A DNA stretch of 41,826 nucleotides, taken from assembly GCF_902806265.1 (NCBI RefSeq), contig NZ_CADCVZ010000019.1, positions 1-41,826 of the forward strand. Reading direction: 5' to 3'. Positions within the stretch are counted from its first letter, which is position 1, and the number at the start of each line of letters is the position of its first letter. The notes under the pieces are model-generated. The model made no database searches. It was not told the DNA's origin and saw nothing but the letters and a program-made list of their open reading frames with translations. The position numbers and the translations under genes were made by a program. Shown here in pieces: positions 1-41,826 of this stretch. Origin of the DNA: an uncultured Sphingomonas sp. GTDB taxonomy: Bacteria; Pseudomonadota; Alphaproteobacteria; Sphingomonadales; Sphingomonadaceae.

Positions 1-1681
1 CCAGAGTATCGACGCCGTTCTGATTGCCATCCCGGAAGGTCAGTTCGTACGGGTCCAAGTCGAGCGAGAACGGCACCATGATCAAAGGCGTGTTGCCGTT
101 CAGCGTGGAATAGCGCTGGGCATTGCTGAAGCCGGCATCGCGGTCGTTGAATCGCAGCCCGACATCGACTGCCCGCAGCCATGGCGTGACGTCCTTGAGC
201 GTGGCATCAAGGCGCGCTTGGTAATCGTCGCCCTTGGCAATCAGCTGGCGATCGAAGAAACCGCGGTAAAGGTAATTGCTGCGATCGGTGGTATCCACGC
301 CCGTGAAGTCAAACTCGGCACCACCATCGCCGCTGGTATCGAAATCGACGTCAACCCTCGGTGCAGCCGTAAGGCGGTAGTCGAAGGAGTAGATCGACAG
401 GTCGAATTTGCTCTTGGTACGGGCAAGGTCCAGACCGATCCGGAAGCGGTCGTTCTCCCAGATGGCGCCGCCCGCCACCTGGTAGGTGTTGGTTTCCTCA
501 CGGGTAGCGGACTGGAACCCGTCCGGTACGCAGCACGAGGTCGCCGTGAGCGAGCCCGGGTATCCGAAGCTGTCCCCCTCATCGTCAATTGTGACGTTCG
601 TGTAGGCCGCCGCGCCGAACAGCGGAACGAACAGGGAGCGATCCGACACCTCCCGCCGGAACCCTTGGTACAGGCCGTCCACATAGACCTGAAGGTTGTC
701 GGCCGCCCGCCATTGCACGGCGAAGTTGCCTGCCGGGCGCCAGCGCTTGCCGGCGTTCTGGAACAACCCGACGACCACCGGCACCCGCACCGTCTGCCCG
801 GCGATGTTGTTACCCAGGTTGTCGCGGAACACGGTCGGGTCGAGCGGGTCCGGATTGATCCCGAAAAAGTCGCCGCTGTTGAACCGGCTGTTGTCGTTAT
901 AATTCAACTCCGTGTAGCTGGCGTTCACCAGCAAGCCGATTTCCCCAATCCCCGTGTCGAAGCGGTCCGACACCAAAAGGTTACCGTTCCAGGCCACGTC
1001 GTTGGCCAAGTCGGCGTAAGTAGCGTTGAGGCTTCCGGAGATTTCGCGGTCCTTGAAGTCGAACGGCCGGCGCGAGCGCACGTTGATCAGGCCAGCAAGG
1101 TTACCCTCGATTTGCTCAGCCGTTTGCGACTTGAACACCTCCAACGCGGCCACGCTGCCCGCAGGGAAGTCCTGCGGGGCGACGTTGCGTGCTTCGGCAG
1201 TAAAAATCTCGCGTCCGTTGTAGGTCGTGGCAGGGTCCCGCAGGCCGCGTAGGAATATGTCGCCCGCTTCACCCGCGGCACGCTCCACGGTGATCCCCGG
1301 CACGCGCGCGAGGGCCTCGGATACGGTTCGATCCGGCAGCTTGCCGATGTCTTCGGCGACGATCACGTCGACGATCTGGTCACTGTTGCGTTTGATGTTC
1401 TGCGCGGACTGAAGCGAGCGGCGAAGGCCGGTGACCACAATGGCCTCGCCCTCGTCGGCAGTCTGGTCCTGTCCAGTAGCAGTCTGCACGGCATCGTCGG
1501 TCTGCGGTGAGCCCTGGTCGGGTGCGGGGGTGCTTTGCGCCTCCACGGCGGGGTCGGTCGGAGCCGCGGGTCCCGTGTCCTCGACAGGAGGAGGAGGAGT
1601 CGTCTGCGCTGCGGCCGGAACGGCGCCAAGGATCAATGCCCCCGCCGATGCCGAGCAGAGAACGATGGATTTCAGCCGCAT
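1..1681 (-). CDS. TonB-dependent receptor (C-terminus cut by window edge)
   Basis: Outer-membrane receptor for energy-dependent substrate uptake. The reading frame stays open from the ATG at 1681 to the left edge (560 codons) and the rest of the barrel lies outside the window. Residues 1-26 form a signal peptide ending in VPAAAQ. A Pro/Gln/Asp-rich linker follows to about residue 75, then a TonB-box-like EAIVVTG (79-85) and a plug domain with AEDIGKLPDRTVSEAL and a GLINVRSRRP-type plug end. This plug style belongs to the large Caulobacter/Sphingomonas receptor group often linked to carbohydrates or other complex substrates. It lies downstream of a sugar ABC importer on the same strand, 144 bases after the binding protein, so import of the same glycoside is a reasonable inference. 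The specificity itself cannot be read from the sequence. Confidence 0.93.
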   Translation of the reverse strand, partial: MRLKSIVLCSASAGALILGAVPAAAQTTPPPPVEDTGPAAPTDPAVEAQSTPAPDQGSPQTDDAVQTATGQDQTADEGEAIVVTGLRRSLQSAQNIKRNSDQIVDVIVAEDIGKLPDRTVSEALARVPGITVERAAGEAGDIFLRGLRDPATTYNGREIFTAEARNVAPQDFPAGSVAALEVFKSQTAEQIEGNLAGLINVRSRRPFDFKDREISGSLNATYADLANDVAWNGNLLVSDRFDTGIGEIGLLVNASYTELNYNDNSRFNSGDFFGINPDPLDPTVFRDNLGNNIAGQTVRVPVVVGLFQNAGKRWRPAGNFAVQWRAADNLQVYVDGLYQGFRREVSDRSLFVPLFGAAAYTNVTIDDEGDSFGYPGSLTATSCCVPDGFQSATREETNTYQVAGGAIWENDRFRIGLDLARTKSKFDLSIYSFDYRLTAAPRVDVDFDTSGDGGAEFDFTGVDTTDRSNYLYRGFFDRQLIAKGDDYQARLDATLKDVTPWLRAVDVGLRFNDRDAGFSNAQRYSTLNGNTPLIMVPFSLDLDPYELTFRDGNQNGVDTL

Positions 1682-1825
1682 GAGGAACCCCTATTCGTAA
1701 GAGCAGCGGGGACGCCCGCACGCCCGATGGGGCAGCTATGCCCGCGGCAGGGCAGCGCACAAGGGTAAGTAGAGAAACTGCAACCTTTTACTCGGGGGCT
1801 GTTGCCCGGGAGTTACTCAAACGAG

Positions 1826-3133
1826 CTATTGCAGCTCGGCCAGGAACTCGTTGACCCGGCGGTCGGCGTCAGCCAGCGCCCGCGCCGAGGATTTCTGACC
1901 GGTGATCGCCGCGGACATCTCCTCGCCGACGATGCCTTCCACCGCTGACTGGCGCTGCACGGTACCGGGCAGCGCGCGGCCGATGCTTCCAAGCGGGGCG
2001 ATGTTGGCTCGCTGCGGCAGGGCGCGGAAACGCTCGCTTGCCAGCACGGCCGCGAGGGCCGGCAGGTGACCGGTGCGGGCCCAGTCGTAGTTATGTGCGG
2101 CCATGAAGCGGAAAAAGCGGGCGATCGCTTCGCGCTGCTTGGCCGTGCGTTCGCGCGTCGGCACCGCCCAGGCATGGCCGCCGACATATTCGACGTGCTC
2201 ACCCCACAGTCGCGGGTAGGGGTAAACGGCGTAAGCGTTGTGCAGCGGCCGGCCCGGCGTGACGCTTTCCTGCTGGAACTGGCCGATCATCCAGGTGCCC
2301 GTCGGGTAGATGCCGCCCTCCCCGCTCATGAAGGCGGCAATGGCGGCGGGCGTGTCCATGTTGCTGGTGCCGAGGCCCTCCGCCGTCAGCTGGCGGAAGA
2401 AGTCCGCCACCTTGCGGCCTTCGGGCGTGTTGACCCGCAGCCGGTTCGGCGCCGGGAAGATCGGCGCGCCCTGCGCCATCATGTAGGTGTAGAGCGTCCG
2501 CGCCGCGCCGGCCGGATCGCCGACCAGGCTCTGGATCAGGTAAGGCTTGCCGGTGCGCTCGCGAAACTGGCGGGCGTGGGCGAGGAATTCCTCCGGCGAC
2601 GTCGGCAGGATCGGCTCGCCGCCGCGGATCAGCCCGGCCTGCCGGAACAGCAAGGTGTTCACATGGTAAAGGCCGCCGTGCGTATCCCAGGGAAGGCCGT
2701 ACGCCTGACCCTTGATCGACACTCCGTCGCGTCCGGCCGGCGTAAACGCGCCCGGGCTGATCCCGGCCTGGCTCAGGTAGGACCCGACCGGCTCGAGCAG
2801 CCCCTTGGCAGCATAGTCGGCCATCACCCCGGTGTGCATGGCGACCAGGTCGGGCGGATCGCGCGCCGCCATCTGCGCGGTCAGCTGCGGATAGCCGGGC
2901 CAGGCGATCACGTTGACGTCGACCTGGACGTCCGGGTTCTCCGCGTTGAACTTATTGACTAGCGCCGTGACGATCCCGCACTCGCCTTCGGCCTTCGAGA
3001 CGTCGGTCTTGCCGCCATACTCCGCGCCGCACTCGCCGAAGAAGCGCTGCAGGTAGATGTGGGTCTTATCGTCCGCTTGCGCGCAGCTGCCGAGCGCCAG
3101 CGCCGCGAGGACAGCCAGGAGCAGCCGCATCAT
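1826..3133 (-). CDS. ABC transporter extracellular solute-binding protein (sugar type), lipoprotein
   Basis: Family 1 (MalE/UgpB-like) periplasmic binding protein of 435 aa that hands its ligand to the permeases encoded just upstream. The N-terminus MMRLLLAVLAALALGSC ends in a lipobox-like LGSC, suggesting a lipid-anchored protein. Family-typical segments follow: FNAENPDVQVDVNVIAWPGY, a PDLVAMHTG stretch and a GLPWDTHGGLYHVNTLLF stretch. The start at 3133 is chosen because it overlaps the permease stop as ATGA and gives a clean signal sequence. The frame stays open further upstream, but that part is only antisense to the permease frame. The ligand is unknown; the family handles oligosaccharides, glycosides and glycerol-3-phosphate. 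Confidence 0.92.
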   Translation of the reverse strand: MMRLLLAVLAALALGSCAQADDKTHIYLQRFFGECGAEYGGKTDVSKAEGECGIVTALVNKFNAENPDVQVDVNVIAWPGYPQLTAQMAARDPPDLVAMHTGVMADYAAKGLLEPVGSYLSQAGISPGAFTPAGRDGVSIKGQAYGLPWDTHGGLYHVNTLLFRQAGLIRGGEPILPTSPEEFLAHARQFRERTGKPYLIQSLVGDPAGAARTLYTYMMAQGAPIFPAPNRLRVNTPEGRKVADFFRQLTAEGLGTSNMDTPAAIAAFMSGEGGIYPTGTWMIGQFQQESVTPGRPLHNAYAVYPYPRLWGEHVEYVGGHAWAVPTRERTAKQREAIARFFRFMAAHNYDWARTGHLPALAAVLASERFRALPQRANIAPLGSIGRALPGTVQRQSAVEGIVGEEMSAAITGQKSSARALADADRRVNEFLAELQ

Positions 3134-3972
3134 TTCAGCGCCGCTCCCGCCATCGCCCGGACGATCTGCTTCTGGAAGATGATGTACACGATGAAGATGG
3201 GGATGGAGGCGAACACCGCCTGCGCCATCAGGAACCCGAGGCCGCTGGTCTGCGCATAGTTCATCTGGCTCGCGGCGAGCCCGACGGTCAGCGTGTACAT
3301 GTCGCTGCGGGTGGCGGAGATCAGCGGCCACCAATAATCGTTCCACGAGCCCAGGAAGGTGAACACCGCCAGAGTCGATTGCGCCGGGATGGTGAGCGGC
3401 AGGATCACCCGCCAGAAGATGGTGAAGCGCGACGCGCCGTCCAGCATCGCCGCCTCGTCCAGCTCCTTGGGGATCGCACGCATGTACTGCGTCATGAAGA
3501 ACACGCCGAACGGCCCGATCAGCCCGGGCAGGATCAGGCCGGGATAGCTGTTGTGCAGCCCCAGCGTCGCGAATAGCTGGTGCTGCGGCAGGATCACCGC
3601 CTGGCTGGGGATGGCGAGCCCGAGCAGGACCAGCACGAACAGGCTGCGACGGAACGGAAAGTCGAGCCGGGCGAAACCATAGCCGGCGAGACTGGCCAGG
3701 ACGAGCACGCCCGCCGTCGTGCCGAGCGAAACGATCGCGCTGTTGAGCAGCCAGCGCATGGTCGAACTGTTGCCGAAGATCGCGCCGTAGTTCTCAAGCG
3801 TATACGGGCCACCGAGCGCGGCGCCGCTATTGCCGACCAGCTCGGCATTGCTCTTGAGGCTGAGCAGCAGTGTCCACACCAGCGGCGCGACCATCAGCGC
3901 CGCGGCCGTCAGGAGCGCCGCCCAGACGAGCGGAGGGAGGCGATCGTCGGAGCGGCTAGCGGCCATCTTCAC
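3130..3972 (-). CDS. ABC sugar transporter inner-membrane permease, MalG type
   Basis: Second permease subunit (280 aa, usual family length) with about six membrane segments, beginning with one near residues 14-36. The EAA loop that docks on the ATPase is clear: KELDEAAMLDGASRFTIFWR. A MalG-style C-terminus ends in a hydrophobic helix and a short basic tail. The start can be the ATG at 3972 or the one at 3966; both overlap the end of the MalF-like gene by 11-17 bases, so the two are translationally coupled. Its stop overlaps the start of the binding-protein gene. It acts in the plasma membrane as a heterodimer with the product of 3956-4837. Confidence 0.95.
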   Translation of the reverse strand: MKMAASRSDDRLPPLVWAALLTAAALMVAPLVWTLLLSLKSNAELVGNSGAALGGPYTLENYGAIFGNSSTMRWLLNSAIVSLGTTAGVLVLASLAGYGFARLDFPFRRSLFVLVLLGLAIPSQAVILPQHQLFATLGLHNSYPGLILPGLIGPFGVFFMTQYMRAIPKELDEAAMLDGASRFTIFWRVILPLTIPAQSTLAVFTFLGSWNDYWWPLISATRSDMYTLTVGLAASQMNYAQTSGLGFLMAQAVFASIPIFIVYIIFQKQIVRAMAGAALK

Positions 3973-4837
3973 CCGCCCGGACGCGGCCCGTCAGCATGTA
4001 TTGGGTCAGGGTCACCGCCAGGATGATCAGGAACAGGATTTCCGCCGCCGCCGAGGCATAGCCGAGTTCCCACCGGCCGAAGGCGGTTTCAAACAGGAAC
4101 AGCACGGCGGTGCGCGATGCCCCGCTCGGACCGCCCGCGGTCAGCAGCTGGGATTGGCCGAAGATCTGCAGCTGGGCGGCGGTCTGCAGCATAACGACCA
4201 GGATGGTGGTGCGACGGAGGCTCGGCAGGGTCACCCGCCAGAAGGTCGTCCACTTGCTTGCCCGGTCGAGCGCAGCGGCCTCGTACATGTCCTGCGGGAT
4301 CTGCTGCAGGCCGGCGAGGAACAGCAGCATGGGGAACCCTACCGACCACCAGATGGTGGTCATCGCCAGCGCCGGCAGCACCAGATTGGGTGCGCTCAGG
4401 AACGGCAGCGGCTCGCGGCCGAGCGCGGTCCACAGCTCGCCCAGCAGCCCTGCATCCGGCGCCAGGATGAAGCGCCAGATCAGGGTGACGATGGTGACCG
4501 ACAGCACGGCCGAGGAGAAGAACACCCCGCGCAGAATGGCCGCGCTGCGGGTCGCCCGGTTGAGCGCCAGAGCCAGGGCCAGGGCGACCACCGTCAACAG
4601 CGGGACGATCATCAGGGTCACGAGGAAGGTGTTGATCAGCGATTGGCCGAACACCGGATCGGCCGCCAGGCGGGCGTAGTTCGCCAGTCCGACAAAGGTG
4701 CCGCCCCCGAACAGATCGACCTGGTACAGGCTCAGCCACAAGCCCCGCAGCAGGGGGTAGATGAGGATCAGCAGGTAGAGGAGCAGAAACGGGGCGACGA
4801 ACAGCAGTCCCTGCCAGCGTCGCTCCGCGCTCGTCAT
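3956..4837 (-). CDS. ABC sugar transporter inner-membrane permease, MalF type
   Basis: First permease subunit (293 aa), similar in size to UgpA/LacF-type proteins without the large periplasmic loop of E. coli MalF. The N-terminal segment LLFVAPFLLLYLLILIYPLL is a typical first membrane helix, and the EAA loop MYEAAALDRASKWTTFWRV lies about two-thirds along. The start codon overlaps the stop of the ATPase gene by four bases (ATGA), showing coupled translation. It pairs with the MalG-like subunit and the MalK-like ATPase to form a complete importer. Confidence 0.95.
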   Translation of the reverse strand: MTSAERRWQGLLFVAPFLLLYLLILIYPLLRGLWLSLYQVDLFGGGTFVGLANYARLAADPVFGQSLINTFLVTLMIVPLLTVVALALALALNRATRSAAILRGVFFSSAVLSVTIVTLIWRFILAPDAGLLGELWTALGREPLPFLSAPNLVLPALAMTTIWWSVGFPMLLFLAGLQQIPQDMYEAAALDRASKWTTFWRVTLPSLRRTTILVVMLQTAAQLQIFGQSQLLTAGGPSGASRTAVLFLFETAFGRWELGYASAAAEILFLIILAVTLTQYMLTGRVRAGEDGR

Positions 4838-5925
4838 GCGGCCGCCCGGTGGTAGCCGGTGCCATCCGGGCCGAACAGGTGCGCAGCCGCGCCGTCAATG
4901 CTGAGACCGACCCGGTCGCCGACCTTCGCTGACGTGGTGCCCGCATCCTCCGCGGTGATGGCGGCGCCGTCGTCGAGCCGGGCATAGACCAGCGAGCGCT
5001 CGCCAAGCCGTTCGACGAGCTGGACTTCGGCGTCGGTGGTGCCCTGCCCCTGGCCGCAAACGCGGACGCCTTCCGGCCGCATCCCGATCTCGACCGCGCC
5101 GCTTCCGGGCAGACCATCGGTCGGCACCTGCGTGTCCAGCCGCGTGCCGTTACCCAGGAGCACGGACGCGAACGCGCCCCCATCCGCCAGCCGGGCCGGG
5201 ATGATGGTCATAGCCGGCGAGCCGACGAAGCGCGCGACGAAGCTGTTGGCGGGCCGGCTGTAGATCTCCATTGGCGGCGCGACCTGCTGGATCCGGCGGT
5301 CGTTGAAGACCACGATCCGGTCGGCCAGCGTCATCGCTTCGGCCTGGTCGTGGGTGACCATGATCACGCCCGCATCAACCCGCTGCCGCAGCTGGGCGAG
5401 TTCGACTCGGGTGCGCAGCCGCAGGGCCGCGTCGAGATTGGACAACGGCTCATCCAGGAGGAACAGCCGCGGCTTCTTCACGATCGCCCGCCCGATCGCC
5501 ACGCGCTGGCGTTGCCCGCCCGACATCTGCGCCGGCTTGCGGTCGAGCAGCTCCTCAATCTCCAGCGTTCTGGCGGCGTCGGTGACCAGCCCGTCGATTT
5601 CGGCACGGGGCACGCGCGCGTTCTTGAGGCCGAACGCCATGTTCTCGCGAACCGTCATGTGCGGGTAGAGCGCGTAGTGCTGGAACACCATTGCGACCCC
5701 GCGGTCGCCTGGCGGAAGCGTGTCGATCCTGCGGTCATCCAGGATGACCTCGCCCTCGTCGGACGTTTCGAGCCCCGCGACGATCCGCAGCAGGGTTGAC
5801 TTGCCCGATCCCGACGGCCCGAGAAAGGCGATGAACTCACGCGGGGCGACGTCCAGGTCCACGCCGGCGAGAACTTCCGTTCCCTTGAAAGCCTTGCGGA
5901 TGTTGCGGAGTTGGAGCCCGGGCAC
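4834..5925 (-). CDS. ABC sugar transporter ATPase, MalK/UgpC type
   Basis: Cytoplasmic ATPase of the sugar importer (363 aa, the usual MalK/UgpC length). Visible motifs are Walker A GPSGSGKS (36-43), Q-loop Q82, signature MSGGQRQR (134-141), Walker B LFLLDEP (154-160) and H-loop H192. A C-terminal TOBE/OB-like regulatory domain follows, with GMRPEGV. The start is the GTG at 5925, preceded by AAGGTG at a good ribosome-binding distance. It is the first importer gene and lies 41 bases after the DUF1003 gene, so it is probably read from the promoter near 9.9 kb, although a local promoter cannot be excluded. Confidence 0.96.
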   Translation of the reverse strand: MPGLQLRNIRKAFKGTEVLAGVDLDVAPREFIAFLGPSGSGKSTLLRIVAGLETSDEGEVILDDRRIDTLPPGDRGVAMVFQHYALYPHMTVRENMAFGLKNARVPRAEIDGLVTDAARTLEIEELLDRKPAQMSGGQRQRVAIGRAIVKKPRLFLLDEPLSNLDAALRLRTRVELAQLRQRVDAGVIMVTHDQAEAMTLADRIVVFNDRRIQQVAPPMEIYSRPANSFVARFVGSPAMTIIPARLADGGAFASVLLGNGTRLDTQVPTDGLPGSGAVEIGMRPEGVRVCGQGQGTTDAEVQLVERLGERSLVYARLDDGAAITAEDAGTTSAKVGDRVGLSIDGAAAHLFGPDGTGYHRAAA

Positions 5926-5966
5926 GTAATCACCTTAGCGCCAACCGCCTGCGCCGCAACGGCCTT

Positions 5967-6539
5967 CTACTTTCCGCCTTCGCTCTCTTCGATCCGTTCC
6001 AGCACCGCTTCGGGGGCGACGTTGCGCTTAAGTTCCTCGAGTTCCGGGTTGCGGGCTTCCTCAATGCCGAGCTTGTCGGCGATCCGCGCGACCAATTCGA
6101 TTAGCCGGGTGACCTCATGCTCGGACAGGAGGCTGATCTGCAGGTCGAGATCAGCTCGCCGGTCCGCCGCCGCCGCAGCGCGGTTCTGGCTGATCAGGAT
6201 GAAGGTGGACAGAAAGATTGCTTCAACCGACGCGACGGTCGCCAGGATGACGAAGGTCGGGTCGAATGGTTCGAACGGAGTCAGCCGCACGTTCACCAAG
6301 ACCCAGGCGATCACCAGAACGGCATGGATCCCGACAAAGGTGATGGAGCCGGCGAACTGGCTGATGGCGTCCGCAAGCCGGTCCTGCAGCGACGCGTCGG
6401 CCGCTTCCTGCCGCCGCCGCTCGGCCAGCGCCTCAATGTTCCGTTCGAGCGCCGTGGCGAGCCCCGAGGAGGGCGCCACGGTCGGCGTGCGGCTAGGCGG
6501 AGGTTGGCTGCTCACCGCGGATGAACGTTTCGGTGGCAT
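5967..6539 (-). CDS. DUF1003 family membrane protein
   Basis: Small membrane protein of the DUF1003 family; function unknown. The diagnostic core is GSITFVGIHAV, followed by a loop with FEPFDPTFVIL and SVEAIFLSTFILISQNR, giving two membrane helices. A charged, probably helical C-terminal tail follows. The ATG at 6539 gives 190 aa and overlaps the inositol-phosphate synthase by 47 bases. A GTG at 6479 would give 170 aa, start just after the synthase stop and still include all conserved sequence. I cannot choose between them because neither has a strong ribosome-binding site. The N-terminal extension is Pro/Ser-rich and not part of the family core. Confidence 0.88.
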   Translation of the reverse strand: MPPKRSSAVSSQPPPSRTPTVAPSSGLATALERNIEALAERRRQEAADASLQDRLADAISQFAGSITFVGIHAVLVIAWVLVNVRLTPFEPFDPTFVILATVASVEAIFLSTFILISQNRAAAAADRRADLDLQISLLSEHEVTRLIELVARIADKLGIEEARNPELEELKRNVAPEAVLERIEESEGGK

Positions 6540-7605
6540 GGAGAGCTTCGTCGTCGGTCATCTGCTCGGGCGGATGCTTGCAGAAATAGGCGGCGGGCGC
6601 GATCACTGGACCGCCGAGCCCGCGGTCGAGCGCGACCTTGGCGCAGCGGATCATGTCGATTGCAACGCCCGCGCTGTTGGGCGAGTCCTCGACCGACAGC
6701 CGCAGCTCCAGGTTCATCGGCACGCCGCCGAACATGCGGCCTTCCATGCGCAGGAAGCACAGCTTGTTGTCGTTCTGCCAGGCGACATAGTCGGAAGGGC
6801 CGACGTGGATGTTCTCGTCGTCCAGCCGGCGTTCGGCGACCGACTGCACGGCCTCGGTCTTCGACTCCTTCTTCTGCTTGAGGCGCGAGCGCTCGAGCAT
6901 GTTGAGGAAGTCGGTGTTGCCACCCGTGTTGAGCTGGTAGGTCCGGTCCAGCCGCACGCCGCGCTTGGCGAACAGGTCGGTTAGAACCCGGTGCACGATG
7001 GTCGCACCCAGCTGCGCCTTGATGTCGTCGCCGACCACCGGCACGCCGCGCTCGGCGAACCGCCGGGCCCAGACGGGGTCGCTGGCGATGAACACGGGAA
7101 TGCAGTTGACGAAGGCGACGCCCGCTTCGAGCGCGCACTCGGCGTAGAACTCGGTCGCTTGCTGGCTGCCGACCGGCAGGTAGTTCATCAGCACGTGCGC
7201 GCCCGTCTCCCGGAGCACCCGCACCACCTCGGCTTGGTCGGGCTCCGGCTCATCGGCAACGACGAACGTCCGCTCGGCTGGGTAATCGGCCATGTGCGCG
7301 GCCACACCGTCGAGCCTGCGCCCCATCAACACGCTTGCGCCGGTCGGCGGCACATGGTTGCAGAACACGGCCGTGTTGTTCGGCTTGGCGAAGATCGCCG
7401 CGTTAACGTCCTGCCCGACCTTGCGCGCATCCACGTCCCAGGCCGCGACGACCTTGAGATCCTTGGGTCGGTAGCCGCCGAGGTCCCAGTGCATCAGGCC
7501 GATCTGCTCGTTGGCCCCGCCGTTCTGGTAATGGGCGATGCCCTGCACCAGGCTGGACGCACAATTGCCGACCCCGACGACGGCAATGTTGATGGTCGGG
7601 TCCAT
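6493..7605 (-). CDS. ino1: Inositol-3-phosphate synthase, actinobacterial type
   Basis: Converts glucose 6-phosphate to 1D-myo-inositol 3-phosphate in an NAD-dependent reaction. At 370 aa it matches the length of the actinobacterial enzyme. Signature segments include VGVGNCASSLVQGI (NAD-binding loop), the LPVGSQQATEFY and NCIPVFIASDPVWARRF stretches, GDDIKAQLGATI with the catalytic lysine region, LNTGGNTDFLNMLERSRL and DSPNSAGVAIDMIR. These match Mycobacterium tuberculosis Ino1 closely as I remember it, unlike the longer eukaryotic form. The neighbouring sugar-nucleotide enzymes and glycosyltransferases suggest that inositol phosphate is a building block or acceptor for the product of this locus. 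Twelve bases separate it from the glycosidase gene upstream. Confidence 0.95.
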   Translation of the reverse strand: MDPTINIAVVGVGNCASSLVQGIAHYQNGGANEQIGLMHWDLGGYRPKDLKVVAAWDVDARKVGQDVNAAIFAKPNNTAVFCNHVPPTGASVLMGRRLDGVAAHMADYPAERTFVVADEPEPDQAEVVRVLRETGAHVLMNYLPVGSQQATEFYAECALEAGVAFVNCIPVFIASDPVWARRFAERGVPVVGDDIKAQLGATIVHRVLTDLFAKRGVRLDRTYQLNTGGNTDFLNMLERSRLKQKKESKTEAVQSVAERRLDDENIHVGPSDYVAWQNDNKLCFLRMEGRMFGGVPMNLELRLSVEDSPNSAGVAIDMIRCAKVALDRGLGGPVIAPAAYFCKHPPEQMTDDEALHATETFIRGEQPTSA

Positions 7606-7617
7606 GGGTCCTCGTCC

Positions 7618-8541
7618 TTATTCAGCGGCCACGCGGGCCGCGGTGGCGCTAGCCGGCGCATAGCGCTCGATCATCTGCGCGCAGAAGTCAGCGAACTGCT
7701 GCGGGTCCTTGGGTGGGCTGGTGTGGTGCGGCGCGATGCCCAGATGCTCGGGGGTGAAGCAGAAGGTGACTGTGGTGTCGAAGTCGGCAAGCGCTTCCAT
7801 CTGCCGGTCGAACCAGCCGATCGCGTCGGGGCGGAAGCTGTCGGCCCAGCTGAGGCCGGTACGCAGCTTGGTGACGCCGAGCCGCTTCATCCAGGCGACC
7901 GCATCGTCGAGCCGGGGGTCGTGATAATGGAACCACTGCATGAGGCCCATGCCCGCCGCATAAGGCTCGAACGCCTTTAGGCCCAGCTTGGGCATCCCGT
8001 CGGCCTTGATCAGGCCCATGTAGAAGTGGCGGTAGTAGCTCGACCCCTCCGCCTCGCGGTGGCGGGTGGTGGCGCCCCATTCCTGCGGCAGGTCGAACAG
8101 TGAATACCAGAAGACCTGCGGGACCTTCCCGATCAGCAGCTCGGCGGTTCGCTTGACCCCGAACTCCTGCACTTCTTCCGCCCCAAACGAGCCGACGCCC
8201 ACCTCGCTGACCCACAGCTCATGGTCCGGCACCACCGCCGCGATCTCGTCGACCTTGGCCGGCCATTCGTTGATGTTCCACAGGTTCCAGTCGAGCGGAA
8301 AGCCGTGCAGCGCGACCACGTCGATCTCGTCCAGCACGCCGTAGCCACCCAGCCGCTGGACGAACGAGGGGTCGATCGGCGACATGCCGCCGAGCACGCG
8401 CTTCACGTCCGGGTTCACGCCGGCGATCGCACGCGCCGCGAGCTTGGCCATCTCGCCGAACTTCGACCAGTCGGGATCGATCTCCGGGTCCCAATGCGAC
8501 TTGTTGTTGGGCTCGTTCCAGATCATCGCGGCTTCGATCAA
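7618..8541 (-). CDS. Clan GH-A (GH39-like) glycosidase homologue with permuted TIM-barrel order
   Basis: Glycoside-hydrolase-like protein of about 307 aa. The putative acid/base motif MIWNEPNN sits at the very N-terminus (E10), whereas in ordinary clan GH-A enzymes it ends strand 4, well over 100 residues in. The putative nucleophile is E113 in WVSEVGVG (strand 7), and strand 8 is VFWYSLFDLP. A typical family end, MGLIKADGMPK, lies near residue 180. About 115 more residues then read like the missing first strands: LMQWFHYHD, GVTKLRTGLSWAD, WFDRQMEAL and VTFCFTPEH. The order therefore appears to be strands 4-8 followed by 1-3. The start is TTG 8541, overlapping the methyltransferase stop (TTGA), with AAAGGA about nine bases before it; ATG 8526 is the alternative. 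Substrate unknown. Confidence 0.85.
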   Translation of the reverse strand: MIEAAMIWNEPNNKSHWDPEIDPDWSKFGEMAKLAARAIAGVNPDVKRVLGGMSPIDPSFVQRLGGYGVLDEIDVVALHGFPLDWNLWNINEWPAKVDEIAAVVPDHELWVSEVGVGSFGAEEVQEFGVKRTAELLIGKVPQVFWYSLFDLPQEWGATTRHREAEGSSYYRHFYMGLIKADGMPKLGLKAFEPYAAGMGLMQWFHYHDPRLDDAVAWMKRLGVTKLRTGLSWADSFRPDAIGWFDRQMEALADFDTTVTFCFTPEHLGIAPHHTSPPKDPQQFADFCAQMIERYAPASATAARVAAE

Positions 8542-9320
8542 GCGGCTGGTCCTTTCGCGGGATAGACGGCGCCGCCATGGCTGACCGGCTCGGGGCTGAC
8601 CTGGGCCAGAAACACATCGCTGATCGGTTGCGCAACAAGGTTGAACCCGGCCGAGCGCAGCATGGCCGCGCAGGCGGCGCTGTTGGGCACCCACCAATTG
8701 GTGGGATCGCCGGCCAGGCGGTGCTCGACGAAGTGCATCAACGGCCAGCCCTCGCCTTCGATTGCCTTCACGCCCTCGAAGAACTCGTAATCGGGCTCGG
8801 GCTGCGCATGCTCCGTGGAACCCGCGGTCAACGACTGGAACAGCAGCAAGTCGCCCGCGACATGCTCGCGGATGAGGTCCAGCGCGAGCAGCGGGTGCCG
8901 GAGGTGGTAGAGCACCCCCATGAAGATGACGAGGTCGAACCGCTCGCCGAGCGCGCCGACGTCCCACACTTCGCCCTGGCGGAACTCGACATCGTCGAAG
9001 CCCAGCACCTCGGCTGCGAACCGCGCTTGTTCGAGATAGCGCTCGTCATGGTCGATCCCGAGCACTCGGCTTGCGCCCCGCCGCTTCATGTCGAAGCTGT
9101 AGAAGCCGGCGTTGCAGCCGATATCGAGCACGCTCTTGCCGGAGAGATCCTCCGGCACGACGCTGGCAAAGCGGCGGAACTTGCCCGCGGGATAGTCGAA
9201 CAGGAAGTGATCGGGCGCCGTCCGCACGCCCTTGAGATCCAAGTCGTGAAACCAAGGGGCGAGTTCTTTCACCCGCTGCTCGACCGCCCCCCGATCCGAA
9301 GCTTGGCTCGCCGCTAGCAT
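8538..9320 (-). CDS. SAM-dependent class I methyltransferase (CmoB/DUF1698-like)
   Basis: Probable small-molecule or glycan methyltransferase of 260 aa. The SAM-binding glycine loop is SVLDIGCNAGFYSF (about 63-76), followed by the acidic residue of motif II in VLGIDHDERYLEQAR and by FDLVIFMGVLYHLRHPL. The N-terminal WFHDLDLKGVRT and the WWVPN segment near the C-terminus are as in the CmoB/DUF1698 group, but the context argues for glycoconjugate modification rather than tRNA modification. The start is ATG 9320, overlapping the phosphatase stop by one base (TGATG); a TTG at 9323 is the alternative. Its stop overlaps the glycosidase start. The acceptor is unknown. Confidence 0.92.
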   Translation of the reverse strand: MLAASQASDRGAVEQRVKELAPWFHDLDLKGVRTAPDHFLFDYPAGKFRRFASVVPEDLSGKSVLDIGCNAGFYSFDMKRRGASRVLGIDHDERYLEQARFAAEVLGFDDVEFRQGEVWDVGALGERFDLVIFMGVLYHLRHPLLALDLIREHVAGDLLLFQSLTAGSTEHAQPEPDYEFFEGVKAIEGEGWPLMHFVEHRLAGDPTNWWVPNSAACAAMLRSAGFNLVAQPISDVFLAQVSPEPVSHGGAVYPAKGPAA

Positions 9321-9895
9321 CAAGCGGCCGCCTTCCGGCGAGCACCGACGGCCAGTCTCGCAACGGACGCCGGCTCAGCCTCGAAACTCAGTATGTCGTC
9401 GAGTGAGCGTCCGTGCTCGCGGCACAGCAGCGCGCGGATGATGTCGCAATGGGTGACCAGCACCACCGTCTGTTGAGGGTGGCGTTGTCCGACCTCATCG
9501 ACGAAGGCGGCCGCGCGATCCCGGGCCTCGGCCATGCTTTCCCCGTCCGGGCAACGGGCTAGCGAGCGCCGGCTGTTCCAGTGGTCCCACTCGGGCCGGC
9601 CGTCCAATTCCTCGAAGCTCCGGCCGGTCCATGCACCGAAGTCGATTTCGTCGAGCGGTTCAGCAACGATCACCGGCCGGCTGTGGACGGCTGCAATCGC
9701 TTCGGCCGTTTGCCGCGTGCGTAGCCGCGGGCTGGCGTACACCGCTGCCACCGCTTCATCCGAGAGCTCCGTCGCGAGCGCGTCGGCCTGACGCGATCCC
9801 TCCTGCGTCAAGCCGCCGTCGGACCCGCGTCCGGTCAGCCGGTGCCCGAAGTCGGCGTGCGCGGCATGCCGCACAAGCAAGATGGTTGCCGCCAG
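9320..9895 (-). CDS. Histidine phosphatase family protein, probable CTG start
   Basis: Phosphoglycerate-mutase-like phosphatase of about 191 aa. The catalytic motif is ILLVRHAAHADFGH (R9, H10 from the proposed start). Other landmarks are ASPRLRTRQTAEAI, the acid region EIDFGAWTGRSFEEL and the second catalytic histidine in VVLVTHCDIIRALL. The conserved first strand begins just after a CTG at 9895 that has AGGGAGG (9901-9907) five bases upstream. There is no in-frame ATG, GTG or TTG between that site and the conserved domain, so CTG is the best start. TTG 9880 would cut into the first strand, and starts further upstream add only unconserved sequence. It is the first gene of the leftward operon. 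Dephosphorylating inositol phosphate or a glycosyl phosphate would fit, but this is inference. Confidence 0.85.
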   Translation of the reverse strand: MAATILLVRHAAHADFGHRLTGRGSDGGLTQEGSRQADALATELSDEAVAAVYASPRLRTRQTAEAIAAVHSRPVIVAEPLDEIDFGAWTGRSFEELDGRPEWDHWNSRRSLARCPDGESMAEARDRAAAFVDEVGQRHPQQTVVLVTHCDIIRALLCREHGRSLDDILSFEAEPASVARLAVGARRKAAA

Positions 9896-9932
9896 TGGTG
9901 CCTCCCTGTTCGCCGTCCCAACAGGGGCTTGT

Positions 9933-9990
9933 AAGCTTTGTTCCCGCGGGCGCAAGCTTTGTTCCCTTGCGCGCGGCGGCAAACGGGAAC
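9933..9990. promoter_or_regulatory. Divergent promoter region with direct repeats and GGGAACA elements
   Basis: The 170 bases between the two divergent operons hold a perfect 13-base direct repeat, AAGCTTTGTTCCC, at 9933-9945 and 9954-9966, start-to-start 21 bases (two helical turns). Read on the minus strand each copy begins GGGAACA, and a third GGGAACA lies on the plus strand at 9985-9991. On the minus strand GGAAC (9944-9940), 16 bases and TGTT (9923-9920) resemble the alphaproteobacterial EcfG pattern GGAAC-N16/17-CGTT with one mismatch. On the plus strand GGAAC (9986-9990), 16 bases and CATT (10007-10010) do the same. Either a tandem operator or a pair of ECF-sigma-like promoters is possible. 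Confidence 0.5.
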
Positions 9991-10065
9991 ATAGATGAAG
10001 AAGGATCATTATGCGGCGGCAACGATTATCGGCAGAAATCGGCCGCGGCAACAGGGGGCAAACAA

Positions 10066-11181
10066 TTGAGCGAAACCGTTCTGATCACGGGGGGAGCGGG
10101 CTTTATCGGACGGTTCGTCTGTGACGAATTGCTCCGTCGCGGTCACAAGGTGCGCGTGCTCGACAGCCTGATCGAGCAGGTGCACGGCGATGTGGAGCGG
10201 CCCGAGGGATTGGCCGCCGATGTTGAACTGATCCGCGCCGACGTCCGCAACGGCGATGCGGTCACCAAGGCACTCAAGGGCGTGGACAGCGTCATTCACC
10301 TGGCGGCAGAGGTCGGCGTCGGCCAGTCGATGTACGCGGTGGAGCGCTACACCAGCGTCAACGATGTCGGCACCGCGGTCCTGACCGAGAAGCTGATCGA
10401 CAATCCCGTGCGCCGGATCGTCACCGCCTCCTCCATGAGCATCTACGGCGAGGGGCTGTACCGGGACCAGGACGGCGACTTCGTTCAGGACGCGGAGCGC
10501 GGCGCTCGTACGTCTGACAACCAGAGCTGGGACCCGCTCGACAGACAGGGCCGTCCGCTGACCCCGGTCGCCACGCCCGAGTGGAAGCAGCCCAGCCTCG
10601 CCTCCATCTACGCGCTCGGCAAATATGTGCAGGAGCGCACCACCATGATCATGGCGGGCGCCTACGGCATGGAAGGCGTGTGCCTGCGCCTGTTCAACGT
10701 CTACGGCCCGGGCCAGGCGCTCTCCAATCCTTATACCGGCGTGCTGGCGATCTTCTCCTCGCGGCTGCTCAACGGGCAGAAACCGGTGATCTTCGAGGAC
10801 GGCGGACAGCGCCGCGACTTCGTCTACGTCGGCGACGTCGCCCGTGCCTTCGCCGACGCGCTGGAGCTGCCGCAGGCGGCGGGCGGCGTGTTCAACATCG
10901 GCTCGGGCCAGGACCGCTCCGTCACGCAAGTGGCGCAGAGCCTCGCCCGGGCGATGAACCGCAACGACCTCGCACCGGAGATCGTCGGCAAGACCCGCGT
11001 CGGCGACATCCGCCACTGCTTCTGTGACACCTCGCTGGCCGCGGACCGCCTTGGCTTCCGCGCCACCAAGGACTTTGAGGAAGGCTTGGCGGAGCTCGCC
11101 GGCTGGGTCGCGGAGCAGGAAGCGGTGGACCGCGTCGACCAGGCCAAGGCCGAGCTCGAACAGCGCGGGTTGGTCGCGTGA
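10066..11181 (+). CDS. NAD-dependent epimerase/dehydratase (extended SDR)
   Basis: Sugar-nucleotide-modifying enzyme of the extended short-chain dehydrogenase family, 371 aa. It has the Rossmann motif GGAGFIG (9-15), IHLAAEVGVGQSMY, the serine stretch TASSMSIYGEG and the active-site YALGK (Y182, K186). An insertion of roughly 45 residues separates the serine strand from the tyrosine and includes WDPLDRQGRPLTPV. LRLFNVYGPGQ and RRDFVYVGDVARAF are standard for the family. The start is TTG 10066, with AGGGGG eight bases before it. The open frame extends about 435 bases further upstream, but that part is antisense to the phosphatase gene and the promoter. First gene of the rightward operon. The precise substrate (UDP-, GDP- or dTDP-sugar) cannot be told. 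Confidence 0.92.
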   Translation: MSETVLITGGAGFIGRFVCDELLRRGHKVRVLDSLIEQVHGDVERPEGLAADVELIRADVRNGDAVTKALKGVDSVIHLAAEVGVGQSMYAVERYTSVNDVGTAVLTEKLIDNPVRRIVTASSMSIYGEGLYRDQDGDFVQDAERGARTSDNQSWDPLDRQGRPLTPVATPEWKQPSLASIYALGKYVQERTTMIMAGAYGMEGVCLRLFNVYGPGQALSNPYTGVLAIFSSRLLNGQKPVIFEDGGQRRDFVYVGDVARAFADALELPQAAGGVFNIGSGQDRSVTQVAQSLARAMNRNDLAPEIVGKTRVGDIRHCFCDTSLAADRLGFRATKDFEEGLAELAGWVAEQEAVDRVDQAKAELEQRGLVA

Positions 11182-12257
11182 GCGGTCCGGCCGTTATCGG
11201 CCGCAAGCCGGTGCTGGTGACCGGAGGCGCCGGCTTCATCGGCTCCAACGTCGCCAACCGGCTGGCGGGCGAGGGCCGCGACGTGCTGGTCTACGACGCG
11301 CTGTCGCGCCCGGGGGTCGAGCGCAACCTCCAATGGCTTCAATCGCGCCACGGCGAGCGCATCAGCTTTGTTCGCGGCGACGTGCGCGACGAGGACAGCC
11401 TTGCGGCGGCGGCGCGACAAAGCGAAGCGGTGTTCCACATGGCCGCGCAGGTCGCGGTCACCACCTCCATGGTCGACCCGCGGGAGGACTTCGACATCAA
11501 TGTGCGGGGCACGCTGCACCTGCTCGACGCGCTGCGCTTATCCGGGCGGCGGGTGCCGCTTATCTTCGCGTCCACCAACAAGGTCTACGGCGACCTTGCC
11601 GACCTCGATTTCGAACTCGATGGCGGAGCTTACCGGCCAGTCGACGCAGCCGTCCGGGAGCACGGCATTTCGGAAGCGCAGCCGCTCGACTTCCACACCC
11701 CCTACGGCTGCTCCAAGGGCGGGGCCGACCAGTACGTGCTCGACTACGCCCGCAGCTTCGACCTGCCGACCGCGGTCATCCGCATGAGCTGCATATACGG
11801 CGAGCGGCAGATGGGCACGGAGGACCAGGGCTGGGTCGCCCACTTCCTGATTCGAGCGCTCGAAGGCGAACCGATCACCCTCTACGGCGACGGCTACCAG
11901 GTCCGCGACATCATGGACGTGCGCGATGCCGTTGACGCCTACATGGCTGCATTGAAGCAGATCGACCGGATCAGTGGCCGTGTGTTCAACCTCGGCGGCG
12001 GTCCGCGAAACACCGTCTCCCTGCGCCAGATCGTCGCCCACATCGGCGAGGTCACGGGCCGCCGGCCTGACGTTCGCTTCGCCGACTGGCGCGCCGGCGA
12101 CCAGCGTTACTTCGTGGCCGACACGCGGCTGATCCGCTCCACGCTGGGCCTTGCCGAAGCGCGCGGATGGCAGGAGGGCGTGGCCGATCTCGCCGGGTGG
12201 CTTGCCGAAGAGCGCGACCTGCGCGACGCCCCGATGCCCCTCAAGGTCCGCGCGTGA
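11178..12257 (+). CDS. NAD-dependent sugar-nucleotide epimerase, CDP-paratose/tyvelose epimerase-like
   Basis: Second extended SDR of the operon, 359 aa. Motifs are GGAGFIG (16-22), HMAAQVAVTTSM, FASTNKVYGDL and TPYGCSKGGADQY with Y176 and K180. The STNKVYG and TPYGCSKGAADQY-like strings are typical of the CDP-paratose 2-epimerase (RfbE) branch. The real substrate may differ, because many proteins in this branch are unassigned. The start is GTG 11178, overlapping the previous stop as GTGA. It shares only the fold with the two other epimerase-type proteins of the cluster, so it is not a recent duplicate. Confidence 0.9.
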   Translation: MSGPAVIGRKPVLVTGGAGFIGSNVANRLAGEGRDVLVYDALSRPGVERNLQWLQSRHGERISFVRGDVRDEDSLAAAARQSEAVFHMAAQVAVTTSMVDPREDFDINVRGTLHLLDALRLSGRRVPLIFASTNKVYGDLADLDFELDGGAYRPVDAAVREHGISEAQPLDFHTPYGCSKGGADQYVLDYARSFDLPTAVIRMSCIYGERQMGTEDQGWVAHFLIRALEGEPITLYGDGYQVRDIMDVRDAVDAYMAALKQIDRISGRVFNLGGGPRNTVSLRQIVAHIGEVTGRRPDVRFADWRAGDQRYFVADTRLIRSTLGLAEARGWQEGVADLAGWLAEERDLRDAPMPLKVRA

Positions 12258-13354
12258 CCCCTCGCTTGCACCTCTTCCTCACGACGGACGCTGTTGGCGG
12301 GGTGTGGACCTATTCGGTCGAGCTCGCCGCCGCGCTTGCGGCCGAGAACGACGTCGCCGTCACGCTGGCGGTGCTCGGTCCGCCGGCCAGCGCCGAACAG
12401 GTTGAGCGCGCCGCTGCGATCCCGGGGTTGCGGTTGGTCCACGCGGAACTGCCGCTCGATTGGACGGCGGAAAGCGAGCTCGAGCTCCGGGCCACCTCTG
12501 CTGCCCTCGCGAGCTTGGCGGAGCGGGCTGAAGCCGACGTGGTGCAGCTCCACGCTCCCGCTATTGCCGTTGCCGCCTTCCCGGCGCCGGTGATCAGCGT
12601 GGTGCACAGCTGCGTCGCTACCTGGTGGGCGGCCGTGCGCGGAACCGAGCTGCCTGCCGACTTCGCATGGCGCACGGAGCTCGCCCGCGAGGGGATGGAG
12701 CGTTCGGACCTGGTCGTCGCGCCGACCCGCGCCTTTGCCGAGGTCGTGCAGCGGGTGTACGCTCTCGAGCAGCCGCCGGCCGCAGTCCACAACGGCCGGT
12801 CGCCCCTGCCCATGCCGTCGCTCGCCCGCTCGGAGCGCGCTTTCACGGCCGGCCGCCTATGGGACGAGGGGAAGAACGCGGCGGCGTTCGACCGCGCTGC
12901 GGCGCTTGCCGCGACCCCGTTCCGCGCGGCAGGCCCCCTCGCCGGTCCGAACGGAGCGTCAACGCGCTTGCTGTATGCGGAGGCGCTCGGCTCACTGCCC
13001 GAGGAGCGGCTGGCGGAGGAGTTCGCAGCGCAGCCAATCTTCGTTTCCGCCGCCCTCTACGAACCGTTCGGCCTGTCGGTGCTCGAAGCCGCGCAGGCCG
13101 GCTGTGCCCTGGTCCTGTCCGATCTTCCCACCTTTCGGGAGCTATGGAGCGGCGCCACCCTGTTCGTGAATCCGCGGGACGAACAGGCGATCGCGGCCAC
13201 GGTCGACCAGCTTGCGGCGCAGCCGGGCGAGCGCGAGCGCCTCGGCGCTGCGGCGCGCGAGCGTTCGGCACAGTTCACCTCGGAGGCCAACGCCCGCACC
13301 ATGCTCACGCACTATCGTAGCTTGTCCGAACGGCCGCAAAGGGCAGCGGCGTGA
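12254..13354 (+). CDS. Glycosyltransferase, GT4 type (GT-B fold)
   Basis: Retaining GT-B glycosyltransferase of about 366 aa. The N-terminus has the glycine-rich first loop LFLTTDAVGGVWTYSVELA; the middle includes VVQLHAPAIAV and VISVVHSCVATWW. The C-terminal nucleotide-sugar domain has RLWDEGKN and the EX7E motif in YEPFGLSVLEAAQAGCALV. The start is GTG 12254, overlapping the epimerase stop by four bases; an ORF from 12167 would be longer but its first part is the other gene in another frame. The region between RLWDEGKN and the EX7E motif is somewhat short for GT4. Donor and acceptor are not evident. Confidence 0.9.
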   Translation: MTPRLHLFLTTDAVGGVWTYSVELAAALAAENDVAVTLAVLGPPASAEQVERAAAIPGLRLVHAELPLDWTAESELELRATSAALASLAERAEADVVQLHAPAIAVAAFPAPVISVVHSCVATWWAAVRGTELPADFAWRTELAREGMERSDLVVAPTRAFAEVVQRVYALEQPPAAVHNGRSPLPMPSLARSERAFTAGRLWDEGKNAAAFDRAAALAATPFRAAGPLAGPNGASTRLLYAEALGSLPEERLAEEFAAQPIFVSAALYEPFGLSVLEAAQAGCALVLSDLPTFRELWSGATLFVNPRDEQAIAATVDQLAAQPGERERLGAAARERSAQFTSEANARTMLTHYRSLSERPQRAAA

Positions 13355-14454
13355 AGATCGTCTACTTCTCTCACTCGCTGCGAAGCTGCTGGAACCACGG
13401 CAACGCCCACTTCCTCCGCGGCGTGCTGCGCGAGCTGCAGGCGCGCGGACATGAGGTGACCACGCTTGAGCCCGAGGGCGCCTGGAGCCTCCAGAACCTG
13501 CTGGCGGACTCCGGCGAGGCAGGGCTCGACGCATGGCAGCAGGCCTATCCCGACCTCCACGCCACCATCTACCGCGTCGGGGATAGGCCTGAGGCCCTGG
13601 TCGAAGGTGCCGACCTGGTCATCGTGCATGAATGGAACGAGCCCGCGCTGGTCGCCGATATCGGGCGGCTCCGCACCGCCGGCGCGTCCTTCACCCTGCT
13701 GTTCCACGACACCCATCACCGCGCCGTCAGCGACCCGCAAGCGATCCGCGCCTTCGACCTCAGCGGCTACGACGGCGTGCTCGCCTTCGGCGAAACGCTG
13801 AGCGAGGTCTATTGCCGCTGGGGATGGAGCGGCCGCGTCTGGACTTGGCACGAGGCGGCCGACACCCGCCTGTTCCACCCGCCCGCCATCGAGGGCGAGC
13901 GCTCGGGCTTGGTCTGGATCGGCAACTGGGGCGACGGCGAGCGCTCGGTTGAGCTCGAAGGATATCTGCTCCGTCCGGCGCAGGCGGCCGACCTGCCCCT
14001 CGACATCTACGGCGTGCGCTACCCGGTGGACGCCCTGGCCACGCTGGAGCGCTACGGGGTCGATTATCGCGGCTGGCTGCCCAATGCTCGTGCGCCCGAG
14101 GTGTTTGGCCGCCACCTTGCCACCGTTCATGTTCCTCGTCGCTTCTACACGACCCTGCTGCCCGGCATCCCGACCATCCGCGTCTTCGAGGCACTAGCCT
14201 GCGGGATCCCGCTGGTGTCGGCTCCCTGGGACGATTGCGAAGGCCTGTTCACGCCGGGCGAGGACTATCTGGTTGCCGCAGATGGCGAGGCAATGACCCG
14301 GCACTTGCGAGCGCTCGCCAACGATCCCGAACTGCGCCGCAGCCTTGCCGAGCGGGGCCTCGCCACCATTCGCGCCCGCCATAGCTGTGCGCATCGCGTC
14401 GACGAGCTGCTGGGGATCGTGGCGCAGCTCAGCCCTGAAAAGGTCGCCGCATGA
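13351..14454 (+). CDS. CgeB-like glycosyltransferase, copy 1
   Basis: First of three tandem proteins of the CgeB (spore maturation protein)-like GT-B group, 367 aa. The start MKIVYFSHSLRSCWNHGNAH, a middle DTHHRAVSDPQAI and VWTWHEAADTRLF, and the C-terminal sugar-donor part TIRVFEALACGIPLVSAPW are characteristic. It starts at GTG 13351, overlapping the GT4 stop. It is clearly related to the next two genes in length, N-terminal strand and C-terminal RVFEA motif, but is diverged well beyond a recent duplication. It probably transfers one sugar of an oligosaccharide built by this operon. Confidence 0.9.
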   Translation: MKIVYFSHSLRSCWNHGNAHFLRGVLRELQARGHEVTTLEPEGAWSLQNLLADSGEAGLDAWQQAYPDLHATIYRVGDRPEALVEGADLVIVHEWNEPALVADIGRLRTAGASFTLLFHDTHHRAVSDPQAIRAFDLSGYDGVLAFGETLSEVYCRWGWSGRVWTWHEAADTRLFHPPAIEGERSGLVWIGNWGDGERSVELEGYLLRPAQAADLPLDIYGVRYPVDALATLERYGVDYRGWLPNARAPEVFGRHLATVHVPRRFYTTLLPGIPTIRVFEALACGIPLVSAPWDDCEGLFTPGEDYLVAADGEAMTRHLRALANDPELRRSLAERGLATIRARHSCAHRVDELLGIVAQLSPEKVAA

Positions 14455-15545
14455 AGATCGCCTTCTACGGTTCCAGCCTGCTGTCCTCCTACTGGAACGG
14501 TGCCGCGACCTATTACCGCGGCATCCTCAGCCAGCTGGCGGCCCGCGGCTACGACATCACCTTCTACGAGCCGGACGCGTTCGACCGGCAGCAGCACCGC
14601 GACATCGACCCGCCGTCCTATGCCCGCGTCGTGGTGTATCCGGCGACGATCGATGCCGCCCGCAACGTCCTTGCCGAGGCGGGCGGAGCCGACATCGTGG
14701 TCAAGGCGAGTGGTGTCGGCGTGTTCGACGACGAGCTGCTCGAAGGCGTGCTGAACCAGGCTGCCCCCCGAGCACTGAAGCTTTACTGGGACGTGGATGC
14801 CGCGGCGACGCTGGAGGAGATCGGCGCGCTTCCCAATCATCCGCTCCGCCGCCGGCTGCCCGAGTTCGACCTGGTGCTGACCTACGGCGGCGGGCCGCCG
14901 GTGGTGAACAGCTACACCAGGCTGGGCGCGCGCCGCTGCGTGCCCATCTACAACGCGCTCGATCCCGCGACGCACCACCCGGTGGTGGCCGATGCGCGCT
15001 TTGGGGCCGACCTATCCTTCCTGGCCAACCGCCTGCCCGATCGCGAGGCACGGGTGGAGGAGTTCTTCCTCCGCGCCGCGGCCGCCTCGCCCGACAAGCA
15101 GTTTCTGCTCGGCGGCAATGGGTGGGAGACCAAGGCCATGCCCGCCAACGTTCGAGCGCTCGGCCATGTCGGCACCCGCGACCACAATGCGTTCAATTGC
15201 ACGCCGACCGCGGTGCTCAACGTCGCCCGCGACAGCATGGCCAACATCGGCTTCTCGCCCGCCACCCGGGTGTTCGAAGCTGCCGGCGCCGCCGCCTGCC
15301 TGATTACCGACGCCTGGAAGGGAATAGAATTGTTCCTCAAGCCCGAGGTGGAGGTGCTGGTCGCCCGCGACGGCCAGGACGTGGCGGAGCAGCTCCGCAC
15401 GCTGACGCCGGAGCGCGCCCGCGCCATCGGTAAGGCCGCCCTCGCCCGGGTGCTGCGCGAGCATACCTACGCCCAGCGCGCCGTGCAGGCCGACCAGGTG
15501 CTGCGCGAGGAAGTGGCCGCCAAGCGCGAACAGGTCGCGGCATGA
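14451..15545 (+). CDS. CgeB-like glycosyltransferase, copy 2
   Basis: Second tandem CgeB-like GT-B protein, 364 aa, beginning MKIAFYGSSLLSSYWNGAAT. Shared landmarks with the third copy include LKLYWDVDAAATL, a donor-side LVLTYGGGPPVVNSY and a C-terminal RVFEAAGAAACLITDAW followed by an EHTYAQRA-type end. The start ATG overlaps the stop of copy 1 as ATGA, and its own stop overlaps the start of copy 3 in the same way. It is more similar to copy 3 than to copy 1 (YGGGP versus FTGGP; LxxYDID/YWDVD). Confidence 0.9.
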   Translation: MKIAFYGSSLLSSYWNGAATYYRGILSQLAARGYDITFYEPDAFDRQQHRDIDPPSYARVVVYPATIDAARNVLAEAGGADIVVKASGVGVFDDELLEGVLNQAAPRALKLYWDVDAAATLEEIGALPNHPLRRRLPEFDLVLTYGGGPPVVNSYTRLGARRCVPIYNALDPATHHPVVADARFGADLSFLANRLPDREARVEEFFLRAAAASPDKQFLLGGNGWETKAMPANVRALGHVGTRDHNAFNCTPTAVLNVARDSMANIGFSPATRVFEAAGAAACLITDAWKGIELFLKPEVEVLVARDGQDVAEQLRTLTPERARAIGKAALARVLREHTYAQRAVQADQVLREEVAAKREQVAA

Positions 15546-16639
15546 AGCTGGTCGTCCTCGGCCTGTCGCTGTCCTCCTCCTGGGGCAACGGCCACGCGAC
15601 CACCTTCCGCGCGTTGCTGGAGGCGTTCGCCGGGCGGGGCCACGACATTCTGTTCCTGGAGCGCGACGTGCCCTGGTACCGCGGGCAGTGCGACTTGGCA
15701 GACCCGAGCTACTGCCGGCTGGAGTTCTACGGCGACTTGGCCGAACTGGAGCGCTGGCGCGGGGAGATCGCGAGCGCAGACGCCGTGATGGTCGGCTCCT
15801 ACGTTCCGGACGGCGTGGCGGTGGGCCGCTTCGTTCAGGAGGCCGCGGGAGGCACCACCGCCTTCTACGACATCGATACGCCGGTGACCCTGGCCAAGCT
15901 GGAGCGCGGCGATTTCGAATATCTCTCGCCGGAGATCATCCCCGGCTACGACGTGTATCTGAGCTTCACCGGCGGGCCGACGCTGCGCCACATCGAGCAG
16001 CGTTACCGCTCCCCTGCCGCACGGGCACTCTACTGCTCGGTCGACACCGACAGGTACCAGCCGCTTGAGGTGCCCCAGCGCTGGCACCTGTCCTATCTCG
16101 GCACCTACAGCGACGACCGGCAGCCTACCGTCGAGCGGCTGCTCAACGCGGTTGCCCGCGCCCTGCCCGACCGCCGCTTCTGCGTGGCCGGGCCGCAGTA
16201 CCCCGCCGAGATCGAGTGGCCGAGCAACGTCGAGCGGATTGACCATGTCCCGCCCGCCGATCATCCGGCATTCTACGCGGCGAGCCGCTTCGCCCTGAAC
16301 GTCACGCGCGACGAAATGATCGGGGCGGGCTGGTCCCCGTCGGTCCGCTTGTTCGAAGCGGCAGCCTGCGCGACGCCCATCATCTCCGACGTCTGGGCCG
16401 GACTCGACCAGCTGCTGGAGCCTGGGCGCGAGATCATGCTGGCACGGACCACGCAGGACGTCGTCGCCGCGCTGGAGGAGCTTGCGCCCGAGCAGACACA
16501 GGCGATCGGCCGAGCCGCGCGGACACGCGTGCTACAAGAACATACCGCCCGGCACCGGGCGGAAGAGTTGGAACGCTGGTTGACGGAAGCGGCCCGCAGT
16601 AGGCAAGTCGCGCCGAGCAAGGGAAGGTTGTTTGCATGA
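15542..16639 (+). CDS. CgeB-like glycosyltransferase, copy 3
   Basis: Third tandem CgeB-like GT-B protein, 365 aa, beginning MKLVVLGLSLSSSWGNGHAT. It has AFYDIDTPVTLAKLE, YLSFTGGPTLRHIE, RWHLSYLGTYSDDRQP and the donor-domain segment SVRLFEAAACATPIISDVW. Overlaps with both neighbours are the four-base ATGA type. No frameshift or missing block is visible, so all three copies are probably active and act on successive acceptor states or with different donors. Confidence 0.9.
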   Translation: MKLVVLGLSLSSSWGNGHATTFRALLEAFAGRGHDILFLERDVPWYRGQCDLADPSYCRLEFYGDLAELERWRGEIASADAVMVGSYVPDGVAVGRFVQEAAGGTTAFYDIDTPVTLAKLERGDFEYLSPEIIPGYDVYLSFTGGPTLRHIEQRYRSPAARALYCSVDTDRYQPLEVPQRWHLSYLGTYSDDRQPTVERLLNAVARALPDRRFCVAGPQYPAEIEWPSNVERIDHVPPADHPAFYAASRFALNVTRDEMIGAGWSPSVRLFEAAACATPIISDVWAGLDQLLEPGREIMLARTTQDVVAALEELAPEQTQAIGRAARTRVLQEHTARHRAEELERWLTEAARSRQVAPSKGRLFA

Positions 16640-17652
16640 TCGGTAACAAGCCCGGTCCGAAGCGGGTTCTGATTGCCGGAGGCGCAGGCTTCATCGGCTC
16701 GCACCTTACGGATCGCCTGCTCGCCGCGGGTGCCGAGGTCACCGTCCTCGACAATCTGCAGACGGGCCGCCGCGAGAACCTTGCCCATCTGGACGGCGCT
16801 CGCGAGCTGCGCTTCATCAAGGCCGACATCACCGATGAGCTGCCGCGCAAGGTGACCGGCGACCGGTTCGACCAGATCTACAATCTGGCCTGCGCCGCCT
16901 CCCCGCCGCGCTACCAGGCCGACCCCGAGCACACCTTGCTCACCAACGTGCTCGGCACCCGGAACCTGCTGCGGCTGGCCGAGGCGCATGGCGCGCGTTT
17001 CCTGCTGACCTCCACCAGTGAGGTGTACGGCGATCCCGAGGTGCACCCGCAGCGCGAGGATTATCGCGGGTCAGTCAGCTGCACCGGCCCGCGCGCCTGC
17101 TATGACGAAGGAAAGCGTGCGGCCGAGACGCTGACCTTCGACTTCGTGCGGCTCGGCCGCGTGGACGCGCGCGTGGTCCGCATCTTCAACACCTACGGCC
17201 CGCGCATGGACCCTGACGATGGCCGGGTCGTCTCCAACGTCATCTGCCAAGCGCTCTCGGGTCAGCCGATCACCATCTACGGCGACGGGAGCCAGACTCG
17301 CAGCTTCTGCTATGTCGACGATCTGATTGATGGCATCCTGCGCCTGATGGCTCTCGAATGCGATCAGCCTGGGCCGGTCAACGTGGGCAACGCCGCCGAA
17401 CTCACCGTGCGCGATCTGGTGGAGCGGGTCGTCGCGCTGACCGGCACGAGCAGCCCGGTCACCTATCAGCCGCTGCCGCAGGACGATCCTCGTCGGCGCC
17501 GCCCGGACATCGGACTTGCCCAGCGGCTGCTGGGTTGGGAGCCCAGGGTCGACCTGCAGCAGGGGCTGGAGGCCACCACCACCTACTTCGCCGAGGAACT
17601 GCGCCGGCGACCGCCGGATGCCGGAGAGCCCGCGCTCGCCGCCGCGGAATGA
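16636..17652 (+). CDS. UDP-glucuronate decarboxylase-like extended SDR
   Basis: Extended SDR of 338 aa that resembles UDP-xylose synthase (UXS), which makes UDP-xylose from UDP-glucuronate. Diagnostic strings are GGAGFIG (15-21), LACAASPPRYQADP, LLTSTSEVYGDPEVHPQ and GPRACYDEGKR with Y156 and K160, then RIFNTYGPRMDPDDGRVVSN. The VNP(I/V)G segment normally before GPRACYDEGKR reads SCTG here, so the exact product should be treated as unproven. The start ATG overlaps the previous stop. A pentose or uronate donor for the adjacent glycosyltransferases is the natural inference. Confidence 0.9.
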   Translation: MIGNKPGPKRVLIAGGAGFIGSHLTDRLLAAGAEVTVLDNLQTGRRENLAHLDGARELRFIKADITDELPRKVTGDRFDQIYNLACAASPPRYQADPEHTLLTNVLGTRNLLRLAEAHGARFLLTSTSEVYGDPEVHPQREDYRGSVSCTGPRACYDEGKRAAETLTFDFVRLGRVDARVVRIFNTYGPRMDPDDGRVVSNVICQALSGQPITIYGDGSQTRSFCYVDDLIDGILRLMALECDQPGPVNVGNAAELTVRDLVERVVALTGTSSPVTYQPLPQDDPRRRRPDIGLAQRLLGWEPRVDLQQGLEATTTYFAEELRRRPPDAGEPALAAAE

Positions 17653-17658
17653 CGGTCG

Positions 17659-19329
17659 GTGCTGGTCTACGGCGACCATAGCGAAGCTGTCGACCCGCGC
17701 GCCCAGCTTGTTGAGATCGCCGACCGCCTGAGGGGCGGCTGGCTCAATCATGACGCGCTGACCGGCTGCTTCATCGATCTGGCGGGCGTAGCGCAGGGCC
17801 TTGCGGACGCGGATTTCCATGCTTGCGGCTGCGACCGGCCGCGGCCGGCCGAGGCCATGCTGCTAGAACAGCTCACCGGTCTGGCCTCCACCCTGCTCCG
17901 GTCTTGGGACCAGGGATGCGGCGGCGGACCGGGGCAGCCGCTCCGCATCCCCGTTCCGCTGCCCGGGCAGGTCCAGATTCGCTTGCCCGAAGGCTACGCC
18001 TTCTACGCGCTGCGGCCGGAGGCCTATGGCCTCGCCGCACGCCGATCAGAGCTGACCGGTCCTCCGCGGGTGATCGGGCTGCGCAGCATCGGCACCGGGC
18101 TCGCCTGCATGGCGGCGGCCGCGCTAGGCGCTCCGCCGCCGCTTACGCTACGACCAATCGGCAACCCCTTCGACCGGCGCCTCAATGTCGCTCCGGACCT
18201 TGAGCGCCAGATCCTATCCGGCGATTGCCACTACGTCATCGTCGACGAAGGACCGGGCATGTCGGGCAGCAGCTTCGGCGCGGTTGCCGATTGGCTCGAG
18301 GAGCATGGAATAGCGCCGGAGCGCGTCGCCTTTCTCCCTAGCCATGCGGGTGCCCTCGGTCCTCAGGCGAGCGCCCGCCAGCGCCAACGCTGGGCATCGG
18401 CGCAGCGGCCAGTGGTGTCGCTCGAGCGCCCGGAGGAAGGCTGGCTTGCGCCGCTGATCGGCCGTCCCAGCCAGCCACTGACAGACCTGTCCGGCGGCGC
18501 CTGGCGAGCTGCCGCTGCGATCCCCGAACAGGACTGGCCGTCGATCGACCCGATGTGGGAACGGCGCAAGTTCCTGGTAGCAACGGCAAGCGGCGAGTGG
18601 CTGGTCAAGTTCGCGGGGCTTGGCTGGATCGGCGAGCGGAAGCTCCAACTCGCACGCGAACTGCACTTGGCGGGGTTCGGATCGGAGCCGGCCGGTCTGG
18701 TCCGAGGCTGGCTGGTGACCCGCTGGCACTCCGATGCAGTGGTCGCCCGCCCAAGCCACGCGGAGCTTACCGCCTATCTGACGTTCCGCGCGAACCTGCC
18801 AGCTCCGGGTGCCGGCGCAAGTCCTGCGCAGCTCCTGACAATGATCCGCCGAAACTTACCCGCTCTCGCCAATTGGTCACCCGACCTCGACCGGCTGCAT
18901 CCGACACCCGTCTGCACCGACAACCGCATGGCGCGGTACGAGTGGCTGCGGCTACCTTCCGGCCAGCTGCTCAAGGCCGACGCGCTCGACCACCATGCCA
19001 CTCACGATCTCATCGGCTGTCAGGACGTCGCGTGGGACGTGGCCGGCGCCATTGTCGAACTCGGCCTGGAGCCGGACGAGGCAGGTCGGCTTGCGTCAGC
19101 AACCGGCGCCGATTCCGCGCTGCTGGACTTCTACCTCACCGCCTACACGGCATTTCGCATCGGGGCGCATCGGATGAGCGCGTCCACGCTCCACCATTGG
19201 CCGGAGGAACAGCACCGCCACCTCCTCGCGGCGAAGCAGCTTGAGCGGCGGCTAGCGTCCGTAGATGCGGTCGAGCACGCCGGCGACCTCGACGAGATGC
19301 CGGCTGTCGGGGTCGAACCCGGCGCCTGA
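17659..19329 (+). CDS. Unrecognised protein: PRTase-like N-terminal half plus APH/kinase-like C-terminal half
   Basis: I do not recognise this 556-aa protein as a named family. Residues 135-210 look like a type I phosphoribosyltransferase core: RVIGLRSIGTGLACMAAAAL, then the PRPP-loop-like YVIVDEGPGMSGSSF (192-206), where classical enzymes have an acidic pair and a GT/GS-rich loop. The C-terminal third, from about residue 295 (ERRKFLVATASGEWLVKFAG), resembles an aminoglycoside-phosphotransferase-type kinase fold, with KADALDHHATHD and DVAWDVAGAIVEL in place of the catalytic and metal-binding loops. The start is GTG 17659, six bases after the UXS-like stop; the ATG at 17649 is out of frame. 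The last 26 codons overlap the convergent oxidoreductase. It could make or activate a ribosyl or nucleotide-linked intermediate, but that is speculation. Confidence 0.8.
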   Translation: MLVYGDHSEAVDPRAQLVEIADRLRGGWLNHDALTGCFIDLAGVAQGLADADFHACGCDRPRPAEAMLLEQLTGLASTLLRSWDQGCGGGPGQPLRIPVPLPGQVQIRLPEGYAFYALRPEAYGLAARRSELTGPPRVIGLRSIGTGLACMAAAALGAPPPLTLRPIGNPFDRRLNVAPDLERQILSGDCHYVIVDEGPGMSGSSFGAVADWLEEHGIAPERVAFLPSHAGALGPQASARQRQRWASAQRPVVSLERPEEGWLAPLIGRPSQPLTDLSGGAWRAAAAIPEQDWPSIDPMWERRKFLVATASGEWLVKFAGLGWIGERKLQLARELHLAGFGSEPAGLVRGWLVTRWHSDAVVARPSHAELTAYLTFRANLPAPGAGASPAQLLTMIRRNLPALANWSPDLDRLHPTPVCTDNRMARYEWLRLPSGQLLKADALDHHATHDLIGCQDVAWDVAGAIVELGLEPDEAGRLASATGADSALLDFYLTAYTAFRIGAHRMSASTLHHWPEEQHRHLLAAKQLERRLASVDAVEHAGDLDEMPAVGVEPGA

Positions 19330-20241
19330 CGCAAGCCGCCGCGCCCAGTCGGCTGCGGCGCGGCCACCCCAATCGTCCTCGCGCCCGGCGAGCGGCCGGC
19401 TCGACGTGCCATCCATGCGGACCGCGTCGAAGGCGTAGAAGCTGCCGTCCACATTCCGCAGCGCGGCAGCGCCGCCCGTTCCGAAGAACTCCGCGGAGAT
19501 CACCGCTTCCTGCCCCGCGGGCAAGCGCCACGAGCAGGCGAGGCGCAGGACCGTACCGCCGGCCAGCGTGACCGTCGCTACCGCGAAGTCCTCGCACTGC
19601 TGGGCCGCGTTCCGCAGCGGCTCGCCCCCGCTCAGCAGGTGCGACTGCACCTCGACCACCTCCGGCCACTCCAGCGCCCATAAGGCCAGGTCGACCAAGT
19701 GGACGCCAAGGTCCATGACGCAGCCGCCGCCCGACAGCGCCGGGTCGTAGAACCATGGCTTGTCGGGGCCATAGGCGTTGTGGAAGGTGAGGTCCGCCGC
19801 GAAGACTCGGCCGAGCTCGCCGCCGCGAACCAGGTCGCGGATGGCCTGAATGCCGCCCGTGAAACGATAGCTGAGATCCACGCCGAGCAGGCGGTCACCC
19901 TGCTCGGCCGCCCCCACTACCCCGCCGACTTCCGCCGCCGTTCGCCCGAGCGGCTTCTGGCAGAACACGGCCACCCCCGCCCTCAGCGCACGGATCGACT
20001 GCTCGGCATGCAGCGCGCTGGGGCTGGCGATCACCAGCCCGTCGAGGTCCTGGGTCAGCAGCTCGTCCAGGCTGTCCATCGCGGCCGCGCCAGGCGCCAG
20101 TTCGATGGCTGCCGAGCGCATCTCCGCCGAGGGATCGGCGACCGCCGCCACTTCAATCACGCCGGTGGCGAGCATGGCCTCCATCCGGTGGCGGCCGATC
20201 CAGCCCACGCCGAGGAACCCCAGCCGCGGCTTGTCCGTCAC
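19252..20241 (-). CDS. Gfo/Idh/MocA family oxidoreductase
   Basis: NAD(P)-dependent sugar or cyclitol dehydrogenase, 329 aa. The N-terminal Rossmann motif is GFLGVGWIGRHRM, and the family EKP motif appears as FCQKPLGR, keeping the lysine and proline. The C-terminal domain contains VDLSYRFTGGIQAI and the metal-free active-site-type segment GGGCVMDLGVHLVDLALW. The GTG start at 20241 overlaps the dehydrogenase stop by four bases. Enzymes of this family oxidise inositols or UDP-sugars, so it fits both the inositol and the sugar-nucleotide part of the locus. Its 3' end overlaps the convergent gene by 78 bases. Confidence 0.93.
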   Translation of the reverse strand: MTDKPRLGFLGVGWIGRHRMEAMLATGVIEVAAVADPSAEMRSAAIELAPGAAAMDSLDELLTQDLDGLVIASPSALHAEQSIRALRAGVAVFCQKPLGRTAAEVGGVVGAAEQGDRLLGVDLSYRFTGGIQAIRDLVRGGELGRVFAADLTFHNAYGPDKPWFYDPALSGGGCVMDLGVHLVDLALWALEWPEVVEVQSHLLSGGEPLRNAAQQCEDFAVATVTLAGGTVLRLACSWRLPAGQEAVISAEFFGTGGAAALRNVDGSFYAFDAVRMDGTSSRPLAGREDDWGGRAAADWARRLASGAGFDPDSRHLVEVAGVLDRIYGR

Positions 20242-21221
20242 GGTACCACCAGCGCCTTGAGAAAGCCGTCCGGCCGGTCGCGAGTGTCGTTAAGCGCGTC
20301 GCCCAGCCGCTCGAGCGGGTAGCGGTGCGTGTAGAGCGGCGACGGGTCGAGCCGGCCGCTGGCGACCGCGTCGACCGCCTCCCGAATGCCTTCGATGTAG
20401 CGCGCTGGATCGCGCTCATGGGCGTTGATCACGTCCAACCCCCGCCAATTCCACAACCACATGTTGACCTGCCGCGGCCCATCCTGATGGTAGCCCGCGA
20501 CGATCAGCTTGCCGCGTTCCGCAGTAAGCTCTGCCGCCAAGTCGAGCGGCCACTGCTTGCCGACCGCCTCGATCACCCGCTCGCAGAACTTACCGTCCGT
20601 AAGCTCCTTGACCCGCTCGATGATCCCGCCGTGGTCTTCCATCGGGATCACCTCGGCCGCGCCGAACTGGCGGGCCACGTCGAGCGAGAACGGCCGGCGC
20701 GAGATCGCGATTACCCGCGCGCCCGCGTCGGTGGCCAGGCGGGTGAGGATCGCGCCCAGAAAGCCGATGCCGACGATGGCCACGGTCTGGCCGGCCTCGA
20801 TGTCGCTGCGCCGAAAGATGTTGAAGGCGCATCCGAGCGGCTCGCCCGGAAAGGGCTGGCCGTGAAGCGCCGGCGGCAGCTTCACCACCGCGTCCGCCTC
20901 GGCGACGTCGAAGTCGGCGTAGCTCTTGTAGCTCAATGCCGCCACGCGGTCCCCGAGCTGCATGGCCGTGACACCCTCGCCCAAGGCGTCGATCGTGCCC
21001 CAGCCCTCATGCCCCATGCCGCCTGGCTCCCCGGGGAAGCTCATCCACTCCGGGCCAGACCAAGGCGTCAAGTTGGAGGCGCACACCCCGCAACCTTCGA
21101 GCTTGACCCGCACCTGCCCAGGCCCGGGCTCCGGCCGGTCCACCTGCTTCAGCCGCATCTCGCCAGGCCCCGCCAGCACCGCAGCGCGCATGGGTGTACT
21201 CATAGTTGCGATGTCGCTCAC
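20238..21221 (-). CDS. Medium-chain (zinc-type) alcohol dehydrogenase family protein
   Basis: MDR-superfamily oxidoreductase of 327 aa, shorter than classical zinc alcohol dehydrogenases. It has the catalytic-domain GCGVCASNLTPW and GMGHEGWG motifs, then the Rossmann loop VAIVGIGFLGAILTRL. The four-cysteine structural-zinc lobe normally after GHE is absent, as in several polyol and threonine dehydrogenase relatives. The start is GTG 21221, eight bases after the epimerase stop and preceded by AGAAGAA; ATGs at 21203 and 21191 are alternatives. Likely substrate: a sugar, polyol or cyclitol hydroxyl in the same pathway as the neighbouring Gfo/Idh enzyme. Confidence 0.92.
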   Translation of the reverse strand: MSDIATMSTPMRAAVLAGPGEMRLKQVDRPEPGPGQVRVKLEGCGVCASNLTPWSGPEWMSFPGEPGGMGHEGWGTIDALGEGVTAMQLGDRVAALSYKSYADFDVAEADAVVKLPPALHGQPFPGEPLGCAFNIFRRSDIEAGQTVAIVGIGFLGAILTRLATDAGARVIAISRRPFSLDVARQFGAAEVIPMEDHGGIIERVKELTDGKFCERVIEAVGKQWPLDLAAELTAERGKLIVAGYHQDGPRQVNMWLWNWRGLDVINAHERDPARYIEGIREAVDAVASGRLDPSPLYTHRYPLERLGDALNDTRDRPDGFLKALVVP

Positions 21222-21229
21222 GTTTCTTC

Positions 21230-22252
21230 TCAGCTGGCGAAAGATTCGTCGGTCGGACGCGCGAAGAAGTCGAGGTACCAGGGCACGGCAACCGCCATCC
21301 CCTCGGCCACGGTATGGCTCGGCTGATAGCCCAGCAGCGTGCGGGCTTTGCTGATGTCGGCCAGTGAATGCCGCACGTCGCCCGGCCGGAACTCGCCCAT
21401 CTGCGGCTCGCGGGCGTAATGGACTTGGTGCTGGCGCAGCGCGTCGCGGATCAGCCCGAACAGTTGCAGCAGGCTGGTGCGTTCGCCGACCGCGACGTTG
21501 TACACCTCGCCCTGCGCGTCATCCCCGGCCAGAGCCGCGCGAATGTTGGCCTGCACCGCGTTGGCGACGTAGCAGAAGTCGCGGCTGGTCTCCCCGTCCC
21601 CGTTCACCAGCACCGGCTGATCGCCGATCATTGCCGCGGCCCACTTGGGGATCACCGCCGCATAAGCGCCGTCCGGGTCTTGCCGCGGCCCGAACACGTT
21701 GAAGTAGCGCAGGCCCGTCACCTTGATGCCGTAGCTCCGCGCGTAAACCGATGCGTAGATCTCGTCGGCCAGCTTGGTGGCCGCGTAGGGCGACAGCGGC
21801 GCTCCGATCCGGTCCTCGCGCTTGGGAAGGTCCGGGCTGTCGCCGTAGGTCGAACTGGAGGCGGCATAGACGAAGCGACTGACCTCCGCCCGGCGCGCAG
21901 CGTCGAGCATGTTGACGAACCCCGTGACGTTGACGTCGTGGGAGGTTAGCGGATCGGCCAGGGAGCGCGGCACGGAGCCGAGCGCAGCCTGGTGCAGCAC
22001 CACGTCCACGCCCGCGAGGGCGGCAGCACAAGCCTTGCGGTCGCGAATGTCGCCTTCGATGAAGCGAAAGCTCCTCTCGAACTGCTCGGGCGCGGCGGCC
22101 TGAAGCTCGTTGAGGTTGCGGCGATGACCGGTCGCGAAGTTGTCGAGCCCGACCACGCGCTGGCCGCCCTTCAACAACGCTTCGGCTAGATTGGAGCCGA
22201 TGAAGCCCGCGACACCGGTGACCAGCCAGGTGGACTGCCGGCCGGCGAGCAT
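21230..22252 (-). CDS. UDP-N-acetylglucosamine 4-epimerase-type SDR (WbpP/TviC-like)
   Basis: Extended SDR of 340 aa that interconverts UDP-GlcNAc/GalNAc or the corresponding uronic acids in characterised relatives. Diagnostic segments are [10 protein letters not shown] (13-22), [40 protein letters not shown] with Y156 and K160, and the strongly conserved [20 protein letters not shown]. It is the first gene of a three-gene leftward operon with the MDR and Gfo/Idh oxidoreductases. The ribosome-binding site is weak. An aminosugar or its uronate is thus a plausible component of the glycoconjugate. Confidence 0.93.
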
Positions 22253-22369
22253 GGCGGAAAGCTGGGGATCGAGGATGAGCGTGACCTTTCCCTAACGAAG
22301 CTGCGCTCCGCTAAAGAGATGTAGGCCAAACGGCAACGCTTAACCGGCGCCGGGCCCGGCACGCTCGAC

Positions 22370-22540
22370 TTAGTAGCGGGCGCTGGTCCCGCCCGTGCGC
22401 TTGTTGTTCTTGTAGTAAGCGTAGCCGGCACCGGCCGCGGCACCGATGATCGGTCCGATGAACGGCATGGGGATGCCGATCAACGCGCCCACCGCGGCGT
22501 ACTTGGCCATCTTCTTGCCCAATGGCTTGTCTTGCATCAT
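22370..22540 (-). CDS. Small glycine-rich membrane protein, 56 aa
   Basis: Short conserved-looking open frame starting MMQDKPLGKKMAKYAAVGAL. A basic start is followed by one hydrophobic stretch with two prolines (IGIPMPFIGPIIGAAAGAGY), then a basic, Ser/Thr-rich tail. The small-residue spacing recalls glycine-zipper membrane proteins. The start ATG at 22540 has GGGAGC six bases upstream. The frame is open much further upstream, but only as antisense to the PepSY gene. No function can be named. It lies divergently from the PepSY gene and upstream of the epimerase operon on the same strand, with a 117-base gap. Confidence 0.7.
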   Translation of the reverse strand: MMQDKPLGKKMAKYAAVGALIGIPMPFIGPIIGAAAGAGYAYYKNNKRTGGTSARY

Positions 22541-22632
22541 CGTTCTGCTCCCGGGGTCGTTACAAACCTGCGTGATCAACTCCCGCGCTCTGCCTTCGTT
22601 GCGCACATACAAGCCATGTCGGTGCAGCACCC

Positions 22633-22649
22633 TTGCGAATGCGTCGCAA
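22633..22649. promoter_or_regulatory. Fur-box-like perfect inverted repeat
   Basis: TTGCGA (22633-22638), five bases, TCGCAA (22644-22649) is a perfect 6-5-6 inverted repeat in the 129-base gap between the divergent 56-aa and PepSY genes, 20 bases before the PepSY ATG. The TGCGAAT core resembles Fur-type operators of proteobacteria, and PepSY membrane proteins are often iron-regulated ferric reductase-like proteins. The regulator assignment is inference. Confidence 0.45.
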
Positions 22650-22669
22650 TAGCGGCTAGACGGCGGTCC

Positions 22670-23842
22670 ATGACGACTTCGGCAGTCCGCACCTGGTACC
22701 TGATCCACAAGTGGACGAGCCTCGTGTGCACGGCGTTCCTGTTCATGCTGTGCGTAACCGGCCTGCCGCTGATCTTTCATGACGAGATCGACCGGCTGAC
22801 CGGCGGACCGCCGCCACTCCAGGGCCCCGCATCCTCGTCGGACTCGCCGGGGCTGCTGCCGCTCGACGCCATGCTCCAGCGGGCGCTGGCGGAGCGGCCG
22901 GTCGAGGTGCCGCTCTACATGGCCTTCGACAATGGGAGCCCGCTGCTGACGGTCACGACCGGGCCGGCGCCGGACGCCGCCGAAGCCGACATGACCTTGC
23001 TGTTGTTTGACCGGATCACCGGCCGGATGGTCGCGCCGCCCGGTGAAGAAGGGTTCATGGACGTCCTTCTCCAGCTCCATACCGATATGTTCCTGGGCTT
23101 GCCTGGAATGCTGTTCCTCGGCTTCATGGGCGTCCTGTTCGTTGCCGCCCTTGTGTCGGGCACCGTGCTCTACGCGCCGTTCATGCGAAAGCTCGACTTC
23201 GGCACCCTGCGGGCCGAGCGCAGCCGTCGGACGAAGTGGCTGGACTGGCACAATCTGCTGGGGATCACCGCCTTGGCCTGGATGACTGTGGTCGGGGTGA
23301 CCGGCTTCATCAACGCCCTCGCGACCCCGCTAATTGACAGTTGGCGGGCGGACGCCGCGGCAGAGATGACCGGCAGCAAGGAGGGGGTAAGCGCGCTGCC
23401 GCCGCAGCGGTACGGCTCGCTGGACAAGGCCATGGCCTCGGCCCGCCGAGCGCTGCCGGGCAACAATCCGCAGTTCGTCGCCTTTCCCGGCGGAGCCTTC
23501 AGCACGCCGGGTCACTATGCGGTCTTTTTCCAGGGCGCGACACCGTTCACCCAGCGGCTGCTGACGCCAGCGCTGATCGACGGCGCGACTGGCGAGCTCA
23601 CCGACGTGCGGCCGATGCCGCTCACGATGAAGGCGTTGCAGCTCAGCCAACCGCTGCACTTCGGCGACTACGGCGGGCTGCCGCTGAAGCTTCTGTGGGC
23701 GACGCTGACCTGCTCCACCCTGGTGGTGCTTGGTTCGGGGATCTACTTGTGGCTCGGCCGCCGCCGCGCCCCACTGGCCGCGCGCGTGCGGGAGGTTACC
23801 AGCGGCGGACGGGCGACCTTGGTGCCGAGCCCCACCGAATGA
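22670..23842 (+). CDS. PepSY-associated membrane protein (iron-uptake reductase type)
   Basis: Inner-membrane protein of 390 aa with four predicted helices and PepSY-type periplasmic loops. It begins with TWYLIHKWTSLVCTAFLFML, where the histidine near the first helix is typical, and later has LLQLHTDMFLGLPG, LDWHNLLGITALAWM and LSQPLHFGDYGGLP. The spaced histidines suggest haem binding, as proposed for the ferric-siderophore reductase-like members. ATG 22670 is chosen because the first helix follows directly; the longer frame from 22532 adds unlikely sequence. It sits about 1.1 kb before a siderophore-type TonB receptor and next to a Fur-like inverted repeat, so a role in iron acquisition is plausible. 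Confidence 0.9.
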   Translation: MTTSAVRTWYLIHKWTSLVCTAFLFMLCVTGLPLIFHDEIDRLTGGPPPLQGPASSSDSPGLLPLDAMLQRALAERPVEVPLYMAFDNGSPLLTVTTGPAPDAAEADMTLLLFDRITGRMVAPPGEEGFMDVLLQLHTDMFLGLPGMLFLGFMGVLFVAALVSGTVLYAPFMRKLDFGTLRAERSRRTKWLDWHNLLGITALAWMTVVGVTGFINALATPLIDSWRADAAAEMTGSKEGVSALPPQRYGSLDKAMASARRALPGNNPQFVAFPGGAFSTPGHYAVFFQGATPFTQRLLTPALIDGATGELTDVRPMPLTMKALQLSQPLHFGDYGGLPLKLLWATLTCSTLVVLGSGIYLWLGRRRAPLAARVREVTSGGRATLVPSPTE

Positions 23843-24006
23843 GCCGCTCCACCTTTGGACTGCCAACCTTCATCGCGCTACTGAGTCTCGCCGGATTGGT
23901 GCTCGCGCTGACCGGCGAAGGCTGGCGCGACGGCCTGTCGTGGGCGGCCTTGTCCGCTCCCCTGCTTGCGGTTGCCTGGGCAATGACCGCCCGAAAGCCT
24001 CGCTGA
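23839..24006 (+). CDS. Small hydrophobic protein, 55 aa
   Basis: Short gene whose ATG overlaps the PepSY stop as ATGA, so it is translationally coupled. The product starts MSRSTFGLPTFIALLSLAGL and has two hydrophobic stretches (about 8-25 and 34-50) separated by a GEGWRDGLSW turn, then the basic end ARKPR. Small two-helix partners of this kind are common after PepSY genes; the function is unknown. A frame covering it extends far upstream, but only as a shadow of the PepSY gene. Confidence 0.75.
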   Translation: MSRSTFGLPTFIALLSLAGLVLALTGEGWRDGLSWAALSAPLLAVAWAMTARKPR

Positions 24007-24062
24007 AGGCGACCATACGCCGGTCCGTTTGCCTGCGCTGGGAGAGGTGGCACCGCGGGATG

Positions 24063-24737
24063 TCAGTCGGCGCCATGTTCCTTGTCGCGGGGCTCGGGCT
24101 GGGCCACCGGCAAGCTCCACCCCCGCCTAATTGCAAGCAACCGGAGGCCGAAGCAGGTGCCAGCTGCAGCGATCGCGGCCGGGATGACCGGCCAGCTCAA
24201 GAGGTCGCCGATTACGACTACGGTCGCGCCACTCAGCGCGGCTACCGCATAGAGTTCGCCGCGCAGCACAGCCGGCGTTCGCGCGACCAGCAGGTCCCGG
24301 GCGATCCCGCCGCCGATGCCCGTGAGCATGCCGAGCAGGGCCGCCATTAACGGCGTAGCCCCGAACGCCAGAGCCTTCTGCGCGCCGGATACCGCGAACA
24401 GCGCCAACCCGCCGGCATCGAAGATCAGAATGGGCACGCGCCAGCGGGTTGCTGGGGAGTGCCAGAAGAAGATGGTCAGGCCCGCGGCCATTGCGGCGGC
24501 GAAGTAGCGCCAATCGCCGATGGCGGCGGGCGGGACTGAACCAATCAGCAGGTCTCGCCCGATGCCGCCTGCAACGGATGCGGCGAACGACAGGACCAGC
24601 ACGCCGAATAGGTCGAGGCTCCGCTGCACGCCGAGCATGGCGCCGCTGATCGCGAATACGAAGGTGCCGAGAAGATCGAGAACGAGCAGAAGGTCGCGCA
24701 ACCGTTGCGCGATCTCCGGACTGAGGGCGGTGTTCAT
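24063..24737 (-). CDS. Trimeric intracellular cation (TRIC) channel family protein (UPF0126)
   Basis: Inner-membrane protein of 224 aa made of two repeated three-helix units plus a seventh helix, the bacterial TRIC layout. Both repeats carry the family motif: ASVAGGIGRDLLIGSVPPAA in the first and GMLTGIGGGIARDLLVARTP in the second. TRIC homologues conduct potassium or other monovalent cations. The charged C-terminus (PEPRDKEHGAD) is probably cytoplasmic. It is transcribed alone, divergently from the TonB receptor, across a 258-base gap in which I see no convincing promoter or operator. Confidence 0.93.
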   Translation of the reverse strand: MNTALSPEIAQRLRDLLLVLDLLGTFVFAISGAMLGVQRSLDLFGVLVLSFAASVAGGIGRDLLIGSVPPAAIGDWRYFAAAMAAGLTIFFWHSPATRWRVPILIFDAGGLALFAVSGAQKALAFGATPLMAALLGMLTGIGGGIARDLLVARTPAVLRGELYAVAALSGATVVVIGDLLSWPVIPAAIAAAGTCFGLRLLAIRRGWSLPVAQPEPRDKEHGAD

Positions 24738-24995
24738 TGGGACCGAATTTCAACTCCAGCGACAGCCACAGCCGTTCTACCGCGGCCACGCGCTCACGAG
24801 CGGTTACGCCAGACTTGCTGCCGGTAGAAGCGGTTTGCAGTCTTGCCCTTGCCTGCCGTCGGGGGTGGTGATGCTCCCAGCGGACTTGCGATTCAACCTG
24901 CCATGGCGTGGCCCGTCCGCAACGGATATCGACCCTCCGCAAAGATGCGCCGGGGAAGTCTGCGGTAGTCTGGTTTGGGCAGGGAGGAGTTGGAC

Positions 24996-27284
24996 ATGCA
25001 GGGCAGCGCGAGGGGAACGGCAGCCGCAATACGCCCCTACCGGATAGGGCTACTCGCCGGGGCGGCGCTACTCGCGGGGCTCGCCAGTCCCGCGGAGGCG
25101 CAGACCACCGACCAGCCGGCTCAGCCCGACGCTGCGGAAACGCCCACAGGTGAGAATAGCGACACCGGCAGTCCCGAGGGCACCGACTCGCAGATCGAGA
25201 CGGTTCGGACGGAAGAAGGCGAAATCATCGTGACCGCTCGCCGCTTCGTCCCTGGCGAGGCGTTCGCGAACAAGTCGGACATACCGCTGATCGAAACGCC
25301 GCAGTCGGTATCGGTGGTCACCCGCGACCAGATCGACCTGTTGAACTTCGTCGATGCGCAGCAGGCGGTTCGCTACACCGCCGGCGTGTTCGGGGAGAAC
25401 TACGGGCCCGACCTGCGCTTCGACTTCTTCACCGTGCGTGGCTTCACCCCGCGGCAGTACATCGACGGGTTGGCCGCACCGGTTTCGACCACCATCTTCT
25501 CGACCGGCCTCGACCTGTATGCCTTTGAGTCGCTCGAGCTGCTTAAAGGCCCGGCTTCGGTCCTCTACGGCAGCGCGCCGCCAGGGGGCATCTACAACGA
25601 GACCAGCCGCCGCCCTTCCAACGTGTTCAATTCAGAGATCCAGGCCAAGTTCGGGCAGGACGACTACAAGTCGCTTGCGGGCACGATCACGGGTCCGGTT
25701 ACCGACGCGGTCAGCCTGCGCTTCACCGGGCTCGGCCTCGACCGCGAGGCGGAGCGCGACGGCGTATCGGCTCGCCGCCTCCTGCTGGCGCCTTCGGCAA
25801 CGATCAAGATCGGTGACGCGACCCGGCTTACCGGCCTGTTCCACTACCAGCGGGATCGGGTCCGGGGCGACACCAACGGCTTCCTTCCGGTGTTCGGCAC
25901 GCTGCTTCCGAACCCGCTTGGCGAGGTCGATCGCGACACTAACCTCGGTGATCCCGAGAACCTTTATCGGCGGCGCCAACGCGGCATGGGTTTCGACCTG
26001 GCGCATGAGTTCACCGACGCGCTTACCTTCCGCTCGAACGCGCGCTGGAGCCGCTACCGCGAGCGCACTCCGACCGGGGTCTACGGCGGCGGCGGCCTGG
26101 TCGACGATGATTTCGACAGCGTGCCCGACGACTTCCGGACGGTTCAGCAGTTCAACTTCAGCTATGCCGAGGACGTCCGCGCCTTCACAATCGACAACCG
26201 GCTCCATGCCAAGGTCGCGACCGGAGCGCTGGAGCACGACCTGTTGGTCGGCCTCGACTACCGCAACGTCGACAACGAAAGCGCGTTCGGCTTCATCTTT
26301 GGCAACCGGATCGACCTCTTCGATCCCGAAAACGTGCCCCTGGCGCCCGCGCTGCGCGAGCCCGGCTATCCTTTCACCTTCAGCGACCTTCGGCTGAAGC
26401 AGGTCGGCTTCTACGCCCAAGACCATATCGGCCTGGGCAACTTCTTCGTGACCCTGAACGGGCGTTACGACCGGGTGAACCTGCGTAACGATAACCCTGG
26501 GGCACCTGCGACCAATCCGACCTATAGCAAGCAGGACGAGTTCACCTACCGGGTGGGCGCCAATTACGTGTTCGACAACGGGTTCGCGCCCTACATCGGC
26601 TATGCGACCTCGTTCGAGCCGGTACTTGGAACGAACTCGGTGACCGGCGAGGCCTTCCGCCCCAGCTCCGGCCGGCAGATCGAAGGCGGCATCAAGTATA
26701 ACGGCCGCAATCTGGGTCCTGGCGTTCGCCTGTTCGCGACTGCCGCGTTGTTCAAGATCAGGCAAAAGGATGTGGTGCAAACGCTTCCGGCGATCACGCC
26801 CGTCTTCGGCACTCAGGTCGGCGAGGTCGAAGTCTGGGGCGGCGAGCTCGAGCTGGTTGCGCGCTTCCGCGAGCAGCTGTCGGTCAATGGCTCCTATAGC
26901 TACAACAAGTCGGAGGTGACCGAGAGCAGCACGGCCGCGGAAGTCGGCGCGGACCTGCCGACCACGCCCAAGCACAAGGCCAGCGTGTTCTTCGACTACA
27001 CCATCCCGCGCGGCACTCTGGCTGGGTTCGGCTTCGGTGCGGGCGGACGCTACACCAGTCGCAGCGCAGGCTCGCTCCCCGGACCGTTCAATCCCGTTGT
27101 GTACTACGGGGAACGGGCCACCCTGTTTGACGCCACCGTGCACTACGATCTGCCGGGCTGGCGCTTCGCCATCAACGGGTCCAACATCTTCGACAAGACC
27201 TATGTGGCGCGTTGCTCGGGGCCGGGCGGCTGTACTTACGGCGCGGGACGGCAGGTGATCGGAACCCTGATCAAGAGGTTCTGA
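24996..27284 (+). CDS. TonB-dependent receptor, ferric-siderophore type
   Basis: Outer-membrane receptor of 762 aa, full length. An N-terminal signal (AALLAGLASPAEAQ) is followed by an acidic Thr/Gln linker and the TonB-box-like GEIIVTARR. The plug has the FhuA/FpvA-type motifs IETPQSVSVVTRDQ, FDFFTVRGF, LYAFESLELLKGPASVLYGS and PPGGIYNETSRRP. It ends in IGTLIKRF, with the terminal aromatic residue expected of a barrel. ATG 24996 has AGGGAGGAG seven bases upstream; a TTG at 24975 is less likely. It heads an operon with three secreted amidohydrolase-family proteins, so the ligand may be an amide- or peptide-containing compound rather than a plain iron chelate. Confidence 0.95.
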   Translation: MQGSARGTAAAIRPYRIGLLAGAALLAGLASPAEAQTTDQPAQPDAAETPTGENSDTGSPEGTDSQIETVRTEEGEIIVTARRFVPGEAFANKSDIPLIETPQSVSVVTRDQIDLLNFVDAQQAVRYTAGVFGENYGPDLRFDFFTVRGFTPRQYIDGLAAPVSTTIFSTGLDLYAFESLELLKGPASVLYGSAPPGGIYNETSRRPSNVFNSEIQAKFGQDDYKSLAGTITGPVTDAVSLRFTGLGLDREAERDGVSARRLLLAPSATIKIGDATRLTGLFHYQRDRVRGDTNGFLPVFGTLLPNPLGEVDRDTNLGDPENLYRRRQRGMGFDLAHEFTDALTFRSNARWSRYRERTPTGVYGGGGLVDDDFDSVPDDFRTVQQFNFSYAEDVRAFTIDNRLHAKVATGALEHDLLVGLDYRNVDNESAFGFIFGNRIDLFDPENVPLAPALREPGYPFTFSDLRLKQVGFYAQDHIGLGNFFVTLNGRYDRVNLRNDNPGAPATNPTYSKQDEFTYRVGANYVFDNGFAPYIGYATSFEPVLGTNSVTGEAFRPSSGRQIEGGIKYNGRNLGPGVRLFATAALFKIRQKDVVQTLPAITPVFGTQVGEVEVWGGELELVARFREQLSVNGSYSYNKSEVTESSTAAEVGADLPTTPKHKASVFFDYTIPRGTLAGFGFGAGGRYTSRSAGSLPGPFNPVVYYGERATLFDATVHYDLPGWRFAINGSNIFDKTYVARCSGPGGCTYGAGRQVIGTLIKRF

Positions 27285-27310
27285 CCGCCGGTTGGAGGAG
27301 TGGAGTTCGA

Positions 27311-28708
27311 GTGCTGGGACGAGTTTGCGCTGCTTCTGTTTCGCTCCTGCTCCTGGCCAATCTGCCAATTGCCGCAGCCGCTGCTCAGCGCCGCGGCCCA
27401 CCACCTCCTGAGGTCGGCCGCCATTTCGACGATGCCGCGCATAAGGCGTGGTCGAGCCGCTACCGGCCGCTGCCCCGTTCCGACCTGCTGATCGTCAATG
27501 TCCGGGTGCTCGATGGCGCCGGGGGCAAGCTCGACGGCTCCGTCCTGGTCAGGGACGGCAAGATCGCCGCGGTAAGTGGTGGAACCCCGCCGACGCCTGC
27601 GGGTGTGCAGGTGGTGGACGCGCGCGGCCGGTGGATCACTCCCGGCATTATCGACGTGCACAGCCATAACGGGACCTTCGTCGCGCCGCTCACTGCGAAC
27701 GATTCGGAATATTCGGACGTGAGTGAAACCAGCAGCCCGATAGCCGCCGGCGCGTGGGTCGAGCACAGCATCAACGTCCAGGACCCGAGCTTCTTCCGGG
27801 CGCTCGAAAGCGGCGTCACCACCTTGCAGACCCTGCCCGGCTCCATTCCGCTGATCGGGGGGCGTTCGGTGGTGCTCAAGCCGGTGCCCGCCAGCACGGT
27901 CGCCGCCATGAAGTTCCCGGGCGCGGCGCAAGGCGTGAAGCTCAGCTGCGGCGACAATCCGCGCAGCTTCTTCGGCAGCAAGGGCCGCGCGCCCAACAGC
28001 CGAATGGGCGAGATCGAGATCCTGCGCGCACTGTTCACCCGCACGCGCTCCGAGAAGCATGGGAAGCGCGGTCCGGGCGGGCCGATCGACGCGGAGACGA
28101 TCGACGGCGTGCTGACCGGCCGGTTTCCGGTGCACGTCCATTGCTACCGCGCCGACGACATCGCCACCATGATGAACCTGGGGGCCGAGTTCGGCTTCCG
28201 GATCACCGCGGTCCACCATGCGACGGAGGCCTACAAGATCCCGCAGCTGTTCGTGGAGAACGGCACCTGTGCGGTGCTGTGGGCGGACTGGTGGGGCTTC
28301 AAGACCGAAGCGGCCGACGCGATCCGCGCCAACGCCGCCTTCATGGACGCCGCCGGCGCCTGCGTCGCCATGCATTCGGATTCGCCTCTAATGGGGCAGC
28401 GGCTCAACGTCGAAGCCGCCAAGGCTATGGCCGCGGGTCGTCGCGCGGGCGTCTCCATCCCGCCTGAACGCGCGATCCGTTGGCTGACGTCCAATCCGGC
28501 AAAGGTGCTTGGCCTTGGCGACCGGATCGGCACGCTGGCGCCCGGCCGCAATGCCGATCTGGTGTTGTGGAGCGGCGATCCTTTCAGCGTCTACACCAAG
28601 GCGGATATGGTGCTGATCGACGGCGCCGTGGCGTTCGACCGCTCCGACCCGCGCCGGCAGCCCAGCTCCGACTTCTTCGTCGGGCGCCCATCGGGGCAGC
28701 CCCGCTGA
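27311..28708 (+). CDS. Secreted amidohydrolase family protein (metal ligands present)
   Basis: Exported metal-dependent hydrolase of the imidazolonepropionase-like amidohydrolase group, about 465 aa. The signal peptide is VSLLLLANLPIAAAAAQ. Metal-site landmarks are complete: GIIDVHSHNG (H117, H119), VHCYRADDI, ITAVHHATEAYKIP and AMHSDSPLMGQRL. The C-terminal LGLGDRIGTLAPGRNADLVL is a family hallmark. The start is GTG 27311, 26 bases after the receptor stop, with GGAG five bases before it. Members cleave amide bonds in peptides, cyclic imides or N-acyl amino acids. Together with the upstream receptor it probably processes an imported amide in the periplasm. Confidence 0.93.
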   Translation: MLGRVCAASVSLLLLANLPIAAAAAQRRGPPPPEVGRHFDDAAHKAWSSRYRPLPRSDLLIVNVRVLDGAGGKLDGSVLVRDGKIAAVSGGTPPTPAGVQVVDARGRWITPGIIDVHSHNGTFVAPLTANDSEYSDVSETSSPIAAGAWVEHSINVQDPSFFRALESGVTTLQTLPGSIPLIGGRSVVLKPVPASTVAAMKFPGAAQGVKLSCGDNPRSFFGSKGRAPNSRMGEIEILRALFTRTRSEKHGKRGPGGPIDAETIDGVLTGRFPVHVHCYRADDIATMMNLGAEFGFRITAVHHATEAYKIPQLFVENGTCAVLWADWWGFKTEAADAIRANAAFMDAAGACVAMHSDSPLMGQRLNVEAAKAMAAGRRAGVSIPPERAIRWLTSNPAKVLGLGDRIGTLAPGRNADLVLWSGDPFSVYTKADMVLIDGAVAFDRSDPRRQPSSDFFVGRPSGQPR

Positions 28709-29994
28709 CCCGCCTGCTGCCCCGCCTTGGAGCTCTGGTTCTGGCGCTCGCCGCTCCAAGCGTGGGCAGCGCTCAGGACCTTGCCGTCGTCCATGCTCGC
28801 GCCTGGACGGGCAGCGGTGCAGGACCGGTCGAAGATGCCACGATCGTCGTGCGGGGCGGCCGGATCGCTTCCGTCCAGGCAGGTACGGCCCCGCCGGCGG
28901 GCTTGACGGTGCTCGACGCCGGCGGCCGCAACGTCACGCCCGGACTGTTCGCCGGCGCAACCCAGGTCGGATTGGTGGAGGTGGCGGGCGCGGAGGACAC
29001 GACCGACGAAGCCGTCAGTTCGGGCAAGCTTGGACCGGCGTTCGACGTCGCTCCCGCGATGAACTCCAACAGCCTGCTGGTCGAGCAGGCGCGGAGTGAC
29101 GGCGTGCTGTGGGCCATGTCCTTTCCGAACGGCACGCCGAACTCGCCTTTTCTCGGCCAGTCGGCGCTGCTCCGGCTCGGTGGCGGCAGCATCGTAGTGA
29201 GGCCCCGGGCCGCGATGTTCGTGCGGATCGGCGGCTCGGCCAGCTTCGCCGCGGGCGGTTCGCGCGCCGCGCAATGGACCCTGCTCCGGCGCGCGCTGAC
29301 CGAAGCCGGGCAACTAGGTTCGCGCGGCGAGCTCCCGCCCGACGAACGCCTGCTCGGCCGCTACGATCTGGAGGCGTTGCGGCCGGTCGCGGCCGGGAAC
29401 ATGATCCTAGCCATCCAGACGCACCGCGAGTCCGACATCCGCGAGGCCATCCGCCTTGCCCGCGAGCTGCGCTTGCGGGTCGTGCTGGTCGGGGGGGCCG
29501 AAGCCTGGCGGGTGGCCCGCGAACTCGTCGTGGCGCGTATCCCGGTGCTCGTCGATCCCGGCGCCAACCTGCCGCTCAGCTATGACGAGCTCGGCGCCCG
29601 GGCGGACAATGCTGCAATCCTTCACCGCGCCGGAGTGACCGTTGCGATCATCCCGTCCGCCCACGGGATCGACATGAACTACAATGTCGGGGTCAGCTCA
29701 CGCATGGCCGCCGGGCTCGCCGTTGCCGCCGGCTTGCCGTATGCCGCCGCCATCCGCAGCCTGACGCTTGCACCCGCGCAGATCTGGGGCGCCGAAGGAA
29801 CGACCGGCAGCCTGGAGCCCGGCAAGGTCGCGGACATCGCGATCTGGGATGGTGACCCGCTTGAGCCGGGCAGCGCCCCCAGCCACATGATCCGCGGCGG
29901 CCGGCCCATCTCGACCCTGACCCGGGAACAGCAGCTCAGCCGTCGCTATGCGCCCATCAACAAGGACGATCCGTGGCCGCCGGCGTACCGTTGA
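28705..29994 (+). CDS. Degenerate secreted amidohydrolase-like protein, probable CTG start
   Basis: Amidohydrolase-fold protein of about 429 aa whose catalytic site looks lost. The segment that should carry the HxH ligands reads NVTPGLFAGATQVGLVEV, a later histidine position reads VVLVGGAEAW, and the aspartate region reads AIIPSAHGID. The fold markers remain (IQTHRESDIREAI and GTTGSLEPGKVADIAIWDGD). The best N-terminus is a CTG at 28705, overlapping the previous stop as CTGA and giving a good signal peptide, TRLLPRLGALVLALAAPSVG ending in SAQ. No ATG, GTG or TTG is in frame nearby; the longer frame from 28480 is antisense-like filler within the previous gene. It may be a non-catalytic partner of a neighbouring enzyme. 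Confidence 0.87.
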   Translation: MTRLLPRLGALVLALAAPSVGSAQDLAVVHARAWTGSGAGPVEDATIVVRGGRIASVQAGTAPPAGLTVLDAGGRNVTPGLFAGATQVGLVEVAGAEDTTDEAVSSGKLGPAFDVAPAMNSNSLLVEQARSDGVLWAMSFPNGTPNSPFLGQSALLRLGGGSIVVRPRAAMFVRIGGSASFAAGGSRAAQWTLLRRALTEAGQLGSRGELPPDERLLGRYDLEALRPVAAGNMILAIQTHRESDIREAIRLARELRLRVVLVGGAEAWRVARELVVARIPVLVDPGANLPLSYDELGARADNAAILHRAGVTVAIIPSAHGIDMNYNVGVSSRMAAGLAVAAGLPYAAAIRSLTLAPAQIWGAEGTTGSLEPGKVADIAIWDGDPLEPGSAPSHMIRGGRPISTLTREQQLSRRYAPINKDDPWPPAYR

Positions 29995-32900
29995 GAGTGG
30001 CCGGGTTGCTCTTGTTCGCATCGCTTGCGGGGGCCGAGCCGTTGCTCGCGGCGCCTGCAACCAACGGCCTGCCGCTTAGCCCCGGACGGCGGATCGAGTT
30101 CCGGACCGATAGCGCGACCTGGACGCCGGTGGATGTTTCGCCGGACGGCAGCCGGCTGATCACCGACATCCTGGGCGACCTGTACAGCCTGCCTATTCGC
30201 GGCGGCGACGCGCGCCGCCTGACCTCCGGTTTGGCGGTGGACACGCAACCGGTCTTTTCGCCCGATGGCCGGCGCATCGCCTTTGTCAGCGACCGCAGCG
30301 GTGCCGAAAGCCTGTGGGTAGCAGACTCAGACGGCACGAACGCCAGGCGCGTGACCACTGGGGAGGACGACATCTGGGTGTCGCCGGCTTGGTCGCCGGA
30401 CGGCAAGTCGATCTACGCGTCGCGCTTCGTCCCCGCAGCCTCGGCTTACGAGCTGTGGGTGCACCCGTTCACCGGCACGGGCGCGGGCCGATTGCTCGTG
30501 CCGGCAAACGCGCAGGGAAGCTCCCGGAGCAGCCTTGGCGGTTGGCCAACGCCGGACGGACGAGCGATCCTCTTCGCCCGCGCCGAAGGCCGGCTGAGCG
30601 ACGAGCTTGCCGCCTGGACGATCGTCCGCCGCGAACTCGATAGTGGCGAGGAGACGGTGCTGGTGTCGGCCCCGCCGAGCTATCGCAGCGACCTGGTCCA
30701 GGGCAGCTTCTTCCGCCCGGTGCTGTCGCCGGACGGCCGCACCCTCGCCTACGGCAGCCGCCATGAGGGGCAGACGGGGCTGCGCCTGCTGGACCTCGGG
30801 AGCGGCCGCGACCGCTGGCTCGCCTTTCCCGTCCAGCACGACCAGGCGCAGGCGTCGAGCTGGCTCGACCTCCTGCCCCGGTTCGACTTCACGCCCGACG
30901 GCCGCTCCGTGGTCTTCACCCGGGGCGCCAAGCTGCATCGGGTCGATGTGGCCACGGGCACCGTCAGTCCCCTGCCCTTCGCGGCCGAGGTCGCGATCGA
31001 CCTCGGGCCGAACCTGCGCAGGGAGATCAAACAGGACGAAGGTCCGGTACGCGCCCGCATAATCCAGCACCCCGTGCCTTCGCCCGATGGACGGCACGTG
31101 GCATTCTCGGCCTTGGGCCGCGTCTATGTCACGTCCCTGACCGGCTCTGGCGGGACGCGTCTCGTTACGCCACCCAGTCAGCGCGCCTTTATGCCGAGCT
31201 GGTCGGCCGACGGGCGGACGCTAGCCTATGTGAGCTGGACCGCACGCGCCGACGGGCATGTCTGGTCGGTTCCCGCAGGCGGCGGGCCCCCCCGCCAGAT
31301 CAGCCGAACGCCCGGCTACTACACATTCCCCGTGTTTACTCCGGACGGCCGAGCGATCCTGGCGGTGCGCTCGAGCACCCGGTTCCGCATGGGCAGCTAC
31401 ATGGAGTATGGCGCGCACCGCCAGGCGAGCCTGGTCGAGCTTGGCCTTCGCGGCAGGGCAGAGCGGACGCTGGCGACGGGGATGATGGGCGGACGCCCGC
31501 ATTTCACGAGCGAGCCGGGTGCCACCTACCTCCACTTCGCCGACGGCCTCGCCCGCGTTCCCCTGAACGGCGGTCCGCGGCAGGCCATGCTCAAAGTGAG
31601 CGGACCTGGCTGGTACTTCACCGATACGCCAGGTACGGCCGACGACCTGCGGATCAGCCCCGATGGGCGCTGGGCGTTGGCGCAGATCGCCCAGCAGCTG
31701 CATCTGATTGAGCTGCCGCCTAACGGGGTGGCCGAGATCGACCTCGGCAATCCGAAGGTCCAGCACCGCAAGCTGACGGACGAAGGTGCCGACTTCTTCG
31801 AATGGAGCCGTGACGGCTCGGTCGTTCATTGGGCGGTCGGCTCCACCCTGTTCAGCCGCCCACTTGCCTCCGTCCTGTTTCAGGGCCGTGAGGACCTCCG
31901 CGACGCAGCCAAGCCAGGCGTCATCGGCCGCGAAGCGCGGGTCTTCCTACCCCGCGCCGTTCCCAGCGGCGCGCTGCTGCTGCGCGGGGCGACCCTCCTT
32001 ACCATGCGCGGCGGCGAGACGATCCCCAACGCCGACCTGTTCGTCATTGACGATCGCATTGCGGCACTCGGACCGGCAGGCAGCGTCGCGGTCCCACCCA
32101 ATACTGCGATCCGGGACGTGGCCGGGAGCTTCATCATTCCCGGCCTGATCGATAGCCACCACCACTACGCCGACCTTCGCCGCGGCGTGCTCGACTTCGA
32201 AAGCTGGGGCCCTCGGGCGAACCTCGCCTACGGGGTCACGACCGCCTTCGATCCGTCAACACTCAGCATCGATACGCTCGCTTACGAAGACGCGATCAAC
32301 GCCGGCTTGATGCTGGGCTCGCGCATGCCTTCGACTGGTCCGGCGCTCTTCTCGTTCAATCAATTCAAGAGCCTGGAGGAGGTGCGCGCGGTGTTGCGTC
32401 GTTATCACGACCGCTATGGCACTCGTAACCTCAAGCAATACCGCGTGGGCAACCGCCGGGTCCGGCAATGGATCGTGCAGGCGGCGCGGGAGCTTGGCAT
32501 GCTGCCCACGAGCGAGGGCGCCCTGTCGCTCAAGCTCGGCCTCAGCCAGATCATCGATGGCTACCCGGGTCACGAACATGCCTTGCCCGCGCCGCCGCTG
32601 GGCCGGGACTTCGTGCAGCTGCTGGCGCGCTCGCGTGCCAGCTACACGCTCACCCTGCAGATCGGGAACGGTGGCTACGAGGGGCAGGATTATTTCATCG
32701 TCCGCGACCGTCCGTCGGAGGACCCGAAGCTCAACCGCTTCGCCCCGCGGTCGGTCGTGACCGTGAAGACCAGGCAGCGGGCGTGGCGGCACCTGGGCGA
32801 GTATCGGTTCCCGCAAGTCGCTGCCGACGCGGCGCGGGTGAAGCGGGCCGGCGGACTCATCGCCACCGGGGCGCATGGCGAGATGCCCGGCCTGGGTACC

Positions 32901-33254
32901 CACTGGGAAATGGAGGCGCTGGTTATGGGCGGCATGACGCCGGCTGAGGCGCTGCATTCCGCCACCATGGGCTCGGCCGAGGCGATCGGGCGCTCGGGCG
33001 AGTTCGGCAGCCTGGAGCCCGGCAAGTTCGCGGACCTTGTTATTCTGGCGCGCGATCCGCGCACCGACATCCGCAACAGCCTGTCGGTCGCGCAGGTGAT
33101 GCAGGGCGGGCGGCTCTACGACGGTGACAGCCTCGACCAGCTCTGGCCGGTCCGCCGCCGCCTGCCGGAGCCTTGGTTCCGCGGCGAGGATGCACCTGCC
33201 ATCGCCGCAAGCGAGTTCCCGGCGCCGCCCGATCCCTTCCACCCTGACCACTAG
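29991..33254 (+). CDS. Secreted amidohydrolase with N-terminal TolB/PD40-type beta-propeller
   Basis: Large exported protein of 1087-1093 aa. After a signal peptide (GLLLFASLAGAEPLLAAP) come many TolB/WD40-like beta-propeller repeats: DVSPDGSRLI, VFSPDGRRIAFVSDRSG, AWSPDGKSIYASR, VLSPDGRTLAYGS and FTPDGRAILAV. From about residue 660 an amidohydrolase domain follows, with IIPGLIDSHHHYAD (HxH), DGYPGHEHALP and the variant ATGAHGEMPGLGTHWEMEAL, where a histidine replaces the usual aspartate, as is typical of this propeller-fused subgroup. SLEPGKFADLVIL closes the fold. Start: TTG 29991 (TTGA overlap) or GTG 29973. It probably cleaves peptides or amides in the periplasm or outside the cell. Confidence 0.93.
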   Translation: MRVAGLLLFASLAGAEPLLAAPATNGLPLSPGRRIEFRTDSATWTPVDVSPDGSRLITDILGDLYSLPIRGGDARRLTSGLAVDTQPVFSPDGRRIAFVSDRSGAESLWVADSDGTNARRVTTGEDDIWVSPAWSPDGKSIYASRFVPAASAYELWVHPFTGTGAGRLLVPANAQGSSRSSLGGWPTPDGRAILFARAEGRLSDELAAWTIVRRELDSGEETVLVSAPPSYRSDLVQGSFFRPVLSPDGRTLAYGSRHEGQTGLRLLDLGSGRDRWLAFPVQHDQAQASSWLDLLPRFDFTPDGRSVVFTRGAKLHRVDVATGTVSPLPFAAEVAIDLGPNLRREIKQDEGPVRARIIQHPVPSPDGRHVAFSALGRVYVTSLTGSGGTRLVTPPSQRAFMPSWSADGRTLAYVSWTARADGHVWSVPAGGGPPRQISRTPGYYTFPVFTPDGRAILAVRSSTRFRMGSYMEYGAHRQASLVELGLRGRAERTLATGMMGGRPHFTSEPGATYLHFADGLARVPLNGGPRQAMLKVSGPGWYFTDTPGTADDLRISPDGRWALAQIAQQLHLIELPPNGVAEIDLGNPKVQHRKLTDEGADFFEWSRDGSVVHWAVGSTLFSRPLASVLFQGREDLRDAAKPGVIGREARVFLPRAVPSGALLLRGATLLTMRGGETIPNADLFVIDDRIAALGPAGSVAVPPNTAIRDVAGSFIIPGLIDSHHHYADLRRGVLDFESWGPRANLAYGVTTAFDPSTLSIDTLAYEDAINAGLMLGSRMPSTGPALFSFNQFKSLEEVRAVLRRYHDRYGTRNLKQYRVGNRRVRQWIVQAARELGMLPTSEGALSLKLGLSQIIDGYPGHEHALPAPPLGRDFVQLLARSRASYTLTLQIGNGGYEGQDYFIVRDRPSEDPKLNRFAPRSVVTVKTRQRAWRHLGEYRFPQVAADAARVKRAGGLIATGAHGEMPGLGTHWEMEALVMGGMTPAEALHSATMGSAEAIGRSGEFGSLEPGKFADLVILARDPRTDIRNSLSVAQVMQGGRLYDGDSLDQLWPVRRRLPEPWFRGEDAPAIAASEFPAPPDPFHPDH

Positions 33255-33276
33255 TGCCCCCAAAGGAGCAGTTTTC

Positions 33277-33726
33277 ATGAAGTCGATCCTAGTCGCAGCT
33301 GCCCTGCTACTCACGCCCGTTGCGGCGCTGGCGCAGCAGCCCGCCCCGCCGCCCGCGGCACCGGCCCCGCAGAAATTGCTGGTGGAGATCTACCGCATTG
33401 CGCCCGGCCAGCACGAAGCGTTCATGCGCCTGATCGCCCTGTTCGACGAAGCCAACCGCCGCGCCGGTCTGCCGCCGCGGCAGCTGTACGTTCACCGCGA
33501 TGGCGCGGACTGGGATTTCATGCTGATCCAGCCCGCCGACATCCCGCCGGACAAGGAAGCCGCGCTCACCGCGGCGTACGAGGCGTTGAAGACGCCTTCT
33601 GGAGCCAATTTCTTTGTCACCATCCGCCGCTTCATCGCCGAGCATACCGACAGCTTCGTCACCGGCCCGACCAATGCAGCCGATTGGCTGAAGGGCCTCG
33701 ACGACGCGCGCCGCCGCGGTCGCTAG
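33277..33726 (+). CDS. Small exported protein of unknown function, 149 aa
   Basis: Signal peptide MKSILVAAALLLTPVAALAQ, then a Pro/Ala spacer and a compact domain starting KLLVEIYRIAPGQHEAFMRL. That segment and RQLYVHRDGADWDFMLIQ recall dimeric alpha/beta-barrel (ABM-like) folds. The ATG at 33277 has AAAGGAG eight bases upstream, a stronger site than most genes here. It is the last gene of the receptor/amidohydrolase operon, 22 bases after the propeller enzyme. No catalytic residues can be assigned, and the fold guess is tentative. Confidence 0.83.
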   Translation: MKSILVAAALLLTPVAALAQQPAPPPAAPAPQKLLVEIYRIAPGQHEAFMRLIALFDEANRRAGLPPRQLYVHRDGADWDFMLIQPADIPPDKEAALTAAYEALKTPSGANFFVTIRRFIAEHTDSFVTGPTNAADWLKGLDDARRRGR

Positions 33727-34488
33727 CTAGCGCACGCGGTACTGGCTTGGGGGCACTCCGAAGGCGCGGTGGAACATGGCCGTGAAGGCGCTCGGACTCT
33801 CGTAGCCGACGTCGAAGGCCACCGTGGTGACCGGGCTGCCGCTGGCCAGCAGCGATAGCGCTTCCATCAGCCGCACCTGCTGGCGCCACATGGCAACGCC
33901 CATGCCGGTTTCCTGCTTGAACAGCCGGGTAAAGGTCCGCCGGCCCATGCCCGCGACCTTGGCCAGTTCGTCCAAGTCGCGCTGATCGGAGGGATCGTCG
34001 AGGACTGCGCGGCAAACTCGGAGCAGACGGACGTCGCGCGGCATCGGCACATGGTAGGGCGCGTTGGGCATGGCGGCGATCTCCTCCTGCAGCAGGCGGA
34101 TGATGCGGCCCTCGCGCGCTTCCATGTCGTACTTGGCGCCGAAGTGCGCGACCTCCACGATCAAGGCCTTGAGGAAGTCCGATACCTCGATCACCCGGCA
34201 GTGACCCTCGCCGAAGTCGCGTACGCTGCGATCGAAGTATAGGGTCCGCAGCGACACGTGCCCGCGGCAGCCCACTTCATGCGCAACGCCTGCCGGGATC
34301 CACAAGGCGCGCTGCGGCGGAATGACGAAGCTGGCGGAGTCCACCACCACCGACATCACGCCCGACGAGGCATAGAGCAGCTGGGCCCGCCCGTGGCTGT
34401 GCTCTTCGTCCGTGAAGCCGGGCGCATATTCGTCTTCCAGGCCGATGACCGGGCAACACGGATCGTCGGAATCGATAAAATGCTTCAT
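33727..34488 (-). CDS. AraC-family transcriptional regulator
   Basis: Regulator of 253 aa with an N-terminal cupin-like sensing domain (HSHGRAQLLYASSGVMSV, IPPQRALWIPAGVAHEV) and a C-terminal double helix-turn-helix: LDELAKVAGMGRRTFTRLFK, then VTTVAFDVGYESPSAFTAMF ending FGVPPSQYR. It is divergent from the esterase/PaiB/porin operon across 199 bases and so most likely controls that operon and perhaps itself. It ends exactly back to back with the preceding plus-strand gene: the two TAG stops touch inside the palindrome CGCTAGCTAGCG (33721-33732). The effector is unknown. Confidence 0.95.
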   Translation of the reverse strand: MKHFIDSDDPCCPVIGLEDEYAPGFTDEEHSHGRAQLLYASSGVMSVVVDSASFVIPPQRALWIPAGVAHEVGCRGHVSLRTLYFDRSVRDFGEGHCRVIEVSDFLKALIVEVAHFGAKYDMEAREGRIIRLLQEEIAAMPNAPYHVPMPRDVRLLRVCRAVLDDPSDQRDLDELAKVAGMGRRTFTRLFKQETGMGVAMWRQQVRLMEALSLLASGSPVTTVAFDVGYESPSAFTAMFHRAFGVPPSQYRVR

Positions 34489-34687
34489 TGGCCCACTCGC
34501 GACAGCTGCCGCAGGATTGTCGATCTAAGAGCTTAAGCAAACCAAGAGCAATCGCAAGGGCAAACGCTGGCGAGCGCGATGCCCAAGGCGGATGGAAACT
34601 GGCCCGCAGGCACAAGCGAGGTAACGGTTGGGACTCCAATCACATGCACACGTCTGCTCGGAACATGCGCACTGGAGATGCCTGATT

Positions 34688-35647
34688 ATGCATGGCGGGG
34701 GCGAGCGGGGCCAACTGGACGACCTTGAGCCCGGCGTCCGCCAGTTCCAGCAACGAGTCGCCGCGGATTACCACCGCTTGTCGGACGGCGGTACGCCGGA
34801 CATCCATGAACGCCGGCGAGTGGCGGAGCTGGTGCGTCGGCCCTGGGCGAAGGGCGGGCCGGAGATGGCCGATGTCCGCGACCTACGCGCCGGAGAGCGG
34901 CAGGTCGCTGTTCGCATCTATCGGCCGACGAGCGATCCACGGCTGCCCGCGCTGATCTACATCCATGGCGGCGGCTGGATGCTGTTCAGCGTCGACACTC
35001 ACGACCGGCTGATGCGCGAATATGCGGCCCGCGCCCGGGTCAACGTGATCGGTGTCGATTATAGCCTGGCACCCGAAGCCCGCTTCCCGCACCCGGTGCT
35101 CGAAGCGGTCGACGTGGTTCGCTGGGTCCGGTGGGAGCTGGACTCCGGCCTGCTTGCTCCGGCCGCCCTCGCGATCGGCGGCGACTCGGCGGGAGCCAAT
35201 CTGGCGGTCGCCGCCAACTTGGCCCTCCGCGACGCTGGCGAGCCGGTGCTCGATGCCGCCCTGCTCAATTACGGCGCGTTCGATTGCGAACGGCGGTCGT
35301 CGCATGATCGCTACGGCGGACCCTCCTACACCTTGACGCCGGGCGAGATGGACGAGTTCTGGGAGGCCTATGTCCCCTCGGGCGAGCGGTTCAACCCGCT
35401 GGCCCGCCCGTTGCTGGCCGATCTCACCGGCCTTCCGCCGACCTTCCTCTGCGTGGCCGAGTGCGACATCCTGGCCGACGAGAACCAGGAGATGGCGCGT
35501 CGGCTGCAGGCCGCGGGTGTGCCGACCACCGTCGGCAGCTATCCCGGCGCCACCCACAGCTTCCTGGAGGCCGTCAGCGTTTCGCCGCTTGCCGACCGCG
35601 CGATCGACGATGCCGCGAGCTGGCTGTCCAAGGTCCTCGCGCGGTGA
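34688..35647 (+). CDS. Alpha/beta hydrolase, hormone-sensitive lipase-type esterase
   Basis: Cytoplasmic esterase of 319 aa in the HSL/acetyl-esterase family. The oxyanion motif is IYIHGGGW (HGGG 93-96), the nucleophile S167 is in GGDSAGAN, and the triad is completed by D260 in ECDILADE and H290 in PGATHSF. No signal peptide is seen. ATG 34688 is chosen, with GGAG ten bases upstream; the frame from 34628 adds a non-conserved stretch. First gene of an operon with a PaiB-like protein and an OprB porin. It may remove acyl groups from a sugar or aromatic substrate, as an inference from the porin. Confidence 0.93.
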   Translation: MHGGGERGQLDDLEPGVRQFQQRVAADYHRLSDGGTPDIHERRRVAELVRRPWAKGGPEMADVRDLRAGERQVAVRIYRPTSDPRLPALIYIHGGGWMLFSVDTHDRLMREYAARARVNVIGVDYSLAPEARFPHPVLEAVDVVRWVRWELDSGLLAPAALAIGGDSAGANLAVAANLALRDAGEPVLDAALLNYGAFDCERRSSHDRYGGPSYTLTPGEMDEFWEAYVPSGERFNPLARPLLADLTGLPPTFLCVAECDILADENQEMARRLQAAGVPTTVGSYPGATHSFLEAVSVSPLADRAIDDAASWLSKVLAR

Positions 35648-36255
35648 CGGGGCAGCCTGCCGGGCGCGGGTGGAGCGACCGCGACGTCGTCGAGCTGATC
35701 GAAGCTCATCCGCTTGCCTTCGTCATCAGCGGCGAGGGCTTCGTCACCACGCCCCTGCCGATGCTCGTCGAAACCGATGCGTCCGGACGTCCGGCGACGC
35801 TGCTCGGCCACTTCGCCCGCCGCAATCCACAGGTGGACGTCCTCCGCGCCGACCCGCGCGGTTGCTTTCTGTTCGTCGGACCGCACGGCTACGTGTCGCC
35901 GGAGCTCGTCACCACGACCAAGGATTGGGCGCCAACCTGGAACTACGCCTTCGCCCGGATCGTCGCCGACGTGGCGTTCGACGAGGAGCTCAACGGCGAA
36001 GCCATCCAGCAGCTGGTCGAGAAGATGGAGAGCGGACGGCGGGAGCCGTGGACCACGGCCGAGATGGGCGAACGCTACGAGCGGCTGAAAGCGCAGGTGA
36101 TCGGCTTTCGTGCGACGATCGTCGAGGTCGATGCGCGGTTCAAGCTGGCGCAGGACGAGCGGCCGGAAGTGCTGGAGGACATCGTCGCCGGGTTCGCGGG
36201 AACCGGGCTCGCCAGCTGGATGCAGCGCTTCAACGCGGACCGGCTTGCCACATGA
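35644..36255 (+). CDS. FMN-binding PaiB-like protein
   Basis: Protein of 203 aa in the PaiB family of flavin-binding split-barrel proteins, originally named as negative transcriptional regulators. Family segments are LAFVISGEGFVTTPLPMLV, LLGHFARRNPQ, FVGPHGYVSPELV and DWAPTWNYAFARI, then the C-terminal basic part with IVGF-type IVAGFAGTG. The start is GTG 35644, overlapping the esterase stop as GTGA; the frame from 35461 is a shadow. Its stop in turn overlaps the porin start. Whether it binds DNA or acts as a flavin enzyme cannot be decided. Confidence 0.9.
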   Translation: MTGQPAGRGWSDRDVVELIEAHPLAFVISGEGFVTTPLPMLVETDASGRPATLLGHFARRNPQVDVLRADPRGCFLFVGPHGYVSPELVTTTKDWAPTWNYAFARIVADVAFDEELNGEAIQQLVEKMESGRREPWTTAEMGERYERLKAQVIGFRATIVEVDARFKLAQDERPEVLEDIVAGFAGTGLASWMQRFNADRLAT

Positions 36256-37388
36256 AGGCCAATGCCCTCACGGCCCTTCTGCTCGCCTGCTCTGCCACCC
36301 CCGCGCTTGCCGAGACCAAGCCGCCAATCACGCTTGGGGTCGGCTACACCAGCGACAGCTTCTTCAACGTCGATGGCGGTATCAAGGAAGGTTTCCGGCA
36401 GATGGGCCTGCTGGAGCTTACCGGGGACGCCGACCTGTCCCCCGTGCTGGTGGACGGTGCGTCGGCTCACGCAAGCCTCCAGTGGGTCCATGGCCGCTCG
36501 CTCAGCGGCGACCTGATCGGCGACGCCCAGGTCCACAGCAACATCGACGCGCCCGATGCCGTGCGCTTGTTCGAAGCCTGGCTCGAACTGCCCGTCGCGG
36601 CCAAGGGGCGGATCAAGGCCGGACTGGTCGACCTCAACGGCGACTTCGACGTGCAGACCGTCGGCGCGTTGTTCCTGAACTCGTCGCATGGGATCGGCCC
36701 CGACTTTTCCCAGAGCGGACTGCAGGGGCCCTCCATCTTCCCGATCACCTCGGGCGCAGTGGTGGCCGGCTGGCAGGAGGCCGGCTGGTCCGCTCGCATC
36801 GGCTTGTTCGATGCCGTCGCCGGACGGCGGGGCGACCCGCGCCGGAACGCCCTACGCCTCCCGGGTGCGACCGGCCTGCTCGCCGTGGCCGAAGCCGACG
36901 TGAAGCTGACGGAAGGCGTCGAGCTGCAGGTCGGCGGCTGGCAGTACAGCGATAAGTTCGACCGCATCGAACTGGCGGCGGATGGCGCCACAGTGCGCCG
37001 CCGCGGCAACCGCGGTGCTTATGCCCAGTTGGAGGGCCGGCTCGGCACGGTCGCGAGCCAGCCCCTCGACGGCTGGGTGCGGGTCGGCACTGCCGCGTCC
37101 CACGTCAACACTATCGGCCTGTATACCGGCGGCGGCCTCGCCTTCGGTCCGGAGAATGGCCGCTGGGGCCTGGCCCTCGCCCGCGCCCGGCTTGGCAACC
37201 CAGCGCGCCGGGCTGCGGCTCCTGCGGGGGCCGACAAGCATGAGACGGTGATCGAGCTGACCTATGCGCGCGCGGTCGCGGAGTGGCTGACGATCCAGCC
37301 GGACGTCCAATATGTGATCAATCCCGGCTGGGACCCGTCGCTGGGGAATGCGCTGGTTGCAGGCGTGCGCTTGAACTTCGCCCTGTAG
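36252..37388 (+). CDS. Carbohydrate-selective porin, OprB family
   Basis: Outer-membrane beta-barrel of 378 aa with signal peptide MKANALTALLLACSATPALA. OprB-type features include LFEAWLELPVAAKGRIKAGL, DLNGDFDVQTVGALFLNSSH and ITSGAVVAGWQEAGWSARIG, with alternating aromatic strands and the C-terminal VAGVRLNFAL. The start ATG overlaps the PaiB stop as ATGA. A 672-aa frame that covers it begins in the esterase gene and is not real upstream of 36252. The last 71 bases overlap the convergent PepSY gene. It probably brings in the sugar or glycoside on which the operon acts. Confidence 0.92.
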   Translation: MKANALTALLLACSATPALAETKPPITLGVGYTSDSFFNVDGGIKEGFRQMGLLELTGDADLSPVLVDGASAHASLQWVHGRSLSGDLIGDAQVHSNIDAPDAVRLFEAWLELPVAAKGRIKAGLVDLNGDFDVQTVGALFLNSSHGIGPDFSQSGLQGPSIFPITSGAVVAGWQEAGWSARIGLFDAVAGRRGDPRRNALRLPGATGLLAVAEADVKLTEGVELQVGGWQYSDKFDRIELAADGATVRRRGNRGAYAQLEGRLGTVASQPLDGWVRVGTAASHVNTIGLYTGGGLAFGPENGRWGLALARARLGNPARRAAAPAGADKHETVIELTYARAVAEWLTIQPDVQYVINPGWDPSLGNALVAGVRLNFAL

Positions 37389-38436
37389 CCCGGCGGCGCG
37401 CGAGCCACAGCGCGAGCCCGAGGACGATGGCGGCGACGAGTGCCAGCCCCACGGACAACGCCAGCACTCGGCCGGGCCAGCCGCCGATCTGCCCGGTATG
37501 GAGCGGATACAGCGTTACGACCAGCTGACGCCCGAAGGAGGCGGTTGCGGCATCGTGCGTCGACAGCACGCGCCCGTCTGCCGCCGCGACATAGACCACG
37601 CTGGCGCCCCACTTGCGCGTGACTTCCCCGGCGCTGCGCACTCGCACCCGGTACCACGGCGCGTCTTCGTCCGGCAGCGACACGCCGGCGAAGGTCGATC
37701 CGGGAAAGGCGCGCAACGCTGCACCCACGGCCTGGGCGAAGCCGACGGGCTGACCTTCAGCGGTGCTGGCGGGAAGCGGCGGGTCCGGAACGGCGGCGTC
37801 CAGTCGCGATTTCAAGCCATGCTCGAACACGAGCAGAATGCCGCTGCCGACCGCCAGCAGAGCGGGCACCGCGAGCCACAGCCCGACCTTGCGGTGCCAG
37901 CCGTAAAGCTTGGCGCGACCGCCCCCGACCGGCTTGGCGAACAGCGTCTTGCGCCACGTCCCACTCTTCGGCCAGGCGAGCTTCAGCCCGAGAAGGATGT
38001 TGGTCAGCAGAAGGATGCCGCTGATGCCGATCAGCCATTTGCCCCGCTCACCGGCAAGCAGCGAGGTATGAATGGAGGTCAGCGTGTCCCAGGTCGCGCC
38101 CTCGCCGGTGGACTGGTCGCCGTTCCGCTCCCGCAGCATGCGCCCCTGCCCATCGAGCCGCACGACGCGGTCCTCGCCGCCCACCGCTTGGTAGACATCG
38201 AACCGGCCGGCGCCTGTTCCGGAGGTCCAGACCGATGAGACCTCCGTCTCGGCGCGCGCGGCAAGCCCGTCGATGCGAGTACCTAGAGCGGTCCAGTCGG
38301 TGGGTACCGTCGCGGCCCTGATGGAAGTGTCGTCGAGCTCCCAGCGGAACACGCTCAGGGTGCCCGTGATTGCTTGCACCAGCCAGATGGCGAGCACGGC
38401 GAGACTGAGGTATCGATGGACCGCTCTCAAGGACAT
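37318..38436 (-). CDS. PepSY-associated membrane protein
   Basis: Inner-membrane protein of 372 aa with the PepSY_TM layout: MSLRAVHRYLSLAVLAIWLV as first helix with its histidine, SIHTSLLAGERGKWLIGISG, LYGWHRKVGLWLAVPALLAV, a periplasmic PepSY-like region and LYPLHTGQIGGWPGRVLALS before the last helix. These histidines match the haem- or iron-related group. ATG 38436 has GGGAGG ten bases upstream; the frame continues to 38670 but upstream lacks family features. The Arg/Ser-rich tail after the last helix overlaps the porin gene, so it is probably poorly conserved. Weakly related to the other PepSY protein at 22670. Confidence 0.92.
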   Translation of the reverse strand: MSLRAVHRYLSLAVLAIWLVQAITGTLSVFRWELDDTSIRAATVPTDWTALGTRIDGLAARAETEVSSVWTSGTGAGRFDVYQAVGGEDRVVRLDGQGRMLRERNGDQSTGEGATWDTLTSIHTSLLAGERGKWLIGISGILLLTNILLGLKLAWPKSGTWRKTLFAKPVGGGRAKLYGWHRKVGLWLAVPALLAVGSGILLVFEHGLKSRLDAAVPDPPLPASTAEGQPVGFAQAVGAALRAFPGSTFAGVSLPDEDAPWYRVRVRSAGEVTRKWGASVVYVAAADGRVLSTHDAATASFGRQLVVTLYPLHTGQIGGWPGRVLALSVGLALVAAIVLGLALWLARRRATGRSSSARLQPAHSPATGPSRD

Positions 38437-38620
38437 GCAGGACGGGCCTCCCGCACGTCGAATAAGCGGATGGGGAAGCCGCTTCTGCCGCCCGCGGGTC
38501 GGGAACTCAACCGATCGGGCAGGCGCACCGGCCCGCCTGCACTCATGCCGCGCCCGAGAGCAGTGGCATCTATCCAAAAGGTGAGGCACTGCACGGCCGT
38601 CAGGAGAGAGGAGTCCAACC

Positions 38621-39241
38621 ATGTTCGACCTCCCCCCGCCCGATCCAGCGATCGAGCTCAGCGTGGCCACCCGCGGTTATTCGAAAGGGATTGCGCAGAC
38701 TGAGGGGCCCCAGCTGTTGGTGCGCCCGGAACTTCAGCTGGGGCCGGCGCTGTTGAGCGTTTACGCCAAAAACGTGACCTCCCCGACATCGGATGGCGAA
38801 GCCGGGATCTCCGGCGGCTACCGCTTCGGGCTGGCAGGGCTCGACGTTGCGGCGACCGTTGTGGTCAAGACCTTGCTGGACCCAAGCAACGGAGTGGATG
38901 CAACCGCGCTCGAGCTGATCGGCGGCCTTTCGCGAACGTCCGGTCCGTTCAGCGGACGGCTGAACTACTTCTTCAGCCCGGATGAGCTCGGAACTACCCG
39001 CCGTTCCCACTACCTTGAGGGCTCCGGCACTTACGGACTCGGACGAGGCTTCTCCGCGTCGGCCGGCCTCGGCGTCCGCCGGCGCGTCGCCTCACCGAAT
39101 TACGTCAGCTACAATGCCGGCGCCAGTTACAAAATCTCCGACCAGCTGACCGCGGACCTGCGCTGGTTCGGCAACGACCGGAGCGAGCTCGGGGCCTTCT
39201 TCAAGGACCGTCTTGTGGGCACCTTGCGTGCGCGGTTCTGA
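38621..39241 (+). CDS. Small outer-membrane-type beta-barrel protein without visible signal peptide
   Basis: Protein of 206 aa resembling small proteobacterial barrels of the TorF/TIGR02001 kind: IELSVATRGYSKGIAQTEGP, alternating amphipathic strands such as GISGGYRFGLAGLDVAATVV, and a C-terminal LVGTLRARF with terminal phenylalanine. It begins MFDLPPPDPAIELS, with no hydrophobic export signal. I found no signal-like sequence in any frame of the 184 bases upstream. The start is well supported by AGGAGAGAGGAG just before the ATG. Either export is unusual, the upstream part has been lost, or it is a decayed barrel. Confidence 0.8.
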   Translation: MFDLPPPDPAIELSVATRGYSKGIAQTEGPQLLVRPELQLGPALLSVYAKNVTSPTSDGEAGISGGYRFGLAGLDVAATVVVKTLLDPSNGVDATALELIGGLSRTSGPFSGRLNYFFSPDELGTTRRSHYLEGSGTYGLGRGFSASAGLGVRRRVASPNYVSYNAGASYKISDQLTADLRWFGNDRSELGAFFKDRLVGTLRARF

Positions 39242-39869
39242 AGCCGGTCCGATCGTTCCCCTGGCACCACGCCGCGGACTGCAAGTAAGGGATCTGCTGG
39301 TGCGCGATCTGCGCGTGAACCTAGCGGTTCGCGGCGGCGAGTGTCTGATCATTCGGGGAGCTTCAGGATCGGGCAAGACGCGCTTGCTGCGGGCGATCGC
39401 CGACCTCGATCCCGCTTCTGGAGAGATCGTCCTGGACGGCGTTGCGCGCGAGGCTATCGCCGCGCCTCAGTGGCGCCGCCGCATATGCTATGTGTCGGCG
39501 GAACCGGGCTGGTGGTGCGATACCGTGGCGCCCCATTACCCAACCTGGCCCTCGCTCCTGCCGATGCTTGGAGCCCTCGGACTTTCCGCCGACCATGGAG
39601 CGCGCGTCGTTGCCAGCCTGTCCACGGGCGAGCGGCAGCGCCTGGCGCTGCTGCGCGCGCTTGCCATCGAACCGGAAGTGCTGCTGCTGGACGAGCCGAC
39701 CTCGGCGCTCGATGCGGCAGCCACCCGGGCGGTCGAAGCCATCCTCCAGGATCGGATGGAGCACGGCCTGGCAATACTGCTCGCGACCCACAACAGCGCT
39801 CAAGCCGAGCGGTTCGGCGGGCGACACCTGGTTCTTTGCAGCGCGACAGTCGAGGCGACGGAACGGTGA
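39228..39869 (+). CDS. ABC transporter ATPase, FetA/YbbL-like
   Basis: Compact ATPase of about 213 aa. Motifs are Walker A RGASGSGKTRLL, Q-loop region ICYVSAEPGWW with a short substituted Q position, signature SLSTGERQRLALLRAL, Walker B EVLLLDEPTSALDAA and H-loop LLATHNSAQ. The start is GTG 39228 or TTG 39213, overlapping the barrel gene end by 14-29 bases. The next gene is a FetB-like permease overlapping by four bases, which fixes the assignment. In E. coli FetAB is linked to iron export and oxidative-stress tolerance; that role is assumed from homology. Confidence 0.92.
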   Translation: MRGSEAGPIVPLAPRRGLQVRDLLVRDLRVNLAVRGGECLIIRGASGSGKTRLLRAIADLDPASGEIVLDGVAREAIAAPQWRRRICYVSAEPGWWCDTVAPHYPTWPSLLPMLGALGLSADHGARVVASLSTGERQRLALLRALAIEPEVLLLDEPTSALDAAATRAVEAILQDRMEHGLAILLATHNSAQAERFGGRHLVLCSATVEATER

Positions 39870-40657
39870 ACTACACGGCGCTGTCCTACTCCGACCTGCT
39901 CGCGCCCGCCGCGCTGATCCTGATCAACGGAGCGCTCTCCCTGCGCTTGCGGCTGGGCGTCGAGCGACAGCTGATCGTTGCGGCTCTGCGCATGGTGGCG
40001 CAGCTGAGCCTGGCCGGATTCGTGCTTACGCTCCTGTTCAGGGCCGTTTCCCCGTTCTGGACCGGATTGGCCGCGGCGGTGATGGTGCTCTTCGCCGGGC
40101 GGGAAATCGCTGCCCGCCAGAGCCGCAAACTCATCGGCGGATGGAGCTTCGGGCTGGGGACGCTATGCGCGCTGACCGCGGCGGGATCGCTTACTGCACT
40201 GACGCTTGTCGGCCCGATCGCTGCAGACCCGTGGTACCATCCCCGCTATGCGCTGCCGCTGCTGGGCATGATCCTTGGTAACACGCTGACGGGGATCAGC
40301 CTCGGCCTGGATGTGCTGACCAACGGCGCCGTCCGGCAGCGCGCGGCGATCGAAGCGCAACTGGCGCTTGGCGCTTCGCGCTGGACTGCCCTGCTGCCGG
40401 TCACCAGGGATGCGATCCGCAGCGGACTCATCCCAACCATCAACACCATGGCGGCGATCGGGATAGTGTCATTGCCCGGCATGATGACCGGCCAGATCCT
40501 GGCCGGCGTCGCGCCGGTCGATGCGGTGAAGTACCAGATCCTGATCATGTTCGTGATCGCAGGCGCGACTGCATTCGGAACCTTGATGGCAGTCGCCGCG
40601 GCCGTGTTTCTGATCACCGATGACCGCCATAGAATGCGTCTCGATCGGCTCGGCTGA
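39866..40657 (+). CDS. ABC transporter permease, FetB/YbbM-like (UPF0014)
   Basis: Inner-membrane permease of 263 aa with about seven hydrophobic helices. Family strings are LRMVAQLSLAGFVLTLLF, GREIAARQSRKL, LPLLGMILGNTLTGISLGLD and EAQLALGASRWTALLPVTRD, with the highly conserved TINTMAAIGIVSLPGMMTGQ. It begins at GTG 39866, overlapping the ATPase stop as GTGA. Together they form a two-gene exporter with no binding protein. The likely substrate is iron or another metal by analogy to E. coli FetAB. Confidence 0.94.
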   Translation: MNYTALSYSDLLAPAALILINGALSLRLRLGVERQLIVAALRMVAQLSLAGFVLTLLFRAVSPFWTGLAAAVMVLFAGREIAARQSRKLIGGWSFGLGTLCALTAAGSLTALTLVGPIAADPWYHPRYALPLLGMILGNTLTGISLGLDVLTNGAVRQRAAIEAQLALGASRWTALLPVTRDAIRSGLIPTINTMAAIGIVSLPGMMTGQILAGVAPVDAVKYQILIMFVIAGATAFGTLMAVAAAVFLITDDRHRMRLDRLG

Positions 40658-40704
40658 GAACCAGGCGGCGGACCGGCCACCCGCGGGCACGGCTGTACGG
40701 GGCT

Positions 40705-40727
40705 GCGGGAGAACTGAACTTTCCCGC
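40705..40727 (+). terminator. Hairpin after the FetAB-like genes, possible terminator
   Basis: GCGGGAGA (40705-40712), a seven-base loop and TTTCCCGC (40720-40727) form an eight-pair stem including one G-U pair. It lies 48 bases after the permease stop. No run of T follows, so intrinsic termination would be weak. Confidence 0.35.
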
Positions 40728-40745
40728 ATTCACACCAAAGCTCAT

Positions 40746-40773
40746 TTGACAATTATCGGGCCAGACGCATTAT
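40746..40773 (+). promoter_or_regulatory. Housekeeping sigma-type promoter before the serine hydrolase
   Basis: A perfect -35 hexamer TTGACA (40746-40751) is followed after 16 bases by CATTAT (40768-40773), which matches TATAAT at four of six positions. It lies in the 205-base gap between the permease and the serine hydrolase, about 90 bases before the start codon. The hit is unusually good for this GC-rich window. Confidence 0.6.
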
Positions 40774-40862
40774 CGCCTCGCTAGGACGCAAGCGGCCTGC
40801 TTCGGCGAATAGCTCGCGTCTTCGACGCTGGCAGCGACGGCGGGGAAGATGGGATAAAACCG

Positions 40863-41826
40863 ATGATGCGCAAAGCCCTTCTGTCACTCATGATCGTGCT
40901 CGGAACGATAGCGTCGCCTCTCCCCGCTCAACCGGCAAGGCCGCTCAGCTCGACAACGGCGAGCCCGCTCTCACCTGCCGAGGCGGTGCAGTCGCGAGGC
41001 GAGGTCGCACCGGGCCAAGTTCAGGGCACTCAGCTGACAGCGGCAGACGTGAACGGATGGTTGGACGGCTTTCTGCCCTACGCTCTCGCGCGCGGCGACA
41101 TTCCCGGCGCGGTGGTGGTGGTTGTCAGGGACGGCCAGATCGTGACCCAGCGCGGCTACGGCTTCGCGGACGTGGCAAAGGGCCGGAGAGTCGATCCCAG
41201 GACGACCCTGTTCCGTCCCGGGTCGATCTCCAAGCTCTTCACCTGGACTGCAGTCATGCAGCAGGTCGAGCGGGGCAAGCTCAACCTCGACACGGACGTG
41301 AACCGGTATCTGGATTTCACGATACCTGCCTACGAAGGCAGGCCGGTTACGCTCCGCAACATCATGACGCACACGGCCGGCTTCGAGGAGCAGGTCAAGG
41401 ACATCATCGTCACCGACCCGAAGAAGGCTCTTGGCTACGAGGAGCTGCTGAAACGGTGGGTGCCGCACCGCGTCTATGCGCCGGGGACTACTCCGGCCTA
41501 CTCGAACTATGCGACTTCGCTGGCGGGCTACATCGTCCAGCGGGTCTCCGGCCAGCCGTTCGACACCTACGTCGAGCGCAACATCTTCGCGCCGCTGCAA
41601 ATGACGCGCTCGTCGATGCGCCAGCCGCTGCCCGCCAACCTTCGGCCGCTCATGTCGCTGGGCTACGCGCCAGGGCAGGAGGAGCCGATCGGATTCGAGT
41701 TCGTCGGGCCCGCGCCGGCCGGCAGCCTGTCCTCCACTGGGGAGGACATGGCGCGCTTCATGATCGCGCACCTGCAGAACGGCGCCGGGCTCCTCCAGCC
41801 GCGCACCGCACAGCTGATGCACAGCG
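40863..41826 (+). CDS. Serine hydrolase, beta-lactamase class C family (3' end cut by window edge)
   Basis: Exported serine hydrolase, incomplete at the right edge (321 codons seen). The signal peptide is MMRKALLSLMIVLGTIASPL with cleavage near PAQ. The nucleophile motif is SISK (S121, K124) and the second motif is YSN (213-215), as in class C beta-lactamases, esterases and D-aminopeptidases. GAVVVVVRDGQIVTQRGYGF and THTAGFEE are family-typical. The third KTG/HxG motif lies beyond the window. Both ATGs at 40863 and 40866 could start it. The probable promoter at 40746-40773 makes it an independent unit. The substrate cannot be deduced; most relatives of this kind are not resistance enzymes. 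Confidence 0.93.
   Translation, partial: MMRKALLSLMIVLGTIASPLPAQPARPLSSTTASPLSPAEAVQSRGEVAPGQVQGTQLTAADVNGWLDGFLPYALARGDIPGAVVVVVRDGQIVTQRGYGFADVAKGRRVDPRTTLFRPGSISKLFTWTAVMQQVERGKLNLDTDVNRYLDFTIPAYEGRPVTLRNIMTHTAGFEEQVKDIIVTDPKKALGYEELLKRWVPHRVYAPGTTPAYSNYATSLAGYIVQRVSGQPFDTYVERNIFAPLQMTRSSMRQPLPANLRPLMSLGYAPGQEEPIGFEFVGPAPAGSLSSTGEDMARFMIAHLQNGAGLLQPRTAQLMHS

Follow-up and report, generated by a model that had tools for sequence, protein, structure and literature searches.

A conserved alphaproteobacterial gene cluster with EcfG-type promoters that may direct the synthesis of a small, inositol-linked oligosaccharide

What might a cell make with an inositol-3-phosphate synthase, a phosphatase, a methyltransferase, a glycosidase, four SDR enzymes and four glycosyltransferases that are encoded side by side? 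The question is raised by the window analysed here, a stretch of 41,826 nucleotides from an uncultured Sphingomonas sp. (contig NZ_CADCVZ010000019.1). An earlier note, made from the letters of this window alone, had described an orphan glycoconjugate pathway uniting inositol synthesis with sugar-nucleotide chemistry, and the gene content supports that union. Scans of the open reading frames with Pfam and NCBIfam recovered the genes that it had named, in two divergent operons and one convergent operon, at or near the coordinates listed below. On balance, we think that they encode a conserved, often plasmid-borne, EcfG-switched cytoplasmic pathway to a small decorated oligosaccharide, likely a stress protectant built on or capped with inositol.

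About 1826 to 5925, minus strand: complete ABC sugar importer (Pfam SBP_bac_1, two BPD_transp_1, ABC_tran)
About 1826 to 3133, minus strand: importer solute-binding protein (Pfam SBP_bac_1)
3130 to 3972 and 3956 to 4837, minus strand: importer permeases (Pfam BPD_transp_1, two)
4834 to 5925, minus strand: importer ATPase, MalK/UgpC-type (Pfam ABC_tran)
5967 to 6539, minus strand: DUF1003 protein, accessory (PF06210, 93.1 bits)
6493 to 7605, minus strand: INO1, inositol-3-phosphate synthase (PF01658, 6.5e-36; TIGR03450)
7618 to 8541, minus strand: GHcp, predicted circularly permuted PslG-like clan-A glycoside hydrolase (sequence profiles)
8538 to 9323, minus strand: TIGR04290 SAM methyltransferase, CmoB-like
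9320 to 9880, minus strand: histidine-phosphatase-family phosphatase (PF00300, 1.2e-45)
9920 to 9944, minus strand: EcfG-type promoter of the phosphatase-INO1 operon, GGAACAAAGCTTACAAGCCCCTGTT
9986 to 10010, plus strand: EcfG-type promoter of the SDR1-GT operon, GGAACATAGATGAAGAAGGATCATT
10066 to 11181, plus strand: SDR1, nucleotide-sugar epimerase-like (Epimerase family; PDB matches)
11178 to 12257, plus strand: SDR2, CDP-tyvelose 2-epimerase-like (PDB 9rl0, 1orr)
12254 to 13354, plus strand: GT1, GT4-type glycosyltransferase (Pfam; two weak PDB matches)
13351 to 14454, plus strand: GT2, Glyco_trans_1_2 glycosyltransferase (PF13524, 9.2e-37)
14451 to 15545, plus strand: GT3, Glyco_trans_1_2 glycosyltransferase (PF13524, 4.6e-37)
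15542 to 16639, plus strand: GT4, Glyco_trans_1_2 glycosyltransferase (PF13524, 1.5e-40)
16636 to 17652, plus strand: SDR3, putative UDP-glucuronate decarboxylase, UXS (PDB comparison)
17659 to 19329, plus strand: two-domain protein, accessory (presumed PRTase-like loop, VDEGPGxSG, and kinase-like C-terminal part)
19252 to 20241, minus strand: Gfo/Idh/MocA oxidoreductase (PF22725, PF01408)
20238 to 21221, minus strand: zinc-type MDR dehydrogenase (PF00107, PF08240)
21230 to 22252, minus strand: SDR4, TviC-like nucleotide-sugar 4-epimerase (NF011728, 400.2 bits, below the cut-off of 760)

The starts of the phosphatase (about 9880), SDR1 (about 10066) and GT1 (about 12254) were set by codon inspection, and slightly different ones (9916, 10057 and 12251) were used in some homology searches. 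The glycosidase is present as had been claimed, but the 449-residue reading frame first assigned to it (7618 to 8967) is too long because its remainder overlaps the methyltransferase gene out of frame; the true gene runs from 7618 to 8541 (307 residues), starting at TTG 8541 or ATG 8526.

Recurrence of the gene set in many alphaproteobacterial genomes leads us to reject the description of the locus as an orphan. A search for the set across genomes, as the earlier note had proposed, found it conserved well beyond the genus and sometimes plasmid-borne, including on pSymB of Sinorhizobium meliloti. The recurring set comprises INO1, the histidine phosphatase, the TIGR04290 methyltransferase, the glycosidase, two SDRs and four glycosyltransferases, with UXS and the MDR and Gfo/Idh enzymes as frequent further members, and the cluster is common to many soil-, plant- and skin-associated bacteria. 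The statement that no characterised system is known agrees with the open-licence papers searched, in which we found no description of the cluster and none of such a cluster with a known product.

The extent of conservation was counted in 80 named loci, picked by their methyltransferase as the best 80 of at least 570 confirmed. A gene was scored where tblastn aligned more than 35% of a reference protein from the window, S. meliloti, P. yeei, A. lipoferum or R. mucosa at an identity of 35% or higher; paralogues may inflate the counts, mainly that of GT4, locus L061 is apparently the same contig as G008, and unannotated loci were mapped mechanically. Of the 63 of these methyltransferase-picked loci that reach 19.5 kb, 46 have five or more of seven core genes, as do replicons of S. 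meliloti, P. yeei, Azospirillum and R. mucosa; R. etli has the SDR-GT half and the MDR-Gfo pair. Across the best 80 of at least 570, GHcp was found in 71 loci, the histidine phosphatase in 58, INO1 in 57, UXS in 37, Gfo/Idh in 30, MDR in 27 and the two-domain protein in 15. The phosphatase went undetected in two of six same-genus relatives (G007 and G030). GHcp matches 147 plasmid records, with query coverage above 80% in only 98 of them and identity below 60% in 50.

The minus-strand operon of the window does not stop at position 5967, where it had been thought to end, since the tightly packed run continues on the same strand into the ABC sugar importer. Judged by its distribution, this importer is a local addition and not part of the conserved core: its ATPase occurs in 2 of the best 80 of at least 570 loci. 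Three of six same-genus relatives have this ATPase at the locus, and in one of the remaining three the contig stops some 3 kb beyond INO1. Likewise, all four SDRs named earlier are in the window, but SDR4, found in none of the same best 80, is ruled out as a core gene and looks like a local addition; in the stretches from the six relatives, which include one short contig, it was nowhere the best match. With an importer in the same packed operon, the locus could be read as one that takes up a plant inositol glycoside, to be degraded by GHcp, Gfo/Idh and MDR. The two oxidoreductases resemble inositol dehydrogenases, their best NCBIfam models being of IolG type (Gfo/Idh) and scyllo-inosose dehydrogenase IolM (MDR), both below cut-off, and the S. 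meliloti cluster is flanked by a different sugar ABC importer. However, four glycosyltransferases, UXS and INO1 are biosynthetic, and the rarity of the window's ATPase among related loci also speaks against scavenging, which we consider highly improbable.

Our favoured reading places inositol synthesis within the pathway. INO1 aligns over the full mycothiol-type model TIGR03450, where its 447 bits fall below the cut-off of 638. Within the genus it is present in seven of seven genomes with the cluster vs one of 30 without it (hypergeometric 7.8e-7), and it is absent from the flanks of 5 of the 46 core-rich loci. The two do not always go together, since elsewhere in the wider order INO1 occurs with no TIGR04290 match above cut-off in 10 of 24 genomes, and it is because of this count outside the genus that we hold our reading slightly less firmly. 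Nor is the INO1 of the window the only one in its organism: a homologue, 28% identical, lies on contig C6. The enzyme encoded beside INO1 is a candidate phosphatase. INO1 and four glycosyltransferases without export genes would also fit a glycolipid head group, for example on a glycosylated phosphatidylinositol-like lipid, and DUF1003 accompanies the cluster in 18 of the best 80 of at least 570 loci. The recurrent families, however, include neither a phosphatidylinositol synthase nor any other lipid enzyme that could be recognised; the sole acyl-type family, Acetyltransf_6, occurs in 8 of 67 loci, and we regard a lipid product as distinctly unlikely.

The remaining enzymes point to a varied sugar-nucleotide chemistry. 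The methyltransferase passes the curated TIGR04290 cut-off of 300 with 351.8 bits. SDR1 has mixed epimerase and dehydratase matches in the PDB (best 4.6e-43). By a wide margin, SDR2 is closest to TyvE structures (5e-76 to 9rl0 and 1e-75 to 1orr, the next relative at 1.1e-32), and is thus a putative CDP-tyvelose 2-epimerase-like enzyme; for CDP-tyvelose 2-epimerase, the accessible text of one report gives Thr124, Tyr164 and Lys168 together with cytidine-binding Trp and Phe residues (PMC7851689). SDR3 lies equally clearly with UDP-glucuronate decarboxylase structures (2.4e-103, next 5.9e-50) and is a putative UXS. The two-domain protein has no Pfam or NCBIfam match at 0.001 and no PDB match at 1; its VDEGPGxSG motif, conserved in homologues, presumably forms a PRTase-like loop, and its C-terminal part, we assume, resembles an aminoglycoside-phosphotransferase-type kinase, so that on these motifs the protein may combine the two.

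GHcp is, by its sequence profiles, a circular permutation of a PslG-like clan-A barrel. Its profile matches PslG (PDB 4zn2, 5bx9) in two crossed pieces, residues 200 to 296 aligning to PslG 25 to 131 (8.3 bits alone) and residues 3 to 153 to PslG 132 to 301 (20.5 bits), and when the profile is un-permuted the alignment becomes a single piece (E 4.3e-12). The barrel and catalytic motifs thus appear to be those of PslG, whereas the strand order is permuted away from the canonical one. Glu10 and Glu113 are invariant in 40 of 40 sequences, and from what is known of clan A we take them to be the acid/base residue, in an NEP motif, and the second catalytic Glu. GHcp would offer an example, with clear boundaries, of a glycosidase family in which circular permutation has arisen naturally.

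The nearest glycosidase of solved structure, PslG, is a protein of the Psl exopolysaccharide, and this bears on the possibility that the cluster decorates or builds a surface polysaccharide (lipopolysaccharide core, capsule or exopolysaccharide side chain) whose polymerase and exporter are encoded elsewhere in the genome. Other signs in the same direction are a polysaccharide pyruvyl transferase with FrhB in 18 of the best 80 of at least 570 loci, a heptosyltransferase-type family (Glyco_transf_9) in 15 of 67, and the R. etli SDR-GT half, which adjoins genes for lipopolysaccharide biosynthesis, O-antigen ligase and undecaprenyl-phosphate glucose phosphotransferase. Against it, a surface glycan would not be expected to be linked to inositol synthesis, and none of the families that recur in the 67 related loci is recognisable as a polymerase, a flippase or a chain-length gene. 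Eight further reading-frame families recur in at least 5 of these 67, one without a Pfam match and one an over-extended methyltransferase frame, and among them is no recognisable transporter, polymerase or flippase. The earlier judgement that this is not an ordinary capsule or O-antigen locus also holds for the window itself, where a Pfam scan of 38 reading frames, a subset of those present, found no polymerase, flippase, ABC exporter or initiating glycosyltransferase. We think a surface glycan unlikely.

EcfG control of the cluster, as part of the general stress response, is well supported by promoter motifs. GGAAC-N18/19-TT lies upstream of 86 of 146 core genes with a gap vs 17 of 190 neighbour genes (Fisher odds ratio 14.6, in which independence is overstated because the loci are mutually related); its spacing peaks at exactly 18/19, and its counts exceed those from shuffles and permuted boxes. 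With CGTT or with a looser box, motif sites had been found in 4 and 13 of 55 gaps, where the density over the whole locus predicts 0.8 and 2.0, and the stricter form with CGTT is rare (2/32, 0/23 and 0/14). There is no genome-wide enrichment (240 sites vs 454 for a reversed control), 12 of 61 counted loci lack an EcfG-type core promoter, and of the gaps checked in A. lipoferum, R. mucosa and P. yeei, one of four in P. yeei has a site and those of the other two have none. In the window, two oriented sites serve the two divergent operons and none precedes the MDR/Gfo/SDR4 operon. The genome encodes PhyR, NepR and EcfG, and the site upstream of its nepR is identical to GGAACAAAGCTTACAAGCCCCTGTT in the first eleven bases. 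Accessible text on Sphingomonas melonis gives the EcfG motif as GGAAC-N17-20-GTT and includes a glycosyltransferase, a glycosidase and a Zn-alcohol-dehydrogenase among EcfG-dependent genes, which are not mapped to the cluster (PMC6599016). These promoters on core genes lend support to the earlier guess of a compatible-solute-like product, whose nature we still infer.

The sequences show that the genes are conserved and coupled, that they have the promoter motif, to which enzyme families their products belong and that the glycosidase is circularly permuted; from there we infer the substrates, the succession of steps, inositol as the acceptor, and where the product is located and what it does, as follows. 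Under the EcfG sigma factor, INO1 would convert glucose-6-phosphate to inositol-3-phosphate, and the histidine phosphatase would take off the phosphate either ahead of glycosylation or following it. UXS would supply UDP-xylose, and SDR1 and SDR2 one or two epimerised nucleotide sugars. GT1 and then GT2-4 would assemble a chain for the TIGR04290 enzyme to methylate; MDR and Gfo/Idh, where present, could oxidise and re-reduce a ring carbon of inositol or of a sugar, and GHcp may trim or transfer sugars. The product would be a small, methylated and probably inositol-linked oligosaccharide that serves as a stress protectant. It is a more tentative suggestion, possible though we would not expect it, that this plasmid-mobile stress pathway yields a new class of methylated glycosyl-inositol protectants, galactinol- or raffinose-like in function, with GHcp as an intracellular transglycosidase. 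A conserved pathway apparently under the main alphaproteobacterial stress sigma factor, and found also in S. meliloti, is a directly testable candidate for part of stress tolerance.

Several known systems share parts of this logic. The methyltransferase belongs, by its score, to the TIGR04290/TIGR04295 (B12_rSAM_oligo) neighbourhood, and homologues of the A. lipoferum TIGR04295 protein occur in 13 of the best 80 of at least 570 related loci; both are hypothetical-equivalog models of families without a function, and the window lacks TIGR04295. Mycothiol biosynthesis uses INO1, MshA and an unidentified phosphatase, MshA2. In the window, too, INO1 comes nearest to the mycothiol-type model and has a phosphatase and a GT4-type glycosyltransferase beside it, but that INO1 is below cut-off, and GT1 is ruled out as MshA by its 32.4 bits on TIGR03449 (cut-off 462.5) and by its weak PDB matches, neither of which is MshA; no MshB or MshC was recognised among the scanned cluster proteins. 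In plants, galactinol and the raffinose-family oligosaccharides follow a stress-induced glycosyl-inositol logic, which the proposed pathway would share, although the cluster has other glycosyltransferase families, UXS and a methyltransferase. Accessible text on Azospirillum brasilense two-dimensional gels reports down-regulation by FlcA, during flocculation, of a ‘CDP-tyvelose-2-epimerase’ (gi 392383820) and of an ‘NAD-dependent epimerase/dehydratase’ (gi 392383823) (PMC4264754); these gel proteins are not tied to the cluster, which in the A. brasilense strain examined has no annotated SDR2. In S. melonis Fr1, the accessible text reports an EcfG-dependent trehalose gene cluster (PMC6599016), whose enzymes and, presumably, product are others, but which places sugar-protectant genes under EcfG, as is proposed for the present cluster.

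All of the genes named in the earlier note are present in the window, arranged as two divergent operons and a convergent one. The minus-strand operon continues past the locus limit drawn there (5967..22252) into a complete ABC sugar importer.

Near 9.9-10.06 kb: divergent gap between the operons
Minus strand, outward from the gap: histidine phosphatase, TIGR04290 methyltransferase, glycosidase (GHcp, 7618..8541), inositol-3-phosphate synthase (INO1), DUF1003, ABC sugar importer
Plus strand, outward from the gap: SDR1, SDR2, glycosyltransferases GT1-GT4, SDR3, 556-residue two-domain protein (17659..19329)
Minus strand, convergent to the plus-strand SDR/GT operon: MDR (zinc-type dehydrogenase), Gfo/Idh, SDR4 (TviC-like 4-epimerase)

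Elsewhere in the window (24975-33254) a TonB-dependent receptor precedes three consecutive amidohydrolase-family proteins, the last fused to a PD40 beta-propeller.

The methyltransferase scores 351.8 bits against TIGR04290 (cut-off 300), and its nearest named counterpart, at 93%, belongs to an uncultured Sphingomonas assembly. SDR1 matches a mixture of epimerase and dehydratase structures in the PDB (best 4.6e-43). The best relatives of SDR2 are CDP-tyvelose 2-epimerases (5e-76; following family 1.1e-32), and those of SDR3 are UDP-glucuronate decarboxylases (2.4e-103; following family 5.9e-50). The mycothiol-type model aligns with INO1 from end to end, at a score under cut-off. GT1 has two weak matches in the PDB, MshA not being among them, and transfer by GT1 to inositol phosphate is therefore unsupported by sequence. 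The top NCBIfam models for Gfo/Idh and MDR are inositol dehydrogenases, at scores far under cut-off, no more than a hint. The two-domain protein, for which no family hit was found, has a conserved VDEGPGxSG loop that we take to resemble a phosphoribosyltransferase loop, and a C-terminal half presumably reminiscent of small-molecule kinases.

Over 80 named loci, chosen by the methyltransferase as the best 80 of 570 confirmed, GHcp is found in 71, GT4 in 64, the phosphatase in 58, INO1 in 57, SDR2 in 53, and SDR1 and each of GT1-3 in 51. The SDR3 decarboxylase (37), Gfo (30), MDR (27), polysaccharide pyruvyl transferase, FrhB and DUF1003 (18 each), the two-domain protein (15), radical SAM (13) and the importer ATPase (2) follow, with SDR4 in none of the 80. 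Among 67 loci, eight further ORF families are each shared by five or more. One of them is the TIGR04290 ORF itself in over-extended form and one gave no hit; the others encode a Crp regulator, a nucleotidyltransferase, an acetyltransferase, a methyltransferase, a Glyco_transf_9 protein and a GT4-type glycosyltransferase. The nucleotidyltransferase (L131:8754-9977 and 13 other loci; 14/67) mostly lies directly upstream of the TIGR04290 methyltransferase.

TIGR04290 was above cut-off in 7 of 37 genus genomes, the window's own included, and in none of 24 other genomes of the order. Cluster gene order is kept in four of six same-genus relatives; in the remaining two the two-domain gene is located elsewhere and the phosphatase was undetected. 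Annotated clusters with varying accessory genes occur in S. meliloti, P. yeei, A. lipoferum, R. mucosa and A. brasilense, and R. etli has half a cluster; in S. meliloti 1021 the cluster lies on pSymB at about 242-261 kb. Plasmid records match GT3 in 148 cases and GHcp in 147, 98 of the latter covering at least 80% of GHcp; most come from Sinorhizobium and Rhizobium, others from Roseomonas, Paracoccus and Azospirillum. The glycosidase profile matches 13 of 398 phylum genomes, own included, all in this class and one weakly. Potassium channel genes adjoin Azospirillum clusters (L054 17123-18214, L138 2565-3647), and kdpABC lies near a Roseomonas cluster (L056 28599-32955).

GHcp appears to be circularly permuted relative to PslG. 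Its profile aligns in two crossed, adjoining segments, residues 200-296 on PslG 25-131 (8.3 bits alone) and 3-153 on 132-301 (20.5 bits). Moving the C-terminal part to the front improves the single-sequence E-value to 2.3e-8 from 0.0045, the latter obtained with a longer ORF including out-of-frame sequence, and the un-permuted profile gives a single continuous alignment (18-250 on 25-280; E 4.3e-12 vs 3.1e-6). By sequence comparison, the permuted order is common to family members: in 70/70 extracted members, whose starts were chosen by script near the alignment start, no more than about eight residues separate [IL]WNEPNN from the start codon. As annotated in the P. yeei, A. lipoferum and R. 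mucosa records, the glycosidase gene starts inside the final bases of the methyltransferase gene, and thus no in-frame upstream half is hidden. Both expected catalytic glutamates are invariant (40/40 members). In one relative (G007; L024, L026) the SDR1 and Gfo/Idh alignments are split and that of the glycosidase begins only at residue 54, a possible sign of frame damage or of an error in the assembly.

The upstream gaps point to control by EcfG, the general-stress-response sigma factor. Among 104 oriented gap sequences (52 gaps read in both directions), GGAAC is followed by TT at exactly 18 or 19 bases in 39 and 37, vs 1-9 at other spacings, and the -35 box scores 32 vs at most 6 for any of 29 other letter orders. 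GGAAC-N16/17-NGTT precedes SDR1 in 13/32 cases (dinucleotide-shuffle mean 0.30), the phosphatase in 8/23 (0.15), INO1 in 6/14 (0.15) and other genes in 5/35 (0.28). The strongest control is the neighbouring genes of the same, mutually related loci: the motif precedes 86/146 core genes vs 17/190 neighbours (SDR1 32/43, INO1 24/34, methyltransferase 9/10, phosphatase 7/18). At least one core gene has such a promoter in 49 of the 61 loci counted. Sites occur in 3/4 gaps checked in S. meliloti, 1/4 in P. yeei and the R. etli gap, with none in those checked in A. lipoferum and R. mucosa. In the window, sites at 9944 (minus) and 9986 (plus) each face one divergent operon, and the full 41.8 kb contains just two further matches; the MDR/Gfo/SDR4 operon has no such site upstream. 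PhyR, EcfG and NepR are encoded together in the window's genome, where the nepR upstream site shares its first eleven bases with the window's minus-strand site. Genome-wide the motif is not enriched (240 sites vs 454 for the reversed control), so the evidence is the position of the sites, not their number.

INO1 occurs in 8/37 genus genomes, 7/7 with the cluster and 1/30 without (7.8e-7). A product containing inositol is likely, not certain: INO1 could serve another purpose, occurs without the cluster methyltransferase in 10/24 other genomes of the order, and is absent within the flanks of 5/46 core-rich loci. The window's genome also carries a second, distant INO1 homologue (L140:9214-10419, contig C6). 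Genes close to this homologue encode a YcaO cyclodehydratase, a Crp regulator, an outer-membrane efflux protein and two proteins that gave no Pfam match. Since no export or polymerase gene was recognised among the ORFs scanned, the product would be small and soluble; the main rival is a surface-glycan role, because some loci contain pyruvyl transferase and FrhB and the R. etli half cluster has an LPS context.

Conservation of the cluster and its predicted stress control are well supported. No description of the EcfG link or gene-set definition was found in the open-licence papers searched, nor of the permutation in the open-licence literature searched for that point. The enzyme families are known, and NCBIfam covers parts of the neighbourhood with two models that carry no function (TIGR04290 and TIGR04295); the cluster motif resembles the EcfG promoter of Sphingomonas melonis Fr1, given as GGAAC-N17-20-GTT (PMC6599016).
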